NCBI GenBank assembly: GCA_028284765.1
Contig: JANQRA010000002.1
Coordinates: 540,645 to 604,644, forward strand
Source of the DNA: Acidimicrobiia bacterium
GTDB lineage: Bacteria > Actinomycetota > Acidimicrobiia > Spongiisociales > ZC4RG35
Length of the DNA stretch: 64,000 nucleotides
Direction of reading: 5' to 3'
Within the stretch, counting starts at the first letter, position 1. The number at the start of each line of letters is the position of its first letter. The notes beneath the pieces were generated by a model that was given only the letters and a program-made list of their open reading frames with translations, made no database searches and had not been told where the DNA came from. This document shows, piece by piece, positions 1 to 64,000 of the stretch. The position numbers and the translations under genes were made by a program.

Positions 1-1
1 A

Positions 2-220
2 ATAAGCGGAAGCGAAGACAACTTCACCACTCCTGGCGATATCGACGAGACCCGATCACGACTGCCTGAAGATGCAGAGTTCGTCGTGATCGAGGGTGCG
101 ATCCACTCCCACTTCGGCGACTACGGGCTCCAGCCCGGCGACGGGGAGGCAGGCATCAGTCGCGAGGAAGCTCAAAACCAGATCGTCAGCGCAAGCCTGA
201 GCTTCTTGTCTTCGCAATAG
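2..220 (+). CDS. Alpha/beta hydrolase, C-terminal part (5' truncated by window edge)
   Basis: An open frame enters from the left edge and stops at TAG 218-220, giving 72 residues. The stretch 'EGAIHSHFGDYG' followed by 'QPGDGEAGIS' is the characteristic C-terminus of the Abhydrolase_5 (PF12695) family, and the histidine in 'AIHSHFG' is the expected catalytic-triad histidine. The nucleophile serine would lie upstream, outside the window. Substrate unknown. The family assignment rests on motif recognition in a short fragment. Confidence 0.75.
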   Translation: MSGSEDNFTTPGDIDETRSRLPEDAEFVVIEGAIHSHFGDYGLQPGDGEAGISREEAQNQIVSASLSFLSSQ

Positions 221-263
221 CTCAGACCGCTGGACACAACGTCCCATGCGATAGGTTCACCAA

Positions 264-1877
264 ATGAACTCCTTCGAAGTCGCCAAGTGGAGCGAGCTCC
301 CAGACCGCAAGCCGGTTGGTGCGCTGGTTGGCAACGTGGACCTCGTGATCGTGAAGTGGGACGAGAACCATTCGGTGATGTATGGAAGATGCCTTCACCG
401 GGGTGCGCATCTCGCCGACGGTCATATCGACGGCGTGAATCTGATCTGCGGTGTTCATGGGTGGGACTACGTGTTCATGACCGGCGTCTCGTCCTACAAC
501 AACGACGAGCGGCTCCACAAGTTCGCATCTTGGGTCGACGGTGACTCTCTGATGGTCGACGTGGAAGAGATTGAGCGATGGGAGAAGGAGAACCCTCAGC
601 CCTACGATCGACTCGCCTACCAGGGCGCATACCAGGACCCGCACGGGACGCCTGAAGAGCCACATGTCGGTCTGATACGCCGGCTCGCGGATGAGGGCCT
701 CGAATACCTGGGTCATCACGGGCCCATTTCCTCGATGGGTGTGCCGCGCCAAGAACTGCCCCTTTGGGACGACATCCAATTCCTGACGGCTCAGCTCGCC
801 AAACGACCACTGCTCGACGACGCACCGGTCGGAACCGACGTGACCATCGGCTCGGCGGCCCGCCGCCCGCTGCAGCTGGACATCCCCCTCTTCGTCTCCG
901 ACATGAGCTTTGGAGCACTATCACTCGAAGCCAAGGTGGCGCTGGCAAAAGGCGCCGAGATGGCCGGTACTGGCATCGCTTCCGGGGAGGGAGGCATGCT
1001 GCCGGAAGAGCAGGCAGAAAACAGTCGCTACTTCTATGAGTACGCGTCAGGAAAGTTCGGCTTCTCCTGGGACAAACTCGACCTGGTACAAGCGTTCCAT
1101 TTCAAGTTGGGCCAAGGAGCCAAGACCGGCACCGGCGGCCATCTCCCAGCATCCAAAGTCACGGTGAAAATCGCGGACGTCAGGGGACTCGAAGCTGGAG
1201 AAGACGCTATCTCTCCTTCGACATTCGAGGACTTCAAGAGCATCCAAGACTTCAAGGACTTTGCGACAGAGGTGCGCACCCGTACCGACGGGATACCGAT
1301 CGGCGTCAAGATGTCAGCCCAGCACATCGAAGCCGACCTCGACGCTGCCTTCGAAATCGGGGTGGACTACGTGATCCTCGATGGTCGTGGCGGAGGCACT
1401 GGAGCAGCCCCTGTCCTGTTCCGCGACCACATCTCCGTACCTACGATCCCCGCCCTGGTTCGTGCCCGTCGACACTTAGATCGAAGCGGATACAAGCAAG
1501 TGAGCCTGGTGGTGACTGGCGGTCTCAGAACCCACACCGACTTCGTGAAGGCACTGGCCCTTGGGGCAGATGCCGTCGCTGTCTCCAACTCGGCGATGCA
1601 AGCGATCGGATGTCTGGGGATGCGCGCCTGCTCAACCAACAACTGCCCGGTTGGGATCGCGACGCAAAAAGAACACCTTCGAGAACGACTCCCAGTCGAC
1701 GAGGCCGCGGCGAGGTTGAGCCGCTACTTCGAAGCGACAGTCGCGCTCATGCAGGTTTTGTCTCGGGCCATGGGCCACTCCCATCTCAACCAGTTCTCCA
1801 TCGATGACCTCACGACGTTCAAGCGAGACATGGCTCACCTGACGGGTATCAGCTACGGAGGCGTTGACCTCAACTGA
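264..1877 (+). CDS. Rieske [2Fe-2S] domain fused to glutamate synthase-like FMN domain
   Basis: 537-residue fusion. The N-terminal ~100 residues are a Rieske ferredoxin domain with C43-x-H45 and C62-x2-H65, the four ligands of a [2Fe-2S] cluster. Residues ~150-537 are the FMN-binding central domain of glutamate synthase large subunit (GltB/GltS type), including the glycine-rich 'DGRGGGTGAAP' and the 3Fe-4S motif C450-x5-C456-x4-C461. There is no amidotransferase domain, so it is not a complete glutamate synthase. It is likely a cytosolic flavin/iron-sulfur oxidoreductase taking electrons through the Rieske centre; the substrate is unknown. ATG start 264 gives an intact Rieske domain. It is followed by a strong palindrome and a convergent gene, so it is probably monocistronic. 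Confidence 0.85.
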   Translation: MNSFEVAKWSELPDRKPVGALVGNVDLVIVKWDENHSVMYGRCLHRGAHLADGHIDGVNLICGVHGWDYVFMTGVSSYNNDERLHKFASWVDGDSLMVDVEEIERWEKENPQPYDRLAYQGAYQDPHGTPEEPHVGLIRRLADEGLEYLGHHGPISSMGVPRQELPLWDDIQFLTAQLAKRPLLDDAPVGTDVTIGSAARRPLQLDIPLFVSDMSFGALSLEAKVALAKGAEMAGTGIASGEGGMLPEEQAENSRYFYEYASGKFGFSWDKLDLVQAFHFKLGQGAKTGTGGHLPASKVTVKIADVRGLEAGEDAISPSTFEDFKSIQDFKDFATEVRTRTDGIPIGVKMSAQHIEADLDAAFEIGVDYVILDGRGGGTGAAPVLFRDHISVPTIPALVRARRHLDRSGYKQVSLVVTGGLRTHTDFVKALALGADAVAVSNSAMQAIGCLGMRACSTNNCPVGIATQKEHLRERLPVDEAAARLSRYFEATVALMQVLSRAMGHSHLNQFSIDDLTTFKRDMAHLTGISYGGVDLN

Positions 1878-1903
1878 ACGTGGCTACATACCCTCGCACT
1901 AGA

Positions 1904-1953
1904 GAAACCCGGGGTTCATACCGCCACATGTGGCGGTATGAATCCCGGGTTTC
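1904..1953. terminator. 50-bp near-perfect palindrome, bidirectional terminator
   Basis: Arms 1904-1928 and 1929-1953 are reverse complements over 25 bp with a single mismatch (G.T in RNA), centred on CATG. It sits between the converging ends of the Rieske-glutamate synthase gene and the Ig-like secreted protein gene, as expected for a shared terminator. There is no clear T-tract, so a factor-assisted or non-canonical role is possible. Confidence 0.6.
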
Positions 1954-1973
1954 GTTGCTTGGTTGGCTTGGAG

Positions 1974-2843
1974 CTAGTGGTCTTTGCCTTCACCGCCACC
2001 GGTGTGGACAAACTCGAACACCTTCTTGTGCCCGAACTTGTCAGTCACGTAGACAGCGAATACTTCGTCGACCGGAGCGCCTTCGAAGATCACCTTGATC
2101 TCCCACTCACCGTGCTCACCGATCTCGGCGACGCCGCCGCCGTATTTCGATTCGATGAAGATCAGTGATCCTGGCTTCCCGGTGCCCCAGAAGACGTCGT
2201 ATGGGGTTTCTTCACCGCACTCGCCGTAGAGCTGCTTGGCCGAGAACTCCCATTCGGCAGGCTTCTCATCCTTGGGCTTCTCCTCTTTTGGCTTCTCGTC
2301 CTTCGGAGGCTCAACCTTCGGCTTCGGAGCCTTGTAGATCACGTTGACTGTGTCGCTGCCAACGTTGCCAGCCTCGTCCTTGGCCTTGATGGTGACCTTG
2401 TTCTCACCCTTTTGCAGGATGAGGACGATTCGCCAGTCACCCTCTTCGTTGACGTCGGCTTCATACTTGCCTGCGTACACCTTGGCGCCAGGCTCCGTCC
2501 TGCCTTCGAATACGACTTCCCTCTTCTCGAAGACCTGACCATCTTCAGGATGGAGGATCTCGATCTCAGGAGGTGTGTCGTCGACAGGCTCCTTCTCGAC
2601 GGGTTCCTCGACCGGTTCTTTGTCGGCCTCTACCCGAACTTCCTTCTTCTCGGGAAGCTCATCTGGTTCGAGCATCCCCTTGGGAAGGGGCTCGAACTCG
2701 ATTGGCTCGACGACCTTCTTCTCCTCAGCTGCCACGGGTTCGGCATCGACCTTCCCATCGTCTGAGGATCCGGCCAGCGCAAACGCTGTCCCCGCCAACG
2801 CGATCACTGCCGTACTTATCAGCAGCGAGATCCATCTCCGCAT
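1974..2843 (-). CDS. Secreted/membrane-anchored protein with bacterial Ig-like domain
   Basis: 289 residues from the ATG at 2843, chosen because AAGGAG lies just upstream and the product then begins with a classic signal/anchor (MRRWISLLIS..., hydrophobic to ~residue 22). A low-complexity Glu/Pro/Lys-rich stalk follows (~30-90), then an Ig-like repeat of the Big/glucodextranase-B kind ('FEGRTEPGAKVYAG', 'DWRIVLILQKGENKVTI'), a second Pro/Lys linker, and a C-terminal ~85-residue beta-rich domain. The Ig-like and C-terminal domains are clearly paralogous to those of the protein at 3503-4411, on the other side of the sigma factor gene. Surface or periplasmic role; function unknown. An upstream in-frame ATG at 2912 has no ribosome site. 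Confidence 0.7.
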   Translation of the reverse strand: MRRWISLLISTAVIALAGTAFALAGSSDDGKVDAEPVAAEEKKVVEPIEFEPLPKGMLEPDELPEKKEVRVEADKEPVEEPVEKEPVDDTPPEIEILHPEDGQVFEKREVVFEGRTEPGAKVYAGKYEADVNEEGDWRIVLILQKGENKVTIKAKDEAGNVGSDTVNVIYKAPKPKVEPPKDEKPKEEKPKDEKPAEWEFSAKQLYGECGEETPYDVFWGTGKPGSLIFIESKYGGGVAEIGEHGEWEIKVIFEGAPVDEVFAVYVTDKFGHKKVFEFVHTGGGEGKDH

Positions 2844-2966
2844 CTTCAACTCCTTGCCTGGTTCACAGGCCCCCCAATGCCCATCCCGCCGGTAACACGC
2901 CCTGGGCGTCAAAAAGGTTTACGACCACTCAGGTAAACCACAGAACGTGCCGATTCGTGTGATGTC

Positions 2967-3506
2967 GTGACCGCCGAAACCAAACCGGAGCCAATACGCC
3001 GGGATAAGGAGTTGAAAGCGAGCCATGAGTCATTCGAGAGCTTCTATCAGAGGGAGTTCCGAAATGTCGTGGGGCTCGCCTTCGCCCTGTCCGGAAGCCG
3101 GTTGGGAGCGGAAGACCTGGCTCAGGAAGCATTCATCAAGGCGCACGAACGTTGGGACAAGATCAGTGGCTACGACAAGCCTGGAGCATGGGTGCGTCGC
3201 GTGGTCTCCAACCTCGCCGTCTCCGGCTTCCGACGTAAGTCTGCTGAGCGAAAGGCCGTCGCCCGTCTCGCCGGACAACGACCTACGGGAATCGCGGAGA
3301 TGGAACCCGAGGACGAGCAGTTCTGGCAGATGGTGCGCGACCTCCCGAAACGACAGGCCCAGGCGACGGCACTCTTCTACATCGAGGACCGTTCAGTCGC
3401 TGAGATCGCCGAGATCCTCGAGTGCAGTCCGGCAACAGCCAAGGTGCACCTCCATCGCGGTCGACAGTCACTTGCCTCGAAACTGGTCATGGAGGTGAGC
3501 GAGTGA
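2967..3506 (+). CDS. RNA polymerase sigma factor, SigE-like (ECF/sigma-70 family)
   Basis: 179-residue two-domain sigma factor. Region 2 spans ~22-90 ('FYQREFRNVVGLAFALSG', 'GAEDLAQEAF', 'KPGAWVRRV') and region 4 ~118-172 ('LPKRQAQATALFYIED', 'SVAEIAEILECSPATAKVHL'). It directs RNA polymerase to a dedicated promoter set. Start is GTG 2967. The gene overlaps the next one by GTGA, so it is translationally coupled to a membrane protein that probably restrains it. The divergent gene at 1974-2843 encodes a paralogue of that partner, so all three likely form one signalling module. Confidence 0.88.
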   Translation: MTAETKPEPIRRDKELKASHESFESFYQREFRNVVGLAFALSGSRLGAEDLAQEAFIKAHERWDKISGYDKPGAWVRRVVSNLAVSGFRRKSAERKAVARLAGQRPTGIAEMEPEDEQFWQMVRDLPKRQAQATALFYIEDRSVAEIAEILECSPATAKVHLHRGRQSLASKLVMEVSE

Positions 3507-4411
3507 GCCGCGACCTCGACACAAGGGCTCGCCGGGCAGCGGAGAGCCTGACCCAGGCAGTAGATGCTGCGGAGTTCACCGTGAACTCGCCGGCAGCAGT
3601 CAAGACGCGACGGCCCCTAGTCGCCGTCCTGCGGCCTGCCATCGCCATGGCCCTGCTGATGATTGGCGCAGCGGTCGGCGGTGCGTTGGTCACAGACTCG
3701 GACTCCGAGCAGACGCCGGTACCCACGACCGTGCCACTCGTCCCGACCAGTCTCGCCGAGACCACACCTTCGGAACCCGAGCCGGCACCACCGACTACGG
3801 CATACGTTCCCCCAACGACCGCGACTACAACGGCGCCAACCACGACCGTCGCATCCGACCTCGAGGCCCCGTTCATCGAGATCACCTCGCCGGAAGAAGG
3901 GGCCGAGTTCGAGGAGAAAACGATCGCTTTTGAAGGAGTCACTGAGCCTGGAGCCAAGGTTGCAGCTGGGCGGTGGGAAGCGGATGTCGATGACTCCGGA
4001 AATTGGCGGATCGTGCTGGTCCTGAGCGAAGGCAAGAACACCGCACGTTTCACCGCAACGGACGAAGCTGGAAACTCTTCGGAAGCCACGGTGACGGTCT
4101 TCTATGTACCTGCACCCGAGACGACCACGACGACAATCGAAGAGAAAGAGCACGAGTTCAGCGCGTTCGCAACCTTTGGCTCGTGTTCTGAGACCCCTCC
4201 GTACGACATCTACTACGGGACCGGCAAACCGGGAACCGTGATCCAAATCACGTCCGACTATGGGTCTGGGTCGGTGGAGGTCAGTGAGAACGGCGAGTGG
4301 GAGAAGAAGGTTGTCTTCGAAACTGCTCCACCTGACAAGGCGTTCTTGGTGAAGGTCGCTGATGAGTTCGGCAACAGCAAGAAGTTCGAAATGATCTACC
4401 AACCGGCGTAG
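3503..4411 (+). CDS. Membrane protein with extracytoplasmic Ig-like domain, putative anti-sigma partner
   Basis: 302 residues from the GTG at 3503, which overlaps the sigma factor stop (GTGA). The cytoplasmic N-terminus is ~40 residues, followed by one transmembrane helix (~44-62), a Thr/Pro-rich stalk (~70-120), an Ig-like domain ('FEGVTEPGAKVAAG', 'NWRIVLVLSEGKN') and a C-terminal domain matching the protein at 1974-2843. Gene order and topology fit an anti-sigma or sensor subunit, but no zinc-type anti-sigma motif is visible, so that role is inferred from context. A longer in-frame reading from 3422 overlaps the sigma gene and is less likely. Confidence 0.75.
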   Translation: MSRDLDTRARRAAESLTQAVDAAEFTVNSPAAVKTRRPLVAVLRPAIAMALLMIGAAVGGALVTDSDSEQTPVPTTVPLVPTSLAETTPSEPEPAPPTTAYVPPTTATTTAPTTTVASDLEAPFIEITSPEEGAEFEEKTIAFEGVTEPGAKVAAGRWEADVDDSGNWRIVLVLSEGKNTARFTATDEAGNSSEATVTVFYVPAPETTTTTIEEKEHEFSAFATFGSCSETPPYDIYYGTGKPGTVIQITSDYGSGSVEVSENGEWEKKVVFETAPPDKAFLVKVADEFGNSKKFEMIYQPA

Positions 4412-4476
4412 AGCCTTGCGCCGGAACCCCAGGTACGGCGAAGCCACCAATCCGAGCGAAGGTACGGTCAGTCACC

Positions 4477-5601
4477 GTGGAGCTCAACGCCAACGTTTTG
4501 AACCGAACGACAATGCGTCGCCAACTCCTCTACGAGCGTGCCGAGATCTCGGCCCTCGATGCGACAGCCCAGGTCGTCGCGTTGCAGGCCCAGAATCCGA
4601 TGTCTCCCTACATCGCATTGTGGAACCGGGTGGCCTCGTTCACACCTGCCGAGGTAGACGACTCGCTTAAGGACGGCCGACTCGTCAAGGCGACGGCTAT
4701 GCGCATCACTCTCCACCTGATGACCGGACCCGATCACATGGCGTTCAGGGCAGCCATGCTTCCGTCGCTCCGAGCTGCAGGCTTCTACGACCGACGCTTC
4801 AAAGAGTTGGCCATGACCGTCGACGAAGCCGATGCCCTGCTTCCCGGCCTATCTGAATTCACATCAACACCCCGAACCCGACCCGAAATCGAGGAGTACC
4901 TCTCTCGAGTCCTCGGCGGCGAACCGCCAGCCGGACTCTGGCGTGCTCTCAGGTTCTCAGCACCCTGGCGCTATTCCCCAGGAGACCATCCGTGGGGGTT
5001 CGGAGATCCAGCCCAGTTCGTAGCGACCGAGTCTGTCGAGACCCAGGCCGGTGAAGGGCTCAAGCGACTCGTGCGCGGCTACCTGGGAGCCTTCGGACCG
5101 GCGAAGGTTCGCGACATCGCTCAATTCACACTGCTCACCACCGATCCGATCAGATCCACACTCGACGAACTGGGAGACGAGGTGGTCTGGTACGGCGACC
5201 AGCGATCTGGATTCGTCGATCTCGTCGATGGCGGATTCAGCGATGGGGGCGAATCGCCGCCACCGAGGCTTCTCGGGATGTGGGACAGCGTCCTGCTCGC
5301 ATATGCCGATCGAAGCCGGGTGATCCCTGAGGACGTCCGCAAGCTCGTGATCCGACGCAATGGCGACGTCCTTCCGACCGTCTTAGTCGACGGATACGTA
5401 GGCGGTGTCTGGAGACCGACCGAGAACGGGATTGAGATCTCGTCGTTGAATGATTGGCCTCCGCAAGTGTGGGACCAAGTAGAAGAAGAGGCCATCAGCC
5501 TCTGGGAACTGATCAGCGGGCGCGACCCGTGGGCGTATCGCCGGCACTACCGGTGGTGGGACCAGATCGCAGCCATCAAGACTCGAAGACTCGCGGGATA
5601 G
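4477..5601 (+). CDS. HTH_42 winged-helix protein, AlkZ-like DNA glycosylase candidate
   Basis: 374 residues, GTG start. Whole-length match by eye to the HTH_42 (PF06224) family, formerly 'winged helix DNA-binding domain-containing protein', which includes interstrand-crosslink glycosylases (AlkZ, YcaQ). The catalytic Q-x-Q motif of AlkZ-type members is present as Q37-A-Q39. Other family landmarks are 'ATAMRITLHLMTGPDH' and the C-terminal 'LLGMWDSVLLAY' and 'GDVLPTVLVDG' segments. It would act on alkylated or crosslinked DNA in the cytoplasm. No repair genes are adjacent. Family is confident; glycosylase activity is inferred from the motif. Confidence 0.8.
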   Translation: MELNANVLNRTTMRRQLLYERAEISALDATAQVVALQAQNPMSPYIALWNRVASFTPAEVDDSLKDGRLVKATAMRITLHLMTGPDHMAFRAAMLPSLRAAGFYDRRFKELAMTVDEADALLPGLSEFTSTPRTRPEIEEYLSRVLGGEPPAGLWRALRFSAPWRYSPGDHPWGFGDPAQFVATESVETQAGEGLKRLVRGYLGAFGPAKVRDIAQFTLLTTDPIRSTLDELGDEVVWYGDQRSGFVDLVDGGFSDGGESPPPRLLGMWDSVLLAYADRSRVIPEDVRKLVIRRNGDVLPTVLVDGYVGGVWRPTENGIEISSLNDWPPQVWDQVEEEAISLWELISGRDPWAYRRHYRWWDQIAAIKTRRLAG

Positions 5602-5649
5602 GGCTTACGCGGCCGTCGCCATCTTTCAGGCCCAAGTAGCTTGGCGACC

Positions 5650-6372
5650 ATGACACAGGTCGGAGCTGGCATCCGATTACTCGCCGTCGGCCTCCTGGCA
5701 ATCGTGATAGCGGCATGCAACGTATCGATCATCGGGGTCCGAGGGTCGGGTCAGATCACCACCGAGGCACGTCCTGTCGAGAGCTTCAGTGAGATCGATC
5801 TCAGGGGAAGCGGAACGGTCCTTCTGGAGTTGGGCGACGAAGAGTCGCTGACCATCGAGGCCGACGACAACCTTCTCGAATACCTGACGACGGAGGTCGA
5901 AGGCTCCACCCTCATCCTTGACGCCAACGAGTCGATCTCGCCCACCGAGGACATCGTCTACAGGATCACTGCTACCACCATTGAGGGGCTGAGGCTGTCG
6001 GGGAGCGGTGAGTTCGATGCAAGCGATTTGGGGGGTGACACGCTCAACCTCGATCTCGACGGTTCGGGCGACATTGTTGTCAAGGGCTCTGAGTGGCGCA
6101 CCGTCTTCGTTCGACTGTCAGGATCCGGTGAGATCACCATGTCGGGGTCGACGGATGGTCTCGAAGTGAACCTCGACGGCTCGGGCTCGTTCGACGGCGA
6201 AGACCTGCTCGCCAGCGAAGGCGACGTGTCGGTGGCGGGTTCCGGCGATGTCACGGTCAACGTCTCGACCCGGCTCACGGCAGAGATCTCGGGCTCGGGA
6301 GACATCGTCTACTTGGGCAGTCCTCAGCTCAGCAGCGAAATCGACGGATCGGGATCGATCAGACAGCGCTGA
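5650..6372 (+). CDS. Lipoprotein with GIN (DUF2807) beta-repeat domain
   Basis: 240 residues from ATG 5650; an in-frame TTG at 5641 is an alternative. A lipoprotein signal peptide ends in 'VIAAC' at ~residue 23. The rest is the putative auto-transporter adhesin head GIN domain (PF10988, DUF2807), with the signature repeated 'GSGEI / GSGDI / GSGSF' turns of a right-handed beta-solenoid (~40-240). Exported and lipid-anchored; function in actinobacteria unknown. It ends 3 nt before a convergent gene. Confidence 0.82.
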   Translation: MTQVGAGIRLLAVGLLAIVIAACNVSIIGVRGSGQITTEARPVESFSEIDLRGSGTVLLELGDEESLTIEADDNLLEYLTTEVEGSTLILDANESISPTEDIVYRITATTIEGLRLSGSGEFDASDLGGDTLNLDLDGSGDIVVKGSEWRTVFVRLSGSGEITMSGSTDGLEVNLDGSGSFDGEDLLASEGDVSVAGSGDVTVNVSTRLTAEISGSGDIVYLGSPQLSSEIDGSGSIRQR

Positions 6373-6375
6373 CCC

Positions 6376-6735
6376 CTAGCCGGCATCCTTCCATTCGCAC
6401 CAGGCCTTTACGGCCGCCTGAATCTCCGCCTCGTGGCTATTGACCGATTCGACATCGCCAAATCGCATGGTCCTGACGAGATCGCCGTCCCCTTCCATCA
6501 GAGCGTGGTCGCCTGGGATCTCCGAGCCTCGATGGAACATCAGCCCAACTCCGGTCTTCGCTGTCGTGAAGCTGAGAATGTTCCCTTTGTACATGAAGGT
6601 TGGGACGCTCCATTTGATGACCTCCGTGATGCGAGGGTCGGCTTCGAGAATCACTCTGCGAGCAGCCTGCATAGGCGCCTCTGCAGGATGGGCTTTTGTC
6701 TCGAACCATGCATCGACATCGGGACTGCGGGGCAT
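6376..6735 (-). CDS. DUF1801 (YdhG-like) domain protein
   Basis: 119 residues. Characteristic DUF1801 features are 'RRVILEADPRITEVIKWSVPTFMYKGNIL' in shortened form (ITEVIKWSVPTF, then FMYKGN) and the 'VGLMFHRGSEI' strand. Small cytoplasmic protein, structure known in the family but biochemical role unclear; it often travels with SRPBCC/AHSA1 genes and ArsR regulators. Here it is divergent from exactly such a pair (6789-7494), so a shared promoter region and joint regulation by the ArsR protein are plausible. Confidence 0.8.
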   Translation of the reverse strand: MPRSPDVDAWFETKAHPAEAPMQAARRVILEADPRITEVIKWSVPTFMYKGNILSFTTAKTGVGLMFHRGSEIPGDHALMEGDGDLVRTMRFGDVESVNSHEAEIQAAVKAWCEWKDAG

Positions 6736-6788
6736 CGGCCAGCTCCTTCGTGTGGTATGCGTTCCAGCTTATATGCGCTGTTGCTAAT

Positions 6789-7103
6789 ATGTCGCTCGTG
6801 CAGTCAGCTCTGGAGGCCTTCTCCCATCCCGGCCGTCGCGAGATGCTCGAGCTCGTGATGGCAGAGGAAATGCCAGTAGGCGTTCTCGCCCAGCGGACAG
6901 GTATGAGCCAACCGGCGGCCAGCCAGCATCTGAAGGTGCTCCGCGACTCCGATCTGGTCAACGTGCGAATCGAGGGCTCTCGCCGTCTCTATTCGGTCAA
7001 TTTCGAGGCGCTTGCCCGATTGAAACGTGAGTTGGATGCCTTCTGGGGCGATCGCCTGGACGCACTCCGCGAAGCAACGCACCAATCAGATGCCGCTAGT
7101 TGA
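6789..7103 (+). CDS. ArsR-family winged-helix transcriptional regulator
   Basis: 104 residues from ATG 6789. Compact winged helix: 'ALEAFSHPGRREMLELVM' (helix 1-2), recognition helix 'TGMSQPAASQHLKVLRDSDLV', wing 'IEGSRRLYSVN'. No cysteine metal site is visible, so it is the PagR/SdpR-like type that usually pairs with AHSA1/SRPBCC genes. It overlaps the SRPBCC gene by 14 nt and is divergent from the DUF1801 gene; the short intergenic region 6736-6788 probably holds its operator. Confidence 0.85.
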   Translation: MSLVQSALEAFSHPGRREMLELVMAEEMPVGVLAQRTGMSQPAASQHLKVLRDSDLVNVRIEGSRRLYSVNFEALARLKRELDAFWGDRLDALREATHQSDAAS

Positions 7104-7494
7104 AAGAGCACTCACCCTCAAAGCCACTGCGGAGGAGGTATTCGACCTATTCACGACAGTCGATGGACTGACCAGCTGGATGGGAGTCAGCGCCCAGGTC
7201 TCTGCTGAGCCAGGCGGTGTCCTGCGATGGACTCACGAGAACGGCGCAACCATGTCCGGTCGTTTCTTGGAGGTCGACCGACCGAACCGCCTTGTCTTCA
7301 CCTACGGGTGGGAGGGTGATCTGATGGGTGTGCCCCCAGGATCAACAACGGTTGAGATCGAGTTCGCTGAAGCGGGTGGGCACACAACCGTCACGCTCGT
7401 GCATCGGGGGATTCCGACGGCTGTCGTTGAAGAGCACAGGCTGGGCTGGGACCACTTCCTAGCTCAGCTCCACAAGACGACCGTCAGTAGCTGA
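7090..7494 (+). CDS. SRPBCC/AHSA1 (activator of Hsp90 ATPase-like) domain protein
   Basis: 134 residues from the ATG at 7090, which overlaps the 3' end of the ArsR gene (coupled translation). START-like fold markers: 'LTLKATAEEVFDLFTTVDGLTSWMG', 'GGVLRWTHENGATMSGRFLEVDRPNRLVFTYGW' in shortened form (RFLEVDRPNRLVFTYGW), and the C-terminal helix 'HRLGWDHFLAQL'. It forms a hydrophobic ligand cavity; the ligand is unknown. The ArsR-AHSA1 operon arrangement is common in actinobacteria. (Second motif given in part only.). Confidence 0.82.
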   Translation: MPLVERALTLKATAEEVFDLFTTVDGLTSWMGVSAQVSAEPGGVLRWTHENGATMSGRFLEVDRPNRLVFTYGWEGDLMGVPPGSTTVEIEFAEAGGHTTVTLVHRGIPTAVVEEHRLGWDHFLAQLHKTTVSS

Positions 7495-7495
7495 C

Positions 7496-8680
7496 CTACT
7501 TCTCGGGCCACAAGCCGTATTCGAAGTGCATCGGGTCGGGTACCGCCCAGTCGCCACCCCAAGTGAAACCCCATTCCTCCATGATCTCCACGATGCGAGG
7601 ATCCATATCGCCCTCGGCCCCCATCTGGTTCGTCGAAGCGTTCAAGTCGATGGCGGCACCCCAGGAGTGACGGGACACTCCTGCCGGCTCGCCAGTCACG
7701 GTGCGGACGAACCTCGCGTTCCAACAGCCCGCATAGTCCTCCGGCCTGATCAGTTCGGACAGACCTTCTTGGACTATCTGGTTGAAAGCACCTGTCGCCA
7801 TCTCCACAATCTCCCGGTGGCAGGTGATCCTCCCCAGGATCGGCACCTCAGCCGTCACGATGTTCTCCGATATCCAATCACTGTCTTGCTCCAGCTTTGG
7901 TCCAGAGTCGGCCGGGTATGAGAACTCACCGAGCGACATCTTGATGTAGATCTGAGGGAGCACGCCGTCGGCATGACGTAACAGTGGCTTCTCGCCTTCA
8001 GCATTGATTCGAGGCGGAACAGGAGCATCGTTGGCCTTCATGACCAAGGCTTCGAACTCTGAGCGATCGAGGTCGGTGTTGATTAATGCATAGCGTGCAG
8101 TATCGACAGGAGACCGTGGGTCATCTGAGGCGAATATCGCCTCCGCAGCGCCCACCAGGTGGTCGGCAACGACACCGAGCACCTCAAAGCTGGCCCCGCC
8201 GAAGCTGAGCCGACCGCCAACGGCCGTGCCTCGGAAGTCGGCCGACGATTCACCTAACAACACACCTCCCGGTCTCAGGGCTTGTGTCTCTCCTTGAGTA
8301 TCAAACCAAGAGTGTTCCTCAGTGTCGATACCGATCGCATCGAGGGGCACTACCTGACCGTCACCCACATCGAGGAGCGCTGCATCACCGAGGACCACTG
8401 AAATGGTGGCGAACTCTTCTCGCAGAGCCGAGACGGTGCCATCGGTCAAGCCACCCGACGTCCAGACAACGTAGGTCGTGTTTTGGGACAGGGTCGTTGA
8501 CGTGGAGCCAAGAGGCGTCGATGTGACCGTGCTCAATGCTCGGGGAGTGGTTGTCGTCGTAGAAGCCTCCACGACTATCGAGCTCGTTGGCCTCGGCTGC
8601 GTCTCATCTCCGGAATCCGCTGAACAGGCGGCGACCAGAAGGGCAAGAGCCATCAGCCCTGTAGTTGCTCGTGCACCCAT
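7496..8680 (-). CDS. Lipoprotein with C-terminal M15-type D-Ala-D-Ala/L-Ala-D-Glu peptidase domain
   Basis: 394 residues from ATG 8680 (GTG at 8683 also possible). The lipoprotein signal ends 'LLVAAC'; a Thr/Ser-rich linker follows (~30-70). The middle region (~70-280) is unassigned. The last ~110 residues form an M15 peptidase domain with zinc motif 'SRHSWGAAIDLN' (H-x6-D) and the distal 'DPMHFEYG' histidine, as in VanY/endolysin-type carboxypeptidases. Likely trims peptidoglycan peptides outside the membrane. It ends 1 nt from the convergent SRPBCC gene. Confidence 0.8.
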   Translation of the reverse strand: MGARATTGLMALALLVAACSADSGDETQPRPTSSIVVEASTTTTTPRALSTVTSTPLGSTSTTLSQNTTYVVWTSGGLTDGTVSALREEFATISVVLGDAALLDVGDGQVVPLDAIGIDTEEHSWFDTQGETQALRPGGVLLGESSADFRGTAVGGRLSFGGASFEVLGVVADHLVGAAEAIFASDDPRSPVDTARYALINTDLDRSEFEALVMKANDAPVPPRINAEGEKPLLRHADGVLPQIYIKMSLGEFSYPADSGPKLEQDSDWISENIVTAEVPILGRITCHREIVEMATGAFNQIVQEGLSELIRPEDYAGCWNARFVRTVTGEPAGVSRHSWGAAIDLNASTNQMGAEGDMDPRIVEIMEEWGFTWGGDWAVPDPMHFEYGLWPEK

Positions 8681-8707
8681 CACAGCGGAGGCTAAAAGCG
8701 ACTAGGG

Positions 8708-9106
8708 CTAAGGCGACTCAGGTGTCGTGAACAAGGTCAGCTGAAGTCCGTCCGGAGTACGAACCCGTGAATTGCGGTCGCCCCAGGGAGTGTCCGCCGG
8801 AACCGCCTCCAGAGAACCCCCGGCATCAACCGCCTGTTGAGTCATATGGTCACTGTTGCCGACGTCAATCGCCAACCGAACCTTTCCCGACACTCGACGA
8901 CCGACCTCCTCTTCATCGACGTAGTCGGCCTGCGCTTCGTCGAACAGTTCGAGGGTTCCTCGGCCGCCGTCGAGAAGAACAACCCTCCCATTCTCGGTGC
9001 TCCAGTCTTCGAGCTGGGTCATGCCTAGGGATTCCCGGTAGAAACGAAGCGCTTCGTCGAAGTCGGAGACCGTGAGCACCACGCGCAGCTCGTTCACATC
9101 AGACAT
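8708..9106 (-). CDS. VOC (glyoxalase/dioxygenase superfamily) protein
   Basis: 132 residues from the ATG at 9106, which has AAGGAG 7 nt upstream; longer readings lack a ribosome site. Two betaalphabeta-betabetabeta modules: 'LRVVLTVSDFDEALRFYRE' (N-terminal), 'GGRGTLELFDEAQ', 'VRLAIDVGN' and 'PWGDRNSRVRTPDGLQLTLF'. Vicinal oxygen chelate fold; may be a metalloenzyme or resistance-type binding protein, substrate unknown. Confidence 0.85.
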   Translation of the reverse strand: MSDVNELRVVLTVSDFDEALRFYRESLGMTQLEDWSTENGRVVLLDGGRGTLELFDEAQADYVDEEEVGRRVSGKVRLAIDVGNSDHMTQQAVDAGGSLEAVPADTPWGDRNSRVRTPDGLQLTLFTTPESP

Positions 9107-9138
9107 TTGGTTCTCCTTTTCCTTTGACCTGCTCGAGA

Positions 9139-9169
9139 CTGTCGGCCATCCCTCGCCCACGGCCGACAG
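9139..9169. other. Hairpin in leader region
   Basis: CTGTCGGCC (9139-9147) and GGCCGACAG (9161-9169) form a perfect 9-bp stem with a 13-nt loop, 33 nt upstream of the VOC gene start. It may be a leader structure of that gene or an operator. The rest of 9107-9374 shows nothing else I can name. Confidence 0.4.
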
Positions 9170-9374
9170 GCGTCTGACACTAAACTCAGGTTGGTGGCCA
9201 TGGGACAGGACCTGTACCGGAGGCCTGAAATCCCGAGAAGGAGGCTCACCACGTGATCCCAGGAGACGGTGCTCCGACAATCGTCTGCGTGTGGGCGATC
9301 CGCGTGCACTCCTCGCGTTTCTCTTTGTCCGAGTCGCGCTCACGTCCCTCGCGTGACCGGACCGCGGCCATCTG

Positions 9375-11198
9375 ATGCACGAAGAAATCCTCATGCTCGC
9401 ACTGGTTCTGGGTGCCGCCCTGCTGGGCGGTCGCATCGCCACCAGATTCGGCTACCCCGCCATCTTGGGGGAAATCGCAGCCGGAATCGTGTTTGGCCCA
9501 CCAATCATTGGGCTCCTCGATCGAAACGAACCAATCGAGATTCTTGGCGAGTTCGGGATCCTGCTCATGATGCTGTACATCGGGATGCATCTCGACCTGG
9601 GCGATCTTCGGAAGGCCTCGGTCCCGGGTCTACTCGCCGCAATCGGTGGATTCTTGGTTCCCACCGCTGCCGGCATCGCTCTCATGCTCGCCGTCGGGCG
9701 CTCATTCCTGGAAGCTCTCTTCGTCGGCCTGGCCATGGGAGTGACATCCTTAGCTACCAAATCTCGCATCCTCGTCGACCTCAAGATCCTGGACACACGT
9801 ATCGCCCATGTCTTGGTCGCTGGGGCACTGTTGTCGGATTTCGCCGTGCTGGTCGTGTTCGCGGCCGTGATCGGCCCGGACGTCTCGGAAGGGATCTCCT
9901 TGGGCACCGCCCTCTTTGCCGGGGGTAGGGCTCTGCTTTTTGCGATGGGCGCCGCGGTCGTCGGCCTGTGGGTCCTTCCTCGCATCAAGGAACGATTCGG
10001 CGATGGCGAGTTCGACCGCAATGCCTGGTTACTCGCCGTGGTGGTGTTCGGGCTCACGTTCGCCTACGCCGCCGAGTTGGCGGGCATCCACGCAATCCTC
10101 GGTGCATTCGTTGCTGGATTGTTCATCGACAAGCGGGTGATCGAGCCCAAAGTGTCACGCGAAGTGCAGCAGAAGCTGGCTGCGATGTCGGTCGGCGTTC
10201 TTGCTCCCTTCTTCTTCGTCTCGGCAGGCTTCGATGTTTCGCTTTCGGTCTTTCGGACCGACCTCGCGCTGCTGATAGGTGTCGTAGTCCTCGCAACCAT
10301 CGGCAAGGTCGTCGGAACGGCACTCTTCTATCTACCGAGCGGAAACGGCTGGCGCGAAGGCCTGGTTGTTGGAGCAGGCATGAATGGTCGTGGGGCGGTC
10401 GAGATCATCGTGGCCGAGATCGCCCTTGCCCGTGGGCTGATCGATACCGACGTGTTCTCAATTCTCGTGTTCATGGCATTGTTCACCACGGCCACCGTCC
10501 CGGTGTTGTTGACCATGGGAGTGCGATGGCTACGGCGGCGCGGCGAGTTGGTGCGCGCCGGAGATCGAGACCAGGCGTTGATAATCGGAGCCGGCGTGGT
10601 TCCTCGCAGTATCGGATCCGTCTTGCAGCGCTCGATGCCGGTGACCCTCATTGACACGAACCGTGCGAATCTGCTGGCTGGTGAACGCGAAGGGCTGACG
10701 GTCCACAGCGGGAACGGACTCGATGAGGTAGCACTCGAGGCAGCGGGCGTCGAGACTGCCCTCCAATTGATCGCCGCGACCCCAAACGCTGAAGTCAACG
10801 TCCTCACCGCTCAGCTCGCCGTGGATTTTGGCGTGCCCGATGTTGCGGTTCTCCTTAGGGAAAGCGACATTCAGACCTTCGAGGCGAGACTGGCCGAGGC
10901 TGACATCAAGATCATCCGAACACCGGAAGACCTTGCCGATTGGGAACACGCTTTGAGTACCGGAGACGCCGTCGCCGAGACCATCGTGGATTCATCCGAT
11001 CTCGAGCGTTTCAAGGACGCTTCCGACCCGCGCTGGGTCGAAACAGACGTCCCGACAGAGGAGTTTCCGGTGACGATCGTCAGCGGAGGAGAGCAGACTC
11101 CATATACGACTGAGGTCCAGCTCTCCGATGGTGACGAGGTCGTCGTGCTCCGTCGCCTCGACCTTCCTTCTGCTGATTTGAACGACGCACGTCGATAG
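9375..11198 (+). CDS. Monovalent cation:proton antiporter (CPA2/KefB type) with TrkA-N domain
   Basis: 607 residues. The N-terminal ~385 residues are a 12-13 TM Na+/H+ exchanger domain (PF00999) with family landmarks 'GYPAILGEIAAGIVFGP', 'GMNGRGAVEIIVAEIA' and 'AELAGIHAILGAFVAGLF'. A linker leads to a TrkA-N/RCK Rossmann domain (~395-510, 'ALIIGAGVVPRSIGSVLQR...TLIDTN') and a C-terminal TrkA-C-like segment (~545-600). This is the KefC/KefB layout: potassium or sodium efflux coupled to protons, gated by nucleotide binding. The next gene, convergent, is a Na+/Ca2+ exchanger, so the pair forms an ion-homeostasis spot. Confidence 0.87.
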   Translation: MHEEILMLALVLGAALLGGRIATRFGYPAILGEIAAGIVFGPPIIGLLDRNEPIEILGEFGILLMMLYIGMHLDLGDLRKASVPGLLAAIGGFLVPTAAGIALMLAVGRSFLEALFVGLAMGVTSLATKSRILVDLKILDTRIAHVLVAGALLSDFAVLVVFAAVIGPDVSEGISLGTALFAGGRALLFAMGAAVVGLWVLPRIKERFGDGEFDRNAWLLAVVVFGLTFAYAAELAGIHAILGAFVAGLFIDKRVIEPKVSREVQQKLAAMSVGVLAPFFFVSAGFDVSLSVFRTDLALLIGVVVLATIGKVVGTALFYLPSGNGWREGLVVGAGMNGRGAVEIIVAEIALARGLIDTDVFSILVFMALFTTATVPVLLTMGVRWLRRRGELVRAGDRDQALIIGAGVVPRSIGSVLQRSMPVTLIDTNRANLLAGEREGLTVHSGNGLDEVALEAAGVETALQLIAATPNAEVNVLTAQLAVDFGVPDVAVLLRESDIQTFEARLAEADIKIIRTPEDLADWEHALSTGDAVAETIVDSSDLERFKDASDPRWVETDVPTEEFPVTIVSGGEQTPYTTEVQLSDGDEVVVLRRLDLPSADLNDARR

Positions 11199-11208
11199 CC
11201 GGCAAGAC

Positions 11209-12174
11209 TCAGACGACCAGGAACGCCACCACGTAGAAGGCGGCGTAGACACCCAACAGAGCCACGCCACTCTTCCAATCGTGGCTCCTCCGCCAGCTGA
11301 GGAGCGAAACCACGATGATCGTTGCGCCTACCGCCAACAGCGATCCGGTGACCGCAAGGCTGGCCGTCACAGCGACCGGAGCAATGAGAGGGCCAGCCGC
11401 GATTGAAAGCGTCGAATCGATGAAGCTCGCACCCATGACTCCGCCGATGGCCATCTCGCGTTGACCCTGCCGAACCGCCGTCACGTCGACAATCAACTCC
11501 GGCAGTGATGTTCCGATCGAAGCAACGAAGAAGGCCAACAGATACTCCGGCACTTCCAGGGCTTCTGCGAGAACAGTCAATCCCCAGACGGCCGCCACAG
11601 TCGCGAGTGCCACCACACCCAATGCTCCAACAACGATTGCAACCTTCGACAAGCGACCGTTTGTGCCGAACGGCAGAGTCTCCTGCTCCTCATGCTGGCC
11701 CGGACCGAAGAGAAGTGCTGAGCCCACCGCCCATGCTCCAAGCAAGATCAGGGCGTCGAGCCGCGACAAGAACCCATCTGTCATCAGGGCGATGCCGAGT
11801 AACAAGGCACCGACAATCGCTATCCCTACCCGGATCATGCGGTGACGAGAGACCTTGAACGCCACAGCCCCGAGGATCGGCAGCAAACCCAAGATCAGAG
11901 TGAGTTGAGTAGCAGCGGACCCGACGGAGTCGCCAACATTCAGGTCCCCGTGACCGGTGACCGAGGACACGATGGAGTTGGCGATCTCGGGCAAGTCGGT
12001 GCCGATAGCAAGAAGCGTGAAACCGATCATGAATCGGGGAAGCTTCGACATGGCTGCGAGATCTGCAGCGTGGCTCACGGCTCTCTGGCTGGCCCAAACG
12101 GCGACGACGAACCCCAGAGCCACAGATACTGCGGCAGCAATCAGCTCGAACGTGCCATCTAGTTGGAGATCCAC
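11209..12174 (-). CDS. Sodium/calcium exchanger family antiporter (CaCA, YrbG-like)
   Basis: 321 residues, GTG start, ~10 TM helices. The two alpha-repeats are visible: first 'GFTLLAIGTDLPEIANSIVS' with 'GDSVGSAATQLTLILG', second 'ASIGTSLPELIVDVTA' with 'GGVMGASFIDSTL'. The first repeat carries GTD instead of the usual GTS, and the second has GASFID where most members have GSN; ion selectivity may therefore differ. Inner-membrane exchange of Ca2+ (or another cation) for Na+ or H+. A DosR-like box lies 33 nt upstream. Confidence 0.85.
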   Translation of the reverse strand: MDLQLDGTFELIAAAVSVALGFVVAVWASQRAVSHAADLAAMSKLPRFMIGFTLLAIGTDLPEIANSIVSSVTGHGDLNVGDSVGSAATQLTLILGLLPILGAVAFKVSRHRMIRVGIAIVGALLLGIALMTDGFLSRLDALILLGAWAVGSALLFGPGQHEEQETLPFGTNGRLSKVAIVVGALGVVALATVAAVWGLTVLAEALEVPEYLLAFFVASIGTSLPELIVDVTAVRQGQREMAIGGVMGASFIDSTLSIAAGPLIAPVAVTASLAVTGSLLAVGATIIVVSLLSWRRSHDWKSGVALLGVYAAFYVVAFLVV

Positions 12175-12206
12175 GATTCAACTGTGCGGCAAGGGAATCG
12201 ACCTGC

Positions 12207-12223
12207 CCAGAGGCCAAAGTCGG
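12207..12223. promoter_or_regulatory. DosR-like box candidate (a)
   Basis: CCAGAGGCCAAAGTC (12207-12221) recurs exactly, in inverse orientation, at 30505-30519. The 14-mer 12210-12223 matches the M. tuberculosis DosR core GGGACTWWAGTCCC at 9 positions by my alignment. It lies 33 nt before the antiporter gene and ~365 nt before the stress protein gene. Confidence 0.4.
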
Positions 12224-12277
12224 GAAACTGAGGTGACCTCGGTCTGCTGGGGGCACCCGGACGCACACAAGAAAAAC

Positions 12278-12305
12278 GCCCGGAGCCCTTTAGCGGGCTC
12301 CGGGC
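12278..12305 (-). terminator. Intrinsic terminator (minus strand)
   Basis: Perfect 11-bp stem GCCCGGAGCCC (12278-12288) / GGGCTCCGGGC (12295-12305), 6-nt loop, followed on the minus strand by GTTTTTC. The T-run orientation means it ends minus-strand transcription coming from around 12310-12590. Confidence 0.7.
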
Positions 12306-12586
12306 CAACTCTGGTCGGACCTCTTAGCGGGTCAGCCAGCTCGAGTGGACAGCCTCATCATCTCTCAATCCGACTCCACGCACCAGAGGATTGGTACCCA
12401 TTCGGAAGGGTCTCCAATGTGACCTGAACGCGAGAGTCGACGTAGACGAGTAGCGAGTCGGACGTGACCTTCGGCCCTTCCCATCCGCCTAGCTGGGGTG
12501 TTTCATAGGCCCTGCAAGGAGCTTCCGACCAATACAAGCTGTCGATCGATCCCTCTCCGCCGAAAACGGACGCGAAAGGAGCACAC

Positions 12587-13213
12587 GTGGAGACGACGCA
12601 AGTACTCATTGGACTGGCCATCGCCTGGCTGCTGACCGGCGTCCTCCTGGGCTACGTGATGCGAAGACGAGGACACGACCTGCTCCTCTGGTTCGCCCTC
12701 GGAGCAGCCCTGGGGCCGTTGGCAATCCCGCTCGCGTTCAACAACACAAGGTCGGAACCAGCTACGAGGGCTGGAGCGTGGTCGAGCCACACAACCGGTG
12801 GCTTTGACGTGCTCGTAGCACTCGACGGTTCGGCAGAGTCAAAGGCCGCTTTACAAGAAGCGAAGCGCCTCACCTCCGACGAACCGACATCCTTCACATT
12901 CGTTACGGTCCTCGACTACGAGAGCTCGTCGCCGCTCGCAGAGGAAGATGTGGCCTCAGCGCAGGCGATGCTCAAGCAGGCCGCCAGCAGCGTCAGCGGG
13001 TACCCGACCCACACCGAGATCCTGTTCGGCGATCCGAGCACGGCCCTCTTGGAGTATGCGTCACAGTCTGGAAAAGAGCTGATCGTCATGGGCTCTCGTG
13101 GGCATGGCGCAAGTGAGCTGCTCTTTGGAAGCGTGGCACGATCGATCGTCAGCAAGTGCGACGTGCCGGTCTTCGTCGGTTCTCAGCCAACTTCGAATCC
13201 CCTGCCCTACTGA
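12587..13213 (+). CDS. Universal stress protein with N-terminal membrane hairpin
   Basis: 208 residues, GTG start behind AAAGGAG. Two N-terminal hydrophobic segments (~6-23 and ~33-51) precede a UspA domain (~74-200) with 'VLVALDGSAESKAAL' and the nucleotide-binding 'GSRGHGASELLFGSVAR' (G-x2-G-x9-GS type, ATP-binding class). Membrane-tethered UspA proteins are unusual. The next gene, 26 nt downstream, is a P2-type cation ATPase; in M. tuberculosis the DosR-regulated USP Rv1996 is likewise beside the P2-type ATPase ctpF, so co-expression in hypoxia/dormancy is a reasonable inference. Confidence 0.87.
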   Translation: METTQVLIGLAIAWLLTGVLLGYVMRRRGHDLLLWFALGAALGPLAIPLAFNNTRSEPATRAGAWSSHTTGGFDVLVALDGSAESKAALQEAKRLTSDEPTSFTFVTVLDYESSSPLAEEDVASAQAMLKQAASSVSGYPTHTEILFGDPSTALLEYASQSGKELIVMGSRGHGASELLFGSVARSIVSKCDVPVFVGSQPTSNPLPY

Positions 13214-13239
13214 GCCAAGAGCGAAACCCACGAAACTCG

Positions 13240-15873
13240 ATGTCCGATTCGTCCCCTCACACCACTGAAGTCGGCTCTCCGTCAGCCGAGCCGTGGGAAG
13301 CCGTCGTCAATGGGCTCGACACCAACGTCGAGTCGGGGCTTGCAAACGCGACAGCTGATCAGCGACTATCTCGACACGGCCCGAATGTCCTGAGCGCTGA
13401 ATCCCGGTCGCGGACTCTCGAGAGGGTGTTCGATCAATTCAACGATGTTCTGATCTGGCTCCTCCTCGCTGCTGCCGCCGTCAGCGGGTTCCTGCTCGAA
13501 GCATGGATCGACGCCGCAGCGATTGCGGCGATCGTGTTGTTGAACGCCGCAATCGGCTTCACCCAGGAGACTCGCGCCAACAACGCACTCGAGAAGCTGA
13601 AGGACATGCAGGCGCCCGAAGCCGTCGTTCTTCGGAATGGCTCTAAGCAACGAATAGCCGCAGAACTCATCGTTCCCGGTGACATCCTGCATCTCGAGAG
13701 CGGAGACCTGATCGCTGCGGACGCGAGGATCGTGAAGAGCGTTCATCTGGTGGTCAATGAGGCTCCGCTGACAGGTGAGTCGATGCCCATCCCCAAGTCT
13801 GAAGACGCGGTTCCTCCGGGGACACCACTCGCCGATCGGACGTCGATGCTGCACGCTGGAACCGCCGTCGTGTCCGGGAGAGGCGTCGCGATCGTGGTTG
13901 AGACCGGCTCCGCAACGGAAATGGGAACGATCGCCAATCTCTTCTCCGACGATCGTCCGCAGACCCCCCTACAGGTCGAGTTGTCCAGAGTCGGGCGGCG
14001 CCTTGCCGCGTTGGCAGGTGTGGCAGCGGTGCTTGTCTTCGCTGCCGGCCTCCTGCGTTCTTACCCGGTAGAGACGATGCTTCTCACCGCGGTGGCGCTT
14101 GCGGTTGCTGCGATACCAGAGGGATTGCCAGCGGTCGTCACCGTTTCACTATCAGCAGGCTTGCAGAGAATGGCCCGCCGGAATGCCGTCGTTCGGCGTC
14201 TTCCCGCCGTCGAGGCGCTGGGAGCAGTCGACGTTGTTTGCACGGACAAGACCGGGACCATCACCGCCCCTGAGATCGAGGTCGCCGAAGTTCGATTCCT
14301 TGGATCGAGCGGATCGAACCGACTCGACTCCCTCGATAAGACTGACAGTCGAGTTGGTTCAGCGCTCTTGGTCGCGCTCCTGTGCAATGACTCCTTTGAG
14401 AGCCCGGACGGATGGGTCGGGGACCCCACGGAGATCGCACTCAAACGAATGGTTGACGAGCACTCAGGACTCGATAGCGCTAAGGCCATGGCAAAGCTGC
14501 CGAGAGTCGACGAAGTGGGATTCGACAGTCGACGCAAGATGATGACCACCGTCCACACTGATGGGGCAGCCACTTTCATCGCATCGAAAGGTGCCCCGGA
14601 GGTCCTAGCCGACATCTGCACAGAAGCTCTCGGACCGAACGGGCCAATTCCCTTGAGCGACGAAGAACGCAACGAGGTGATGCAATCGGCTGAGTCCCTG
14701 GCAAGCGCCGGCATGCGGACCTTGGCACTGGCATGTCGACGAGGGCGCGAAACCGATGAAGAGCCCGAGGAGGCCCTGACTTACGTGGCGTTGGTTGGGC
14801 TCCGCGAGAAGTTACGTCCGGAGGTTCCAGATGCAGTCGAATCAGCAAGGAAGGCCGGCGTCAGGACGGTGATGATCACTGGCGACCACGCGGTGACCGC
14901 ACGCGCCGTTTCCAACGCCGTCGGCATCAGCGAAGGCTCAGTGATGGAAGGGACGCGGCTGTCGGAGACGAGTGCCGACGAACTCTCCGAATTCATCACG
15001 GACTACACAGTGTTTGCCCGCGTCGACCCCGCAGACAAGGTGAAGATCATCGACGCCTGGCACGCTCGTGGGGCACGAGTGGCGATGACAGGTGACGGCG
15101 TCAACGACGCGCCTGCACTCCATCGGGCTGATATCGGAGTTGCCATGGGGTCAGGCACCGATGTCGCCAAGGAAGCCGCCGGCCTGGTCCTCACCGACGA
15201 CAACTACGCAACGGTCGTCGGAGCCATCGAAGAAGGACGGCGTCTGTTCGCCAACCTGAGGAACGTCGTCCACTACCTCATCTCGGCCAACGCCTCCGAG
15301 GTGCTCTTCGTCCTGACCGGGATCTTGGCTTTCGGCTCCCTTGGGCTACCCATCACTGCTGTTCAGCTGCTTTGGATCAACCTCATCTCCGATGCGATGC
15401 CTGCCATCGCGTTGGGGATGGACCGCCCGGCGCGCGACCTGATGGCCGACCCACCCGGGCAGGGTCGCGACATTCTGAGCAAACGCAACCTCATGCTGCT
15501 TGGTGTTCAGGGATCCATCCTCGCCGCGGCGTCTGTTGCGGCCCTCGTCGTCGGGACATACGTCCTGGATGGCAGCTCAGCGTTGGTACAGACGATGGTC
15601 TTCACGACACTCGTGCTTTCGCAACTGCTGCATGCTCTGAACGTGCGTCACGGACGGCTGGGCACCGATACCAGGTCCGTTCGGCCCCGCCCACTGTTGC
15701 TCTACTCGATTCTGGGTTCGATGCTCATCCACGTGGGTGTCGTCTACACACCGTTCGGCAACGAGGTATTCGGCACAGTTCCCCTTGGCGCTGCAGCAGC
15801 CTTCTGGTCGCTCATGACCGCAGTCGCGTCGTTCGCCGCAATTCGGCTCTTCAACAGACGGGTGGCTACCTAG
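13240..15873 (+). CDS. Cation-transporting P-type ATPase, P2 (Ca2+/CtpF-like) subfamily
   Basis: 877 residues from ATG 13240. Complete P-type layout: N-terminal cation ATPase domain (~15-80), actuator with 'APLTGESMPIPKS' (TGES), TM segment 4 'AAIPEGLPAVV', phosphorylation site D336 in 'DKTGTIT', nucleotide domain with 'KGAPE', hinge 'TGDGVNDAPAL', and a C-terminal cation ATPase domain with four TMs. The PEGLP motif and size place it with SERCA/PMR1-like P2A or CtpF-type pumps; likely exports Ca2+ (Mn2+ or Na+ cannot be excluded). Cotranscribed with the upstream stress protein. An in-frame start at 13156 would overlap that gene. Confidence 0.88.
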   Translation: MSDSSPHTTEVGSPSAEPWEAVVNGLDTNVESGLANATADQRLSRHGPNVLSAESRSRTLERVFDQFNDVLIWLLLAAAAVSGFLLEAWIDAAAIAAIVLLNAAIGFTQETRANNALEKLKDMQAPEAVVLRNGSKQRIAAELIVPGDILHLESGDLIAADARIVKSVHLVVNEAPLTGESMPIPKSEDAVPPGTPLADRTSMLHAGTAVVSGRGVAIVVETGSATEMGTIANLFSDDRPQTPLQVELSRVGRRLAALAGVAAVLVFAAGLLRSYPVETMLLTAVALAVAAIPEGLPAVVTVSLSAGLQRMARRNAVVRRLPAVEALGAVDVVCTDKTGTITAPEIEVAEVRFLGSSGSNRLDSLDKTDSRVGSALLVALLCNDSFESPDGWVGDPTEIALKRMVDEHSGLDSAKAMAKLPRVDEVGFDSRRKMMTTVHTDGAATFIASKGAPEVLADICTEALGPNGPIPLSDEERNEVMQSAESLASAGMRTLALACRRGRETDEEPEEALTYVALVGLREKLRPEVPDAVESARKAGVRTVMITGDHAVTARAVSNAVGISEGSVMEGTRLSETSADELSEFITDYTVFARVDPADKVKIIDAWHARGARVAMTGDGVNDAPALHRADIGVAMGSGTDVAKEAAGLVLTDDNYATVVGAIEEGRRLFANLRNVVHYLISANASEVLFVLTGILAFGSLGLPITAVQLLWINLISDAMPAIALGMDRPARDLMADPPGQGRDILSKRNLMLLGVQGSILAAASVAALVVGTYVLDGSSALVQTMVFTTLVLSQLLHALNVRHGRLGTDTRSVRPRPLLLYSILGSMLIHVGVVYTPFGNEVFGTVPLGAAAAFWSLMTAVASFAAIRLFNRRVAT

Positions 15874-15886
15874 ATCGGCGATCTAG
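15870..15886. terminator. Short palindrome over convergent stop codons
   Basis: CTAGATC (15870-15876) GGC GATCTAG (15880-15886). It embraces the stop codons of the ATPase gene and the convergent purU gene. Short stem without T-tract; weak terminator at most. Confidence 0.35.
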
Positions 15887-16728
15887 TACTGGAACACCAC
15901 CGTCTTGGGACCGATCAGTATGACCCTGTCCTCGGCCTGGTAGCGCACCGCACGTGAGAGCACCATACGCTCTACGTCGCGACCCATTCGGACCATGTCC
16001 TCGACGCTGTGCCAGTGATTGACGCTGACCACGTCCTGTTCGATGATCGGGCCTTCGTCGAGATCGGCCGTCGCATAGTGCGCCGTTGCGCCGATCAGCT
16101 TCACCCCTCGCTCGTGTGCTTGGTGATACGGGCGGGCTCCCCTGAAGCCGGGAAGGAACGAATGGTGGATGTTGATGATCCGGCCCTCGAGGGCGTCACA
16201 AACCCGAGGCGACAACACCTGCATGTATCGGGCCAGTACCACGAAGTCGATATCAAGCTCCTCGACGCGCTGCAGAAGCACACCTTCGGCTGACTCTTTG
16301 GTGTCAGGCGTGATGGGCACGTGTTCGAAGGGGATCTCGTACCTCTCCGCCAGGCTTTCGCAATCGGTGTGATTCGAGATGATCAGGGGTATCTCAACCG
16401 ACAGCTCGCCGTTGCGATGCCTGAAGAGGAGGTCGAGCAAACAGTGGTCGTAGCGCGACACCATAACGAGCATCTTTCTGCGGAACGCCTCCGGCCGGGC
16501 CTTAACGTCGGCGTCAAGCTCCGAGGCCAGTTCGGATGCGATGGTGTTCACATCTGACTCGCCTACCTCTGCGTCGAAGACCGTGCGCATCGTGAAGAGG
16601 CCAGTTTCCGGGTCGCCGAACTGGGCGCTCTCGACGATGTTCGCCTCCACGTCGAACAGCGCACCCGTGACTCGATTCACGATCCCCGGACGGTCACGAC
16701 ACTTGAGTGTCAAGATGTATCTGGTCAT
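15883..16728 (-). CDS. purU: Formyltetrahydrofolate deformylase
   Basis: 281 residues, the usual length. N-terminal ACT domain (~1-80, 'LKCRDRPGIVNRVTGALFD') and C-terminal formyltransferase-fold domain with 'INIHHSFLPGF', 'GARPYHQAHERGVKLIGATAHY' (in part) and 'DEGPIIEQDV'. PurU hydrolyses 10-formyl-THF to formate and THF, supplying formate for PurT and balancing one-carbon pools. The catalytic N/H/D set (asparagine of 'IINIHHS', histidine of 'GATAHY', aspartate of 'LDEGP') is present. Stands alone between convergent and unrelated genes. Confidence 0.93.
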   Translation of the reverse strand: MTRYILTLKCRDRPGIVNRVTGALFDVEANIVESAQFGDPETGLFTMRTVFDAEVGESDVNTIASELASELDADVKARPEAFRRKMLVMVSRYDHCLLDLLFRHRNGELSVEIPLIISNHTDCESLAERYEIPFEHVPITPDTKESAEGVLLQRVEELDIDFVVLARYMQVLSPRVCDALEGRIINIHHSFLPGFRGARPYHQAHERGVKLIGATAHYATADLDEGPIIEQDVVSVNHWHSVEDMVRMGRDVERMVLSRAVRYQAEDRVILIGPKTVVFQY

Positions 16729-16780
16729 CCCGGAGGGCAGTATGGCTCATCGGCCCTCGGACGCCGCTAGCCAAGCGGCA

Positions 16781-18592
16781 TCAAGAGGTCTCGAACTCGA
16801 TCTCGAACCACTCCGGCCACGACTCACTAGTAAGGGTGGTGATTCTGAAAGCTTCGACACCGGCGACGGGCTCCGTTGGGCTCCATGTCAGGACATCACC
16901 GGTGGTCGTGAAGCCAGCCCAGGTCTCCACCAGCCTCCACTCACCTTCGACAAGCAGTTCGACCTCGTGGACGGTTTCACTCGCAGGGTTCTGAAACACG
17001 TGTGCACGGATCCCAGTCAGGTTCACCGGCTCGGTCATCGTGTATTGGATCCATTGCGGGGCGTCGGCGCCTGAAGACCAGAAAGAAGCGCCTTCGAATA
17101 GACCGTCGACTGCAAGCTCCGGCCCTTGACCGGCACGGCTTGCTGATGCCGAGACCGCCGAACCCTCATTCTGCTCGACGGCAGGGCAGAGATCGGTAGC
17201 GGCGGCCGAGCAGAACTCGAACTCACCACCGATCATCGTCGCCAGCATCTCGATGTCGAGGATCTCACGGACGTGAACTGTGAGCGGATTGTTCGAGAGC
17301 ACTATCAAGTCAGCGAGTTTGCCTGGTGCCAGCGACCCCACCGATTCCTCCATGTGGAGGGCGTATGCGCCGTTGATGGTCATCATCTTCCATGCTTCCT
17401 CGACCGAAGGAACCGCGCCGCTCGCCACCCAATCAGGAGCGGGGCAAACCGTTCCGTCGTCGAGGACCTGGTCGCGGGTGACGAGCATGTATAAGTCAGT
17501 TAGTGGTGCCAGTGGAGGAACGTAGGGGTCGTCACCGTGCCATGCGACGACCACCCCGGGGTTGGCAGCAGCGATCATGTGAGGGCGGTCCCCGTTCGCC
17601 TTCATGAACTCAGTCCACGGCGCGTCGGGGCTGCAAGCTGGTGTGAGTGCGAAGACGGTCGCCACCAGATCCAGTTCGCCGTATCGGGGTAGCAGCTCCT
17701 GGCGTGGGACGGAGTTGTGTTCGATCCGATGCCGGAGAGGGTTCCCGGAATCACCAAGAACTGCCTCGTAGGCATCCATCACACCTTCGATCGCAAGATC
17801 GCCCTGGGCATGAGTGATGACCTGGTACCCGGCGTCATTCGCCTCCTTAAACCACTCGGTCAGAGTGCCGACGGTGTGGAAGGGCGGGCCGGGCTCGTAC
17901 CCTTCCAAGAACGTCTCGGAGACCGCCACCGCGCCACATACGAAACTCCCATCACTGAAGACCTTCACTCCGGCCACCCAGAGCCGGTCTCCGTACATTT
18001 CTCCTGGGGGGTGCTCCAGGTACCAGTCTCCCTGATCCGCACCGCAGACATCGCTACGAGCCAAGTACATGCCGGTTCGGATCTTGAGTTCACCGCTATT
18101 GGCAAAGTCCACAAACCCTGGATAGACGTCGGGTTCGACTGATGCGTCGGCAAGGGTCGTGATGCCGACCTGGAGCGCCTCCCGCTGGCCATTGGCGAAG
18201 CCGCCGGTGTCGGAAAGGACATGCGTATGGGCGTCTACGAACCCAGGAGCCACAACGCGACCTTCGAGCTCAATGACCTCGGTGTCCGGCCCCACGTAGG
18301 CCTCTATGTCTGCAACCGAGCCGACGGCGGCGACCTCGTCTCCAGAAATCGCAATCGCTTCGACCGTGCCGAGTGTTTCGTCCATGGTCACCACCGTGCC
18401 TCCCCTGAAGACCGTGTCGGCGAAAACGGCAGGTCCTGGAGGCAAGGTCGTCACCGATGAGGTGGTGGTGGTCGAACGAGGTGTGGATGTCGTGGTGGTG
18501 GACTCGACGGCCAGGGTGGTAGTCGGCTCGGTGTTCGTCGAGCTGCAGGCCGCGGCGATGAGGGCGACAATCAGAAGGATCCGGACCCTCAT
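16781..18592 (-). CDS. Lipoprotein amidohydrolase (Amidohydro_3) with C-terminal discoidin-like domain
   Basis: 603 residues. Lipoprotein signal 'LIVALIAAAC' and Thr/Ser-rich linker (~20-52), then an Amidohydro_3/YtcJ-like fold: 'FRGGTVVTMDETLGTVEAIAI', metal motif 'PGFVDAHTHV', 'VITHAQGDLAIEGVMDAY', 'HRIEHNSV', and C-terminal 'GSLAPGKLADLIVLSNNPL'. The last ~130 residues (~475-603) look like an F5/8-type C (discoidin) carbohydrate-binding domain ('SASRAGQGPELAVDGL', 'PQWIQYTMTEPVNLTGIRAH' in part). An extracellular metal-dependent hydrolase tethered to the surface and perhaps docking on polysaccharide; the substrate is unknown. The fusion is unusual for this family. Confidence 0.8.
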   Translation of the reverse strand: MRVRILLIVALIAAACSSTNTEPTTTLAVESTTTTSTPRSTTTTSSVTTLPPGPAVFADTVFRGGTVVTMDETLGTVEAIAISGDEVAAVGSVADIEAYVGPDTEVIELEGRVVAPGFVDAHTHVLSDTGGFANGQREALQVGITTLADASVEPDVYPGFVDFANSGELKIRTGMYLARSDVCGADQGDWYLEHPPGEMYGDRLWVAGVKVFSDGSFVCGAVAVSETFLEGYEPGPPFHTVGTLTEWFKEANDAGYQVITHAQGDLAIEGVMDAYEAVLGDSGNPLRHRIEHNSVPRQELLPRYGELDLVATVFALTPACSPDAPWTEFMKANGDRPHMIAAANPGVVVAWHGDDPYVPPLAPLTDLYMLVTRDQVLDDGTVCPAPDWVASGAVPSVEEAWKMMTINGAYALHMEESVGSLAPGKLADLIVLSNNPLTVHVREILDIEMLATMIGGEFEFCSAAATDLCPAVEQNEGSAVSASASRAGQGPELAVDGLFEGASFWSSGADAPQWIQYTMTEPVNLTGIRAHVFQNPASETVHEVELLVEGEWRLVETWAGFTTTGDVLTWSPTEPVAGVEAFRITTLTSESWPEWFEIEFETS

Positions 18593-18764
18593 CTGGCCAT
18601 CGTATCAGTGGCCTCGATTGGAGCTGACGGAACTCATGTCCGTAGCGTGACATCACCTGATTCGCGACATGAGCGGGCATGTAGGTGATGGTGCGCGGAG
18701 GCATCGGTCTCGGCATTCGTCCTCTGGACTGTGCCTCGGCTATGTCCAATAAGATTGGTGATCG

Positions 18765-19439
18765 GTGAATCCGATACGCATCCTGGTTGTTGATGACCAC
18801 GAGGTGGTTCGATCAGGTCTTCGTTCGTTGATCGACACCGAAGAAGACATGGTCGTTGTCGGTGAGGCTTCTACCGCCCACGAAGGTGTGAAACGGGTTG
18901 CCTTCGACGAACCGGACATCGTTGTGCTGGATGTGCGACTACCCGATGCCAGCGGAGTCGAGGCCTGTCGACATATCCGGGAACGATTTCCCAATGTGAA
19001 GGTGCTGATCCTGACGTCGTTTGCCGACGAACAGGCCATCTTGGGCGCCGTCGTCGGAGGAGCCTCGGGGTTCCTACTGAAGAAAGTCGGAGGAAGCGAG
19101 TTGATCGACGGACTCCGGTCGGTTGCCGCCGGCCAGAGCTTGATCAACTCCGAAGAAGCCAAGAGGATCCTTGCAAACGTTCAGAGAGGGCCCCGCACCG
19201 ATCCACGCATCGCCACACTGAGTCAACGCGAGTTCGAAGTCCTTCAACTCGTAACCCAAGGGCTGACGAACAAAGAGATCGCAGAGCGGACCTTCCTGTC
19301 TGAGAAGACGGTCAAAAACTACGTATCCAACATGCTGGCCAAGATGGGATTCCACCGTCGGGTAGAAGCAGCGACACACCTGGCTCGTCAAGAGGCAAAG
19401 TTCAAAACCGACAAAGAGACCTGGTCTTCGTCCGACTGA
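18765..19439 (+). CDS. NarL/LuxR-family response regulator, DevR/DosR-like
   Basis: 224 residues, GTG start. Receiver (~1-120) with D10, D11, phospho-acceptor D56 ('VVLDVRLPD'), T84 and K106. LuxR-type HTH (~150-215): 'LSQREFEVLQLVTQGLTNKEIAERTFL' in part, with recognition helix 'SEKTVKNYVS'. K181, K184 and N185 match the DNA-contacting residues I recall for M. tuberculosis DosR (K179, K182, N183), so a GGGAC-type box is the expected target. Such boxes occur at several promoters in this window. The likely partner is the DevS-like kinase at 33808-34899. Followed by the CBS-BON and pfkA genes on the same strand. Confidence 0.88.
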   Translation: MNPIRILVVDDHEVVRSGLRSLIDTEEDMVVVGEASTAHEGVKRVAFDEPDIVVLDVRLPDASGVEACRHIRERFPNVKVLILTSFADEQAILGAVVGGASGFLLKKVGGSELIDGLRSVAAGQSLINSEEAKRILANVQRGPRTDPRIATLSQREFEVLQLVTQGLTNKEIAERTFLSEKTVKNYVSNMLAKMGFHRRVEAATHLARQEAKFKTDKETWSSSD

Positions 19440-19526
19440 ACTCAAATGATCGGTTTAGAGGCTTATGCATCTATGCCGCCGGCGTCAACGAGGGCATGCT
19501 TGAAGAAATCGGCGGAAGGACAAGCC

Positions 19527-20222
19527 ATGAAGGTTCAAGACTTGATGACGAGGAACGTCATCACCATATCTCCCGACAGTTCCATCAAGGAGGCCGCATC
19601 TCGCATGGTGGACGCCGGGGTAAGTGGGTTGGTCGTAACGGACTCGGACAACGGCGTGATCGGGATCGTTTCGGAAGCAGACTTCGTCAAGAGTGAGTCC
19701 AATCGAGGCTCCGACAGACGCGCAGGTCTACTGCGTTGGTTTGCTCGGCCAAGCGGCCCCGAGATCCCTGGCACTCAAGTCGGCGAGATCATGACAACGC
19801 CTGTGTTGACGGTCACTCCCGACTCCAAACACAGTGAGGCGGCTCGGCTGATGAACCGCGAGGGAGTGAAGCGGCTCCCGGTCGTCGAAGAAGGAGAGTT
19901 GGTCGGCATCGTTAGCCGCGCCGACATCGTCCGAGTGTTCAATCGGTCCGACGACGAGATCCGGACCGAGATCGTCGGCGATCTACTTCCCCGGGTGCTT
20001 TGGATCGATCCGAAGCGGCTGCGTGTGTCTTGCGACGAAGGGGTCGTCAGCCTGCAGGGGCAGCTGGCGACGAAGGTTGACGCCGAGCTGGTCGAGTACA
20101 TGGCGAGACGGGTAGATGGCGTGATCGATGTCGACGCCAGCCTGAGCTGGGAGTTCGACCCTGCCGAGCAGGCGACCCAGCCAAACCTGGCTAACCCATT
20201 CCAACACATGATCAACCGGTGA
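19527..20222 (+). CDS. CBS-pair and BON domain protein
   Basis: 231 residues from ATG 19527 (GGAAGGAC upstream); the longer frame from 19446 lacks a ribosome site. Two CBS motifs: 'VQDLMTRNVITISPDSSIKEAA' in part (~1-60) and 'VGEIMTTPVLTVTPDS...' to 'VGIVSRADIVRV' (~85-145), then a BON domain (~155-215, 'RVSCDEGVVSLQGQLATK'). CBS pairs bind adenine nucleotides and sense energy state; Hrp1 (Rv2626c), a CBS protein, is among the strongest DosR targets in M. tuberculosis. It overlaps pfkA by GTGA, so the two are cotranslated, which suggests energy-linked control of glycolysis. Confidence 0.86.
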   Translation: MKVQDLMTRNVITISPDSSIKEAASRMVDAGVSGLVVTDSDNGVIGIVSEADFVKSESNRGSDRRAGLLRWFARPSGPEIPGTQVGEIMTTPVLTVTPDSKHSEAARLMNREGVKRLPVVEEGELVGIVSRADIVRVFNRSDDEIRTEIVGDLLPRVLWIDPKRLRVSCDEGVVSLQGQLATKVDAELVEYMARRVDGVIDVDASLSWEFDPAEQATQPNLANPFQHMINR

Positions 20223-21265
20223 ACGATGGAGCGGTCGGTGTGCTGACCGCAGGAGGGGACTGTCCGGGATTGAACGCAGCCATAAGGGCTGTGGTGACAC
20301 GCCTCGCAGCTGAGTCGAGAACGGTTGTCGGGATTCGCGCCGGCTGGGCGGGTTTGATGAACGATGATGTGACTGCGATTGGCCGTGACGACGTGAGGGG
20401 GATCCTGTGGAAGGGTGGCACGATCCTCGGCACATCCCGACTCGATCCTTATGTCCATGGCGATGGGGTGATATCTGTTCGGGAGACTATGGACAGGCAT
20501 GGCATTGGCTCGCTGATCGTGATCGGCGGAGACGGTTCGCTTAGGACTGCCTCGAAGCTGGCCTCGGAGGGCATCCCGGTGGTCGGGGTGCCCAAGACGA
20601 TAGACAACGACATAGCTGGAACGGACGTCTCGATCGGTTTCACGACTGCCGTTCAAATCGTCGTTGACGCGATAGATCGGCTGACCACAACGGCTGAAGC
20701 GCACAATCGCGTGATGGTCGTCGAAGTGATGGGAAGGACCACAGGTTGGATTGCTGCACATGCGGCCATCGCCGGGGGCGCTGAAGCTGTGCTTGTACCC
20801 GAACAGCCCTACGACCTTCCGGACTTGGGATTGGCCATCACACGCAGACACGAGAGGTTCGCCAACTACTCGGTGATTGTCGTGGCTGAAGGAATCGATA
20901 CGCCGGTCGGCACCACAGTGAGGAAGGGCCGAGACATGTACGGGTTCGAGCGTCTCGGCGGCGTCGGCAACTTTGTTGCCTCCGCAATAGAGAACTTGAC
21001 TGGATTCGAGACACGAGTCACCACGCTCGGCTACCTACAACGTGGCGGAACGCCGACTGCCTTCGACCGAGTGCTCGCAACAAGGCTTGGGGTCCGCGCT
21101 GCGGAGATGGCGATCGACGGCGTGACAAGGAAGATGGTTGCCTTGAAGGGTCGCAAGATCGTGGGAACCGACCTCAAGGCGGCGTGCGCCAATCCACGAT
21201 CCGTTGATCCGAGCCTGCTCCGCGACGTTTCATGGTTCTTGCCGTTGGCGGACATCGAGAGCTAG
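20219..21265 (+). CDS. pfkA: 6-phosphofructokinase
   Basis: 348 residues, GTG start overlapping the CBS gene stop. PfkA fold: 'GVLTAGGDCPGLNAAIRAVV' in part, 'IGGDGSLRTA' and 'VGVPKTIDNDIAGTD'. Glycine after GGD (ATP-type position) with lysine in PKTIDND is the Gly104/Lys124 combination of actinobacterial ATP-dependent enzymes; PPi-dependent ones carry Asp at the first site. It phosphorylates fructose 6-phosphate. Placement in a DosR-type block echoes pfkB (Rv2029c), but this is the unrelated PfkA family. Confidence 0.9.
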   Translation: MNDGAVGVLTAGGDCPGLNAAIRAVVTRLAAESRTVVGIRAGWAGLMNDDVTAIGRDDVRGILWKGGTILGTSRLDPYVHGDGVISVRETMDRHGIGSLIVIGGDGSLRTASKLASEGIPVVGVPKTIDNDIAGTDVSIGFTTAVQIVVDAIDRLTTTAEAHNRVMVVEVMGRTTGWIAAHAAIAGGAEAVLVPEQPYDLPDLGLAITRRHERFANYSVIVVAEGIDTPVGTTVRKGRDMYGFERLGGVGNFVASAIENLTGFETRVTTLGYLQRGGTPTAFDRVLATRLGVRAAEMAIDGVTRKMVALKGRKIVGTDLKAACANPRSVDPSLLRDVSWFLPLADIES

Positions 21266-21279
21266 GGGTCTAAGGGACC
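21266..21279. promoter_or_regulatory. DosR-like box candidate (h)
   Basis: GGGTCTAAGGGACC directly follows the pfkA stop codon and lies 87 nt before the gene at 21367. It matches the DosR core GGGACTWWAGTCCC at 10 of 14 positions by my alignment and is itself nearly palindromic. Confidence 0.45.
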
Positions 21280-21366
21280 TCAGCCGGAGCTCCCTGGAAG
21301 TTTGAGCCGTTGGACTCTGTCCAAACCTGCCCGGATTCGTTCTGATATAGGGGAAAGGAGTGAACG

Positions 21367-21849
21367 ATGAGTGAGACGACAGTCCATCGGTTCGCACTGC
21401 CCCCGCAGGAACGATGGTTCGCCGCGTTTGTCCTATTGACCCACGGAACTGTCCACTTGATGGGGTTTATGTGGGCGTTTGACCTCGCCTCTCCGGAGGG
21501 GATCGGCGGCCCGACACTTCTTCCCTCCAACATTGTGCCCGGTGACCCGCTAGCAGTTGCTCTAGGTGTCTTCTGGCTAGCGGCCGCAGTCGCGTTCGTC
21601 GCCGCTGCGACCACAGCCCTGGTGGCGACCAACTGGCTTCGCGTCCTGGCGGGCGCAGCGGCCGGAATCTCATTGATTCCCACGATCCTGTGGTGGAGCG
21701 ACGCCTGGATCGGAGCTGTGTTGAGTTCCGTGATTCTCTCGGTTGCCCTGCTCTGGCCACGACTGGTTCGGAAGCGGCGAGGCAGAGACCATTCGCCTCA
21801 TACGGAGTTCGGCCCCAGGACCAAGGATTCCGTTCACGGAAACATCTAA
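21367..21849 (+). CDS. Four-helix membrane protein, unknown function
   Basis: 160 residues, ATG with GAAAGGAG upstream. Hydrophobic segments at ~17-38, ~60-82, ~88-108 and ~112-132, then a basic/hydrophilic tail. 'LTHGTVHLMGFMWAF' in the first helix contains two histidines. Not recognised. Probably cotranscribed with 21852-23380; a DosR-like box precedes it. Confidence 0.7.
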   Translation: MSETTVHRFALPPQERWFAAFVLLTHGTVHLMGFMWAFDLASPEGIGGPTLLPSNIVPGDPLAVALGVFWLAAAVAFVAAATTALVATNWLRVLAGAAAGISLIPTILWWSDAWIGAVLSSVILSVALLWPRLVRKRRGRDHSPHTEFGPRTKDSVHGNI

Positions 21850-21851
21850 TC

Positions 21852-22766
21852 ATGGCCAACATCAAGACCGACTTGGACCGCTGGGTGGACGCAGGACTGC
21901 TCGACGCAGAAACCGCTTCCACGATCGAACAGTTCGAACGCGGTCACTCCTCATCCAGAATCGGACGTAGCGTCGAAGCTGTCGCTTACCTGGGATCGGT
22001 TCTCGTACTCATTGCTTTGGCCCTTCTCACCCTCGAGTTCTGGGACCGACTAGAGCCCTGGGGACAGGTCACTTTGAGTGGAGTAGTGGCGCTTGTGCTG
22101 TTCGGGGTAGGCGTTCTGTTGGGCCGGAGCGACGAAGGAGCGATCAACCGAGGCCAAACCTTTGCGTGGTTCTTGTCGGTAGCAGCCGTTGGCCTCACTG
22201 CATTCGTGGCAACTCGAGCCTGGATCACCACCGACGAACGCTTGGTGTTCCTTTGGGCGTCGCTAGCGACTCTTGCTGCGGCCTTTGGCCTATGGGTAGC
22301 TAGATCTTCGGTCCTACAGATGATCGCGTTGGGCCTTTCGGCAGCTGTTGCAACGGTTTCGATGATCAGCCAGATCGACGATCCACCCGAGTGGATGTTT
22401 GGACTAGCGATCGCCGGCCTTGGAGCGGTGTGGCTCGTCCTCACTTGGGCGGGTGTCTTCAAGCCTGCGAGGACGAGCTACGTGCTCGGAGCTATCGGTC
22501 TGCTACTGATCGCTTTCCCTGAGGGCGACCAGATGCCTTGGCCGCTGCTGGGACTCGTCGCGGGCCTCCTCCTCATGGCCGGTTCGGTATGGCTGCGTGA
22601 GACCGTTCTCCTGGGTCTTGGCGTTGCCGGGCTATTCCTTTACATCCCAATGACCATCTTCGAACTGTTCGGAGAGAGCCTCGGCGTTCCGGTGGCCCTT
22701 CTTATAACCGGCTTGGTGCTACTCGTCGTCGTCGTAGCGACAGTTCGACTCCGCCCGCAAAGATGA
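21852..22766 (+). CDS. DUF2157-like multispanning membrane protein
   Basis: 304 residues from ATG 21852, 2 nt after the previous stop. The N-terminal 'LDRWVDAGLLDAETASTIEQFE' (in part) is the soluble start typical of DUF2157 proteins, followed by about ten TM helices. Function unknown. It overlaps the next gene by ATGA, so the three genes 21367-23380 form a membrane-protein operon. Confidence 0.7.
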   Translation: MANIKTDLDRWVDAGLLDAETASTIEQFERGHSSSRIGRSVEAVAYLGSVLVLIALALLTLEFWDRLEPWGQVTLSGVVALVLFGVGVLLGRSDEGAINRGQTFAWFLSVAAVGLTAFVATRAWITTDERLVFLWASLATLAAAFGLWVARSSVLQMIALGLSAAVATVSMISQIDDPPEWMFGLAIAGLGAVWLVLTWAGVFKPARTSYVLGAIGLLLIAFPEGDQMPWPLLGLVAGLLLMAGSVWLRETVLLGLGVAGLFLYIPMTIFELFGESLGVPVALLITGLVLLVVVVATVRLRPQR

Positions 22767-23380
22767 ATGCCCGAACAGCGGTTGGGATCGGTGCAGCCGC
22801 GACCATCGTTGGCGGCGTCGTGCTGGTTGTCATCCTCGCGGTCATCCCACTGCCCGACTTCGGGAATCCGTTAGAAGGCCGATTCGAGGGAGCCCTGGCA
22901 TACATCGACACGGACAATTGTGTGAATGTGGCGCGTTTGAACGAAGCGACGACGAGGGAACTGCGGTGTGAACCCGACCGGGTGTGGGTCGACGACTTGC
23001 AATGGACTAGTGAAGGCCTCGAAGTAACGACCTACCTCAATCAGCCCACGACCAAGATCTTGGATCCGAAGGATGGTTCTGTCATCGATACCATGCCGGG
23101 TGTAGTCGTAGCTCCCAGAACCCAACTCGACGGTTTTGTGATAGACCGCCCGGCTCCGGGAGAGCTGGTCGTGACTGACATGGCGGGCAACGAGCTGATT
23201 GCGCTCGAGGGCCCCGAGTCCTATTGGATCGAAGCAGTGACCGGCGATGGCTCGGGCCTCTTCGCTCTAGTCGACAGCCATGGCCGGCTGGCGGTTTTCG
23301 ACACCGGGAGGGACCACCCCAGCTTGGTCGGAGAGGACGTACGAGCGTGGCCACCGCCCGCTTGGCAGCCTGCGGGTTAA
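22763..23380 (+). CDS. Membrane-anchored extracytoplasmic protein, unknown
   Basis: 205 residues, start ATG overlapping the previous stop. One N-terminal TM helix (~7-29), then an exported ~175-residue domain with repeated beta-strand/turn segments ('LEVTTYLNQPTTKILDP', 'GELVVTDMAGNELIAL') suggesting a partial beta-propeller or beta-sandwich. Two cysteines (~C53, ~C70) could form a disulfide. Not recognised. Last gene of the operon, before a strong terminator. Confidence 0.65.
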   Translation: MNARTAVGIGAAATIVGGVVLVVILAVIPLPDFGNPLEGRFEGALAYIDTDNCVNVARLNEATTRELRCEPDRVWVDDLQWTSEGLEVTTYLNQPTTKILDPKDGSVIDTMPGVVVAPRTQLDGFVIDRPAPGELVVTDMAGNELIALEGPESYWIEAVTGDGSGLFALVDSHGRLAVFDTGRDHPSLVGEDVRAWPPPAWQPAG

Positions 23381-23400
23381 TTGTGGAACCCAAACAGACA

Positions 23401-23426
23401 GTTGGCGCCCGCTACCGGGCGCCAAC
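23401..23426. terminator. Strong hairpin terminator between convergent genes
   Basis: GTTGGCGCCCG (23401-23411) CTAC CGGGCGCCAAC (23416-23426), perfect 11-bp stem with tetraloop. Lies between the operon ending at 23380 and the minus-strand small gene ending at 23445. Confidence 0.7.
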
Positions 23427-23444
23427 TCTCAATCAGTAGTTCGA

Positions 23445-23591
23445 TCAGGCAGCGTCTGCCAGATGATCACCGGGTGCTTCGAGCTGCTTCATGCGCTCCT
23501 TCAGGATGATCACGCCTGCAATCACGGCCGCAATCGCAACGACGAATCCGATGAAACGGCCTGCCCCGTCCTTACCTGTGGTATTGCTCAT
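23445..23591 (-). CDS. 48-residue single-pass membrane protein
   Basis: Start ATG at 23591, stop TGA at 23445. Hydrophilic N-terminus (MSNTTGKDGAG), one TM helix 'FIGFVVAIAAVIAGVIIL' (~13-30) and a charged amphipathic tail (KERMKQLE...). No clear ribosome site, but the length, helix and position directly before a terminator argue for a real small gene. Likely first or last member of the minus-strand membrane-stress cluster 23445-25382. Function unknown. Confidence 0.6.
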   Translation of the reverse strand: MSNTTGKDGAGRFIGFVVAIAAVIAGVIILKERMKQLEAPGDHLADAA

Positions 23592-23654
23592 ACTCTGATT
23601 CTCTGAGACTTCGCATCGGGCGCCTAGAGCCGATGGTCACCTCTCGCAAGCGAC

Positions 23655-23855
23655 CTAGCCGAGTGGCCTCCCGGACCCTCTCAGAGCCCCGGATACGATC
23701 ACCACTCCGACCAAGATGAACAGAGCGGGCGTGACGTAGCGGAAGTCGATTTGATCGATTTCCCACCACTCAAACCCAATGCCGGCCAAGCCGACGCCAA
23801 CCAAGGTCAGCGCGGCACCGACCACAAATGTCCCAACATGGAATCGATCACCCAC
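23655..23855 (-). CDS. Small two-helix membrane protein
   Basis: 66 residues; TM helices ~8-27 and ~42-59 ('YVTPALFILVGVVIVSGAL'). It overlaps the 3' end of the LiaF-like gene by 8 nt (translational coupling). The 'ALFILVGVVIV' helix resembles the DUF5668-type repeats that accompany PspC/LiaF proteins. Function unknown; presumably part of the same envelope-stress operon. Confidence 0.65.
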   Translation of the reverse strand: MGDRFHVGTFVVGAALTLVGVGLAGIGFEWWEIDQIDFRYVTPALFILVGVVIVSGALRGSGRPLG

Positions 23856-24507
23856 CCGACACCTCCAGTCTCCCCATGAACACCTGAACGTCCAGCACGA
23901 GGTCGACCGGACCAGTGCTGTCGGCCGGTATCCGGATCGTGTCCCTCAACCCAAGGCCACTCGTCTCCTTCTGGCCAACCGAGATCACTCCCGCTCCAAC
24001 TCTCGCTCTAACTTCTATCGACATCTCAGAGGGCACCAAGACCAGTAGCTCGCCCAGCCCGGTGCTGGCTGCAAGCTCCGCTCCCGGATCGAATCCTTCT
24101 ACCTGACTCAAGTCGACCGTGAGGGTCCCCATCGCCAGGTTGTATTCGGCATCGATGTCCTCGGAACTGGCGACATCGACCTGTCGGTCCCCGACACCGC
24201 CCTGAAATCCTTCGAATGGTGCGAGAGCGGTGAGCAGCGTGACGACACCAAGCGTCACCCCAAAGACGATCAGGCCGGGCTGGGAGTCCCGACTCGAGAG
24301 AAGCATGAGCGCCAGTCCGACGGCCGTGGTCGCAACGGCCAGAACTGCGGTCAGACTGATCTCAATTACGCCCGCCCGCTCCAATAGCCAGAGCACACCG
24401 ATCAAGACGACTACCGACCCACCGACGACTTGAGATGCCGGATGGGTGCGTCGTTGTGGCTCCTTGTTGGGAGTCTCCTCGTGGTTCGGATGGTCAACTG
24501 CGGTCAC
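23848..24507 (-). CDS. LiaF-like membrane protein (cell wall-active antibiotics response)
   Basis: 219 residues, GTG start. N-terminal helices ~28-45, ~50-70 and ~77-95, then a soluble LiaF-type beta domain (~110-215): 'EYNLAMGTLTVDLSQVEGFD', 'TGLGELLVLVPSEMSIEVRA', 'GAGVISVGQKETSGLGL'. LiaF restrains LiaRS-type two-component systems in Firmicutes; in actinobacteria such proteins are paired with PspC. It overlaps the PspC gene by 14 nt. Envelope-stress role inferred. Confidence 0.78.
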   Translation of the reverse strand: MTAVDHPNHEETPNKEPQRRTHPASQVVGGSVVVLIGVLWLLERAGVIEISLTAVLAVATTAVGLALMLLSSRDSQPGLIVFGVTLGVVTLLTALAPFEGFQGGVGDRQVDVASSEDIDAEYNLAMGTLTVDLSQVEGFDPGAELAASTGLGELLVLVPSEMSIEVRARVGAGVISVGQKETSGLGLRDTIRIPADSTGPVDLVLDVQVFMGRLEVSGG

Positions 24508-24916
24508 GGTTCAAACCTCCGACAACTAGTCCAAGACCGCCCAACACCAACACGAGGGGCCAGAAGTACCGACCCAGGTCGGGGGCGAGTGTGTTGATCA
24601 AGGCAATAGTTCCGACAAACACGAAAACCCCGCCAATGACCACCGCTCCCGGGAGTTCCCCTCGCGTGCCTGTCGCCGGCGAATAGTCGTCGGGCGCTTC
24701 GGGCACGATTATCCACATGATTAGATAGATGAGGATTCCTGATCCTCCGCCCACGGCCAGAATCACAAACCCGATGCGAGACCAAACCGGATCCACGGCG
24801 AAGTACTCGCCGAGGCCGCCGGCGACGCCTCCAATCACCTCGTCTCGTTGACTTCTGTACAACCGCTTCTCTTGACGAGCGGCTCCGCTCAACTCTTCAA
24901 TCGGATCCGTTGTCAT
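24494..24916 (-). CDS. PspC-domain membrane protein
   Basis: 140 residues. PspC domain (~15-75): 'KRLYRSQRDEVIGGVAGGLGEYF', in part, then 'VDPVWSRIGFVILA' and 'ILIYLIMWIIVPE'. Two further C-terminal helices resemble the LiaF N-terminus. PspC proteins sense membrane damage; the adjacent, overlapping LiaF-like gene is the usual partner. A typical PspC-linked histidine kinase is not present beside it. Confidence 0.85.
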   Translation of the reverse strand: MTTDPIEELSGAARQEKRLYRSQRDEVIGGVAGGLGEYFAVDPVWSRIGFVILAVGGGSGILIYLIMWIIVPEAPDDYSPATGTRGELPGAVVIGGVFVFVGTIALINTLAPDLGRYFWPLVLVLGGLGLVVGGLNRDRS

Positions 24917-24917
24917 T

Positions 24918-25382
24918 TCACCCCCTGTTCACGATGGTTCTTCCAAACAACAGTCGACTACCTTCGACGAGTGCGCCGATTCCCGCTCCGATGACCCCGA
25001 CGATCAGGACGATCCGGACCACCAAGGCCCAATCGAATGCATGCGCTGAGAAGTCGAAAGGAAAGACCGCCAGTACCTGGATTGAGACGTACAGGTTCAA
25101 GAGGTTCGTCAGGATCTGACCGACAGACTTCACCAGCGGCCGGTCGTCAAAGGCATAGACGACATTGGCGAGGATGGTGGCTAAGAGCGCAAAGCTGATC
25201 AGCGGCTCGACCTCGGCGAAGTCCGCCGTCAGGAACCCAAACCAGCCCCAGTCTTGTACGTTCCGGACGATCACCACTAGTACGACGTTGATGGCGACGG
25301 CCAAGCCGTAGCCGAACACACGTGCCCCACGTCTCACCGACTCTGGGAATTCGATTCGAGTCTCGGGCTGCCGGGTGTCCAT
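24918..25382 (-). CDS. Four-helix membrane protein, unknown
   Basis: 154 residues; helices ~22-42, ~58-76, ~88-108 and ~120-142. It begins with a polar segment and contains 'AVAINVVLVVIVRNVQDWGWFGFL' (in part) and 'NLLNLYVSIQVLAVFPFDF'. One nucleotide-scale gap to the PspC gene shows it is the head of the minus-strand operon. Not recognised. Confidence 0.68.
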   Translation of the reverse strand: MDTRQPETRIEFPESVRRGARVFGYGLAVAINVVLVVIVRNVQDWGWFGFLTADFAEVEPLISFALLATILANVVYAFDDRPLVKSVGQILTNLLNLYVSIQVLAVFPFDFSAHAFDWALVVRIVLIVGVIGAGIGALVEGSRLLFGRTIVNRG

Positions 25383-25503
25383 GACATCTCATATTCAATG
25401 TCATTCCCAATCCCGGTGCCAGGGCCGTTCGACAGGGTTTTGCACCGCGCCCCGCCGAAAGGCTTTTCCGAATCGGCTGGGACCTACAGCGCTGGGGAGG
25501 CGG

Positions 25504-26412
25504 TCAGTGACTTGATGTCGCAGGGCGAGCCTCGACATCCGCAGTACGACGGGCGTCGAGGTCGAACCGAGTTAGTGGACCATAGACCGCAATCGCGATG
25601 CCGATTGCGACGACAGCAAAGGTGCCAAACGCGATGGTGTTCCCGAGTGCTGCGGCCGGATCACCTGTAGCTTGCATCACCACCGCCATACCCGCCACTG
25701 ACGATCCGAGCAGAGCCGTCCAACCGACTGCCGCGTACTTCGGTTTCCGGGCCCATGGGCGCCCTCGTAGAACGCCGATCCCCACGAGGGCCAACGCCGG
25801 CACCACGATCCCAAGGTCCATGAGCTTCACGACCCAGAACACCACCGGATCCGCGAGGTATTCGGACGACGTGGGCGCATCGGACCAAGCGTCAACCAGA
25901 CCAGGGAGATGAAGACCCACTGTTAAGAAGACAGCCACGACTAGTGAAAACCAGCCAAAGAGCCGATCGACGACCCTCGACGTTGTGGCCAATTGGCTTG
26001 CATCGAGAACCACCCATGACCGCACTGCGATGAACCCAGCCAAGACGAACAGAAGGAGGTAGAGCCCGAAGAATCGCTCTGCATTGCCTGGATATCGAGA
26101 GATGTCGCCACTCATTGCGAGTTGGGCGTACATGTAGAGCCCGTAGAACGCGGGCCCTAGGGCAAGGGCTGGGCCACCAACCCTACCCTTCAAAACGAGC
26201 ACACCGGCCCAGACACTCAGCGGCGCCACCAGAAGAAGAGCAGCAACATCGCCGCCCAGGACTTGATTGGTCGCACCTTCGGACACGTGGTACTCGATCA
26301 CTTCGAACACAAGTGGGCCGAGAAGTGCGACCGTTGCTGCACCCAGCCCAAAGAGAATCAAGGCCGAGCCGAGCCATGAGTGTCGGTCGGCGAAGCGGGT
26401 TTGGGACTCCAT
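25504..26412 (-). CDS. Multispanning membrane protein, unknown
   Basis: 302 residues with about eight TM helices and little soluble sequence. Segments 'FVLAGFIAVRSWVVLDASQ' and 'VGLHLPGLVDAW' are distinctive but I do not recognise the family. Divergent from the alpha/beta hydrolase gene at 26559, with an inverted repeat between them. Confidence 0.65.
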   Translation of the reverse strand: MESQTRFADRHSWLGSALILFGLGAATVALLGPLVFEVIEYHVSEGATNQVLGGDVAALLLVAPLSVWAGVLVLKGRVGGPALALGPAFYGLYMYAQLAMSGDISRYPGNAERFFGLYLLLFVLAGFIAVRSWVVLDASQLATTSRVVDRLFGWFSLVVAVFLTVGLHLPGLVDAWSDAPTSSEYLADPVVFWVVKLMDLGIVVPALALVGIGVLRGRPWARKPKYAAVGWTALLGSSVAGMAVVMQATGDPAAALGNTIAFGTFAVVAIGIAIAVYGPLTRFDLDARRTADVEARPATSSH

Positions 26413-26446
26413 ATCGACTCTCCGTGTGCGTAGCTACCCCATCTTC

Positions 26447-26466
26447 CGACGAAAGAACGTTCGTCG
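26447..26466. promoter_or_regulatory. Inverted repeat operator between divergent genes (LexA-box-like)
   Basis: CGACGAA-N6-TTCGTCG, perfect 7-bp arms. The inner 14 nt (CGAAAGAACGTTCG) match the actinobacterial SOS consensus CGAAC-N4-GTTCG at 9 of 10 positions, differing at one arm base. Position 35 nt upstream of the minus-strand gene and 93 nt upstream of the plus-strand gene suits an operator. Confidence 0.45.
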
Positions 26467-26558
26467 ACAGTGCCGATGGTCACGACCGGTAGCGACAAGT
26501 GGCTCTGTCGCTGGTCGTCGTTTCCGAGTACCTGTGAGCTACCCAAGGAAAGCGAAAC

Positions 26559-28106
26559 ATGGACTCAACAAGTGTCCAGCCATCCAAGCCTCCTCGCACG
26601 TCTGACTTCGATTCAGGGCATGAGAATCAAGGCTCGAATGCAGTCTGGAACGACTGGAGGCTGTCGTTCGTCACCGCCGCTGGCATCGGTTTGGGATTTG
26701 CACTTCTGAGCGCCTGGCTCACACCGAGGGGACCGGTCACCACGGCCGAGGCACTGGTCTCTATGGGAGCAGCGCTAGGGGTAGGCATCATTGCGGGACT
26801 GATGACCGGCCATAAGTCGGCGGTACTGGTCGTGATGCCGGTGGTGTTCATCGTCGCATTGGAGTTCGCTCGCATCGGGATGGCCGGCCCGACTGTTGAC
26901 GGCATCAACCTGACGTCCTCCCTCGGCATCGTTGCCTTCATTCTCGGGCGAGTATTTCACGGCACATTGGTGGTCTTGCCGATGGTCATAGGCGGTATCT
27001 ACGGAGTTTGGCTCGCCGGTCGAATGAGCAGCGAGGCTACCGACGCATTCGGACGTGCGGCCTGGGTCGTCACGGGGATCGCAACCATCGCCCTAGTGGC
27101 CTTGGGCTTGTTCATCGCTAGGCCAGCCTCGACTGCTGCCATTGTGGGTGCCGACGGAGCCCCGGTCGAAGCAAGCATCGCCGAGTTGATCACCGTCGAG
27201 ATTGGAGAACACGACCAATCGATGATGATCCGCGGTCGCAGCGTTGACCATCCCGTGTTGCTGTACTTGGCGGGTGGGCCGGGTGGAACCGACATCGGAG
27301 CGATGCGACGCGACGTCGGACTCGAACAAGACTTCGTCGTGGTCACCTGGGACCAGCGCGGCGCCGGGAAGTCCTATTCAGCTCTCGATCCGATCGAGAC
27401 TTTCACACTGGACCAGCTCGTCGCAGACACCATCGAGGTGACCAGCTACCTGAGAGATCGATTCGAAAAGGACAAGATCTACTTGGTGGGCCAGTCGTGG
27501 GGCTCGACGCTTGGGGTTCTAGCAGCCAACAAGAGGCCTGACCTGTATCACGCGTTTGTCGGTGTGGGCCAAATGGTCAGCCAGAGAGAAACCGACATCC
27601 TGTTCTGGGAGGACACCCTTGCCTGGGCCGAGACCTCGGGGAACGACGGGCTCGCGGAGGTGCTCCGTGAACAAGGGCCACCCCCCTACTCCGACGTCTA
27701 CAACTATGACCCGATCGTTTCCAACGAGCACTCATGGAACTCATATCCGGGACTCGACCTGAGCCACGAGATGCCAGGGTCATTGTTCGTACCCGAGTAC
27801 ACCTTCATGGACCGCGTGAATGCATTCAAAGGGTTCCTAGACACCAACGGAGTTCTCTACCCGATGATCCAAGATGTTGACTTCAGACAAGACGTGCCCA
27901 GGTTGGATGTCCCCTACTACATGGTTCTGGGCGAGCACGAAGCGAGAGGGCGAGCAGTCTTGGCGGACGAGTGGTACCAAGTTCTCGACGCTCCGATCAA
28001 GGCAAGATTTACCTTCGAAGGATCCGGGCACCGACCCAACTTCGACCGACCGGGCGACTTCGTGAACGTGATGAGAACGGTCCTGTCTGAAACCGCCAAC
28101 GGTTAG
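26559..28106 (+). CDS. Membrane-anchored alpha/beta hydrolase (S33 proline iminopeptidase-like)
   Basis: 515 residues. The N-terminal ~200 residues hold about five TM helices; residues ~205-515 form an alpha/beta hydrolase with oxyanion loop 'LAGGPGGTD', 'VTWDQRGAGKSY', nucleophile 'VGQSWGSTLG' (G-x-S-x-G) and histidine in 'GSGHRPNF'. These are peptidase S33/prolyl aminopeptidase hallmarks. The hydrolase would sit on one membrane face; the extra multi-TM module is unusual. Substrate unknown. Confidence 0.8.
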   Translation: MDSTSVQPSKPPRTSDFDSGHENQGSNAVWNDWRLSFVTAAGIGLGFALLSAWLTPRGPVTTAEALVSMGAALGVGIIAGLMTGHKSAVLVVMPVVFIVALEFARIGMAGPTVDGINLTSSLGIVAFILGRVFHGTLVVLPMVIGGIYGVWLAGRMSSEATDAFGRAAWVVTGIATIALVALGLFIARPASTAAIVGADGAPVEASIAELITVEIGEHDQSMMIRGRSVDHPVLLYLAGGPGGTDIGAMRRDVGLEQDFVVVTWDQRGAGKSYSALDPIETFTLDQLVADTIEVTSYLRDRFEKDKIYLVGQSWGSTLGVLAANKRPDLYHAFVGVGQMVSQRETDILFWEDTLAWAETSGNDGLAEVLREQGPPPYSDVYNYDPIVSNEHSWNSYPGLDLSHEMPGSLFVPEYTFMDRVNAFKGFLDTNGVLYPMIQDVDFRQDVPRLDVPYYMVLGEHEARGRAVLADEWYQVLDAPIKARFTFEGSGHRPNFDRPGDFVNVMRTVLSETANG

Positions 28107-28401
28107 GCGAAATGCGACTTCCAAGAGTTCATCACTGATTCGGCCCCGAATCTGGTTCCCCAGCGCACACCCCGACAAGGCCGCGGTGCTTGGCAGTCCC
28201 AAGGCCAGCAGGCCTGCCGGCTGGAAGGTCCCGCTTGACCTAGCGGAGAGGGTTTCCGACCTTGCCGGATTCCGCCAAGTGATACTCGGCAGGAGTGAGC
28301 TGCCATCTTGAACGCTCGCAACGCTCCGCGGTTTTTGAGCCGATGTCCTCTACCCGACGTGTGGCGCGACGTGTAAGTCATTAAGAAGAAAGGAGGTTGC
28401 A

Positions 28402-28761
28402 ATGACCTACACGGCGCAACCGGATGTCATGCGTCAGACGTCCGACAGAATGTGGCACGTGATCACAACGATCATTGCCGTACTCGGAGTTGTCAGCGCT
28501 GCCGTAGGGGCCTGGATCTACTGGGGCCCGGAGGCAGGAACGCTCTCACTCTTTGGGTGGACGTGGAACGTTGTCGACCTCTCCGAGCTCTGGGCGCCCT
28601 TCCTGATGATCGGTGGCGGCTTGGCCGCGACACTGTCAATGGGGATCGAGGCAGCCCGTGACTGGGAGGCCGAGAACAGCAGCTGGTTGGTTGCAGCTGA
28701 AGGCCTGGTGACTGTGGCTGGAATCGCAGCGATCGTCATCGGTGCCATCCTGCTGTTCTGA
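28402..28761 (+). CDS. Small membrane protein (three helices)
   Basis: 119 residues, ATG behind AAAGGAGG. Helices ~20-42, ~62-80 and ~97-118. Trp-rich loop 'WIYWGPEAGTLSLFGWTW'. Not recognised. Its own terminator follows at 28780. The 295-nt upstream gap has several GGCC-containing short inverted repeats but no clear site. Confidence 0.68.
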   Translation: MTYTAQPDVMRQTSDRMWHVITTIIAVLGVVSAAVGAWIYWGPEAGTLSLFGWTWNVVDLSELWAPFLMIGGGLAATLSMGIEAARDWEAENSSWLVAAEGLVTVAGIAAIVIGAILLF

Positions 28762-28779
28762 TCGACCTCCAGCATTGAA

Positions 28780-28810
28780 GACCCTCGAGCTTGCTCGGGG
28801 GTCTTTCTTT
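28780..28810 (+). terminator. Intrinsic terminator
   Basis: GACCCTCGAGC (28780-28790), TT, GCTCGGGGGTC (28793-28803): 11-bp stem with one G.U pair, then TTTCTTT. Ends the gene at 28402-28761. Confidence 0.8.
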
Positions 28811-29188
28811 GGTTCGAAGGTCGAGGGACGCAGAGAAGTAGGTACGACGTCGAAGGCTCACTGGGTGAAGCGCAGGATGACCGCCAACGCGGCGAGTACA
28901 AGAAACGACAAAGCCCACGAAGCTCTTTCCTCGGCAGCATTACCTGCCTGGTACCAGGATCGCCGACTCCTCTTGTCGGCCTCTCAGCCGAGAAGACTCC
29001 CGGCTCTCCCTTTGCCTCATGGGCCTTGCCAAAGGCCAATAGAGCGGAACCCGCAAGCTTGCGGTAGGGCCGAACGTCACTAGTTGAGACGAAGCCTCCA
29101 AAGAAGGAGTACGGCCCTGGCGCGGCGACGATTCTCGTGGTCAATTGAGGGCTGAAGCCGGAGCGGCCGCACCGCAACAAGGAACCAA
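28811..29188. other. 378-nt intergenic region with palindrome and DosR-like box
   Basis: Holds the perfect 14-bp palindrome CCGCAAGCTTGCGG (29051-29064) immediately before box (c) at 29066-29081. On the minus strand a short frame ends in a transmembrane-like segment but has no start codon after the preceding stop; it may be a decayed small membrane gene. Confidence 0.45.
29066..29081. promoter_or_regulatory. DosR-like box candidate (c)
   Basis: AGGGCCGAACGTCACT, identical over 16 nt to the reverse complement of 31911-31926. Its GGGCC-N4-GTCAC core matches the DosR core GGGACTWWAGTCCC at 10 of 14 positions by my alignment. It lies 107 nt before the gene at 29189. Confidence 0.5.
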
Positions 29189-29380
29189 ATGGAGAGCCAT
29201 CGCACTTTCATCTATGCAGCGGTCATCGTGATCTCGATTGGAATCACGTTCAACACGACCATGAGTGACTCGATGGGTGGGCTCGGCACTGTCTTCATCG
29301 CGATCGGGGGCTTGCTCCTCATCGCCGGGATGAGCAGGAAGCGAGCCGCGGAGAAGTCCGACGACGACTCAGAAGCGTGA
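29189..29380 (+). CDS. Small two-helix membrane protein
   Basis: 63 residues. Helices ~7-25 and ~31-48 ('GTVFIAIGGLLLIAGM'), then an acidic tail. ATG preceded by AAGGAACC. Function unknown. Preceded by DosR-like box (c), which suggests induction with the stress genes. Confidence 0.65.
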   Translation: MESHRTFIYAAVIVISIGITFNTTMSDSMGGLGTVFIAIGGLLLIAGMSRKRAAEKSDDDSEA

Positions 29381-29438
29381 AAGAACCCATGTACAGCGAG
29401 ATCCCGCCCTCAATCCGTTCATGAGCGGACACGAGGGT

Positions 29439-29699
29439 TTAGAGGCGACTACGACGACGACGACGCGCCAGCCACACTCCGACTACGGGGGCCAAGCCAA
29501 GTATTGCGACTGTGACGAGACCAGCAAGGAAGTTGTGGTTGAACACCTCAGCAATCGAGGACTCGTAGCCATCGGATGTACCCACGAGTATCACGAAGTT
29601 GACAGCAACGATGGCACCGGTGACCGCTCCGATCCCGCCGCCTACGAGGATGTCGATCAACCATTCACGTTTGCCGGAGGGTTGAGTTCGGGCTGTCAT
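29439..29699 (-). CDS. Small membrane protein
   Basis: 86 residues from ATG 29699; a longer frame to 29783 overlaps the osmC gene and is unlikely. Helices ~17-42 ('GGGIGAVTGAIVAVNFVILV') and ~58-78, ending in a run of arginines. Convergent with the gene at 29189. It follows the osmC-like gene by 5 nt, so it is likely cotranscribed. Not recognised. Confidence 0.6.
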   Translation of the reverse strand: MTARTQPSGKREWLIDILVGGGIGAVTGAIVAVNFVILVGTSDGYESSIAEVFNHNFLAGLVTVAILGLAPVVGVWLARRRRRSRL

Positions 29700-29704
29700 T
29701 GACG

Positions 29705-30160
29705 TCAGCCCACCACGGACGTCGGGAGCGACACCTTGGGGACCACCTCGACCACAGACGAAACCGATCGACTGATGAGACACACGGACTCCGCCTTAGC
29801 GAGCAGCCGCAACGCTTTGTCAATGTCCTCTTCCCGATAGACAACGACGTGGGGTCTCAGCTCGACCCTGTCCATCGTGTACAGCCGATCGCCACCTCGC
29901 TGAAGGTGACCCGCCGCCTCATCAGCGTACGACGCCACTTCGAGCCTTGCGATGTCAGCAATTGCAAAGAACGTCGTCATCAGACATGACGACAGCGACG
30001 CCACGTACAGGTGTTCCGGGCTCCACACATCCTCAGGACCGCCGAATTCTGGCGGTGTGGCAACGTCCACAGACCTGAGATGTCCATCGGGTGACGTCAA
30101 TTCGGCGATGCGATCACGGCCCGAAGTCAGATCCACTCGATAGTCATGCGACTCGATCAA
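29705..30160 (-). CDS. OsmC-family protein (thiol peroxidase fold)
   Basis: 151 residues from a TTG at 30160, chosen because AAAGGAG lies 7 nt upstream; the ATG at 30202 has none. OsmC/Ohr fold: 'VATPPEFGGPEDVWSPEHLYVASLSSC' in part, with the two redox cysteines in 'SLSSCLMTTF' and 'ESVCLISRS'. The 'WSPEHL' type is the YhfA/OsmC-like branch, reducing organic peroxides or acting as a stress protein. DosR-like box (b) lies upstream in the shared divergent region. Confidence 0.85.
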   Translation of the reverse strand: MIESHDYRVDLTSGRDRIAELTSPDGHLRSVDVATPPEFGGPEDVWSPEHLYVASLSSCLMTTFFAIADIARLEVASYADEAAGHLQRGGDRLYTMDRVELRPHVVVYREEDIDKALRLLAKAESVCLISRSVSSVVEVVPKVSLPTSVVG

Positions 30161-30607
30161 TTCGGCTCTCCTTTGGCGACTTCTGCCTTGATCGTTGTTC
30201 ATGTCGGACCAAACAGCCAGAGGCGAAGTTCCCGATTCCAAATCGCGACGAGGAGCCAATCAGAGGAGAAGCCGAGCGACTGGCGCGCCAACTGTGGCCA
30301 AGGCCAAGCCAGAGATCATGCAAACGAGAAGGGGGTTCACGCAGTGCCAGGAAAACGCCGGGGGCTTGCAATGACCGTGTGAAGGAGCATTCTGAGGCCC
30401 GACGTCATCGTTCAAGTCTGTTCGCCACATGCGACCAGCTTTCTCCTGAGTCTCGCGTTCGCTAGAGGCAGCCGTCCGGTTTCGATCGGGACAGGATCCT
30501 TAGAGACTTTGGCCTCTGGCAGCCAACAGCACGGCTGGACAAACTCGTAGATACGACCAGCGAACTATCTAGTGGAAGCCCACTCGAGTCACCGACAAGG
30601 AGGAGGC
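30161..30607. other. 447-nt intergenic region
   Basis: Between divergent osmC and the small acidic-protein gene. It carries DosR-like box (b). A 57-codon plus-strand frame (ATG 30201) lacks a ribosome site and domain features, so it is not called. Confidence 0.45.
30505..30519. promoter_or_regulatory. DosR-like box candidate (b)
   Basis: Reverse complement is CCAGAGGCCAAAGTC, identical over 15 nt to 12207-12221. Best 14-mer matches the DosR core at 10 positions by eye. It is 88 nt before the gene at 30608. Confidence 0.45.
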
Positions 30608-30853
30608 ATGAGCCGGAAGAAGGATCGCCTGTTGGCCAGGGCCAGAGAAGAAGCCGAGGGCACGGAGCTCCATGAAGACCCGTACGCCGATCAAGCGATT
30701 GACGTCGAAAGGGAAGGGGCTCAGGGAGTGGAGGTCTTTGAGGATCCGAATGCAACGACTCCAGCAGACACCCTTCGACAGGGCTCACCGGGGCACGAGT
30801 CACTGGTCGGCAATGACCACGACGACCCCGATGATTGGCCCGAGGTGGACTAG
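30608..30853 (+). CDS. Small hydrophilic acidic protein
   Basis: 81 residues, ATG behind AAGGAGGAGGC, a very strong ribosome site. Basic start (MSRKKDRLLARAREEAEG) and strongly acidic remainder ending 'DDPDDWPEVD'; no hydrophobic core, probably disordered. Not recognised; resembles stress-induced intrinsically disordered proteins only in composition. Box (b) upstream. Confidence 0.65.
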   Translation: MSRKKDRLLARAREEAEGTELHEDPYADQAIDVEREGAQGVEVFEDPNATTPADTLRQGSPGHESLVGNDHDDPDDWPEVD

Positions 30854-30936
30854 ACACGGAGCCTTCTGATATTTGGGCAGACCTGCTCTATCGACTTCGT
30901 CCACGCCGACGCACATTGGTGGGGAAAGGAGAAGAA

Positions 30937-31197
30937 ATGAGCGAGTTGAACCCAAGCCAAATCAGGGCGAGCGAAAGGGCCTACCACCTGCGTGACTTCG
31001 GTTACCACGCAACCGTCTTTGTCTTCATCAACGCTTTGTTGGTGATTGTGGATGTGAGAGCCGGCTCCGGTAGCCAGGCGATTCTCGGTTTGGATTGGGC
31101 GTACTGGGTGATTCTCTTCTGGGGTCTCGGGCTTGTCAGCCATGCGGTGTATGCGTTTTCGAGCGCATCTGACCACAACGAGAGCCTCGGTCCGTGA
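30937..31197 (+). CDS. 2TM-domain small membrane protein
   Basis: 86 residues, ATG behind GAAAGGAG. Matches the 2TM (PF13239) pattern: amphipathic start 'ERAYHLRDFGYHATVFVFIN', first helix, short loop, then 'YWVILFWGLGLVSHAVYAF'. Same fold as 38984 and 46117, but more divergent. These domains are often attached to LytTR or histidine kinases; stand-alone function unknown. Confidence 0.78.
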   Translation: MSELNPSQIRASERAYHLRDFGYHATVFVFINALLVIVDVRAGSGSQAILGLDWAYWVILFWGLGLVSHAVYAFSSASDHNESLGP

Positions 31198-31280
31198 GCA
31201 GGGAGCACCACGTTGCCTGAGTTCGGCCTTCTGGCGTTGCTATACACCGAGCACCATCACCTGGCGTTCGGTGTCAGCAT

Positions 31281-31838
31281 TCAGCCAACTTGACGACTGG
31301 GTCCCGCTGATTCGTGATCAGCTCGGACCGCCAAGACCTCGGCGATCGCGTGTGTCCACTCCGATATCGAATCCCAGTCTCGAAAATCGCCTTCGGGCGC
31401 CTTGACCGCCGACATGATCGCCCTCTCGCCGAAGCTGAGAACGTCAACATCGACCTTTCCGGCAAAGACCCGATGATCGCGAGCAGGAATCTTCTCCAGG
31501 ATCGAGGAGATGTCGACCGCATCGTCGGCGGACTGGGGCTCATCGCCCAACGGGCCGCTGGAGAAGAGCCATATTGGCGACGTTGTCCCACTTTCGACCA
31601 GGCGATTGGCGAGCTTCCTGGCCGGCTTGGTCCAACGCCCGGCATACACCGCGCTGCCGAGGATGACCGCATCGAATGCGGACACATCGTCCACTGCCTT
31701 CGGGTCCGCAACCGTCACTGCGAATCCTGCGCCAGTGAGCTCTTTGGCGATGTGGTCGGCGATCTCGGCGGTCGAACCGTGTTTTGACCCAGCGGAAACG
31801 AGCACCCGGAACCCGTCATCCAGGGAGCGAGACATCAT
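31281..31838 (-). CDS. Flavodoxin-like protein (HemG/protoporphyrinogen oxidase-type flavodoxin)
   Basis: 185 residues from the ATG at 31838 behind AAAGGA. Flavodoxin_5 features: 'VLVSAGSKHGSTAEIADHIAKEL' in part (FMN phosphate loop), 'DAVILGSAVYAGRWTKPARK' and 'PIWLFSSGPLG'. Cytosolic FMN redox protein; such proteins can serve as menaquinone-linked oxidases or stress flavodoxins. DosR-like box (d) lies 73 nt upstream, shared with the divergent stress protein gene. Confidence 0.82.
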   Translation of the reverse strand: MMSRSLDDGFRVLVSAGSKHGSTAEIADHIAKELTGAGFAVTVADPKAVDDVSAFDAVILGSAVYAGRWTKPARKLANRLVESGTTSPIWLFSSGPLGDEPQSADDAVDISSILEKIPARDHRVFAGKVDVDVLSFGERAIMSAVKAPEGDFRDWDSISEWTHAIAEVLAVRADHESAGPSRQVG

Positions 31839-31910
31839 CAGTCCTTTCGATTGCGTGGAATCCAAGATGTCAGCCTCCAACAGAATTATCTAGAGGACAT
31901 TGGCCCAAAC

Positions 31911-31926
31911 AGTGACGTTCGGCCCT
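31911..31926. promoter_or_regulatory. DosR-like box candidate (d)
   Basis: Minus-strand reading is AGGGCCGAACGTCACT, a 16-nt exact copy of 29066-29081. It sits in the divergent region between the flavodoxin gene (73 nt) and the universal stress protein gene (131 nt). Confidence 0.5.
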
Positions 31927-32057
31927 GACGATCGTTGACTCAGAAGGGTGTAATGGCGGTTGAGGGAACCCCGCGCGCCGACAGGAACCCTCGGTTGGCA
32001 CCGCTGTCGGCCGGTCGACACGACGACCGAAATAGGTCCCACTGATTGGAGGAACGG

Positions 32058-32510
32058 TTGCCTTTCAAATCTCTCGCTCTGGCTTCGGACGGTTCAGACC
32101 ACGCACGCGTGGCCGCACTTCTGGCGGGTCGCCTGAGCGCGAGATTGGAAGTCCCGGTCCACATTGTCAGCGTCGTTCCATCGACCGCCGTGTACATACC
32201 GGGGCCAGCGGTCGGACAAACCACGGCCGAGAACATCCTGCTTCAGCATCGCGACCTACTCATCGAAGCGAGCCATGCAATCGTCGAAGAGGCAAGCAAC
32301 CAGATACTCGAGGCCGGCGGGACAGTCGGCAAAGTGGAGGTCGTGGTCGGCGACACAGCCTCGGAGATCGTTGCCTTTGCATCCAGGCAGGCCGCCGATT
32401 GCATTGTCATGGGCCGACGTGGCCTTGGAAATGTGTCAGGGCTCTTCGCTGGGAGTGTCTCCCACAAGGTGGGTCAGATCGCCAAAACGGCGGTGATGAC
32501 TACGGCGTGA
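32058..32510 (+). CDS. Universal stress protein, UspA family
   Basis: 150 residues from TTG 32058, with GGAGG 6 nt upstream; an in-frame TTG at 32046 would put that site inside the gene. Single UspA domain: 'SLALASDGSDHARVAALLAG' in part, 'VVGDTASEIVAFA' and ATP-binding 'GRRGLGNVSGLFAGSVSHKV'. Cytoplasmic. Another GGGAC half-site (reverse of 32034-32040) lies just before the start. Likely part of the dormancy-type group. Confidence 0.86.
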   Translation: MPFKSLALASDGSDHARVAALLAGRLSARLEVPVHIVSVVPSTAVYIPGPAVGQTTAENILLQHRDLLIEASHAIVEEASNQILEAGGTVGKVEVVVGDTASEIVAFASRQAADCIVMGRRGLGNVSGLFAGSVSHKVGQIAKTAVMTTA

Positions 32511-32630
32511 GCCGACCGAGGCTCCCACATCGATCTGACGTTCCTGGAATCCACACGCTGACCGCGACAATCGCCAATCCAAGGCCGAAGGCCTCTGACG
32601 CTATGCGTCTGATTTTCGTACGATCGAAGA

Positions 32631-33779
32631 ATGTTCGAAATGGTCGATCGAGACTCCCTGGACGGCCGATTAAAACGACTCCTTCAGCTGTCGCTTGGCT
32701 ATCCCGGGATGGTGAGTCTCTATTTCAGAGTCGGGAGCGAGTTCGCGGAGGCGCGTTCCATCAGACCTCGACTTCGCGCGCTCCTCGATCAACCCCGAAG
32801 CGTTCTTGATACGCGAGACCTGTCCCGTGAAGAATCTGAAGCCCTCCGGAGTGCCATCGAAGCCCTGACTGGGCTGGAAAAGGAAGTCGGTTCGCACCCA
32901 GGCCGAGCTGCGGTCATCTTCGAGTCGGAAGAGGCTGAGGAGCACACACGACTCTTGATCTCCGACGCCGTGTGGGATGTTGGAGTCGCCGGACGTCGGC
33001 CGTACATACGCCCTCTGGTGTCAGCTGTGGAATCGCTTCGGAACGTTGCTGCCCTCGTTGTGGAATCGAGATCGGCGGACCTGATCGTGGATGCGCTGAA
33101 TCGTCCCTCGAAACCGCAGACTTTCCGGGGCAAGTATCCAAGGAAATCCAACCGGGCCGGGTGGTTTGCTCTCGACGAGCGTCGCAACCAACAGCGCGCT
33201 CGCGAAGCGAGGAGGAAGTTGATTGACCAGGTTGTCCGGCAGCTAGCGAGTGAGGAGCGTCGGCGCTCGCTCGATTCGATTTACCTCGCCGGGCAGGAGA
33301 AGGTCACAAACGAGTTCGCGAAACGCATGCCGGAGAACCTTGGAGACAAATGCTTCCAAATCGTGGTCGACACCCACACCGCGACACCGGCAGACATCCT
33401 CAGTCAGGTACTAATGGCGGAGCAACGCAGGACCCGTCTTGCAGCGGAGAAGCTCTGGGAGGAAGTGACCGCGGAGGCTACGCCCGTCAGGGAAGGCGTG
33501 GTAGGTGTTGCCGCAGTGGCCGAGGCAGCCAATCGCGGAGCCGTGAGGAAGCTCCTGATCAGCGGAACCGACCCGGTCTCGGGCTGGGAGTGCTCATTGT
33601 GCTGGGCGGTTCAGGTCCACGAAGGTGACTGTCGCTTGTGTGGTGCGCCGCTGGTCGAGGCTTTTGATGTCCTTGACTCCATAACCCACCAAGTGCTCAA
33701 CACTGGCGGTCAGGTCTCGCAGCTGACTGCGCCGATCAAAGACAGCAAGCTTCGGACCGTCGCAGTCGTCAGGTATTGA
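32631..33779 (+). CDS. baeRF-like (bacterial archaeo-eukaryotic release factor) protein with zinc ribbon
   Basis: 382 residues. N-terminal and middle regions follow the baeRF/Vms1-like pattern: 'LSLGYPGMVSLYFRVG', 'HPGRAAVIFESEEAEE', 'VGVAGRRPYIRPLVSAVESL' in part, and an RNase-H-like middle domain with 'NVAALVVESRSADLI'. The C-terminus has a zinc ribbon (C-x2-C ... C-x2-C in 'WECSLCW' and 'CRLCG') and 'GGQVSQL'. Members bind ribosomes or tRNA; Rv2629 of the M. tuberculosis DosR regulon is a related release-factor-like protein. Catalytic glutamine loop not confirmed. Function in ribosome rescue or hibernation inferred. Confidence 0.65.
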   Translation: MFEMVDRDSLDGRLKRLLQLSLGYPGMVSLYFRVGSEFAEARSIRPRLRALLDQPRSVLDTRDLSREESEALRSAIEALTGLEKEVGSHPGRAAVIFESEEAEEHTRLLISDAVWDVGVAGRRPYIRPLVSAVESLRNVAALVVESRSADLIVDALNRPSKPQTFRGKYPRKSNRAGWFALDERRNQQRAREARRKLIDQVVRQLASEERRRSLDSIYLAGQEKVTNEFAKRMPENLGDKCFQIVVDTHTATPADILSQVLMAEQRRTRLAAEKLWEEVTAEATPVREGVVGVAAVAEAANRGAVRKLLISGTDPVSGWECSLCWAVQVHEGDCRLCGAPLVEAFDVLDSITHQVLNTGGQVSQLTAPIKDSKLRTVAVVRY

Positions 33780-33807
33780 GTTTCCAGATCCCGACGTTTG
33801 TGTCGTG

Positions 33808-34899
33808 TCAAGTGGCCCTGATCGACGCCGGAACCTTTAGGGCTACGGCGGTCCCCACCTTGGCCTGCGACGACACCATCAACCGTCCTCCCATTTTCTT
33901 TGCCCGCTCCTCGAGATCGTTGAGCCCGTGTCCCCGGTCGATGGTCGTGGGATCGAATCCCACCCCATCGTCGGCGATTGTCACGGTGAGCACGTTTTCC
34001 GACAGGTCAATTTCGACGTCAACTGAGTCGCCCTTTGCGTGTCGTAGCGCATTGGACACGGCCTCCACAACAAAAGACCGCAGGTTGTCGACAAGCTCCG
34101 GCCGTAGACGCATGTTCGCCGGCTTCACCGTGAGCCCCACGGGAAAGCTGTGCGCGTCGGAAAGATCGTTCACCGCATCTTGGATGATCATCAGTGGAGG
34201 TGCCAGCTCGTGACCGTCCAAAGGATGAAAGTCAGCGACTATGTGGCGGAGGTCGTCGATGGCCTTGTCCACCTTCGTAACGGTGGACCTGAGCCGGGCT
34301 GCAACAGTTGCGTCGCTCATGGCGGCGGTTGCCTGAATCTCGACGCCAATGGCGAACATCTGCTGAACGATCGTGTCGTGGAGTTCCCTCCCAATCCGTG
34401 AACGGTCTTCAGCCACGGCGAACAGCTCAACTCCGTCGTGCATGCGGGCGGCCACGATTGCCGCCCCCGCGATCGAAGCCAACGAGATCGCCAACATCTC
34501 GTCTAGCTCGGTGAAGCCCTCATCCGCCTCGGCGAGGTAGAGGTTTCCGTACACCTCATCGCCACTCCTGACGGGGACACCCAGGAAAGACTGCATTGTC
34601 GGATGGTGAGGAGGGAAGCCGACGGCATCGGGATGATCAGCGACTCTTTCCAAACGGAGTGGGCGAGGGTCCTCGATCAGGACGCCAAGGACGCCACGGC
34701 CCTGTGGCGGATTCCCGATCGCCCGCACGGTGTCGTCACGCATCCCGTCGTGAACGAAGTTGGTGAGAGTCCCGTCGCCGCCGATCACACCGAGTGCGCC
34801 GTATCTCGCTGACGTCGCCTGTCGGGCAGATACCACCAGCCTCTTCAGGACTTCATCCAGCTCGAGGACCCCGACGATCGACGTCGCGGCTTGGCTCAT
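33808..34899 (-). CDS. GAF-domain sensor histidine kinase, DevS/DosT-like
   Basis: 363 residues. One GAF domain (~15-155), then HisKA_3 dimerisation helix with H174 in 'IGRELHDTIVQQMFAIG' and a HATPase domain ('VVEAVSNALRHAK', 'ADDGVGFDP', 'GHGLNDLEERAKKMGG'). In GAF, 'PPHHPTMQSFLGVPVR' and 'YGNLYLAE' align with DevS so that H99 falls on heme ligand His149 and Y121 on distal Tyr171, with the same 22-residue spacing. It likely senses O2, NO or redox through heme, and phosphorylates the response regulator at 18765. DevS has two GAF domains; this has one. Confidence 0.86.
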   Translation of the reverse strand: MSQAATSIVGVLELDEVLKRLVVSARQATSARYGALGVIGGDGTLTNFVHDGMRDDTVRAIGNPPQGRGVLGVLIEDPRPLRLERVADHPDAVGFPPHHPTMQSFLGVPVRSGDEVYGNLYLAEADEGFTELDEMLAISLASIAGAAIVAARMHDGVELFAVAEDRSRIGRELHDTIVQQMFAIGVEIQATAAMSDATVAARLRSTVTKVDKAIDDLRHIVADFHPLDGHELAPPLMIIQDAVNDLSDAHSFPVGLTVKPANMRLRPELVDNLRSFVVEAVSNALRHAKGDSVDVEIDLSENVLTVTIADDGVGFDPTTIDRGHGLNDLEERAKKMGGRLMVSSQAKVGTAVALKVPASIRAT

Positions 34900-34985
34900 T
34901 ACACGGCATATCGCACCAATTTGACCGATATCTGCCGGCTGTCGCTTGGTGGTAATGACTGCCCCCCGATTTCGGCAGGAAATCA

Positions 34986-35005
34986 GGGCCTAAGGCCCTA
35001 GTCCC
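34986..35005. promoter_or_regulatory. DosR-like box candidate (e), divergent kinase/USP promoter
   Basis: Palindromic GGGCCTAAGGCCC (34986-34998) abuts TAGTCCCGA; on the minus strand the 14-mer 35005-34992 is GGGACTAGGGCCTT, with a perfect GGGACTA half-site (about 9 of 14). It lies between the DevS-like kinase (87 nt) and the stress protein gene (66 nt), so autoregulation of the kinase is possible. Confidence 0.45.
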
Positions 35006-35071
35006 GACCGAGGTTGTGTGTGATCCTGAACCTAGCAAACAAACCAGGCATCGACGCGAGGAGACATCGAG

Positions 35072-35518
35072 TTGAAAAGGATAACGCTTGCCATTGACGG
35101 GTCGGAGACGTCACTTAGGGCAGCCGACTTCGCAGGAGAGCTGTCTGAAGCATTCGACCTTCCAGTGGACATCATCCACGCAATCCACCCCGAGTTGCTG
35201 ACTGCACCAACAGCGGGACTTGCCTATGAACGATCGGAGGGCGTGTCCGTGGCACCCAAGGAGTTGCTCCTTGCGCAGGGCGAGGAATATCTCGTCGCAG
35301 CTGCGAGACGCGTCAAGGCAGCCGGTGGCCACGTCGACAAATCCAAAAAGCGGATTGGCTCACCGGTCAAGACGATCCGAGACTTCGCGGACGAGGCCGA
35401 AGCCGATGTCGTCATTGTCGGAAGCCGGGGCCTCGGGCAGGTCGAAGGGCTACTCATGGGAAGTGTGTCTCACGGGCTCCACGCCACCTACGACAACACT
35501 CTGGTCACAGTCCAGTAG
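35072..35518 (+). CDS. Universal stress protein, UspA family
   Basis: 148 residues, TTG start with GAGGAG upstream. UspA domain: 'ITLAIDGSETSLRAADFAGEL' in part, 'IGSPVKTIRDFADEAEADVVIVGS' in part, and 'GSRGLGQVEGLLMGSVSHGL' ATP site. Ends 4 nt before the convergent stress protein gene. Box (e) upstream. Confidence 0.87.
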   Translation: MKRITLAIDGSETSLRAADFAGELSEAFDLPVDIIHAIHPELLTAPTAGLAYERSEGVSVAPKELLLAQGEEYLVAAARRVKAAGGHVDKSKKRIGSPVKTIRDFADEAEADVVIVGSRGLGQVEGLLMGSVSHGLHATYDNTLVTVQ

Positions 35519-35522
35519 CTGC

Positions 35523-35939
35523 TCAGGTCGGCGTCTTGACAACGAGTACATCACAGGCAGCTTCGTGAATCGCCCTGTGCGAGGTGCTTCCCAAAACCAA
35601 GGAGGCAATCTCTCCCCGGCCGCGTGTCCCTACAACCAGCACAGAAGCTGAAGTCTCGCTGGCGAACCTGACGAGCTCGTCCGGTGGGTATCCCTCGAGA
35701 TCTACCTTCTGGCTGGCCACGTCCAGAGTTGCCATCACAGGCTCGATCACACTCCAAACAGCTGCGCGCTGACCTTCCATGACCGTCCTAGGATTCACTG
35801 GCATATCAGCCCAGAGGAGCGGGACCTGTGCCACATGCACAACTTGAAGGTCCTCGCCGCGCATCCTCGCTTGCTCAGCGGCCCGTTTCAGCACAGCCAA
35901 AGATGTGTCGGACTCATCTACTCCAACGACCACCGACAT
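35523..35939 (-). CDS. Universal stress protein, UspA family
   Basis: 138 residues from ATG 35939 behind AAAGGAG. UspA domain: 'VVVGVDESDTSLAVLKRAAE' in part, 'ASVLVVGTRGRGEIASLVLGS' in part, with G-x2-G-x9-GST. A longer frame reaching 36281 runs through the divergent promoter and is not used. Box (f) lies 52 nt upstream. Confidence 0.88.
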   Translation of the reverse strand: MSVVVGVDESDTSLAVLKRAAEQARMRGEDLQVVHVAQVPLLWADMPVNPRTVMEGQRAAVWSVIEPVMATLDVASQKVDLEGYPPDELVRFASETSASVLVVGTRGRGEIASLVLGSTSHRAIHEAACDVLVVKTPT

Positions 35940-35991
35940 GAGATCTCCTTTCTCTGTGTCCAATGATGCTGAGAACCCCAACCGGCGACTA

Positions 35992-36005
35992 CTGCCGAAG
36001 GTCCC
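35992..36005. promoter_or_regulatory. DosR-like box candidate (f)
   Basis: Minus-strand GGGACCTTCGGCAG, about 9 of 14 matches to the DosR core with a perfect GGGAC half-site. Shared by the stress protein gene (52 nt) and the divergent small gene at 36151. Confidence 0.42.
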
Positions 36006-36150
36006 GACTCGGCAGGAAGAGCAGAATGCCTCTGGCCCTGACGACATAGGACACGGACAATCATCTGAGAAAGGAGTTGCACATAGAGCGAGCAGGGAGC
36101 GGCGTCTCACCGCAAAGGCGAACACGCCCCCTTCGGCATGTTCAAAACCA

Positions 36151-36378
36151 GTGAGCGACCCCACCGACCAACGATTCCCGGCCGGCAGACCACCTTGGGA
36201 GCCTTGGAACGGCGCGAGGGTCGGGGCCATCGTCGGAGGGCTCGCCGGCCTGTCAGCAGCCTTACTTCTCAGCATGACCAACTACTTGGTGGTCCTGGTC
36301 GGAGCCGCCCTGGGGGCCGCCGTCGGATACTGGGATGCGAAACGGAAACAGCGGCCTTCCGACCGGATTCATGGATGA
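36151..36378 (+). CDS. Small glycine-rich membrane protein
   Basis: 75 residues from GTG 36151; this start lacks a good ribosome site, and GAAAGGAG at 36069-36076 points to an unidentified upstream start, so the 5' end is uncertain. Two close helices, 'VGAIVGGLAGLSAALLL' and 'YLVVLVGAALGAAVGYW', with glycine-zipper spacing, then a basic tail. Overlaps the next gene (ATGGATGA). Not recognised. Confidence 0.6.
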   Translation: MSDPTDQRFPAGRPPWEPWNGARVGAIVGGLAGLSAALLLSMTNYLVVLVGAALGAAVGYWDAKRKQRPSDRIHG

Positions 36379-36883
36379 GCCAAAGGCAGAGGAGATGAGA
36401 CCGCAGGACTTCTCGACGCGAATCAGATACCGGCCACCCAAGCCCTGGTATCGCAGGTTGAACAGACTGAGTGGACTTCTGCTGCGGGCAGGCATCGGAC
36501 CCCGAGACTCGGTGGTGCTGGAGGTTCCGGGGAGAACAAGCGGTCGGCTCCGACACACACCCCTCCTTCTCACCACATTGGGCGATCACGACTTCCTAGT
36601 GGCCCTGGCCGGTGAATCTGAGTGGGTCAGAAACGTGGCGAATGCGAGTGGGAGAGTGACGATTGGTCGCAGACGCCGGCGCTCCGCCGAGTTGCTTCTC
36701 GTTCCCGAGCGAGAAAGGGCCGAGGTCATCATTGAGTACCTCGCCACGGCCAGGCGAAGAAGCGGGGACCGGGCTGCGGAGGCGCAGGCCGACTCCTATT
36801 TCGGTTTGGGGAGTAATCCAGATCTCGAGGCCATCCGGCCGATAGCGGGCCTTTACCCGGTCTTTCGAGTTCAGTACACCTGA
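36371..36883 (+). CDS. Nitroreductase/deazaflavin-dependent oxidoreductase family protein (DUF385)
   Basis: 170 residues from ATG 36371, overlapping the previous stop. DUF385/PF04075 (F420H(2)-dependent) hallmarks: 'VLEVPGRTSGRLRHTPLLL' with the PGRxSG phosphate-binding strand, and 'WVRNVANASGRVTI'. Such split-beta-barrel proteins bind F420 and reduce nitro compounds, quinones or biliverdin (Ddn/FDOR). Second member 36919-37287 lies convergent. Implies F420 use by the host. Confidence 0.84.
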   Translation: MDEPKAEEMRPQDFSTRIRYRPPKPWYRRLNRLSGLLLRAGIGPRDSVVLEVPGRTSGRLRHTPLLLTTLGDHDFLVALAGESEWVRNVANASGRVTIGRRRRRSAELLLVPERERAEVIIEYLATARRRSGDRAAEAQADSYFGLGSNPDLEAIRPIAGLYPVFRVQYT

Positions 36884-36918
36884 CCAGTAACGGCTATCCG
36901 CCCTGACCCCTTTGGCAG

Positions 36919-37287
36919 CTATTCCTTGTGGTCCATGACGATAAAGTCTTCGACCTTCGACAAACCGGCTGATCGGTCGGACGGACTCAGGTGCTCGAGC
37001 GCTTTTTCTGGACCTAGCAGACGGGGGGAAACCAACTCGTGGTCGACGCCATCTACGCGAAGCGTTGCTGCGCCTTCGGCAATCACGTTCTGCACCCAAT
37101 CAGAGCGGGGTCCGTACCTCGCGACCAACACATAGCCCGTGTCCGTCGGAAAAGCATCCAGCGGAGTTCGATAGGTACTCCCTGACACCCTCCCGACATG
37201 TGTGACGACCGGGTACTTGCCCTTCTCAACGGCGCGCGGATTGAAGACTCGCTTGTTGATCTTCGCTAGCCAGCGCGGGAACGGCAC
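36919..37287 (-). CDS. Nitroreductase/deazaflavin-dependent oxidoreductase family protein (DUF385), short
   Basis: 122 residues, GTG start with GGAG just upstream. Same family as 36371: 'VVTHVGRVSGSTYRTPLDAF' in part, and 'SDWVQNVIAEGAATLRV'. The phosphate-loop R-x-SG is kept. Ddn-like F420 enzyme or a flavin-binding relative. Convergent with 36371-36883. Confidence 0.82.
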   Translation of the reverse strand: MPFPRWLAKINKRVFNPRAVEKGKYPVVTHVGRVSGSTYRTPLDAFPTDTGYVLVARYGPRSDWVQNVIAEGAATLRVDGVDHELVSPRLLGPEKALEHLSPSDRSAGLSKVEDFIVMDHKE

Positions 37288-37359
37288 CTCTACTCCTTCG
37301 TCGGTGTCGACAGACCGATCTTCACAGCCGGTCCCTTTCTCGACAGACTGGCGTTGGGG

Positions 37360-38802
37360 TCATGTCGATCTCACATCTGACGGGGCTTGGACCATGTCAC
37401 CCGCAGTTGGATCTGATGGCGGTATTGGAGTGCGTGGCCCCGGTTCCGACCCACCAGCATCCAGGCGGAACGGTGGGTATTCGTCTGTCATCAACGCCGC
37501 ATAGGCCCACACCCTGTAGACCCACCGGTTGAGGCCCATGATCAGATCAAACAGACCAGTCGGGTACCGCCCCACGAACAGCAAGGCGAACCCCGCGATC
37601 AGCACGAGGATGCCAATGAGGCCTCCTCCGATTTGAAGAACGGCGTCGCTTCCAGCATCGAGCTCAGCCGCCCACCACACGAGCCCGCTGGTGAACACAC
37701 CAACGATCAAGTAGTGCGGGATGGCCAGAAGCCACCACTTCACCAGCGCCAACCCACGAGACAGGTGCTCCGGGTACGCGACGTCGAACTCCGCCGGATA
37801 GTCGGATTGCGCCAGTGTGAATGGAGGGTATTGATCAGTTCCGAGGACGCTGTAGGAATAGAAACCGACTCGCCACGTCCAGCGCATCACTCCCACGTTG
37901 AAGTCGAAGATCGACTTTGGGTATCTGCCCGTGAAGACGATGGCGAAGAAGGCGACCACCGTCAGAACACCAAAGGCGATCCATAGGAAGAACAAGGCGA
38001 TCAGATGGGGGATGGCGAGGATCCATTTGAAGAGCCACTGCCATCGGGTCAGATCCGGATCGGTTCGACCCTCCAGACGGACCGGATACGGCCCAAACTG
38101 CCCGGGAGCCACTTGCGGTGCGCCGAGAGCTGCCTCGTCGTCGCCCTTTCGGACCGCGATGATCAGCAGGATGGCCGCGACCGTTCCCAAGATCAGCCCA
38201 CCAGCCATCAGCATCGCGGCGACCGGAACCAGCAACTCGGTCTGGGCCCCTGCTGTGGCTTCTACTGTCAGACCCGAGCTGGCATCGGCGTTCATCACAA
38301 CGACGATCCATTCGCCCTGCTCCAGATCCCAGGACAGGGTTTGGGTGTTGGGACCTTCGGCTGAGGCTGCCCAGAAGTCCTGGTTTGCCGGCTCGGTGGA
38401 AGGCGCTCCACCGCCGACGTTCACGTAACTGACGTCGTCGATATCGGGGCCGATCGAACTCACCTCTGAATGGGCTACCCCATCTAGAAACCGATCGACG
38501 TCTACCGCTGGTCCGATTCCGAGGAAGACAGGCGAGCCCCCGGACGCCTCGACCTCGAGCCTGACCGTCGCCAACCTTCCCGACGGGAACCAGTCACCCG
38601 GTTGGGAGCCCAAGTCGATATCTGTCGAAGTCAGCGCGTATGAGCTCGTGTTGAGCTCAGCAGAAGGGCTCGTGAAGAAGCCATCCGAGCTCCGTTGAGT
38701 CGCTTGTGCCCACAGCAAACCGCTGCCCCCCACGAGAAAACCGACCGCTGCCAGTCCCAACAGCGCGCCAACAATTGCAAGGGCAATCTTGCCCGGTCTC
38801 AC
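37360..38802 (-). CDS. DUF4389 membrane protein with N-terminal exported domain
   Basis: 480 residues from GTG 38802 behind GGAGG; the frame continues to 38892 without a ribosome site. TM helix ~5-30, an extracytoplasmic beta-rich domain (~35-190), a second TM (~200-225), then two DUF4389 repeats (~265-450), each with the signature 'RWQWLFKWILAIPHLIALF' (in part) / 'LVKWWLLAIPHYLI' and 'FTGRYPKSIFDFNVGVMRW' / 'FVGRYPTGLFDLIMGLNRW', plus 'DQYPPFTL' / 'DEYPPFRL'. Function unknown. Divergent from the 2TM gene under element P1. Confidence 0.85.
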   Translation of the reverse strand: MRPGKIALAIVGALLGLAAVGFLVGGSGLLWAQATQRSSDGFFTSPSAELNTSSYALTSTDIDLGSQPGDWFPSGRLATVRLEVEASGGSPVFLGIGPAVDVDRFLDGVAHSEVSSIGPDIDDVSYVNVGGGAPSTEPANQDFWAASAEGPNTQTLSWDLEQGEWIVVVMNADASSGLTVEATAGAQTELLVPVAAMLMAGGLILGTVAAILLIIAVRKGDDEAALGAPQVAPGQFGPYPVRLEGRTDPDLTRWQWLFKWILAIPHLIALFFLWIAFGVLTVVAFFAIVFTGRYPKSIFDFNVGVMRWTWRVGFYSYSVLGTDQYPPFTLAQSDYPAEFDVAYPEHLSRGLALVKWWLLAIPHYLIVGVFTSGLVWWAAELDAGSDAVLQIGGGLIGILVLIAGFALLFVGRYPTGLFDLIMGLNRWVYRVWAYAALMTDEYPPFRLDAGGSEPGPRTPIPPSDPTAGDMVQAPSDVRST

Positions 38803-38891
38803 AACAACCTCCTCTGATTCGCTTCGCAGGGTGATCTTGCGCCATCTGAGGTCCGAGCGGTAGGGCCAACCAGCCCCAGACTCGCCCACCA

Positions 38892-38930
38892 CCCGAGGGG
38901 GTTCATCTCACGGGGGATGCCGTGCCCCCC
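38892..38930 (+). promoter_or_regulatory. MalT-like regulon element P1
   Basis: CCCGAGGGGGTTCATC followed by GGGGGATGC (38912-38920) and CCCCCC ending at 38930; 53 nt before the 2TM gene at 38984. One of eight copies (see findings). Confidence 0.65.
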
Positions 38931-38983
38931 AGCCGGCTGTAAATGTCAACGTCGAAGCCCGCACACCACGAAAGGAGAATGCA

Positions 38984-39241
38984 GTGACTGAAGAACAGCG
39001 CCAGTGGGCGATCAGGCGAATCGAAGCCAAGCGAGGATTCTGGATCCACCTCGTGGTGTACATCACAGTCAACGCTCTGCTGGTCGGAATCTGGGCAACA
39101 GCGTCGGACGACTTCTTCTGGCCTATCTGGCCGATCCTCGGATGGGGCATCGGGCTCGTCAGCCATGCCATTGCAGTGATGGTGGGCCCGCCGCAGATCA
39201 GCGAGCAGCGGATCAACCGAGAACTCGAACGTCGATCTTGA
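38984..39241 (+). CDS. 2TM-domain small membrane protein
   Basis: 85 residues, GTG behind AAAGGAG. PF13239 pattern: 'QRQWAIRRIEAKRGFWIHLV' in part, 'NALLVGIWA', and 'FFWPIWPILGWGIGLVSHAI', with tail 'SEQRINRELERRS'. Closely similar to the protein at 46117; both are preceded by the same regulatory element. Likely a small membrane or signalling accessory; function unknown. Confidence 0.82.
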   Translation: MTEEQRQWAIRRIEAKRGFWIHLVVYITVNALLVGIWATASDDFFWPIWPILGWGIGLVSHAIAVMVGPPQISEQRINRELERRS

Positions 39242-39301
39242 TCGCAAGGTACGAAAACGAGCTGGCCGATGGTGGTTGAGACGCCGACGGCCTAGGACTT
39301 C

Positions 39302-39337
39302 GAGACATCGCTCCGAGGCAACCTCGGGCGATGTCTC
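39302..39337. terminator. Compound hairpin terminator between convergent genes
   Basis: Outer stem GAGACATCGC (39302-39311) / GCGATGTCTC (39328-39337) and inner stem CCGAGG (39313-39318) / CCTCGG (39322-39327) with loop CAA: 16 bp in total with one bulge. Serves the 2TM gene and the convergent DUF4760-like gene. Confidence 0.72.
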
Positions 39338-39392
39338 CGACCAAGGTCAGGCGTTGAACCAGCCGAACGGACTGGAAGCATCCACAAGGTGT

Positions 39393-39902
39393 TCATGCCG
39401 CGGGGTTGGGAGCATCAACACTCGCGATCCGATTTGCGAGATACTCGAAGCCGCTCCACAGGCGCGGCTGACCAGACCTGGTTCTCGCCTCATTGATTAC
39501 CGGCACATACTTGTTCCACGTCACAATGGCCGAAGACATCAGCACATCCCCCAAGAGATCGATGTCGATTACGCCCTTCTTCAGCAACAGTCCGAGGACG
39601 TCGAACCGCTGCCAGATGAACATGTGCTCCGAGTACCGATCGAGATTGCTTTCCGGCCCGTATCTGGCGTAGTAGTCGGCGAGGTCGTTCCAGTCATCGA
39701 CGAAAGCAACTCTGTAGAAGAGCCGCTGAAACTCTGGGCTTGCGACGCTCTCCGAGATATCCAGAAACAGCTGGATCTGTCTCGACTCGAGTTGGAGGAG
39801 CTGCGTCTTGTTGACGAGCGACAGGTAGCGCACGTAGTACGAGATGGAAGCAATTAGACCCGCACCGGTGAGGAGACCGACGGCCAGCTCTGGGGATTCC
39901 AT
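39393..39902 (-). CDS. DUF4760-like membrane protein
   Basis: 169 residues from ATG 39902 behind AAGGAGG. One N-terminal TM helix (~5-25), then a helical cytoplasmic domain: 'TQLLQLESRQIQLFLDISE', 'FQRLFYRVAFVDDWNDLADYY', 'FDVLGLLLKKGVIDIDLLGD' in part, 'WNKYVPVINEAR'. The arrangement fits DUF4760; function unknown. Preceded on its strand by element P2, so it is a likely member of the MalT-like regulon although it lies on the opposite strand. Confidence 0.65.
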   Translation of the reverse strand: MESPELAVGLLTGAGLIASISYYVRYLSLVNKTQLLQLESRQIQLFLDISESVASPEFQRLFYRVAFVDDWNDLADYYARYGPESNLDRYSEHMFIWQRFDVLGLLLKKGVIDIDLLGDVLMSSAIVTWNKYVPVINEARTRSGQPRLWSGFEYLANRIASVDAPNPAA

Positions 39903-39980
39903 GTTTCGCCTCCTTCGGACGCGGCCTGAAGCGGCCCTGGGCAAGCCGCTGTTTCCGAGATTCGAATATCTCCGACGGGC

Positions 39981-40023
39981 GGGGGGTCCTGACACCCCCT
40001 CGAGCGAAACCACCCAAGGGGGG
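39981..40023 (-). promoter_or_regulatory. MalT-like regulon element P2 (minus strand)
   Basis: Read on the minus strand: CCCCCCTTGGGTGGTTTCG, then GGGGGTGTCAGG and CCCCCC. 78 nt before the DUF4760-like gene. The only copy on the minus strand, matching the only minus-strand target. Confidence 0.6.
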
Positions 40024-40182
40024 CCGCGGCAGGCCGGGCGAATGCCGGCCGAAGCCGGAGATGTGGCCGGACGCTGACTACAAGTCGGGTCAAAGGGTCT
40101 TCCGACCCTGGCACTCCAAGCGCGCCTCGACCAATGATGAGGTATCCGGAGGAAACGGAAACTCCGGACGTGAGGAGCCCAC

Positions 40183-42462
40183 GTGGCCGGCTTACTTCAA
40201 GCACCCAACCAATCAACCTCAGACCAGGTTGCCTACACGGGTGTTCGGAGGCCACTGGTGGAGACAAAGATCGACCCGCCAATCGCGTCGCCATGGCTGA
40301 TCTCTCGAGACGACCTCGTCGATCGTCTGGATCGAGCTGAAAGCAAGCTCTCTCTCATCTGTGCCCCTGCTGGCTGGGGGAAAACATCGCTTATCACCGC
40401 CTGGTTAGCCGCTCGGCCAGGCACACATCTTGCATTCGTCCATCTGGAAGCCGACGACGACGACTCAGCTTCATTCTGGGCATACGTCTTGGCGGCTTTG
40501 AGCGCACTCGACCTAGGTCTCGAAATCCCTGGCGACCCAGAACAGCTACTGGGCACCCCGGGAATTGACCCCATGCTTCGAATTGTGCCGCAGCTGCTCA
40601 ACGAGTTTCGCTCGCTGGAGACATCACTGGTCTTAGTGCTGGACGACTACCACGTGCTTTCGGAGCAACAGATCCACAACTCCGTCCACTATCTCATCGA
40701 GCACCTCCCCCAGAGTGTCAGGGTCGCAATCTCGACACGCGTTGATCCTCCGCTCCCGTTGGGCCGGCTGCGCGCATCAGGTGAGATGATCGAGTTGCGG
40801 GCCAAGCAGCTTCGCCTCACGGCCGACGAAGCGGAACACCTCCTCCTGGATCGCTTTGGGCTGGAGTTGGACGCAAGCAGCATTGAGCTACTTTGCCGCC
40901 GCACAGAGGGATGGCCTGCTGGCATCCAGTTGGCTGGGCTGGCTCTTGAGGAAGAACCGGATCCAGCGGCGTTCGTACAGCATTTCGCTGGAGACGACCG
41001 CAATATTGCCGACTACCTGACGGGGGAGGTTCTCGAACGCCTTCCACCAGACATAGTCAGACTTCTGACCCGCACCTCTGTCCTCGAGCGCTTGAGCGGA
41101 CCGCTTTGCGATTCAGTCGCCGATGCAGAGGGGTCGGCCCAGATCCTCTCCGACCTGGAGCATCACAACCTTTTCTTGGTGCCTCTAGACCACCAACGTG
41201 AGTGGTATCGCTACCACCACCTCTTCGGAGAGTGGCTGCGCCACGAGCTCCGGAGGAGAGAGCCAGACGGTATTCAGGTGTTGCACTCGCGGGCCGCGGA
41301 CTGGCTAGAAGAACAGGGGTCTCTTGAGGCGGCAATCTCCCACGCACTTGCGGCCGGCGACGAAGAGCGAGCCGCCGAGATCATGGATCGCTACCTGGCG
41401 GACGGTGCTGCAGTGAACTGGACAGCTGTGTTTCGCTGGCTGGGTCGGCTCCCAATCGAAATCAAGGAACGGCATCCGCTGGTGGCTATCGCCCAAGTCA
41501 GATTGGCGTTCACGAAAGGAGACCTGCTTGGCGGCCGCCAGTGGCTGCCACGCGCTCGCAGGGCTCTCGCCGAAACAGCCCCCGAGATCAGACAACAAGC
41601 CGAGGTCACGGTGAGGCTTTTCACCGCATTGAGTGAGCTGGTTACGGGCGACATGGACCGCGCCCGCCGACTATTTACAGAGATCGCCGACGAGGAGCGC
41701 GAAGACGCTTCACAAACCTTCGCAATAGCTATTGGGTACGCCGGCACCGCGGCGTTCTGGGCCGCGGGCCCTCTTCAAGCAATGCCGGCCCTCAGCGAAG
41801 CAGTCGTTGCTCAGGAACGAACATCCCAGCCATACACCGGCGTCTCTGCCCTACTTGCGGCTGCCTACGCCGAGATCTCCGACTGGAGCGCAGCCGAGAC
41901 CACCGCGGCATCTGCTCTGGCGCTCCCGCCGCCGCAGGAGAGTCCTCTGTACCCATTCCAGATGCCCGCGCACTACGCCCTGGGACAAGTTCATTGCGCA
42001 AGAGGACGCTCAGAAGAGGGGGTTGCCGAACTCACAATCGGTCTCGAACAAGCGAGAGCCTGGGTAGAGCCGATCTTTGTCGCCTACGGGTGCCTGCTCC
42101 TCGCTGACTGCCTCGACGACTACAGCGAAAAGCGAGCGCTGATTCGGGAGGCTCGCCAGCTCATCTCAGATGGCAGAGGCAGAGGGCGGATCGGCGACCT
42201 GGTCGCTGCCGCCGAACGAAAACTGTCTCTACGTCAGCCGTCCCAGAGCACCAGCGGCACTGTGCACGTCCTCGCACTCACCAATCGGGAGAGGGATGTC
42301 TTGCGGTGGATGCGCAGTGAACTCTCTTTCGCCGAGATAGCGCGTGAGATGTATGTCTCCTACAACACGGTGAAGGGCCACGCTAAGTCGATTTATCGGA
42401 AACTGGGCGTCACCTCTAGGGCGGCAGCCGTCGAAACATCAGAGCAACTGGACCTTCTCTGA
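40183..42462 (+). CDS. MalT-like LuxR-family (LAL-type) transcriptional regulator
   Basis: 759 residues, GTG behind GAGGAG. N-terminal STAND/NB-ARC-like ATPase with Walker A 'APAGWGKTS' (61-69) and Walker B 'LVLVLDDYHVL' (D154, D155), winged-helix and TPR-like repeats (~360-670), and a C-terminal LuxR HTH (~693-755, 'LTNRERDVLRWM', 'YNTVKGHAKSIYRKLGV'). Such regulators activate transcription once ligand and ATP drive oligomerisation. It lies centrally in a block where eight promoters share a bipartite element containing GGGKGATG, reminiscent of the MalT box GGGGAKGAGG. It is the obvious candidate to bind it. No copy precedes its own gene. Confidence 0.88.
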   Translation: MAGLLQAPNQSTSDQVAYTGVRRPLVETKIDPPIASPWLISRDDLVDRLDRAESKLSLICAPAGWGKTSLITAWLAARPGTHLAFVHLEADDDDSASFWAYVLAALSALDLGLEIPGDPEQLLGTPGIDPMLRIVPQLLNEFRSLETSLVLVLDDYHVLSEQQIHNSVHYLIEHLPQSVRVAISTRVDPPLPLGRLRASGEMIELRAKQLRLTADEAEHLLLDRFGLELDASSIELLCRRTEGWPAGIQLAGLALEEEPDPAAFVQHFAGDDRNIADYLTGEVLERLPPDIVRLLTRTSVLERLSGPLCDSVADAEGSAQILSDLEHHNLFLVPLDHQREWYRYHHLFGEWLRHELRRREPDGIQVLHSRAADWLEEQGSLEAAISHALAAGDEERAAEIMDRYLADGAAVNWTAVFRWLGRLPIEIKERHPLVAIAQVRLAFTKGDLLGGRQWLPRARRALAETAPEIRQQAEVTVRLFTALSELVTGDMDRARRLFTEIADEEREDASQTFAIAIGYAGTAAFWAAGPLQAMPALSEAVVAQERTSQPYTGVSALLAAAYAEISDWSAAETTAASALALPPPQESPLYPFQMPAHYALGQVHCARGRSEEGVAELTIGLEQARAWVEPIFVAYGCLLLADCLDDYSEKRALIREARQLISDGRGRGRIGDLVAAAERKLSLRQPSQSTSGTVHVLALTNRERDVLRWMRSELSFAEIAREMYVSYNTVKGHAKSIYRKLGVTSRAAAVETSEQLDLL

Positions 42463-42481
42463 AGGTCTGCCGGGTGAGAAT

Positions 42482-42523
42482 CCCCCCTGGGTTGTCGACC
42501 CCGCGGGGGATGTCAGACCCCCC
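42482..42523 (+). promoter_or_regulatory. MalT-like regulon element P3
   Basis: CCCCCCTGGGTTGTCG, then GGGGGATGTCAG and CCCCCC; 35 nt before the ABC ATPase start. Confidence 0.65.
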
Positions 42524-42558
42524 TCCAACCCCTGATAGTTCAGTGCGGAGGGACTTCA

Positions 42559-43488
42559 ATGACACCAGCCCCAGCGATCGAGACGATTGACCTGACACGG
42601 TCGTTCAACGGCCTTGTTGCGGTCGACAAACTCAACCTCTCCGTCGAGCAAGGCGAGCTACTCGCACTGCTCGGGCCGAATGGTGCCGGGAAGACCACAG
42701 CAATAAAGATGCTGTGCTGCCTTCTGAAGCCCACGAACGGCACGGCCAAGATCATGGGCCACGACATCCAAGATGACCCTCTCGCTGTGAAGCAAGTCAT
42801 CGACACCTCGCCCCAAGAGACGGCTATTGCAGAACACCTCAATGCCAGAGAGAACCTGCGTCTGATCGCGGGACTACACGGAGTCGAATCTGCAGTAGCG
42901 AGGTCTAGGACGGAGGAGCTCTTGGAGATGATGGGAATCGCAGATCGGGCCGACGAGAAAGTGAAGAGATACTCGGGCGGGATGAAACGAAGGCTGAGTA
43001 TCGCTATGGCCCTCATCTCCGAGCCTCAGGTCATATTCCTGGACGAGCCAACACTAGGGCTCGACCCGCAATCGAGACGTGCGATTTGGGCACACATCCA
43101 AACCATGAAAGGCACGAAGACAATCCTTCATACCACTCACTACCTGGAGGAAGCTGACTCGCTTGCCGACCGAATCGCGATCATCGACGAAGGCAAAGTC
43201 GTCGCTCTGGGGACTCCTGAGGAGCTGAAACGGCGTGTCGCAGACGGCCAGGTACTTGTGGTCGAGGTCAGCAACATCGCTGAAAGCGCTGTGGACGCCC
43301 TTCGCATGTCCTTTCCCGACCTGTCGTGGACCGATGGACGTATCGAGATCAGGGACGAGAACGCCAACCTCTACGACGTCGCCGACATCCTTAGACCACA
43401 AGGCGTAGTCGTGGAGTCGAGTTTCAGAAAACGGATCAGCCTGGACGACGTTTTCCTCGAACTGACCGGAAAGAATCTAAGGGAATGA
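42559..43488 (+). CDS. ABC transporter ATP-binding protein, DrrA/daunorubicin-resistance type
   Basis: 309 residues. Walker A 'GPNGAGKT' (39-46), signature 'YSGGMKRRLSIA' (138-149), Walker B 'VIFLDEPTLGLDP' (158-170), H-loop 'LHTTHYLEEA', and a C-terminal DrrA-type extension ('VVVESSFRKRISLDDVFLELTG', in part). It powers export with the permease that follows (ATGA overlap). DrrA/B pairs export antibiotics or lipids such as PDIM in mycobacteria. Controlled by element P3. Confidence 0.9.
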   Translation: MTPAPAIETIDLTRSFNGLVAVDKLNLSVEQGELLALLGPNGAGKTTAIKMLCCLLKPTNGTAKIMGHDIQDDPLAVKQVIDTSPQETAIAEHLNARENLRLIAGLHGVESAVARSRTEELLEMMGIADRADEKVKRYSGGMKRRLSIAMALISEPQVIFLDEPTLGLDPQSRRAIWAHIQTMKGTKTILHTTHYLEEADSLADRIAIIDEGKVVALGTPEELKRRVADGQVLVVEVSNIAESAVDALRMSFPDLSWTDGRIEIRDENANLYDVADILRPQGVVVESSFRKRISLDDVFLELTGKNLRE

Positions 43489-44207
43489 GATCTCTCGCTC
43501 TCGCCAGGAAAAACTTCACGGAGGTCTGGCGCGACCCACTCTCGCTGGGTCTCACCATCGCCCTACCGATCGCGATGCTTCTAGTGCTTCAGCTGCTGTC
43601 GGACGTCGATGAGTTCTTCTCCGTTACATCTCTGATTCCGGGTGTGGTCCTGTTCGGCCTTGTCATGTTGATGTTCAGTGCGGCGCTGGCTTTGGCTCGC
43701 GACCGTGAAAGCGAGCTCTTCTCGCGGCTCTTGACCGCCCCCCTGCGGTCGAATGAGTTCGTTGCCGGCTATTCAGTCCCGTACCTCCCGGTTGCTGTGA
43801 TCCAGACGGTGGCGCTATTCGCGGTTGGGCTCACGATTGGCCTGGAAATCAACGGCAACCTCTTACTTGTCGTCTTGGTACTGGCAGCAATCAGCGGCAT
43901 GTACGTTGCCCTTGGGATGATCCTTGGCTCGGTCTTCACCACCAAGACCGTCTCGTTTCCCTACATCGGCATCCTTCTCCTCACAATCTTCGGCGGAGCC
44001 TGGATGGATCTCGAAGCAATCGGCGGCGGATTCCAAACCGTCGGGGATTGGTTCCCGTTCGCCCACGCTCTCGACGCGATCAGGAGCGTGTTGATCGATG
44101 GAGCCGACTTCACTGCAATAGCCAACGACTTCTGGTGGGTTCTCGGATACGCCGTTGTCACAGTGATCCTGGCCGTGATCATCTTCAAGCGCCGAATGGT
44201 GGGTTAG
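43485..44207 (+). CDS. ABC-2 type transporter permease
   Basis: 240 residues, six TM helices; overlaps the ATPase gene by ATGA. ABC-2 landmarks 'RDPLSLGLTIALPIAMLL', 'LARDRESELFSRLLTAPLRS' (in part) and 'FPFAHALDAIRSVL'. Forms the membrane part of a Drr-like exporter; two copies would pair with two ATPases. Substrate unknown; lipid or polyketide-type efflux is inferred from the neighbours. Confidence 0.87.
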   Translation: MRSLALARKNFTEVWRDPLSLGLTIALPIAMLLVLQLLSDVDEFFSVTSLIPGVVLFGLVMLMFSAALALARDRESELFSRLLTAPLRSNEFVAGYSVPYLPVAVIQTVALFAVGLTIGLEINGNLLLVVLVLAAISGMYVALGMILGSVFTTKTVSFPYIGILLLTIFGGAWMDLEAIGGGFQTVGDWFPFAHALDAIRSVLIDGADFTAIANDFWWVLGYAVVTVILAVIIFKRRMVG

Positions 44208-44221
44208 TACCTCGGCGCACA

Positions 44222-44263
44222 CCCCCCGGGGTTGTTTCCGAAAAGGGGGAGGCACGATCACCC
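44222..44263 (+). promoter_or_regulatory. MalT-like regulon element P4
   Basis: CCCCCCGGGGTTGTTTCCG, then GGGGGAGGC (44245-44253; the closest to a canonical MalT box) and a weak C-run; 83 nt before the gene at 44347. Confidence 0.62.
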
Positions 44264-44346
44264 GAAGCGAGACGACGATTCGACAATGAGATACCTCCGT
44301 CTAGGCACGAAAGTGACCGTGCCACCGGATTCGAGAGGGTGATTGC

Positions 44347-44592
44347 ATGGGGAAACGAGCGTTCAGGATCTGGGTGGCCGGGCGATTGGCCGATGACTTT
44401 GCCGAGTCAATCGATCCGAACCTCAACCAGGAGGAAACCGAAGCCAGTACCTCGCTCTCTGGGGAACTCGTAGATCAGGCACAGTTCCGTGGGCTCCTGG
44501 ACCGGCTGGGCAACCTAGGGATCGAGGTGATCCGCTTCGAGACCTATGGGTCGAGCTCCACAGAAGGCAGCCAGACGGAACCGTCTGGGTGA
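44347..44592 (+). CDS. Small conserved-type soluble protein, unknown
   Basis: 81 residues. 'FRIWVAGRLADDFAESI', then 'GELVDQAQFRGLLDRLGNLG', then 'IEVIRFETYG'. I recall short actinobacterial proteins with a similar 'GxLxDQAxLxGLLxRLxxLGxxI' core, of unknown function and frequently found with acyl/oxidoreductase genes. The last codons form an inverted repeat CAGACGG-AA-CCGTCTG (44573-44588). Cotranscribed with the overlapping MFS gene under P4. Confidence 0.65.
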   Translation: MGKRAFRIWVAGRLADDFAESIDPNLNQEETEASTSLSGELVDQAQFRGLLDRLGNLGIEVIRFETYGSSSTEGSQTEPSG

Positions 44593-46042
44593 CGCGGTGT
44601 CGCCAGGCGGCTCACGAGCGCATCCGGACAAACCTGCCGTCCAACTGGGGTCCAGGCCGGGGAGAGCGATTATCGCCGCTGCGGTACTCGGCTCCGCCCT
44701 TGCCTACATGAGCGACGACATGCTCAATGTGGCGTTGCCGTCGGTGTCGAGGGCCCTCGATGGAAGCATTTCAGAGATGCAATGGGTGGTGAACGGGTAC
44801 TTCGTGACGATGCTCTCGCTCATGCTCACGGCCGGTTCATTAGGCGATATTCGTGGCCACCGCCGCACCTTCCTGACGGGCCTCGGTGTCTTCTCGGTGG
44901 GCGCGGTTGTTGCCGCAGCGGCGGCGTCGATAGCGATGCTGGTTGCAGGACGTGCGATTCAAGGTGTGGGTGCAGCCTTGCTCCTGGCCTCGGGGCTTGC
45001 ACTAGTAAACGGTTCGTTCAGTGATCAAGAGCGGAGCCAGGCGGTTGGGGTCTACATGGGTGTCACAGCGGTCGCCACTGCGGCCGGCCCGGCCATCGGA
45101 GGGCTGCTTGTCGACGTCATGTCGTGGCGAGCGATCTTCATCGCTCCCCTTCTTTTTTCACTCGCGGCAGCCGTCGTGACCGTCCGCTCGGTGGCCGAAA
45201 CAGCGCCCAACCCGAACCGAGTTATCGACACCAAGGGAGCACTACTTGTCTTCTTGACCATCTCCTCCTTCAGCTTCGCCTTGATACGCGGACCGACGGG
45301 TTGGCTGCAGATTGAGGTGATCGCAGCCCTGACGGCGGCCGTGGCCGGTGGGTGGGCCTTCATCAGGTCCCAGCGGCTTGGGACCGATCCGATGCTCCCA
45401 CTTGCGTTGTTTCGCAAGCGGGCGTTCACCGGAGGCAACGCCGTCACTCTGATCTCGTTCATGGTCTCGGCGGGGGTCTTTCTGTTTGTCGTCGTACAAC
45501 TGCAGATCACCCTTGGTTACCGGCCGGCAGCTGCCGGTGCAGCCCTGGTCCCGCTCTATCTCATAATGCTGGTCGGTTCCCCCCTCGCCGGCCGCCTGGC
45601 CGACAGGATCGGGCCACGTATCCCGATCGTGGCCGGCAACCTCGTGCTCGGTGGCGGAATCTGGTGGCTGAGCGTCCTTGGCACGGACTCCCGTTTTCTC
45701 CCCGATGTCCTCCCCGGGCTGATCGTCCTAGCTCTGGGATTGGCAATGCTCGGCGCACCTCTCACTTCCGCCACCCTCAGCGCAGTTGGTGAACATCAGC
45801 AAGGAGTCGCCTCGGGTGTCAACAACACAGTGGGGCAGCTCGCCGGTCTGCTCATGATCGTGGTACTCCCGGCGGTGGCCGGCCTCTCAGGACATGCACT
45901 TCATGGCCCGGAATTCGCTGACGGCTTTATGAGCGCCATGAGATTCTGCGCAGCACTTTGCCTGGTGGCGGCAGTCATTGCCGCTTTCGCGTTCAGGTCG
46001 GCCCGCCCGACTCACCTCAAGACCCCCTGGGGGGTTCACTGA
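44546..46042 (+). CDS. MFS exporter, DHA2 (EmrB/QacA-like, 14 TM)
   Basis: 498 residues from ATG 44546; GTG 44597, after the small gene's stop, is an alternative. MFS motifs 'GSLGDIRGHRR' (motif A), 'RAIQGVGAALLLASGLALV' in part (motif B/C region), 'GPAIGGLLVD', and 'LAGRLADRIGPRI'. About 14 helices as in DHA2 drug exporters. 'YMSDDMLNVALPSVSRAL' is the typical TM1 region. Drug or lipid efflux by proton antiport; second exporter in this block after the ABC pair. Confidence 0.85.
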   Translation: MGRAPQKAARRNRLGDAVSPGGSRAHPDKPAVQLGSRPGRAIIAAAVLGSALAYMSDDMLNVALPSVSRALDGSISEMQWVVNGYFVTMLSLMLTAGSLGDIRGHRRTFLTGLGVFSVGAVVAAAAASIAMLVAGRAIQGVGAALLLASGLALVNGSFSDQERSQAVGVYMGVTAVATAAGPAIGGLLVDVMSWRAIFIAPLLFSLAAAVVTVRSVAETAPNPNRVIDTKGALLVFLTISSFSFALIRGPTGWLQIEVIAALTAAVAGGWAFIRSQRLGTDPMLPLALFRKRAFTGGNAVTLISFMVSAGVFLFVVVQLQITLGYRPAAAGAALVPLYLIMLVGSPLAGRLADRIGPRIPIVAGNLVLGGGIWWLSVLGTDSRFLPDVLPGLIVLALGLAMLGAPLTSATLSAVGEHQQGVASGVNNTVGQLAGLLMIVVLPAVAGLSGHALHGPEFADGFMSAMRFCAALCLVAAVIAAFAFRSARPTHLKTPWGVH

Positions 46043-46063
46043 CCGGGGGATGCATCGCCCCCC
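46023..46063 (+). promoter_or_regulatory. MalT-like regulon element P5
   Basis: CCCCCTGGGGGGTTCACT, then GGGGGATGCATCG and CCCCCC; 53 nt before the 2TM gene. It overlaps the end of the MFS gene. Confidence 0.65.
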
Positions 46064-46116
46064 GGCGCGACCGGACAATTCCCAATGCAAGGAACTCGTC
46101 AGAGAAAGGACAAGCA

Positions 46117-46389
46117 ATGACTGACGAGCAACGTCAATGGGCAATCAACCGGATCCGCGCCAAGCGTGCATTCTGGGTACACCTGGTCATGTTCGTGGCC
46201 GTGAACGCTCTGTTGGTGGGCATCTGGGCCGTCACAACGGCCGGCTACTTCTGGCCGATTTGGCCCATGCTCGGATGGAGTATCGGTCTCGTCGGCCACG
46301 CAGTGAGCGTCTTCATCGCACCCATGGATATCAGTGAACAGCGAATCGATCGCGAGCTGCGAGCAGGTGGGACCGGGTCGGCAAGCTAG
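46117..46389 (+). CDS. 2TM-domain small membrane protein
   Basis: 90 residues, ATG behind AAAGGAC. Near copy of the protein at 38984: 'EQRQWAINRIRAKRAFWVHL' in part, 'NALLVGIWAV', 'YFWPIWPMLGWSIGLVGHAV', tail 'SEQRIDREL'. Both copies follow the same regulatory element, suggesting a duplicated gene kept in one regulon. Function unknown. Confidence 0.82.
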   Translation: MTDEQRQWAINRIRAKRAFWVHLVMFVAVNALLVGIWAVTTAGYFWPIWPMLGWSIGLVGHAVSVFIAPMDISEQRIDRELRAGGTGSAS

Positions 46390-46430
46390 CTGCGTCCCTC
46401 CAAACGGGCTCGACCACTCCACCCAAGACT

Positions 46431-46468
46431 CCATGGGGGTATCGGACGGAGGGTGAATCTGACCCTAC
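46431..46468 (+). promoter_or_regulatory. MalT-like regulon element P6
   Basis: CCATGGGGGTATCG, then GGGTGAATC and a short ACCC; the most degenerate copy, but spacing is kept. 67 nt before the acyltransferase gene. Confidence 0.5.
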
Positions 46469-46535
46469 AACTGCGACCGAGCACCGGAGTCAACGATACG
46501 ACCAATCGGATCCCCACCGAGTTCGGAGGAATCCA

Positions 46536-47990
46536 ATGACACATTTGCACCCACAAGGGGGCGAGGTTTGGGGTGAGCCATCCCGGCTCGCCCCGGAAGC
46601 CACTCCATACAAGCGCCAGGCGACTCCGATGGAGCGCCTCATGACACGATCGCCGTTCGCCACCGTCACGATGGTGGCGCGAATTCGCGGTGCCGTGCCG
46701 CCCCAAACGCTGGCGAATGCTGTTGAACGTGCACGACTCAGACATCCGCTTCTGCGCGTCCGAATCGTTGACGACGACCAACACAACCCCTGGTTCACGT
46801 CAGATGGTGCCGCGCCGATCCCGATACATGTGACTCCACGCGACACAGATGGACAGTGGAAAGCCTTGGTGAGAGAAGCCGGGAAGTCCGCCTTCAAGTT
46901 CGATGAGGGGCCCCCAATTCGGTTCTGTCTCCTCCACTCCCCCGACGTCTCCGATCTTGTGATCATTTGCCATCACATTCTCTGTGACGGGCTGTCCTTG
47001 GCCTACCTGGCCAGAGATATCCTTGCCTACCTGGGCAATCCCGACGCGGAACTCGCTGATCAAGGCGGGCCCACCCCGCTCACCCCCGAGTCGATGCCCG
47101 AGGGCGTCTCACTGAATCCGTTGGTTCGGTTCTTTGTCCGCCGCATCAACCGGCAGTGGGAGGAGAGTCCCGTCTTCTTCGACCAATCAGACTACGAGGC
47201 GCTTTCGGAAGCGTATTGGCGAAGCTATGAACACCGCCTCACCTCGATCGAGCTCTCCTCCGACAAAACCGAGGAGTTGGCGATCCGGTGCCGACGTGAG
47301 GGTGTCACTGTTAACACGGCCTTGGTGGCTGCGTACGCACGGGCCCAGAAAAACGTGCTGGGCAACCGGCACCATCCAAAGTTGGCGATCGCCGGCGACC
47401 TCCGTGGCCGCATGAATCCTCAGGCTGGGGAAGCTGTGGGGTTCTACGCATCCGCAGTCACCCACGAATTCGAAGTCGATGGTCGACTGGGCTTCTGGGA
47501 CAGTGCTCGCCGACTGCAGCGGCGCTTGACCAATCGATACACCGACAAGGCTCTGTTCAAAGACCCTTTGACCTGGAGTTTTCTGAACCCCACGATTTTG
47601 GAGGCCATCAACTTCAAGAAGATCGGAAGGCTGGTCGAGGGCGACAGTCCGAGAATGAGAAAGCTGCGTGCGTTCAGTGAGCGGGATGACGTCGTACTTC
47701 GAATCCTGCGTCGCGATGGACTCGATTCGCTCGATCAAGTCGCGATCGGAACCGCAATGACCAACCTCACCCGTCTCGACTTCCCTTCGAAATATGGAGC
47801 ACTCGAGTTGGAACGACTGATCATGAAGCCCGGGGGTGCGTTCCCGCTGGCAAACGTGAACATCCTCGTTGGCGCCGTGACCGCGGCAGGACGGCTCAGT
47901 CTGACCACGGAGTTCATCGAGGACAACGTCGCCAGTGAAGAGATGGAGGCAATCAACGAGCAGGTCCTCGCTTGCTTCTCGGGCGACTAG
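46536..47990 (+). CDS. Condensation-domain / WS-DGAT-like acyltransferase
   Basis: 484 residues, ATG behind GGAGGAA. Chloramphenicol-acetyltransferase-like fold: N-terminal 'TPMERLMTRSP', active site 'HHILCDG' (146-152, HHxxxDG), and C-terminal 'AVGFYASAVTHEF' lead-in. Related to PapA acyltransferases and wax ester/diacylglycerol acyltransferases, which transfer acyl chains to lipid alcohols. M. tuberculosis DosR controls tgs1, a WS/DGAT gene. Here the promoter carries P6 instead. Lipid esterification inferred. Confidence 0.78.
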   Translation: MTHLHPQGGEVWGEPSRLAPEATPYKRQATPMERLMTRSPFATVTMVARIRGAVPPQTLANAVERARLRHPLLRVRIVDDDQHNPWFTSDGAAPIPIHVTPRDTDGQWKALVREAGKSAFKFDEGPPIRFCLLHSPDVSDLVIICHHILCDGLSLAYLARDILAYLGNPDAELADQGGPTPLTPESMPEGVSLNPLVRFFVRRINRQWEESPVFFDQSDYEALSEAYWRSYEHRLTSIELSSDKTEELAIRCRREGVTVNTALVAAYARAQKNVLGNRHHPKLAIAGDLRGRMNPQAGEAVGFYASAVTHEFEVDGRLGFWDSARRLQRRLTNRYTDKALFKDPLTWSFLNPTILEAINFKKIGRLVEGDSPRMRKLRAFSERDDVVLRILRRDGLDSLDQVAIGTAMTNLTRLDFPSKYGALELERLIMKPGGAFPLANVNILVGAVTAAGRLSLTTEFIEDNVASEEMEAINEQVLACFSGD

Positions 47991-48114
47991 GAGGACACAA
48001 CGGCGAGCGGGGAGCAATACCCAACACGCTTCCTGACCCCGTCATCGCCGCAGGCCCAAACGTCAGGGACTCGTCGGAGCAAGGCCGGAACCTCAGCGGC
48101 AGGTGCAACCGAGA

Positions 48115-48156
48115 CCCCCCTGGGGGTATCGAAGAGAGGGTGATGCCTAACCCCCC
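48115..48156 (+). promoter_or_regulatory. MalT-like regulon element P7
   Basis: CCCCCCTGGGGGTATCG, then GGGTGATGC (48138-48146) and CCCCCC; 53 nt before the oxidoreductase start at 48210. Clearest full-length copy. Confidence 0.68.
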
Positions 48157-48209
48157 TCTGCTGAGTGACCATTCGAGTGGTGAGAACAGCTGATGAGGAA
48201 GGACTGCAA

Positions 48210-49742
48210 GTGACCGACACGCAAGACCACCAAGCCGTAGTGATCGGAGCGGGTCTCGGGGGGCTGACTTGTGGGGCGCTTCTGGCCAAGCACGGTGTAC
48301 CAGTGACGATCGTCGAACAACACAGCAAGCCTGGTGGCTTCGCGACGTCGTTCGGACGGGCAGAAGGCAGGTTCCTATTCGAAGTCTCCCTGCACGGGAC
48401 TTCGATCAACGACAACGCTGTTGCCAGGGTCCTTGAGGACCTCGGCGTCCTGGACAAGATCGAACTCGTGCAACTGCCCGAGATCTACCGCCTGAAGACA
48501 CCCGATTTCGAGATCTCGGTTCCCCAACGCGACCCAGACGCATACATCGACGTGCTGACCAAGCACTTCCCCGATGAAGAAGACGGAATCCGGGGCTTCG
48601 TGCAGCACATGGTGGGTATCGCCGACGAGGGTGACCGGTTCAACAAGTTGAAGGGAGAGTTCGACCTGAGGATGTTCCCCGTCGAGTTCCCGACGTTGTG
48701 GGCAATCCGAGACAAAACGCTTGCTGACATGCTCGACGGCCACGTCGGTGACCCGTCACTCAAAGAAGCCCTCTCAGGTCTCTGGAGCTACTACGGGCTG
48801 CCGCCGTCGCGACTCTCAGCTTTCGTCTACGCCAACCGAACGGGCGACTACGTCAGGAACGGGTCCTATTACATCAAGCCGCGTTCGCAGGCTCTGAGCG
48901 ATGCGCTTGCCGAAGTCGTCGAAGGATCCGGCGACCAGATCATCTACGAAACCTCAGCCGAAGAGATCTTGGTCGCTGACGGTGCCGTCACTGGTGTCCG
49001 ACTCTCCGACGGGCAGGTTCTCCCGGCCACTGCCGTGGTCAGCAACGCCAGCGCGATAACCACGATGACGAAGCTGCTGCCCGACAGCGTTCTCCCGCCT
49101 GAATACCTGGAAAGGATCTCGACCTCGCCTCCGAGTGTCTCAAACTTCATCGTCTGGCTCGGCCTCAACACCGAATTGCGGGGCCGGGTGGACGGGTACA
49201 GCACGCACGTCACGACTGGGGCCGGCCCCGAGGCTGAATACGAGGCCAGCATGAACGGTGATATCGGACGGGTCGGGTTCAGTGTGACTGTCTACGACAA
49301 TGCTTTCGAGGGCTACTCACGGCCCGGCACATCCACAGTGATGCTGTTCACACCGAGCGGGTGGGAACCCTGGAAGAGGTTCCAGAGCGACTACATCGGT
49401 GGCCAGAAACAGGCCTACGACGAACAGAAAGCACGTTGGAGCGAAGTTCTCATTCGGCGGGCGGAAGAGACAGTGATCCCGGGTCTCTCCTCAATGATCG
49501 AAATCGAGGAGTCGGCGTCGCCACTCACCAACTGGGCATTCACTGCCAACACCCAAGGTGCGATCTACGGCTTTGAGCAGTCGATGGAAAACGCATATGT
49601 GACCAGGGTTCAGAATGAGACCCCGGTCGAGGGCTTATACCTGGCCGGCGCTTGGGGGAATCCAGGTGGCGGATACGGAGGTGCCATCAGCGGCGGAGCT
49701 GCAGCCTTCGCCGACCTGACCCATTCCTGGACCCAGAAGTGA
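48210..49742 (+). CDS. FAD-dependent oxidoreductase, CrtI/phytoene desaturase-like
   Basis: 510 residues from GTG 48210 (GAGGAAGG upstream). Rossmann motif 'VVIGAGLGGLTCGALLAKHG' (G13-x-G15-x2-G18), 'PGGFATSF' and a C-terminal FAD-closing 'LYLAGAWGNPGGGYGGAISGG' (in part), as in CrtI, retinol saturase-like and isomerase proteins. Desaturates or isomerises a polyene/lipid substrate. Operon head: followed at 17 nt by the saccharopine-dehydrogenase-like gene. Confidence 0.83.
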   Translation: MTDTQDHQAVVIGAGLGGLTCGALLAKHGVPVTIVEQHSKPGGFATSFGRAEGRFLFEVSLHGTSINDNAVARVLEDLGVLDKIELVQLPEIYRLKTPDFEISVPQRDPDAYIDVLTKHFPDEEDGIRGFVQHMVGIADEGDRFNKLKGEFDLRMFPVEFPTLWAIRDKTLADMLDGHVGDPSLKEALSGLWSYYGLPPSRLSAFVYANRTGDYVRNGSYYIKPRSQALSDALAEVVEGSGDQIIYETSAEEILVADGAVTGVRLSDGQVLPATAVVSNASAITTMTKLLPDSVLPPEYLERISTSPPSVSNFIVWLGLNTELRGRVDGYSTHVTTGAGPEAEYEASMNGDIGRVGFSVTVYDNAFEGYSRPGTSTVMLFTPSGWEPWKRFQSDYIGGQKQAYDEQKARWSEVLIRRAEETVIPGLSSMIEIEESASPLTNWAFTANTQGAIYGFEQSMENAYVTRVQNETPVEGLYLAGAWGNPGGGYGGAISGGAAAFADLTHSWTQK

Positions 49743-49759
49743 TCAACGGAGGATCAGCC

Positions 49760-51046
49760 ATGCGAAGTGACACCGAATTCGATCTTGTCCTCTGGGGAGC
49801 TACCGGCTTCACCGGGCGGCTTGCCGCTGAGAAGCTGGCTGCGCGTATCGGCGGTCGAACGGATCTCCGTTGGGCGATCGGGGGCCGCGACAAGGCAGAA
49901 CTCGAGGTTTTGCGATCCTCCCTCGGCGCTGATGCGGCAGACGTCCCCACCATCATCGGGGACAGCCTCGACCCGGCATCCATGGAAGCGTTGGCAGCCC
50001 GGACAAGAGTGGTGTGCTCAACCGTCGGGCCCTACGCCATGTACGGCTCTGACCTGGTTGCTGCCTGTGCGCAGGCCGGTACCCACTACTGCGACCTGGC
50101 GGCCGAACCCCACTGGATTCGGAAGATGATGGACACCCACGAAGCCAAAGCGGTCGAGAGTGGCGCCCGAATCGTTCACTCCTGTGGCATGGACTCCATC
50201 CCGTCGGACGTAGGGGTGTTCCTGCTGCAACAACGCGCCGCAGAGCTCTACGGGAAGCCCTGTTCACAGGTCAGGATGAGGGTGACTGAGATGCGTGGGG
50301 GTTTCAGTGGCGGAACCGCCGCCAGCCTTCTCCATGGGACGTCAGCCGGACGAGAAGATCCGACGATCGGGCGTGCGATGACCGAGCCGTACTACCTGGC
50401 TCCGGACGGGCGCCGTCAAGGTCCCGATGAACCAGATGACATGAGGTCGGTCGAGGTTGAGTACGACGAAGATCTACAGGTATGGACGAAGCCCTTCTTC
50501 ATGGGGCCCATGAACTCGAAGATCGTCCGACGAACAAATGCGCTCCTCGGCTATCCCTATGGCGAGGACTTTCGATACGACGAAGCTCGGGCTGTTGCCG
50601 ACGGGGTTTCGGGCCGATTCAAGGCGAAGGCCGAAGCTCTGGGTTATGTGGCCTTCGTCAAGGCCGTGGGGTTTCCTCCCACCAGGGCGCTGTTGAAGAA
50701 GTACGTGCTACCTGCTTCGGGAGAGGGTCCGGACCGAGCCACGCGAGAGTCCGGCCAATGGAAGGTCGTCCTCATCGGCAAGTTGGACGACGGGACCACG
50801 CTGAAGATGCTCGTGACCGGGAAAGGAGACCCGGCAACCGATTCCACTACACGCATGCTCACGGAATCAGCGCTTTGCCTTGCTGATGAGGAAGAGAAGA
50901 TTCCTGTGGGCGGTGGTTCATGGACTCCTGCCGCAGCGATGGGCGACCTGTTGCTGGATCGGCTGACCGCCCATGCGGGAATGAGCTTTGAGTTCGAGCC
51001 GATCGCACCGGTGGCAGGCATGGGCGAAGTGGCCCTGAGTGATTGA
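49760..51046 (+). CDS. Saccharopine dehydrogenase-like / trans-acting enoyl reductase family protein
   Basis: 428 residues from ATG 49760 behind GGAGG. N-terminal Rossmann 'LVLWGATGFTGRLAAEKL' and 'VCSTVGPYAMYG', 'HYCDLAAEPHWI', 'IVHSCGMDSIPSDVGVFLL' (in part). This matches the Rv2449c/Rv2953 type; Rv2953 is the trans-acting enoyl reductase of PDIM/phenolglycolipid synthesis. NADPH-dependent reduction of an acyl substrate is likely. Together with the Drr-like ABC pair and PapA-like protein it evokes an exported complex lipid pathway. Confidence 0.85.
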   Translation: MRSDTEFDLVLWGATGFTGRLAAEKLAARIGGRTDLRWAIGGRDKAELEVLRSSLGADAADVPTIIGDSLDPASMEALAARTRVVCSTVGPYAMYGSDLVAACAQAGTHYCDLAAEPHWIRKMMDTHEAKAVESGARIVHSCGMDSIPSDVGVFLLQQRAAELYGKPCSQVRMRVTEMRGGFSGGTAASLLHGTSAGREDPTIGRAMTEPYYLAPDGRRQGPDEPDDMRSVEVEYDEDLQVWTKPFFMGPMNSKIVRRTNALLGYPYGEDFRYDEARAVADGVSGRFKAKAEALGYVAFVKAVGFPPTRALLKKYVLPASGEGPDRATRESGQWKVVLIGKLDDGTTLKMLVTGKGDPATDSTTRMLTESALCLADEEEKIPVGGGSWTPAAAMGDLLLDRLTAHAGMSFEFEPIAPVAGMGEVALSD

Positions 51047-51065
51047 ACAGGAGAACAGAAAGATC

Positions 51066-51476
51066 GTGAATCAGCTATCGACCACACCAGTCAGCATCCG
51101 AACGCAGTTGGCGCTGCTGTGGGTATGCCATTTCATCTTGTGGATCTTCGGGGACATGTTCACCTTGCTCCAAGGTATGGGCGAACCCACAGACAGCACT
51201 GCCGTTCAACTCCTCGCACCCACTACGGCCATCGTGCTAACACTGATGGTGTTGCTCAACGCCACCGGCAAACCACAACTCGCCCGGTGGGCAAACCTGG
51301 GTGTCGCCCCGGTCTATCTGCTCTTTGACCTTGTTTTCTTCGTCGACGCCACCGAGGCTTGGGAGTACTACATCGGGGTCTTCTACGTTCTGTTCATCCT
51401 TCTAATCATCTGGCGCGCCTACACCTGGCGTCCGCATCAGGTGCGGCAACAGCCAGATACGGCCGAGGCCATTTAG
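51066..51476 (+). CDS. DUF6326-like four-helix membrane protein
   Basis: 136 residues from GTG 51066; a TTG at 51039 overlaps the previous gene. Four TM helices: 'LALLWVCHFILWIFGDMF' (polar residues C, H and D inside), 'APTTAIVLTLMVLL', 'LGVAPVYLLFDLVFF', and 'YYIGVFYVLFILLIIW'. DUF6326 pattern. Function unknown; operon member between reductase and SRPBCC genes. Confidence 0.7.
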   Translation: MNQLSTTPVSIRTQLALLWVCHFILWIFGDMFTLLQGMGEPTDSTAVQLLAPTTAIVLTLMVLLNATGKPQLARWANLGVAPVYLLFDLVFFVDATEAWEYYIGVFYVLFILLIIWRAYTWRPHQVRQQPDTAEAI

Positions 51477-51484
51477 GAGCTCGC

Positions 51485-51919
51485 ATGGATCTATCGGCCA
51501 CTATCGCTATTGATCGACCGGCTGCGGAGGTCTTTGAATACGCGGCGGACGTTTCTCATGACAGTCGATGGCGCACCGGGGTTGTCGAGGCAGGCTTCAC
51601 ATCGGACCCACCGCTACGAGTGGGCTCGACCGGGTTCGATCGGGGTGAGTCCAATGGTCGCGCCCTATCTGTGGATTGGACGGTCATTGATCTCGAGCCG
51701 GGCGCTTCGGTCAGGTGGCGCCTGGACTCGGGTCCAATTGTTGGGACAGGCGGCTACCTCTGCAAAGCAGAGAATGGACGGACACGTTTCACACTCGAAG
51801 CCTTGGTGACACCTGCCGGCTGGTATCGACTCATCGGCCCCATTTTCGCTCGGGTTGGTCGGCGTCAGAACGAAGCAGACGTAGCGAAGCTGAAGGCACT
51901 ACTCGAGAAGGGCCAATGA
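51485..51919 (+). CDS. SRPBCC (polyketide cyclase/dehydrase-like) protein
   Basis: 144 residues, ATG 51485 behind TTAGGAG. 'ATIAIDRPAAEVFEYAADVSHD' in part, 'WTVIDLEPGASVRWRLDSG' and helix 'IFARVGRRQNEADVAKL'. START-like fold binding hydrophobic ligand. 8 nt downstream of the previous gene. Could carry or modify the pathway's intermediate. Confidence 0.82.
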   Translation: MDLSATIAIDRPAAEVFEYAADVSHDSRWRTGVVEAGFTSDPPLRVGSTGFDRGESNGRALSVDWTVIDLEPGASVRWRLDSGPIVGTGGYLCKAENGRTRFTLEALVTPAGWYRLIGPIFARVGRRQNEADVAKLKALLEKGQ

Positions 51920-52043
51920 CCATGCGCGGCAGCCAGGTTCGACAGCGCGGCTCGGTTGCTGGTGGCGCAGTTGTGACGATGTCCTCTACCGGCCATCGGG
52001 CCCAACGAGGAAACTGTTGAAGGAGACGAAGTCGGAAGCGACG

Positions 52044-52772
52044 ATGACCAGCCGAAACATCACATACTCTGGCCGGGATCGGATCATCCGATCTCGACCT
52101 CCCGGCGTCGGCGTTTTGGCCGCGATCGAGGGGGTGGGCCTCTTCGCATGGAACCTCGTAGCGACGCCATTCATCGGGGAGAAACGTAGAAGGTGGGGCA
52201 CTATCGAAACCGAGGCGACTGACATGTTGCCCGGCGACGAGCTGGTACCCACGCCCAAGTGGTCATACACGATTGGGGTCGACGTCGAAGCTTCTCCCGA
52301 ACAGGTATGGCCCTGGATCGCTCAAATCGGACAGGGCCGCGGCGGGTTCTACTCCTATCAAACCCTTGAAAACATGGTCGGGTGCAGAATCACCAACACC
52401 AACGAGATCCTCCCCGAACACCAACATCCCGAGGTCGGGGGCGGCGTCCAACTGCATTGGGATGCGCCGCCGCTGCGGATTGAAATCGTAGAACCTCCCA
52501 ATGCACTCGTGCTCTTCGGATCACCGGCGGACATCGGCGACGGTGAGGTTTGGGGACTATCGACCTGGCAATTCATCGTCAGGGCTCGCGAAGACGGAGG
52601 TAGCCGCTTTTTGACGAGAGGCCTGTACGACCACGCACGGAACTGGAAGAGCCGTCTGATGTTCGGGCGCTTCCCGATGGAGGTGGTCACCTTTGTGATG
52701 AGCCGCAAGATGATGCTCGAGGTGAAGCGACTGGCCGAGAGAAGCATGACATCGCGACCGACGCCGGGCTGA
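52044..52772 (+). CDS. SRPBCC-family protein with N-terminal membrane segment
   Basis: 242 residues from ATG 52044 (in-frame TTG at 52017 also possible, but AAGGAG is at 52021). A hydrophobic segment (~20-45, 'GVLAAIEGVGLFAWNLVATPF') precedes an SRPBCC domain: 'DVEASPEQVWPWIAQIGQGRGGFY' in part, 'NALVLFGSP', 'GSRFLTRGLYDHAR'. Known actinobacterial family found with lipid genes; ligand unknown. Confidence 0.78.
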   Translation: MTSRNITYSGRDRIIRSRPPGVGVLAAIEGVGLFAWNLVATPFIGEKRRRWGTIETEATDMLPGDELVPTPKWSYTIGVDVEASPEQVWPWIAQIGQGRGGFYSYQTLENMVGCRITNTNEILPEHQHPEVGGGVQLHWDAPPLRIEIVEPPNALVLFGSPADIGDGEVWGLSTWQFIVRAREDGGSRFLTRGLYDHARNWKSRLMFGRFPMEVVTFVMSRKMMLEVKRLAERSMTSRPTPG

Positions 52773-52868
52773 TGAAAAAAGTGGAAAGCCAGCACTGGGG
52801 CCATTGAGCGGGGTCGCTTGAGCGGCTGTCCGGTGACGGTGCTGGCACCCAATAGAAAGGAACATGTA

Positions 52869-53231
52869 ATGAAGACTGACGAACTGATCGCCAAGGCGAC
52901 CGACACCATGACGGTTACGCGGGTCTACGGAGAGCCGTATCAGGAGAACGGTGTCACTTTGATTCCCGCGGCCTCGATCAAGGGAGGCTTCGGAGCTGGT
53001 GAAGGTGAAGGCGAAGGGACCGATGAAACTGGTTCGGGCTCCGGCCAAGGCGGCGGTGGTGGCGTCGCGGCGCGACCCGTTGGAGCCTTCAAGATCGACG
53101 GCGACAACGTCACATGGGTGCCCGCAGTCGACGTGACCCGCGTCGTTCTGATGGGTCAGCTCGTAGGAATCGTTGCGCTGCTCGTGGTCCGCTCGGTCCT
53201 GCGCAGGAAGGGAGCCCACGAGAACGCATGA
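52869..53231 (+). CDS. GerW/YtfJ-family sporulation-type protein
   Basis: 120 residues, ATG behind GAAAGGAAC. GerW (PF09579) features: 'RVYGEPYQENGVTLIPAASI', a glycine-rich loop (GGFGAGEGEGE...GGGGGVAARPVGAF), then 'VTWVPAVDVTRV' and a C-terminal helix. GerW affects spore germination in Bacillus; in non-sporulating actinobacteria the role is unknown. Same strand and spacing as the SRPBCC genes, so probably in the same transcript. Confidence 0.8.
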   Translation: MKTDELIAKATDTMTVTRVYGEPYQENGVTLIPAASIKGGFGAGEGEGEGTDETGSGSGQGGGGGVAARPVGAFKIDGDNVTWVPAVDVTRVVLMGQLVGIVALLVVRSVLRRKGAHENA

Positions 53232-53279
53232 CGGAACGCTCTCCTTCTTGGAGGTAGAGCGATGAGGAAGGCGGTGTAG

Positions 53280-53930
53280 ATGGCACGGACTGAGAGTGAG
53301 ATCCCGAAGCTCGACCTCCGTCGGCAGTTCAAGGAGTTCTACAAACCTTCGGCCAAGGAAGTAGCCCTGGTCGATGTCCCAGAGTTCCTGTTCGTCGCAT
53401 TGGACGGGACGGTCGGGGCCGGGGTGCGTCCCGGGGAGTCAGAGGACTTCAGCGAGGCGATGGGCGCCTTGTATGCAGTGGGCTATGGCCTCAAGTTCAT
53501 GTCGAAACTCCGAACCGAGGATCCGATCGACTACACCGTGATGCCGGTCGAGGGTCTGTGGTCAACCGAGTCCGGTAGCAAGTTCGAATTCGACTGGCGC
53601 GAGCCGTCGCTCTACACGCTCCTCATGATGCAGCCCGACCACATAACGCCGACGATGTACGAGCAAGCGGTATCTGAAGCCAGAGAGAAAGGCCCTTCAT
53701 CGGCGCTGGACGGCATGCGGCTCGAGCGTTGGCGCGAGGGGTTGTCTGTGCAAATCATGCACATCGGCCCATACGCTGATGAACCGGCCACTCTCGACAA
53801 GATGGAAGCATTCGCCGCAGAGAACGGGCATGAGTTCCACGGTCGACATCACGAGATCTACATCGGGAATCCAAACCGATCCAAGCCGGAGAACCTGAAG
53901 ACGGTTCTTCGCCATCCGGTTCGGGACTGA
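53280..53930 (+). CDS. GyrI-like small-molecule-binding domain protein
   Basis: 216 residues. 'FLFVALDGTVGAGVRPGESEDF' in part, 'YTVMPVEGLWS', 'LYTLLMMQPDHIT', 'VQIMHIGPYADEPATLDKM' and C-terminal 'HHEIYIGNPNRSKPENLKTVL' (in part). This is the GyrI-like/YdeI-type SHS2 fold found in BmrR ligand domains; binds hydrophobic or cationic compounds. End of the block; the next promoter (P8) starts a separate transcript. Confidence 0.84.
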   Translation: MARTESEIPKLDLRRQFKEFYKPSAKEVALVDVPEFLFVALDGTVGAGVRPGESEDFSEAMGALYAVGYGLKFMSKLRTEDPIDYTVMPVEGLWSTESGSKFEFDWREPSLYTLLMMQPDHITPTMYEQAVSEAREKGPSSALDGMRLERWREGLSVQIMHIGPYADEPATLDKMEAFAAENGHEFHGRHHEIYIGNPNRSKPENLKTVLRHPVRD

Positions 53931-53981
53931 CGAACCGATTTCTGAGGGACGCCGGGACAAGCCAGGGAACGGGCACCACAT

Positions 53982-54023
53982 CCCCCCGGGGTGGTTTCGA
54001 GCATGGGTGATGCTCCACCGCCC
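53982..54023 (+). promoter_or_regulatory. MalT-like regulon element P8
   Basis: CCCCCCGGGGTGGTTTCG, then GGGTGATGC (54005-54013) and CCGCCC; 62 nt before GTG 54086. Confidence 0.62.
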
Positions 54024-54085
54024 TTCCGAGATGAACCATCTCGGCAAGAGCAAGAGGAGAAGGGACGGACAATGACAGACGACAA

Positions 54086-54238
54086 GTGCCAGAGAAATAC
54101 GCAACTCGGTGCCGCTACATGACTTCCAGGGGCGAGTACCTGACTCTGGAGCGCAACTACGTCGACCGCAAGAGCAGCGGTATCACGGTGACGGATGACA
54201 AAGGGAAGCAGCTCACGCTTCGACAGCCGAGGAGTTAG
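54086..54238 (+). CDS. Very small protein downstream of P8; possible frameshift
   Basis: 50 residues from GTG 54086 (an internal ATG at 54119 gives 39). Sequence ends 'LTLERNYVDRKSSG', 'ITVTDDKGKQLTLRQ'. The ribosome-like AGGAG at 54055 points to ATG 54072, whose frame closes after 16 codons, so an indel between 54072 and 54085 would join them into one ~55-residue protein. Supported by the conserved promoter element rather than by homology. Not recognised. Confidence 0.4.
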   Translation: MPEKYATRCRYMTSRGEYLTLERNYVDRKSSGITVTDDKGKQLTLRQPRS

Positions 54239-54295
54239 TCCAGATGCCTGCACGAGTATTCCAGGTCGACTCTGTTCTCTTGAGACCCCTGTGGG

Positions 54296-55024
54296 TCAGG
54301 GTTGTTGGAACGTGTCGATATCGGGCCCGACGTTGCTGTCGATGAGTGTGTCCCACTCGGTTTGGTAGATGGGTCGGACGGTTTGTAGGAGTTCGCTGGC
54401 TGTTTCGTGGGCGACTCGGCCGTACTCGACCCAGATTGCTTGACCTTGGGGTGTACGCCAGACAATCACTCCGCTTTCCAGCCCGTTCTCGTCGGTGCCT
54501 GCGTGGGTTACCGCCGCTTCGATGCCCTGAATCTCAAAGGTCCACTTTGGAGTTGTGCTGCCGTCCTCGATTTCGGCGAGCTGTGACTCTGCGAGTGGGC
54601 CGGTGAGGATCATCATGCCCGGGAGGACGCCCTCTTGGTCAGCGGGTCCATTCGACAAATCGATAACGATCACCGCACGGTTTCCGGACTGTTCAGAGAC
54701 TGAACGGATCTCCCATCCCTCGAGATCCACACCTAGGGCATACGCCACGGGATCGTCGGATTGTGGAACACTCGGTGTGGTTGTGGCCGCCTCTTCGGAG
54801 CCGGCTGCGGCTGCGTCCTCAGCCGATGGGGCCGCTGAGTCTGACCAGCTGACTAGTAGAGGAGTAGCCGCCACCGTCACCACCATTACTGCGGCGGCCA
54901 CCGCTGTAAGGGGTCCGCCGATACGGGAGCGGGTCGGTTTCAAATTGTCGGGAATCGAGTCAGGATCTGGGAGAACTTCGGCTTTGCTTCGCAGCGTGTC
55001 ACGGATCTGGTCTTCGATCGTCAT
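54296..55024 (-). CDS. Membrane-anchored putative anti-sigma factor
   Basis: 242 residues, ATG 55024, 4 nt after the sigma factor stop. Cytoplasmic start 'MTIEDQIRDTLRSKAEVLPD', one TM helix (~39-58), an Ala/Ser/Thr-rich linker, and an exported domain (~95-240) with beta strands 'RAVIVIDLS', 'KWTFEIQGIEAAVT'. No known fold recognised. Position directly behind the sigma gene and topology suggest the regulator of that sigma factor. Confidence 0.7.
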   Translation of the reverse strand: MTIEDQIRDTLRSKAEVLPDPDSIPDNLKPTRSRIGGPLTAVAAAVMVVTVAATPLLVSWSDSAAPSAEDAAAAGSEEAATTTPSVPQSDDPVAYALGVDLEGWEIRSVSEQSGNRAVIVIDLSNGPADQEGVLPGMMILTGPLAESQLAEIEDGSTTPKWTFEIQGIEAAVTHAGTDENGLESGVIVWRTPQGQAIWVEYGRVAHETASELLQTVRPIYQTEWDTLIDSNVGPDIDTFQQP

Positions 55025-55028
55025 CTTC

Positions 55029-55559
55029 TCACCTCAACTCTGCTGACAGTCGAGCAAGCGCCCTACTAGTACGGCTCTTCACAGTTCCTGGGGATACACC
55101 GAGCGCTTCGGCTGTCTGCTCAACCGACCAATCAAGAAAGAAACGAGCAACGATCACCGCACGGTGTTTCACCGGCAGCTGATCGATAGCTGCTGACAAC
55201 TCAACGTCGGGAACCCGATCCAAATGAACCGGCTCCACACTCACCAGGTCGCTTGCCTCCGGTCGGCGTTTCCGGAACGACGACACCGCCCAATTGACCG
55301 CAACTCGATAAACCCACGCCTCAGGACTCTCATAGCCACCTACCGAATCCCACCGCTCCCAGGCACGAGCCATACCCTCATCGACCGCATCCCGTGCCCG
55401 AGACGGATCCTTCACCACCAGAGCAACCCCCCGATACAGCTGCTCTCGATTCGCCTCATAGAACCGATCAAACTCAACACGAGTCGGTGACACTCGCAAC
55501 GGCCCTAGAACTTCGGTCTCCACACCTACCCCACGCATGACAACAGCATTCCGTTCCAT
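55029..55559 (-). CDS. RNA polymerase sigma factor, SigE-like/ECF
   Basis: 176 residues from ATG 55559 (ATG 55538 also possible; the frame continues upstream into the attachment-site region and is not coding there). Region 2: 'FDRFYEANREQLYRGVALVV', 'SRARDAVDEGMARAWERWDSV' in part; region 4: 'AAIDQLPVKHRAVIVARFFL', 'SVEQTAEALGVSPGTVKSRT'. Cotranscribed with its membrane partner 54296-55024. Regulated gene set unknown; the same module type recurs at 2967-4411 and 62364-63859. Confidence 0.85.
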   Translation of the reverse strand: MERNAVVMRGVGVETEVLGPLRVSPTRVEFDRFYEANREQLYRGVALVVKDPSRARDAVDEGMARAWERWDSVGGYESPEAWVYRVAVNWAVSSFRKRRPEASDLVSVEPVHLDRVPDVELSAAIDQLPVKHRAVIVARFFLDWSVEQTAEALGVSPGTVKSRTSRALARLSAELR

Positions 55560-55660
55560 GAAACCTGCTTCTTCTGCATCCTGACCTGACTCTGTAAGCC
55601 CGCGTGAGTTGACGTAAGAGAGCACCTCGTACAAAACGAGGCGGTCATGGCCACGATCTT

Positions 55661-55873
55661 GTGGGTCGCCTGTGGGTCGCGAGCCACGACCATCGCCCAG
55701 ATCGGCCACGTGAGGGCCCACCGGAAATGCCTCTGACCAGGGGTTTTAGTGGAGCTGATCGGATTTGAACCGACGACCCCCTCGTTGCGAAAGATGTGGT
55801 CAAAACGCTCTGACCAGGGGAAACAGTGCAGATTGGCGGGTTTGTGGGGCGGCTGTGGGTCGAGCCACGTGAG
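55661..55873. repeat. Short direct repeats flanking the tRNA fragment (arm-site-like)
   Basis: GTGGGTCG occurs at 55661-55668, 55672-55679 and 55855-55862; CTCTGACCAGGGG at 55731-55743 and 55808-55820; GAGCCACG at 55681-55688 and 55862-55869; CCACGTGAG at 55706-55714 and within GAGCCACGTGAG (55862-55873). The copies bracket the tRNA-Ala fragment at similar distances, as arm-type integrase sites would. Confidence 0.6.
55750..55792 (-). other. tRNA-Ala(CGC) 3' half, probable attachment site
   Basis: On the minus strand the sequence gives anticodon loop TTCGCAA (anticodon CGC), stem CGAGG, variable GGGTC, T-arm GTCGG-TTCAAAT-CCGAT, acceptor CAGCTCC and discriminator A. Position 70 is U, as expected for the tRNA-Ala G3.U70 pair. 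The 5' half is missing: sequence beyond 55792 does not continue the anticodon stem. Breaks exactly at the anticodon loop are typical for tyrosine recombinase attachment sites. A translation through it ('GVVGSNPISST') is a tRNA artefact, not protein. Confidence 0.78.
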
Positions 55874-56165
55874 ATGTGGTGAGACTTGGTGAGGACAAGT
55901 CAGCACTCTCGTGCACCTTTATTGGGCGGCGTTGACACCTGCCGAGAACACCCGATCTCGTTGTTCTCAGATAGCGCATAATGCCGGTTCTCGCGTGGGT
56001 GTTTCGGCCAAGTCCGGCGACCCATCACACGCCCTATGCGCTCCCAACCGAGCGGCTGTTGGAGTGCTGGAAGCGCCGTGAGGGACTGAGAGGCCCCATC
56101 GGATGTGTCCAGGGATCCTGCGGCAACGTCGGTCTAGCGTGTCCAACGAGGAAACTCTTTCTGCC

Positions 56166-57962
56166 ATGACTCTCAACATCACTCTTCTGACATCCGAGGT
56201 CATTTACCAGGCAGCTGACTACCGCCTGTACGACGTCAATTCGAAACGGCCTGAACGTCAGCCATCGACCAAGGCCATCATTTTCCAAAACCCTGATTGG
56301 ACGGGCTTTGTCACCTACACCGGAATCGGGAGAGTCGGGACAACACACACTGGTGAGTTCGTTCGTGACTGGGTCGACAACCGGTCCGACCTGTCTTTCA
56401 GAGAGGTCGCGGAGAGAATCCAGAGTGCGGCAGGGCCATGGATTCTCAGGTACGCACCGGGGAGTAGGCAGACCTTCGTGGTCGCCGGATTCGTGGAGGG
56501 ATCCCCGGAGGCTGCTGTCATTTCCAATTTCGAACGCTGGCACGGGGCGGAGGAGGACGAAGTCTCATCGGTGTTCTTCGAATCAACTGTCCGACTGAAG
56601 GGTCGTCCCGAGGTGGTTGTCACGGGCTGTCGGCATGTTGTGCCCCGTCACCGCAGACGCGTGCTGAAGAGACAAGCTGAGAAGGCCAGCGTCGATCCGG
56701 CTCGCATTCGTCGTGCACTCGCGGATGTGATTAGGGAGGGTGCCGAGAGTGAGCCAGACTTGATAAGCGCAGACTGCTTCGTCTACTCCCAAGATCGACA
56801 TGGGCGTGGCCACGAGGAGACGTTCGGCCACGTTCGAACAGATCTCCCGCATGTTCTACCCGATTCTGCGCGCCAGGCGGTGGAGAGCCTCCTCGACGAT
56901 CACTTCGGAGAGGGTACCTGGACAATGAAGAGCGGAACGTTCGCCCGCTCCGGATCTAATCCCGAACCGCCACAGGACTGCGTTCTCACACTCTCGACAC
57001 TTCCTGTGAATGGGAGGCACGAGATCGTTCAGCTAGTCAATCCAGAGGGACGCCGGGCCACTCCTAGGGCGGTGAATAGCTCCGGCCTTATCGTGGGCGA
57101 GGCCACTCCGAGGTGGCAAGGTCCGAGCTATCCGGCGATGTGGCAAGATGTCACAAGTCTGGTTTTCCTGCCCCACTTTGGTGGCCTAGGCGGCCAGGCG
57201 CTCTCAGTCAATGAGAGTGGGGTCATCGTCGGCCGTTCGGAGACGAGCGACCGCGCATCAACGGCCTGCGTCTGGCGTTTGGATGGGTCGGTCGAAGACA
57301 TCGGCTCACGTGTCGGGTCACACAGCGGAGCTGTGACCATAAACGCGAGCGGCGACATCGGAGGCTGGGTGTCTATCCACGCCGTGGAGGGCGGCCAAGC
57401 CCACTTCCGACCCGCGTTCTGGGCAAGGACGGGTAATCCGGTCATTCTCGAAGACCTGGATGGAGGGTGGGGACAAGTCGTCGACATGAATGAGAACGGA
57501 ATCGCATTGGTCAGGGTCCATCACGGGCCATCTGCTGAGGCTGGCCTGTGGGATGGTGTGAAACTCAATATGCTCGGACAACTGTCGCCGGAGGTCCGCT
57601 CGTTCTACCCGAAGCGCCTCACAGCCGACGGGGGTGTGGTTGGCACAGCAATAATGCACTCTTCAAAGCGTGAAATAGCTACCTGGGATCAACGCGACGG
57701 CTGGGGTTCTCTTGGCGCTGCTAGTCACGATCGGGAACTGTCCGGAGCGTCAACGATCCCACCTCAGACGCTGGTTGGCGACACCGAACGAGAGGACTTC
57801 CGCGTCCCCTGGCTATGGGATCATGCAACGAATCAGTACGGCCTGATCCCTCACTATGTCCACCATCATCACCACCTGAGCCATGTATCCAACGATGGGC
57901 TCATCGTGGGGAACGCTTCCTCGGATAGATGCAGTCACCCGCTGCTGTGGACACCAGGCTGA
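56166..57962 (+). CDS. Protein with N-terminal Ntn-like region and HAF-type repeats
   Basis: 598 residues from ATG 56166. The N-terminus 'LNITLLTSEVIYQAADYRLYD' (in part) resembles the start of proteasome/Ntn-hydrolase-like proteins, but I cannot find a processed Thr/Ser/Cys. Residues ~290-598 carry HAF-type repeats of the 'AvNssGlIVGea' and 'aVTINASGDIGGW' kind with 'MWQDVTSLVFLPHFGGLGG', in part, usually beta-propeller-like and extracellular, yet no signal peptide is seen. His-rich 'HYVHHHHHLSH' near the end. Function unknown. First gene inside the putative island. Confidence 0.6.
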   Translation: MTLNITLLTSEVIYQAADYRLYDVNSKRPERQPSTKAIIFQNPDWTGFVTYTGIGRVGTTHTGEFVRDWVDNRSDLSFREVAERIQSAAGPWILRYAPGSRQTFVVAGFVEGSPEAAVISNFERWHGAEEDEVSSVFFESTVRLKGRPEVVVTGCRHVVPRHRRRVLKRQAEKASVDPARIRRALADVIREGAESEPDLISADCFVYSQDRHGRGHEETFGHVRTDLPHVLPDSARQAVESLLDDHFGEGTWTMKSGTFARSGSNPEPPQDCVLTLSTLPVNGRHEIVQLVNPEGRRATPRAVNSSGLIVGEATPRWQGPSYPAMWQDVTSLVFLPHFGGLGGQALSVNESGVIVGRSETSDRASTACVWRLDGSVEDIGSRVGSHSGAVTINASGDIGGWVSIHAVEGGQAHFRPAFWARTGNPVILEDLDGGWGQVVDMNENGIALVRVHHGPSAEAGLWDGVKLNMLGQLSPEVRSFYPKRLTADGGVVGTAIMHSSKREIATWDQRDGWGSLGAASHDRELSGASTIPPQTLVGDTEREDFRVPWLWDHATNQYGLIPHYVHHHHHLSHVSNDGLIVGNASSDRCSHPLLWTPG

Positions 57963-58175
57963 TTCACAGGGAGCGTCTCGGACCCGGGGCGCGGTCGAGT
58001 TGGGCTAGTCGCCCACTACGCCCCGGTGGGGTCAGTCGCTCATATCAACAGATCCCGGGCGAAACTGCCCATATCTAGGATCGATCGCTATCGGCACCTC
58101 CCGCTCGGGTGGGTTCGCCGCGTGGGGTCCCACGTGATGGTGGAACTCTGTCCGGCGGCTTATCGTCTTCTAATT

Positions 58176-58775
58176 GTGAGCTTCGGACGAGTTCAGATCG
58201 TTGCCGTGCTTCTTGGTCTGGTGGTGGCGGCATGTTCATCCGATGGCAGTGGCTCGGCTGGCGCATTATCCACGGTCGCTTCATCGACAACCCAGCCAAC
58301 GACAGCGACGACGGAGCTGCCGGCGTTGAGTGATAGTGGGCAGGCGGGATTTGATGAGTTCCTGGGAACAGCGGAGCGTGCCTGCGTTGATGTCGATCAG
58401 ATAGTGGCAACGGCTGAGCCCAAGTTGGTGGGTCCTGAGGACAACAGACAGCACGTGTTTGACATTCGTTCGGGTGAGTTCCTTGTGGGGAACTTTGCGT
58501 TCATCGTGGATGGATGGTCGACGGCTTGGCCAGATGGTGAAGCGAAGATCTATTGGATTCCATTCGATCATCGGGTTGCCATGTCAGAGGTGTTGGAGGT
58601 GACGGTCGAACCACTCGATCGAGATGATGCTGCCGTGGTTCAGACTTTCGGGCAGCCGGCGTCAAACGCTGCTGGGGTCTTCTGGCCGTCAGGGACGAAG
58701 TTCACTGAACCCGGCCGGTATCGACTTACGGCTACAGCGCCTGGGCACTGGGGTTGTTTCGAAGTGACTGTTTGA
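58176..58775 (+). CDS. Lipoprotein, unknown function
   Basis: 199 residues from GTG 58176; upstream starts (58137 ATG, 58026) are possible. Lipobox 'LGLVVAAC', Thr/Ser linker, then a ~150-residue exported domain ('EFLVGNFAFIVDGWST', 'YWIPFDHRVAMSEVLEVTVE' in part, 'GRYRLTATAPGHWGCFEVTV') suggesting an Ig-like beta sandwich. Not recognised. Separated by repeated intergenic sequence from the next gene. Confidence 0.65.
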   Translation: MSFGRVQIVAVLLGLVVAACSSDGSGSAGALSTVASSTTQPTTATTELPALSDSGQAGFDEFLGTAERACVDVDQIVATAEPKLVGPEDNRQHVFDIRSGEFLVGNFAFIVDGWSTAWPDGEAKIYWIPFDHRVAMSEVLEVTVEPLDRDDAAVVQTFGQPASNAAGVFWPSGTKFTEPGRYRLTATAPGHWGCFEVTV

Positions 58776-58844
58776 TGCTGGTCCCCGGTGTCACGCTGGC
58801 GTGACGCATATCAAAACTATTGGGCGGATCACACCCATCCCAGC

Positions 58845-58880
58845 GGGTGCGCGAGAACGGCACGTCCTGGGCGGTTGTGG
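58845..58880. repeat. Intergenic repeat, copy 1
   Basis: GGGTGCGCGAGAACGGCAC begins this copy and it ends in GCGGTTGTGG; a related copy lies at 62276-62326 and parts recur at 60094-60140 and 55970-56000. Restricted to the right part of the window. Confidence 0.5.
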
Positions 58881-58898
58881 ATGTCGGCAGCGGACCCT

Positions 58899-59927
58899 TT
58901 AGGGACAGGGGCTGCTGATCCAGTCGATTGCTGCATCTAAGACCTCGTCGGTGTCGTCGAGGGGATATAGATCGACGACTCGTTGATCGGGTTCAATCGG
59001 TCCGTGATGGACAGCGCCTGTGCGATCTTGGGCGGGCGATGTGGCAACAGTCAGAGATGCTCCGTCGACAAACCAAATGGTTTTGGCGTTGGTTGGCACT
59101 CCTCGTGTTGAGGTGCCAAGGGACCGTGAGTTGTCGCGTCCGATGAACCCGATCATGATGTGCTCCGCGGCGCTTGCGGTTTCGGCCGATATGAGGACCC
59201 CCACCGGAGCGTCAGTGTGAGTGGGCGTATAGAGGTTGGTCTCCAGCTCCACAGCCTCCTCGATCTGGGTGCTGGATGGCGGCTCGGCGAGATACGGAGA
59301 TTCGTAGCTGGTCACTACGTTTGAGGTTTGGAGCTCAGACAGTGGGGTTCCGTTCATCCGGACTTCTCCACCCTTGTAGGACCATTCGGTCGAGTCCAAC
59401 GGAAACGACAGGAACACGCCTTCTCCGAACAAGGGGCCCAAACCTGCAGCCATCAACGGGAGAACTCCGCCTTGGTTGTCTCTGAGGTCGACCACCCATC
59501 CGCAGACCGGTGTCTCTCCGTCGAGACTTCGCATGGCATCCACAACCGTCGTTGCGTATTGAGTGAAGTCGTCCTCAGAGAGTCCTCCGGTGTCAGGCAG
59601 ATACAAGTAACCGACCGAGGGGCCAACCAGTTCTCCGTAGGGCGTGGCATCCGACTCGGTCGGCCAGGATGCGTTGGGCGAAGGTCGCCTAAACCGAGTG
59701 TGCGGGTCGTCGACTAGGGCAAGAGCGGTTTCGATAGCCAGATAAGCCTCACTCTGAGTAGGCGAATCTGAAAGCCCTTCCAGGGCAGCCGATCGGATAG
59801 TCGACCAGTCGATGTCAGAGCTTCTCCAGAATTCAACCTCCATCACACCAACGACGTCCTCGACGTAGCGGCCGTAGTCCACCTCCTCCAAGTCGGAGGA
59901 GTCGCCCGCGCACGCAACGACCGCCAA
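58899..59927 (-). CDS. S41-family peptidase, lipoprotein (probable 5' frameshift)
   Basis: 342 residues from TTG 59927. S41 features: 'GPSVGYLYLPDTGGLSEDDF' in part, 'CGWVVDLRDNQGG', and nucleophile in 'SAETASAAEHIMIGF'. The frame begins inside a signal peptide ('LAVVACAG'). The missing positively charged start is found in the adjacent frame from GTG 59972 (VAIHRLVPRLLRIAFMC), so one indel near 59930 would restore a normal lipoprotein. Exported serine peptidase; substrate unknown. Confidence 0.72.
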   Translation of the reverse strand: MAVVACAGDSSDLEEVDYGRYVEDVVGVMEVEFWRSSDIDWSTIRSAALEGLSDSPTQSEAYLAIETALALVDDPHTRFRRPSPNASWPTESDATPYGELVGPSVGYLYLPDTGGLSEDDFTQYATTVVDAMRSLDGETPVCGWVVDLRDNQGGVLPLMAAGLGPLFGEGVFLSFPLDSTEWSYKGGEVRMNGTPLSELQTSNVVTSYESPYLAEPPSSTQIEEAVELETNLYTPTHTDAPVGVLISAETASAAEHIMIGFIGRDNSRSLGTSTRGVPTNAKTIWFVDGASLTVATSPAQDRTGAVHHGPIEPDQRVVDLYPLDDTDEVLDAAIDWISSPCP

Positions 59928-60086
59928 TGCACATAAACGCGATCCGTAAGAGGCGAGGAACTAGTCGGTGGATAGCCACACTCAGATGATCACGCCGAAG
60001 ACCAGGCCAGTGACAGTTTCAAAGGTCAGTTCGCAGAGACACCCACCCATAACAACAGATCCGGAGCGATAACGCTCCACAAAGCG

Positions 60087-60139
60087 AACCGCCCAGATCG
60101 GCACGTATCGCTCGGCAACGCGTTGTGAGTTGGGCGGTT
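60087..60139 (-). terminator. Hairpin after ASCH gene
   Basis: AACCGCCCA (60087-60095) and TGGGCGGTT (60131-60139), perfect 9-bp arms spanning 35 nt, starting 1 nt after the ASCH gene stop. Also GGAGCG-ATAA-CGCTCC at 60063-60078. Contains part of the intergenic repeat. Confidence 0.45.
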
Positions 60140-60140
60140 G

Positions 60141-60563
60141 TCAGGCGGCCTCGAACGAGAGATTGAACGTGGAAGTCGGCAGATAGCAGAAGTTCTGCGG
60201 TGGCCTCATGCCTCCAATGTCATCAAGAGCAACTGGTTGCTCCAGTCGCACGACGTTGCCAACCTCGATGGCAAATCCAGTTGATCTGGCCCTGAAGTAT
60301 GCGCGGAATCGCCTACGACTTATCGCTCCGTGGCGTCCAAATCGTTTCCACAGGCTTGTTGGCGACCCTTCGGTGACCGAGACCACTGTGAAATACCCGA
60401 CGACGTGTCCAACGGGTTTTGTCGCGTAGATGACGACGTGAGAGATGTTCTTGGCTGGAGCTGTTCGTCGGAATTCGACAGTCTTCCGACCTTCAAGGAT
60501 GGCCTGGGCCCACTCCGGATGAAGAGAGAGGAGGGCTACGCGAGTATCCGCTCCGCTATCCAT
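60141..60563 (-). CDS. ASCH-domain protein
   Basis: 140 residues. ASCH/PUA-like fold: 'VALLSLHPEWAQAILEGRKTVEFRR' in part, with the conserved E-x-R after 'GRKTVEFR', and 'VVIYATKPVGHVVGYFTVVSV' in part. ASCH proteins bind RNA or act as small ribonucleases/amidohydrolases. It overlaps the PIN-GNAT gene by 28 nt, so expressed as a pair with it. Confidence 0.8.
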   Translation of the reverse strand: MDSGADTRVALLSLHPEWAQAILEGRKTVEFRRTAPAKNISHVVIYATKPVGHVVGYFTVVSVTEGSPTSLWKRFGRHGAISRRRFRAYFRARSTGFAIEVGNVVRLEQPVALDDIGGMRPPQNFCYLPTSTFNLSFEAA

Positions 60564-62041
60564 TCGAGGCCCTCGGCACGTACTGAGGTTATCGACTGCG
60601 GGGCCGCCAACAGTGCACCGTTAGAGATCAATTCGTCAAGCGATATCGGAGTGGGCAGATCTCGATCGTGTCGGAAGAGAATTGAGACGACTTCTCGTTC
60701 CGCCGCCATGCTGGCGATCTCTGCAAGCGAGTAGACCGTCCGAGCAGAAACAAAAGAGGCGATGGCATCCGGATCCCTTGAGACGAGAACATCCTCAACG
60801 ACGCCTACAGCGCGAATGGCCTGAACGTCCGAGGACCGGTAGAACAGCAAGACCGAACCCGAGGAAACGAGCCGGCTCGACGTCTGAGAGAGGTATGCCT
60901 TCTTGATCGCGTTGCCGAAACCACGCGGGCGGGCATCCTTGCTGGCCCACTCCGTCAGCCCAGGCAGGGTCGGCTGCACGGCCGGGGGCTGTCCCGGTGT
61001 TGGGAACAGCATCTCTTCGTATCCAGGCTCGATAGGCACGATGAACCAGTCGGCGGATCCTGGGTGTATTGCAGGTGGGCCGAATCCCACATGGAAGGGC
61101 AGGGGTCCCATCTCGGCTAGGGCCTGTTCGTCAGGGCTCAGTTGCTTGTAGAGCACTAGCTCGTCCAGGTCCGTGCGTTCATCCAGAGCGACAAACCCGA
61201 AGTCTTCAAGCAACCCCGTCAACCCCTCGTACTTCTCAAGGACGGTGACGTAGATCCCGTCGTACTCGTTCTGATTCGCGTGTCGGAACAAGGACTTGAG
61301 GAGAAGCTCTCCATATCTCCTGCCGACGAATTCTTCAGCCACCTTGAAGGTCGTGATCTTCAGCTGGCGCCCCTCCAAACCGAAGGGGCTGTTTTCCTCG
61401 CGTTTGACGATCGCCACGCCAGCAAGTTGCTCATCGGGAGTAATCGTCCATGCATGCCGTTCTTCTTGTCGAGCCCTGTTGAACCACTCATCGAATCCCG
61501 GATAGTCAACGCGGAAGCTCTCCCAAATTGGATCGGTGCGATCGAGACTGTGCATGAACACAGCGTTGACAGCGGGCGGCGGCTCGAGCGGCTCGTCGTA
61601 GAGGGAGCGAAGCACGTCGAGCGCCTCTTGGATGTTGAGCCCTTTGTCTCGACGGGCAACCCGGCCGAGTTTTCGGAGGAGGCCGTAGTCCTCAGTGATG
61701 AGGAAGTCGACTAGCTCGTCAACGACAGCAGCGATCAGCTGGTTGTCGACCCAGTCATTCGAACCAACTTCGGGACTGCCAAGAACATCCCCTAGGTCGT
61801 CAGCACCGGGAGGATCAGCAAGCTCGTAGTACTTCTGGAGAAGGAACCGCGTCCGCTCTGCCCGATCGCCGTTGGGGTCCCGTTCGATGTCGTGATGAAT
61901 CGATGGGTGAACGAGAAGGGAGTGGTCGCCTCGCCCGATCAACCGATTGATCTCCATGGCGAGAGCAGCATCTGCCTCGGCGTTTGCTGGATCCTCGGGC
62001 TCGAGCTTGATGAGGATGTTGGTATCGATCAGGAACCGCAT
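60536..62041 (-). CDS. PIN - GNAT - PUA-like three-domain protein
   Basis: 501 residues. N-terminal PIN ribonuclease fold (~1-130): 'MRFLIDTNILIKLEP' (D6), 'HHDIERD' (D51), 'NDWVDNQLIAAV' (D99) and 'FLITEDYGLL' (D118) supply the acidic site. Middle (~180-300) is a GNAT N-acetyltransferase: 'LKITTFKVAEEFVGRRYGELLLK' in part, 'DGIYVTVLEKYEGLTGLLEDFGF' in part. C-terminal (~370-500) is PUA/ASCH-like ('GSVLLFYRSSDVQAIRAVGVVEDV', in part). A toxin-like or RNA-modifying machine with the overlapping ASCH partner; mechanism unknown. In putative island. Confidence 0.78.
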   Translation of the reverse strand: MRFLIDTNILIKLEPEDPANAEADAALAMEINRLIGRGDHSLLVHPSIHHDIERDPNGDRAERTRFLLQKYYELADPPGADDLGDVLGSPEVGSNDWVDNQLIAAVVDELVDFLITEDYGLLRKLGRVARRDKGLNIQEALDVLRSLYDEPLEPPPAVNAVFMHSLDRTDPIWESFRVDYPGFDEWFNRARQEERHAWTITPDEQLAGVAIVKREENSPFGLEGRQLKITTFKVAEEFVGRRYGELLLKSLFRHANQNEYDGIYVTVLEKYEGLTGLLEDFGFVALDERTDLDELVLYKQLSPDEQALAEMGPLPFHVGFGPPAIHPGSADWFIVPIEPGYEEMLFPTPGQPPAVQPTLPGLTEWASKDARPRGFGNAIKKAYLSQTSSRLVSSGSVLLFYRSSDVQAIRAVGVVEDVLVSRDPDAIASFVSARTVYSLAEIASMAAEREVVSILFRHDRDLPTPISLDELISNGALLAAPQSITSVRAEGLEWIAERILA

Positions 62042-62275
62042 GGCTCACCCCGACAACGATTTGAGGTGTGGCACCTCATTCTCAAGCCGTATTAGCGAAT
62101 ATCCAGGAATTCAATCCACGAGCCAGAGAGATCCTGCGCTACGGGCATGGCATATCAATGGTGGGTTGAGCAAGGCTCCCGGTGAAGCGGGTGCACTCAG
62201 TCAGCTCAAATGCGCATTGAGGGATCGACGAAGCCACGCATATCGAGGTTCCCGAGCAATAACACGCATTTGGCT

Positions 62276-62326
62276 GGGTGCGCGAGATCGGCACCTATGC
62301 GCGCTTAGACATAATGCCGGTTGTGG
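62276..62326. repeat. Intergenic repeat, copy 2
   Basis: GGGTGCGCGAGATCGGCAC at the start (one difference from copy 1) and GCCGGTTGTGG at the end; ATAATGCCGGTT also occurs near 55978-55990. Confidence 0.5.
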
Positions 62327-62355
62327 AGCCCGCCCGGGAGTGGTGGGCGGGGTCC
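62325..62355 (-). terminator. Hairpin after anti-sigma-like gene
   Basis: GGAGCCCGCCC (62325-62335) / GGGCGGGGTCC (62345-62355), 11 bp with one mismatch, about 10 nt beyond the stop of the gene ending at 62364. No T-tract. Confidence 0.5.
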
Positions 62356-62363
62356 GGTTTCGG

Positions 62364-63317
62364 CTACTCGGTTTCGATGACTGCGACGAAGAGTTCGCCA
62401 GTGCGTTCGGATACGGCCGTGTGGAGCAGTACGTAGATGGTCGAGCCGTCCAGCACCATGTCCAAAGCTTCACCGTCGCCAAGGTCTTCGATCGTGTACC
62501 AGTCGGCATGGTTCGAGGTCCACGTCAGCGATGCGGGCATGCCGTTCTCTGCGATGTAGTTGGGGTTGGCTCGATCCCGCATTGGTCCGTTTACGGCAAC
62601 GAGGAATCCGTCCTTCCATGCGACGACACCGCCGATGAGATTGTCATGGACGCTGGCGGTCCAGGTTGCCCCGTCGTCGCTGGTCAGCACGATGGCACCA
62701 GCGCCCTTATTGCCGTCGACCAGGTTTCCCCAGGCGAACAGGGAGTCGTATGAGCCAGCGACGTAGAGGCCGTTTTGGACTGTCGCCCCACCGTCGCCAA
62801 GCGCAACGCTTTCGGGATAGGTGATTGTGGCTTGGGTCCAGGATCCGCCGTCTGAGTACCAGATGGCTGTGTGACCATCTGTGGTTGCGTCTCCGGTGAC
62901 CACAGCTCGGCCATCCAAGACAGCGACGTCAGTAACTCGAGTCGGGTACGCGTCGAAAGTCTTGCCAGTGGCGGCCAGAACGTCATCGACGGTTTTCCAG
63001 TCGGCAGACCAAAAGGCTCCGGTTTCCGAGTATCCCTCGATGTTGGGTTGAAGATCGTCGTTCGATACGAATTCGATTGATGCAACCGTTGGCGGGCCGG
63101 AAGCCTCGTCCCCGATCGCGGGTTCGGTATCTCCGGTCACCAGTCCAGGCATTACGACGAGACCCAATGCGGTCGCGACTACACCGAGCGCAAGGGCAAA
63201 CCTGGGTGTCCGGCGTCGTAGTTGGGGTTCAACCCAGGCCCGGTTGGGCATTGTCTGGGCGCCTTCGGCCTTTACGGTCCGGAACGCTTCGGTTAGGACT
63301 TCTTCAGTTGTTCTCAT
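62364..63317 (-). CDS. Membrane-anchored exported protein, sigma-factor partner
   Basis: 317 residues; start ATG overlaps the sigma factor stop (ATGA-type). Cytoplasmic ~35 residues, one TM helix (~39-58, 'FALALGVVATALGLVVMPGL'), then an exported beta-rich domain with 'TAIWYSDGGSWTQATI', 'VLTSDDGATWTASV' and 'LTWTSNHADWYTI' repeats that suggest a beta-propeller sensor. Topology and gene order fit an anti-sigma or ligand sensor. Confidence 0.7.
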   Translation of the reverse strand: MRTTEEVLTEAFRTVKAEGAQTMPNRAWVEPQLRRRTPRFALALGVVATALGLVVMPGLVTGDTEPAIGDEASGPPTVASIEFVSNDDLQPNIEGYSETGAFWSADWKTVDDVLAATGKTFDAYPTRVTDVAVLDGRAVVTGDATTDGHTAIWYSDGGSWTQATITYPESVALGDGGATVQNGLYVAGSYDSLFAWGNLVDGNKGAGAIVLTSDDGATWTASVHDNLIGGVVAWKDGFLVAVNGPMRDRANPNYIAENGMPASLTWTSNHADWYTIEDLGDGEALDMVLDGSTIYVLLHTAVSERTGELFVAVIETE

Positions 63318-63859
63318 GGGGGTTCCTCCAAGTTGAGTCGGTTTGAGAGTGTTTGTCTGGCTCGCCTCAGGTGGGTTGAGACCGACTTCGGGGATATGCC
63401 AAGCACGGTTGCGATCTCGGATGGTCTCAGTCCTTCCAGATAGGCGAGAGCGATGACCTGGGTCTGGCGGCGGGGAAGACGACGGACCTCAGCAAGAATC
63501 TGGTCAGCCTCACCTGTCACATTGGGAAACGGCACCGAGTCGACGTCCTTGCCTCGCCGAGCGAACGCCTTGGCTTCAGCAAGTCTTCGTCGATATGCGG
63601 AAGACGCCTTGTTCAACAGAATGCGTCTCACCCACGCCGACGGGTTGTCCTTCGAGCGGATGTCATCCCATGACCGGTAGGCGGCGACAAGGGCCTCCTG
63701 AGCCAAGTCCTCAGCACCAGTTCGGCTACCGGAAACGACATACGCCAGATCAATCAGTGTTTTGCGTTGACTCCGGTAGAACGACTCGAACGAGTCTCCG
63801 CCAGGCTTGCCCAACTCCAATTGGGCTTCCAGATCCGTGGCCATACCTATTACTCGCAT
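63314..63859 (-). CDS. RNA polymerase sigma factor, SigE-like
   Basis: 181 residues from ATG 63859 (ATG 63844 also possible). Region 2: 'SFESFYRSQRKTLIDLAYVV', 'GAEDLAQEALVAAYRSWDDI'; region 4: 'EVRRLPRRQTQVIALAYLEG', 'RPSEIATVLGISPKSVSTHL'. Same family as 2967-3506 (shared 'SFESFY' start). Coupled to the exported sensor protein downstream. Beyond it, 63860-64000 shows no gene. Confidence 0.86.
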   Translation of the reverse strand: MRVIGMATDLEAQLELGKPGGDSFESFYRSQRKTLIDLAYVVSGSRTGAEDLAQEALVAAYRSWDDIRSKDNPSAWVRRILLNKASSAYRRRLAEAKAFARRGKDVDSVPFPNVTGEADQILAEVRRLPRRQTQVIALAYLEGLRPSEIATVLGISPKSVSTHLRRARQTLSNRLNLEEPP

Positions 63860-64000
63860 AACCGTTCCCGAAGTCTGACAGGAATCTCAACTGGAGCACA
63901 CAACGATGCCTCTTTGTGTCAAGTGGTGTCTTCTGGACGCGGGTGACTGGCCCCCCTGTTTCGGTGCGGGGGTTGGTCGTAGTGTTGGTGTTGGGTCCGG

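Follow-up and report, generated by a model that had tools for sequence, protein, structure and literature searches.

LAL transcriptional regulators have been termed a poorly studied family (PMC3282765). MalT of E. coli and Klebsiella recognises a box of the form GGGGA(T/G)GAGG (PMC7567727, PMC6099782). In Actinoplanes sp. SE50/110, the LAL protein MalT (ACSP50_3915) activates its own 51-gene region, in which the motif TCATCC-5-GGATGA has its 3' end 34.4 nt ahead of the start site (PMC7567727). TpdR of Rhodococcus jostii TMP1 is a LAL activator with repeats that overlap the -35 (PMC6099782), repeated heptameric sites matter to the SARP-LAL regulators of Streptomyces (PMC5930380), and SCO6993 is a LAL protein reported as acting negatively.

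Here we describe a LAL gene and eight copies of a promoter-proximal element in a 64,000-nucleotide stretch of an Acidimicrobiia genome (the window). Judging from sequence, we take the copies to be the operator-promoters of a self-contained LAL regulon, predicted to be bound and activated by the protein encoded at 40183-42462, with a probability of about 0.8.

The regulator and its neighbourhood

The features of the block are as follows, P1 to P8 being the copies of the element (columns 1-42).

38889..38930, plus strand: P1, with -10-like AAATGT at 38941-38946, upstream of a 2TM-domain protein gene (38984; Pfam 2TM)
39981..40022, minus strand: P2, with -10-like GATATT at 39965-39970, upstream of a DUF4760 gene (39902 downwards; Pfam DUF4760)
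40183..42462, plus strand: LAL (MalT-like) regulator, 759 aa, with a P-loop NTPase and a C-terminal GerE/LuxR HTH
42482..42523, plus strand: P3, with -10-like GATAGT at 42534-42539, upstream of DrrA/DrrB-type ABC transporter genes
42559..44207, plus strand: ABC transporter ATPase (DrrA family) and ABC-2 permease genes
44222..44263, plus strand: P4, with -10-like GACGAT at 44274-44279, upstream of orf81 and a DHA2-like MFS gene
44347..44592, plus strand: orf81 (81 aa), from a family for which neither Pfam nor NCBIfam has a model
46022..46063, plus strand: P5, with -10-like GACAAT at 46074-46079, upstream of a second 2TM protein gene (46117)
46428..46469, plus strand: P6, weak, upstream of a PapA/condensation-domain acyltransferase gene (46536)
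48115..48156, plus strand: P7, with -10-like GACCAT at 48167-48172, upstream of a phytoene-desaturase-like FAD oxidoreductase gene, then a saccharopine-dehydrogenase-like gene
53982..54023, plus strand: P8, with -10-like AACCAT at 54034-54039, upstream of a 50-aa frame (54086-54238)
55029-55721, past P8: ECF sigma gene

A first-pass annotation had placed a MalT-like regulator inside this block, and the domains of the protein and its match to a solved structure agree on that identity. The HTH scores 53.9 bits against PF00196 (cut-off 23.5, residues 698-750), the P-loop A61-P-A-G-W-G-K67 and the motif D154-D-Y-H157 are invariant across 8 aligned homologues, and phmmer aligns residues 25-400 with E. 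coli MalT 8bob (1.7e-44, 155.6 bits). Pfam AAA_16 scores 26.0 bits, under its cut-off of 32.6, and the NCBIfam MalT equivalog cut-off is missed, at 323.4 vs 537 bits. Searched as a single sequence, the protein retrieved no related locus; with a LAL alignment (A1) as the query, related loci were retrieved.

Members of the orf81 family are encoded downstream of the element at several LAL loci; the breadth of the family was taken from tblastn over 98 loci, and a homologue search gave 11 proteins, the query among them. The predicted fold is beta-alpha-beta-beta-alpha-beta, and a fold search with this model gave no match as good as E 0.001. Lrp/AsnC, ACT, acylphosphatase and PII-like chains are among the 50 matches listed; because they lie only at E 0.007 to 0.072, the model suggests a ferredoxin-like fold and no closer identity. 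The frame downstream of P8, the start codon of which was picked by eye, had no match in a Pfam search.

The element and its specificity

All eight copies proposed in the first-pass annotation were found in the positions and orientations it gave, seven of them strong (leave-one-out matrix scores 24.6-36.2 bits) and P6 weak (8.2 bits), with half-sites a and d degraded and the -10-like hexamer absent in phase. Gene starts, put at 36-84 nt from each copy, were measured at 35-83 nt from column 42 to the start codon. The lone minus-strand copy, P2, precedes a minus-strand gene, as had been claimed; that gene codes for a DUF4760 protein, and P2 is directed away from the LAL gene. P3 starts 19 nt past the LAL stop codon.

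Described at first as bipartite, the element instead comprises four GGGKGA-type half-sites in a fixed arrangement seen in relatives, TCMCCC-N0/1-GGGKGA, then GGGKGATG, then TCMCCC, together with a phased -10-like hexamer. Half-sites a and d lie in the minus and b and c in the plus orientation. The gap is 0 or 1 nt from a to b and 7 nt from c to d, and the hexamer [GA]ANNNT follows d at a distance of 10 nt. Since the half-sites in the window are mostly G-runs, the GGGKGA reading is taken from relatives. The pattern C5-6 N G3-6, by which the copies had been described, fits neither P1 nor P6. Column counts over 25 sites show the five-base cores of the half-sites agreeing in 20-25 of 25, four ambiguous columns excepted; within the -10-like columns A54 and T58 each occur in 23 and G53 in 20, and no TTGACA-like -35 is present at these promoters. 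Compared pairwise, the eight copies have a mean identity of 0.605 across the 42 element columns and 0.476 across the -10 columns; in the flanks it is 0.26-0.30, against 0.26 for random 42-mers, and at this background level the copies are not parts of a longer repeat.

A 30-base consensus at up to 3 mismatches matched the window 8 times, where shuffles gave an expectation of 1.18 and none of 100 reached 8; these matches are six sites plus two overlapping matches on the opposite strand, P2 and P6 being detectable by the matrix and not by this consensus. Genome-wide, the 30-base form occurs in 8 places when up to 2 mismatches are allowed, the block accounting for 6 and the rest of the genome for 2; with up to 3 allowed it occurs in 55 places vs 19 in a backward control, so that the looser threshold is unspecific. 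The 57-base form, which includes the -10, occurs in 8 genome places at up to 3 mismatches, of which 7 are in the block around the LAL gene and the other, with 3 mismatches, is on another contig. At up to 2 mismatches it is absent from the rest of the genome, which upholds the earlier claim that the window has no full copy elsewhere.

Recurrence beside related LAL genes

In other families, close homologues of the LAL protein (42-52%) likewise come with the element, which is placed next to the LAL gene and ahead of genes of the same types. Among the cultured relatives with the element is Solirubrobacter soli (L142). A matrix scan of relatives, proposed in the first-pass annotation, was applied to 74 loci chosen by LAL protein alone and never used for training, and gave 60 matches in 38 of the 74 and 0 in reversed DNA. 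In the same loci the exact 12-bp palindrome has 168 oriented occurrences, or 218 at 1 mismatch, and 0 in reversed DNA. Anchoring on the exact palindrome alone put the start of GGRTGA at column 24 in 45 cases and at column 23 in 10, no other column exceeding 2. For TCACCC the counts were 35 at column 37 and 6 at column 36, with no more than 1 at any other, and for RANNNT 35 of 70 at column 53, with no more than 4 at any other. A letter-free test, which seeks four mutually similar half-sites, gave 58 at the true spacing vs 1-10 at 16 false ones (score 22, gap 0; 74 loci); for the form with a 1-nt gap, as in the window, it gave no clear peak in loci outside training (8 vs 0-7).

When loci are split by the matrix, those lacking a match show no letter-free peak, and three real-looking sites occur among them (L196, L213, L209). 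Paired TCATCC/GGATGA variants are present and mostly look like one site copied in related species; an arm-symmetry test for compensatory changes is uninformative because its palindromes were pre-selected at up to 1 mismatch.

Among 118 genomes of the genus of Mycobacterium interjectum, the element is present in 17/17 with a close LAL homologue vs 4/101 without (p 4e-17), and in 14 chosen mycobacterial genomes none of the 103 copies lies more than 35.5 kb from the LAL gene. Three genomes (G612, G626, G639) hold 1-2 copies each without a close LAL homologue. The form seen in the window is scarce across the phylum, occurring at up to 2 mismatches in 5 of 396 genomes, of which 1 is its own and 2 are apparent chance matches, and in the tree branch that includes the Chloroflexota LALs this matrix finds no element in 19 of 22 rows. 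The spread to mycobacteria, the four-fold symmetry, the fixed -10-like hexamer and the weakness of P6 are features that the first-pass annotation missed.

Mechanism, competing readings and known systems

A MalT-like LAL regulon, as first proposed, is favoured by the comparisons: the element tracks the regulator across distant genera, adjoins it, and is built from a half-site that is MalT-like. The element, which recurs beside related regulators in mycobacteria and other actinobacteria, is likely the switch by which each such LAL regulator would activate its own neighbourhood. The LAL protein, with ATP and an inducer, would form an oligomer across the four half-sites and recruit RNA polymerase. 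If the hexamer is a -10, from which alone the start site is placed, a and b would span about -64 to -52; c, at about -41 to -36, would occupy the position of a -35 hexamer, and d, at about -28 to -23, would fall inside the spacer. With no TTGACA-like -35, transcription would depend on the activator, and the targets switched on would be the neighbouring transport and lipid-type genes as well as the gene for the small protein orf81.

We consider it unlikely that the LAL protein binds and represses, or uses some copies only, P6 being non-functional. Many repressors bind between -35 and -10, where half-site d is positioned; P6 is weak, and SCO6993 offers a reported example of negative action. The promoters nevertheless lack a canonical -35, and the LAL precedents with mapped sites, MalT and TpdR, activate in the available accounts (PMC7567727, PMC6099782).

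That another local transcription factor, travelling with the LAL gene, binds the element and leaves the LAL protein as passenger or target seems distinctly improbable. Other regulators do lie near some islands, such as the ECF sigma gene of the window and one behind an element in M. interjectum, and genome G092 has a good copy yet no LAL at E 1e-30. However, among the window proteins compared by tblastn no other DNA-binding one was seen in the mycobacterial islands as well, the element and the LAL gene show a strong association inside one genus, and the half-site resembles that of MalT. The conserved upstream block at a fixed distance from a -10-like hexamer could also suggest the promoter of an alternative sigma factor, needing no activator, but we give this very little weight: a sigma -35 is far smaller than this 42-bp, dyad-symmetric block of four half-sites, which tracks the LAL gene. 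For the ECF gene of the window, relatives were found in just a few of the relative loci (L071, L113, L114, L160). RNA leader hairpins or mobile repeats are scarcely credible and were both rejected, for although c and d could pair into a hairpin and C- and G-runs recur, a search of 38500-54400 against Rfam gave no match up to E 1, the block is positioned ahead of the phased hexamer and so would fall outside the transcript of that promoter, and identity beyond the block is at the background given above, the -10 excepted.

Building on the LAL regulon, we raise tentatively, and somewhat against the odds, a broader proposal: a new activator-dependent promoter class, in which an oligomeric LAL protein clamps four half-sites from -64 to -23 and replaces -35 recognition, carried on portable islands with a core of LAL gene, element and ACT-like orf81-family gene, the orf81 protein tuning LAL. 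If true, such islands would span Acidimicrobiia, mycobacteria and further actinobacterial classes. A letter-and-spacing rule holding from Acidimicrobiia to mycobacteria would make such LAL regulons readable from DNA and their promoters and start sites predictable. The element would offer a test of the contact between a STAND-type activator and RNA polymerase with a half-site inside the promoter spacer, and orf81, a conserved small protein, is a candidate partner of these LAL regulators.

The regulon had been called undescribed, and searches of the open-access literature yielded no account of the four-half-site architecture or of its spread. The likeness of the element to the MalT box holds, GGGKGA being one base from the core GGA(T/G)GA with the same T/G ambiguity, and the regulator shares the P-loop NTPase and GerE HTH of E. 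coli and Klebsiella MalT. Those proteins have direct-repeat boxes before mal genes, whereas the half-sites here form inverted pairs and no maltose genes were recognised in the block. TpdR, also of the actinobacterial LAL type, differs in its 15-nt direct repeats of other sequence (TnnAAnnGCGGAnTC), and the SARP-LAL regulators, for which repeated sites also matter, differ in their heptameric direct repeats and SARP domain. Actinoplanes MalT, the closest precedent that has been tested, resembles this system in that the LAL gene lies within its region and one motif precedes many units there and in relatives; the element here also precedes many units around its LAL gene and is rare elsewhere in the genome. 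Half-site c ends 36 nt before the inferred start, and the Actinoplanes motif 34.4 nt before its start. The Actinoplanes half-site is GGATGA, it forms a single palindrome, gapped by 5 nt, over the -35, and the region has other genes, whereas the window element has four half-sites with gaps of 0 or 1 and 7 nt, reaching from about -64 to -23 with d between -35 and -10. The regulator family is known; the operator architecture and its spread appear to be new.

The element-bearing gene block and its eight sites

The genome of the window (G000; 2.9 Mb, 23 contigs) carries a block of genes that includes the gene for a MalT-like regulator (LAL), for which the first-pass annotation had proposed a regulon defined by eight copies of a bipartite promoter element. 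All eight sites (P1–P8) proved to be real and correctly placed, and comparison with relatives lends good support to the reading as a regulon.

Genes of the element-bearing block and its downstream flank (window coordinates)
37.4–54.2 kb: element-bearing block
Within 37.4–54.2 kb: DUF4389 gene
Within 37.4–54.2 kb: two 2TM-domain genes
Within 37.4–54.2 kb, minus strand: DUF4760 gene
40183–42462: LAL gene
Within 37.4–54.2 kb: DrrA/DrrB-type ABC genes
44347–44592, within the block: orf81, an 81-aa orphan
Within 37.4–54.2 kb: DHA2-like MFS gene
Within 37.4–54.2 kb: PapA/condensation-type acyltransferase gene
Within 37.4–54.2 kb: phytoene-desaturase-like oxidoreductase gene
Within 37.4–54.2 kb: saccharopine-dehydrogenase-like gene
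Within 37.4–54.2 kb: SRPBCC gene (PF10604)
Within 37.4–54.2 kb: YtfJ-like gene and GyrI-like gene
55029–55721, directly after the block: ECF sigma gene

The Pfam scan returned no match for the proteins at 51066, 52017 and 54086. The combination of DrrA/DrrB-type exporter, PapA-type acyltransferase and saccharopine-dehydrogenase-like gene at 42559–51046 is reminiscent of mycobacterial complex-lipid loci. The minus-strand gene adjoining the ECF sigma gene (the pair spanning 54296–55721) also lacks a Pfam match and possibly encodes an anti-sigma factor.

A consensus search gave eight matches against 1.18 expected, comprising six sites and two opposite-strand overlaps; P2 and P6, not among these matches, were scored by matrix. 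In leave-one-out matrix scoring seven sites reached 24.6–36.2 bits, and P6, the sole copy of the eight without a -10-like hexamer, reached 8.2. Identity among the copies is 0.605 in the 42 columns of the element and 0.476 in the -10 columns, falling near background elsewhere, and the start codon follows column 42 by 35–83 nt (the P8 start having been picked by eye). Genome-wide, a 30-base form with up to two mismatches occurs at eight places, six of them inside the block, and a 57-base form with up to three mismatches also at eight, of which seven are inside and the remaining one has three mismatches.

Anatomy and spacing of the element

Columns were counted over 25 sites, eight from the window and 17 from relatives, with identical copies removed and two G108 sites shifted by one base relative to the scans. 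The 42-column block comprises four half-sites: a (minus), b (plus), c (plus) and d (minus). Columns 2, 4, 5 and 9 are invariant and the remaining five-base core columns agree in 20–24 of 25 sites, apart from 3, 11, 27 and 39, which are ambiguous. The sixth half-site base is weaker (column 1 mixed, G at 13 in 18/25, A at 29 in 18/25, C at 37 in 23/25). Ten nucleotides behind half-site d lies a -10-like hexamer, [GA]ANNNT, with G at column 53 in 20/25, A at 54 in 23/25 and T at 58 in 23/25. No TTGACA is seen in columns 30–35, where a -35 hexamer would fall. The sites of the first-pass element are borne out, and their architecture is richer than was claimed; the -10-like hexamer had been missed. 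If T58 is taken as -7, half-sites a and b would span approximately -64 to -52, half-site c would cover -41 to -36, and half-site d would cover -28 to -23.

Spacing was assessed beyond the order using the best 80 LAL loci of a longer list from an alignment search, among which the named records nearest to the window LAL are those of Acidimicrobiia MAGs. A matrix built from 27 sites (threshold 14) gave 76 matches over 1.356 Mb and none in reversed DNA. Sixteen matches fell in the six loci that held training sites; the other 74 loci, selected through the LAL protein alone, gave 60 matches in 38 loci, leaving 36 without any. The mycobacterial form of the element reads TCACCCGGGTGA-N11-GGRTGATG-N5-TCACCC. 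Within the 74 loci the exact palindrome occurs 168 times, counting both orientations, in 38 loci, and with one mismatch 218 times against none in reversed DNA. Measured from the exact palindrome, GGRTGA begins at column 24 in 45 cases and 23 in 10 (any other column, two at most), and TCACCC at column 37 in 35 and 36 in six (any other, one at most); RANNNT stands at column 53 in 35 of the 70 having the column-24 half-site, and at any other column in no more than four. A letter-free test on the same loci scored only how alike the four half-sites are to one another (24 points maximum). With gap 0 and score 22 it counted 58 cases at the true spacing and 1–10 at each of 16 false ones; with score 21 the counts were 105 and 19–51. 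The 1-nt gap form of the window gave no clear peak in these 74 loci (8 versus 0–7; 52 versus 18–50).

Co-occurrence of element and regulator

For relatives in the order, 149 genomes (G000 included) were searched, and the LAL protein was matched at E 1e-30 or better in 20. Close homologues occur in G059, G126, G133 (twice), G108, G109 and G117, with fragments in G129, and in each of these genomes a contig with LAL sequence also bears the element, no more than 150 nt from the LAL stop codon in six of seven near-complete cases and about 4 kb off in G109. The element was not found in the short flanks of five weaker homologues (L045, L046, L047, L049, L059) or of a contig-edge LAL fragment of G129 (L048). 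Copies with at most one mismatch occur in 9 of 138 order genomes (G000, G059, G092, G104, G108, G109, G126, G129, G133), eight of which have a LAL at E 1e-30, that of G104 being distant (33%); the G117 copy has two mismatches. G092 gave no LAL match at E 1e-30 despite its good copy (L119:9629), which precedes a gene resembling, by eye, one of G126. Matches with two or three mismatches in other order genomes look like chance, the backward control over the 138 genomes yielding 25.

Genes downstream of copies recur across genera: the 2TM gene in G126, G133, G059 and G129, the orf81 family in these four and in G109 and G117, and the saccharopine-dehydrogenase-like gene in G108, with further examples, judged by eye from protein starts, shared between such pairs as G104 and G108, G126 and G109, and G126 and G092. 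Among the genomes searched from the window's own family, no other close LAL homologue was present (best 33–37%), although such homologues do occur in the order's other families. Transfer may have brought the island in, or it may have been lost repeatedly.

The window form is rare across the phylum, occurring with up to two mismatches in 5 of 396 genomes (G000, G175, G448, G172, G519), and the G172 match, in a G/C run, and that of G519 look like chance. The G448 copy, like P3, is flanked by a LAL gene (42% over residues 23–410) on one side and a DrrA-like gene on the other; no LAL was seen on the 3.5-kb G175 contig that carries the copy.

Mapped onto a quick tree built from 88 LAL proteins (a few of the sequences being identical), presence of the element requires 11 changes, compared with 29.7 when the labels are shuffled. 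It is found in 10/10 rows of the window's branch, mostly training loci, in 22/23 of the mycobacterial branch, and in 3/22 (Propionibacteriaceae, Nonomuraea, G448) of a branch that includes the Chloroflexota and some Nocardioides. Because the matrix was trained on Acidimicrobiia, absences elsewhere on the tree may be variants, as three such sites in loci without a matrix match suggest.

The mycobacterial form occurs at 78 places (backward control 0) in 16 of 20 genomes reached through named loci, 69 of them in ten mycobacterial genomes; a LAL homologue is present at E 1e-40 in every one of the 20, so that four LAL-bearing genomes lack this form. Of 118 genomes sampled from the M. interjectum genus, 21 have the form (backward control 0 in 118/118), and a LAL is matched at E 1e-97 or better in 17 and at E 1e-40 in 45. 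With the E 1e-97 cut, chosen afterwards at the gap preceding 8e-71, the element is present in 17/17 LAL-bearing genomes versus 4/101 others (p 4e-17, which overstates independence since related species share history). The four are G582 (two copies, adjoining a short LAL piece), G639 (two), G612 (one) and G626 (one). Two of the 17, G659 and G610, have short LAL frames and two copies each, and the 15 with long frames have 5–13; short or partial frames with only two copies are common to G582, G610 and G659.

In 14 genomes with one such LAL and all copies on its contig (eight of the 21 genus positives and six reached through named loci), 103/103 copies are found no farther than 35.5 kb from the midpoint of the LAL (no more than 1.25% of the genome); the one-contig requirement favours nearness, yet contigs such as that of G533 span megabases. 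The 13 omitted genus positives comprise G540, G584 and G627 (two such LALs), G541, G599, G602 and G613 (copies on several contigs), and G582, G610, G612, G626, G639 and G659.

Genes behind copies in M. interjectum include an orf81 homologue, with an alcohol-dehydrogenase-like gene after it, and DUF417, DUF326 and ECF sigma genes; no convincing gene was found for two of seven copies. What the islands contain therefore varies, with the LAL, the element and often orf81 as the constant part. The ECF sigma gene there (L246:2639–3238) lies behind one copy, so a sigma factor may be among the genes under island control. The orf81 family yielded 42 frames (two of them repeats), mostly of 60–110 aa, in 98 loci searched from Actinomycetota and Chloroflexota, and a strict c + d pattern lies directly upstream of 14/42. 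The members scanned match no Pfam or NCBIfam model; the family is highly variable, with D43 and G58 invariant in 30 alignment rows, and orf81 has a predicted beta-alpha-beta-beta-alpha-beta fold (pLDDT 85). From co-occurrence, our guess is that orf81 is a candidate LAL partner.

Comparison with known MalT and LAL systems

The window protein is a LAL by its HTH (PF00196), its P-loop motifs and its similarity in a phmmer search to MalT of E. coli (8bob); by the NCBIfam test it is not a MalT orthologue. Among the matches listed in a mostly open-access literature search, judged by title and start of abstract, the element is not described. In the parts of the Actinoplanes account consulted (PMC7567727), MalT activates 40/51 genes of its own region and its site, TCATCC-5-GGATGA, ends 34.4 +/- 1.0 nt before 17 start sites; a four-half-site layout with a site inside the spacer is not described in those parts. 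TCATCC/GGATGA, the half-site of that motif, stands in both first-palindrome arms of some mycobacterial copies (e.g. G533:C4:2152385). The half-site of the element is one base apart from the MalT core, GGA(T/G)GA, reported there (PMC7567727), and the end of half-site c is 36 nt upstream of the start inferred here, compared with 34.4 nt for the Actinoplanes motif. Both the half-site likeness and the distance from c to the start fit activation by the LAL, and P1–P8 together with this regulator are well supported, from sequence comparison, as a regulon in which binding and activation are predicted.
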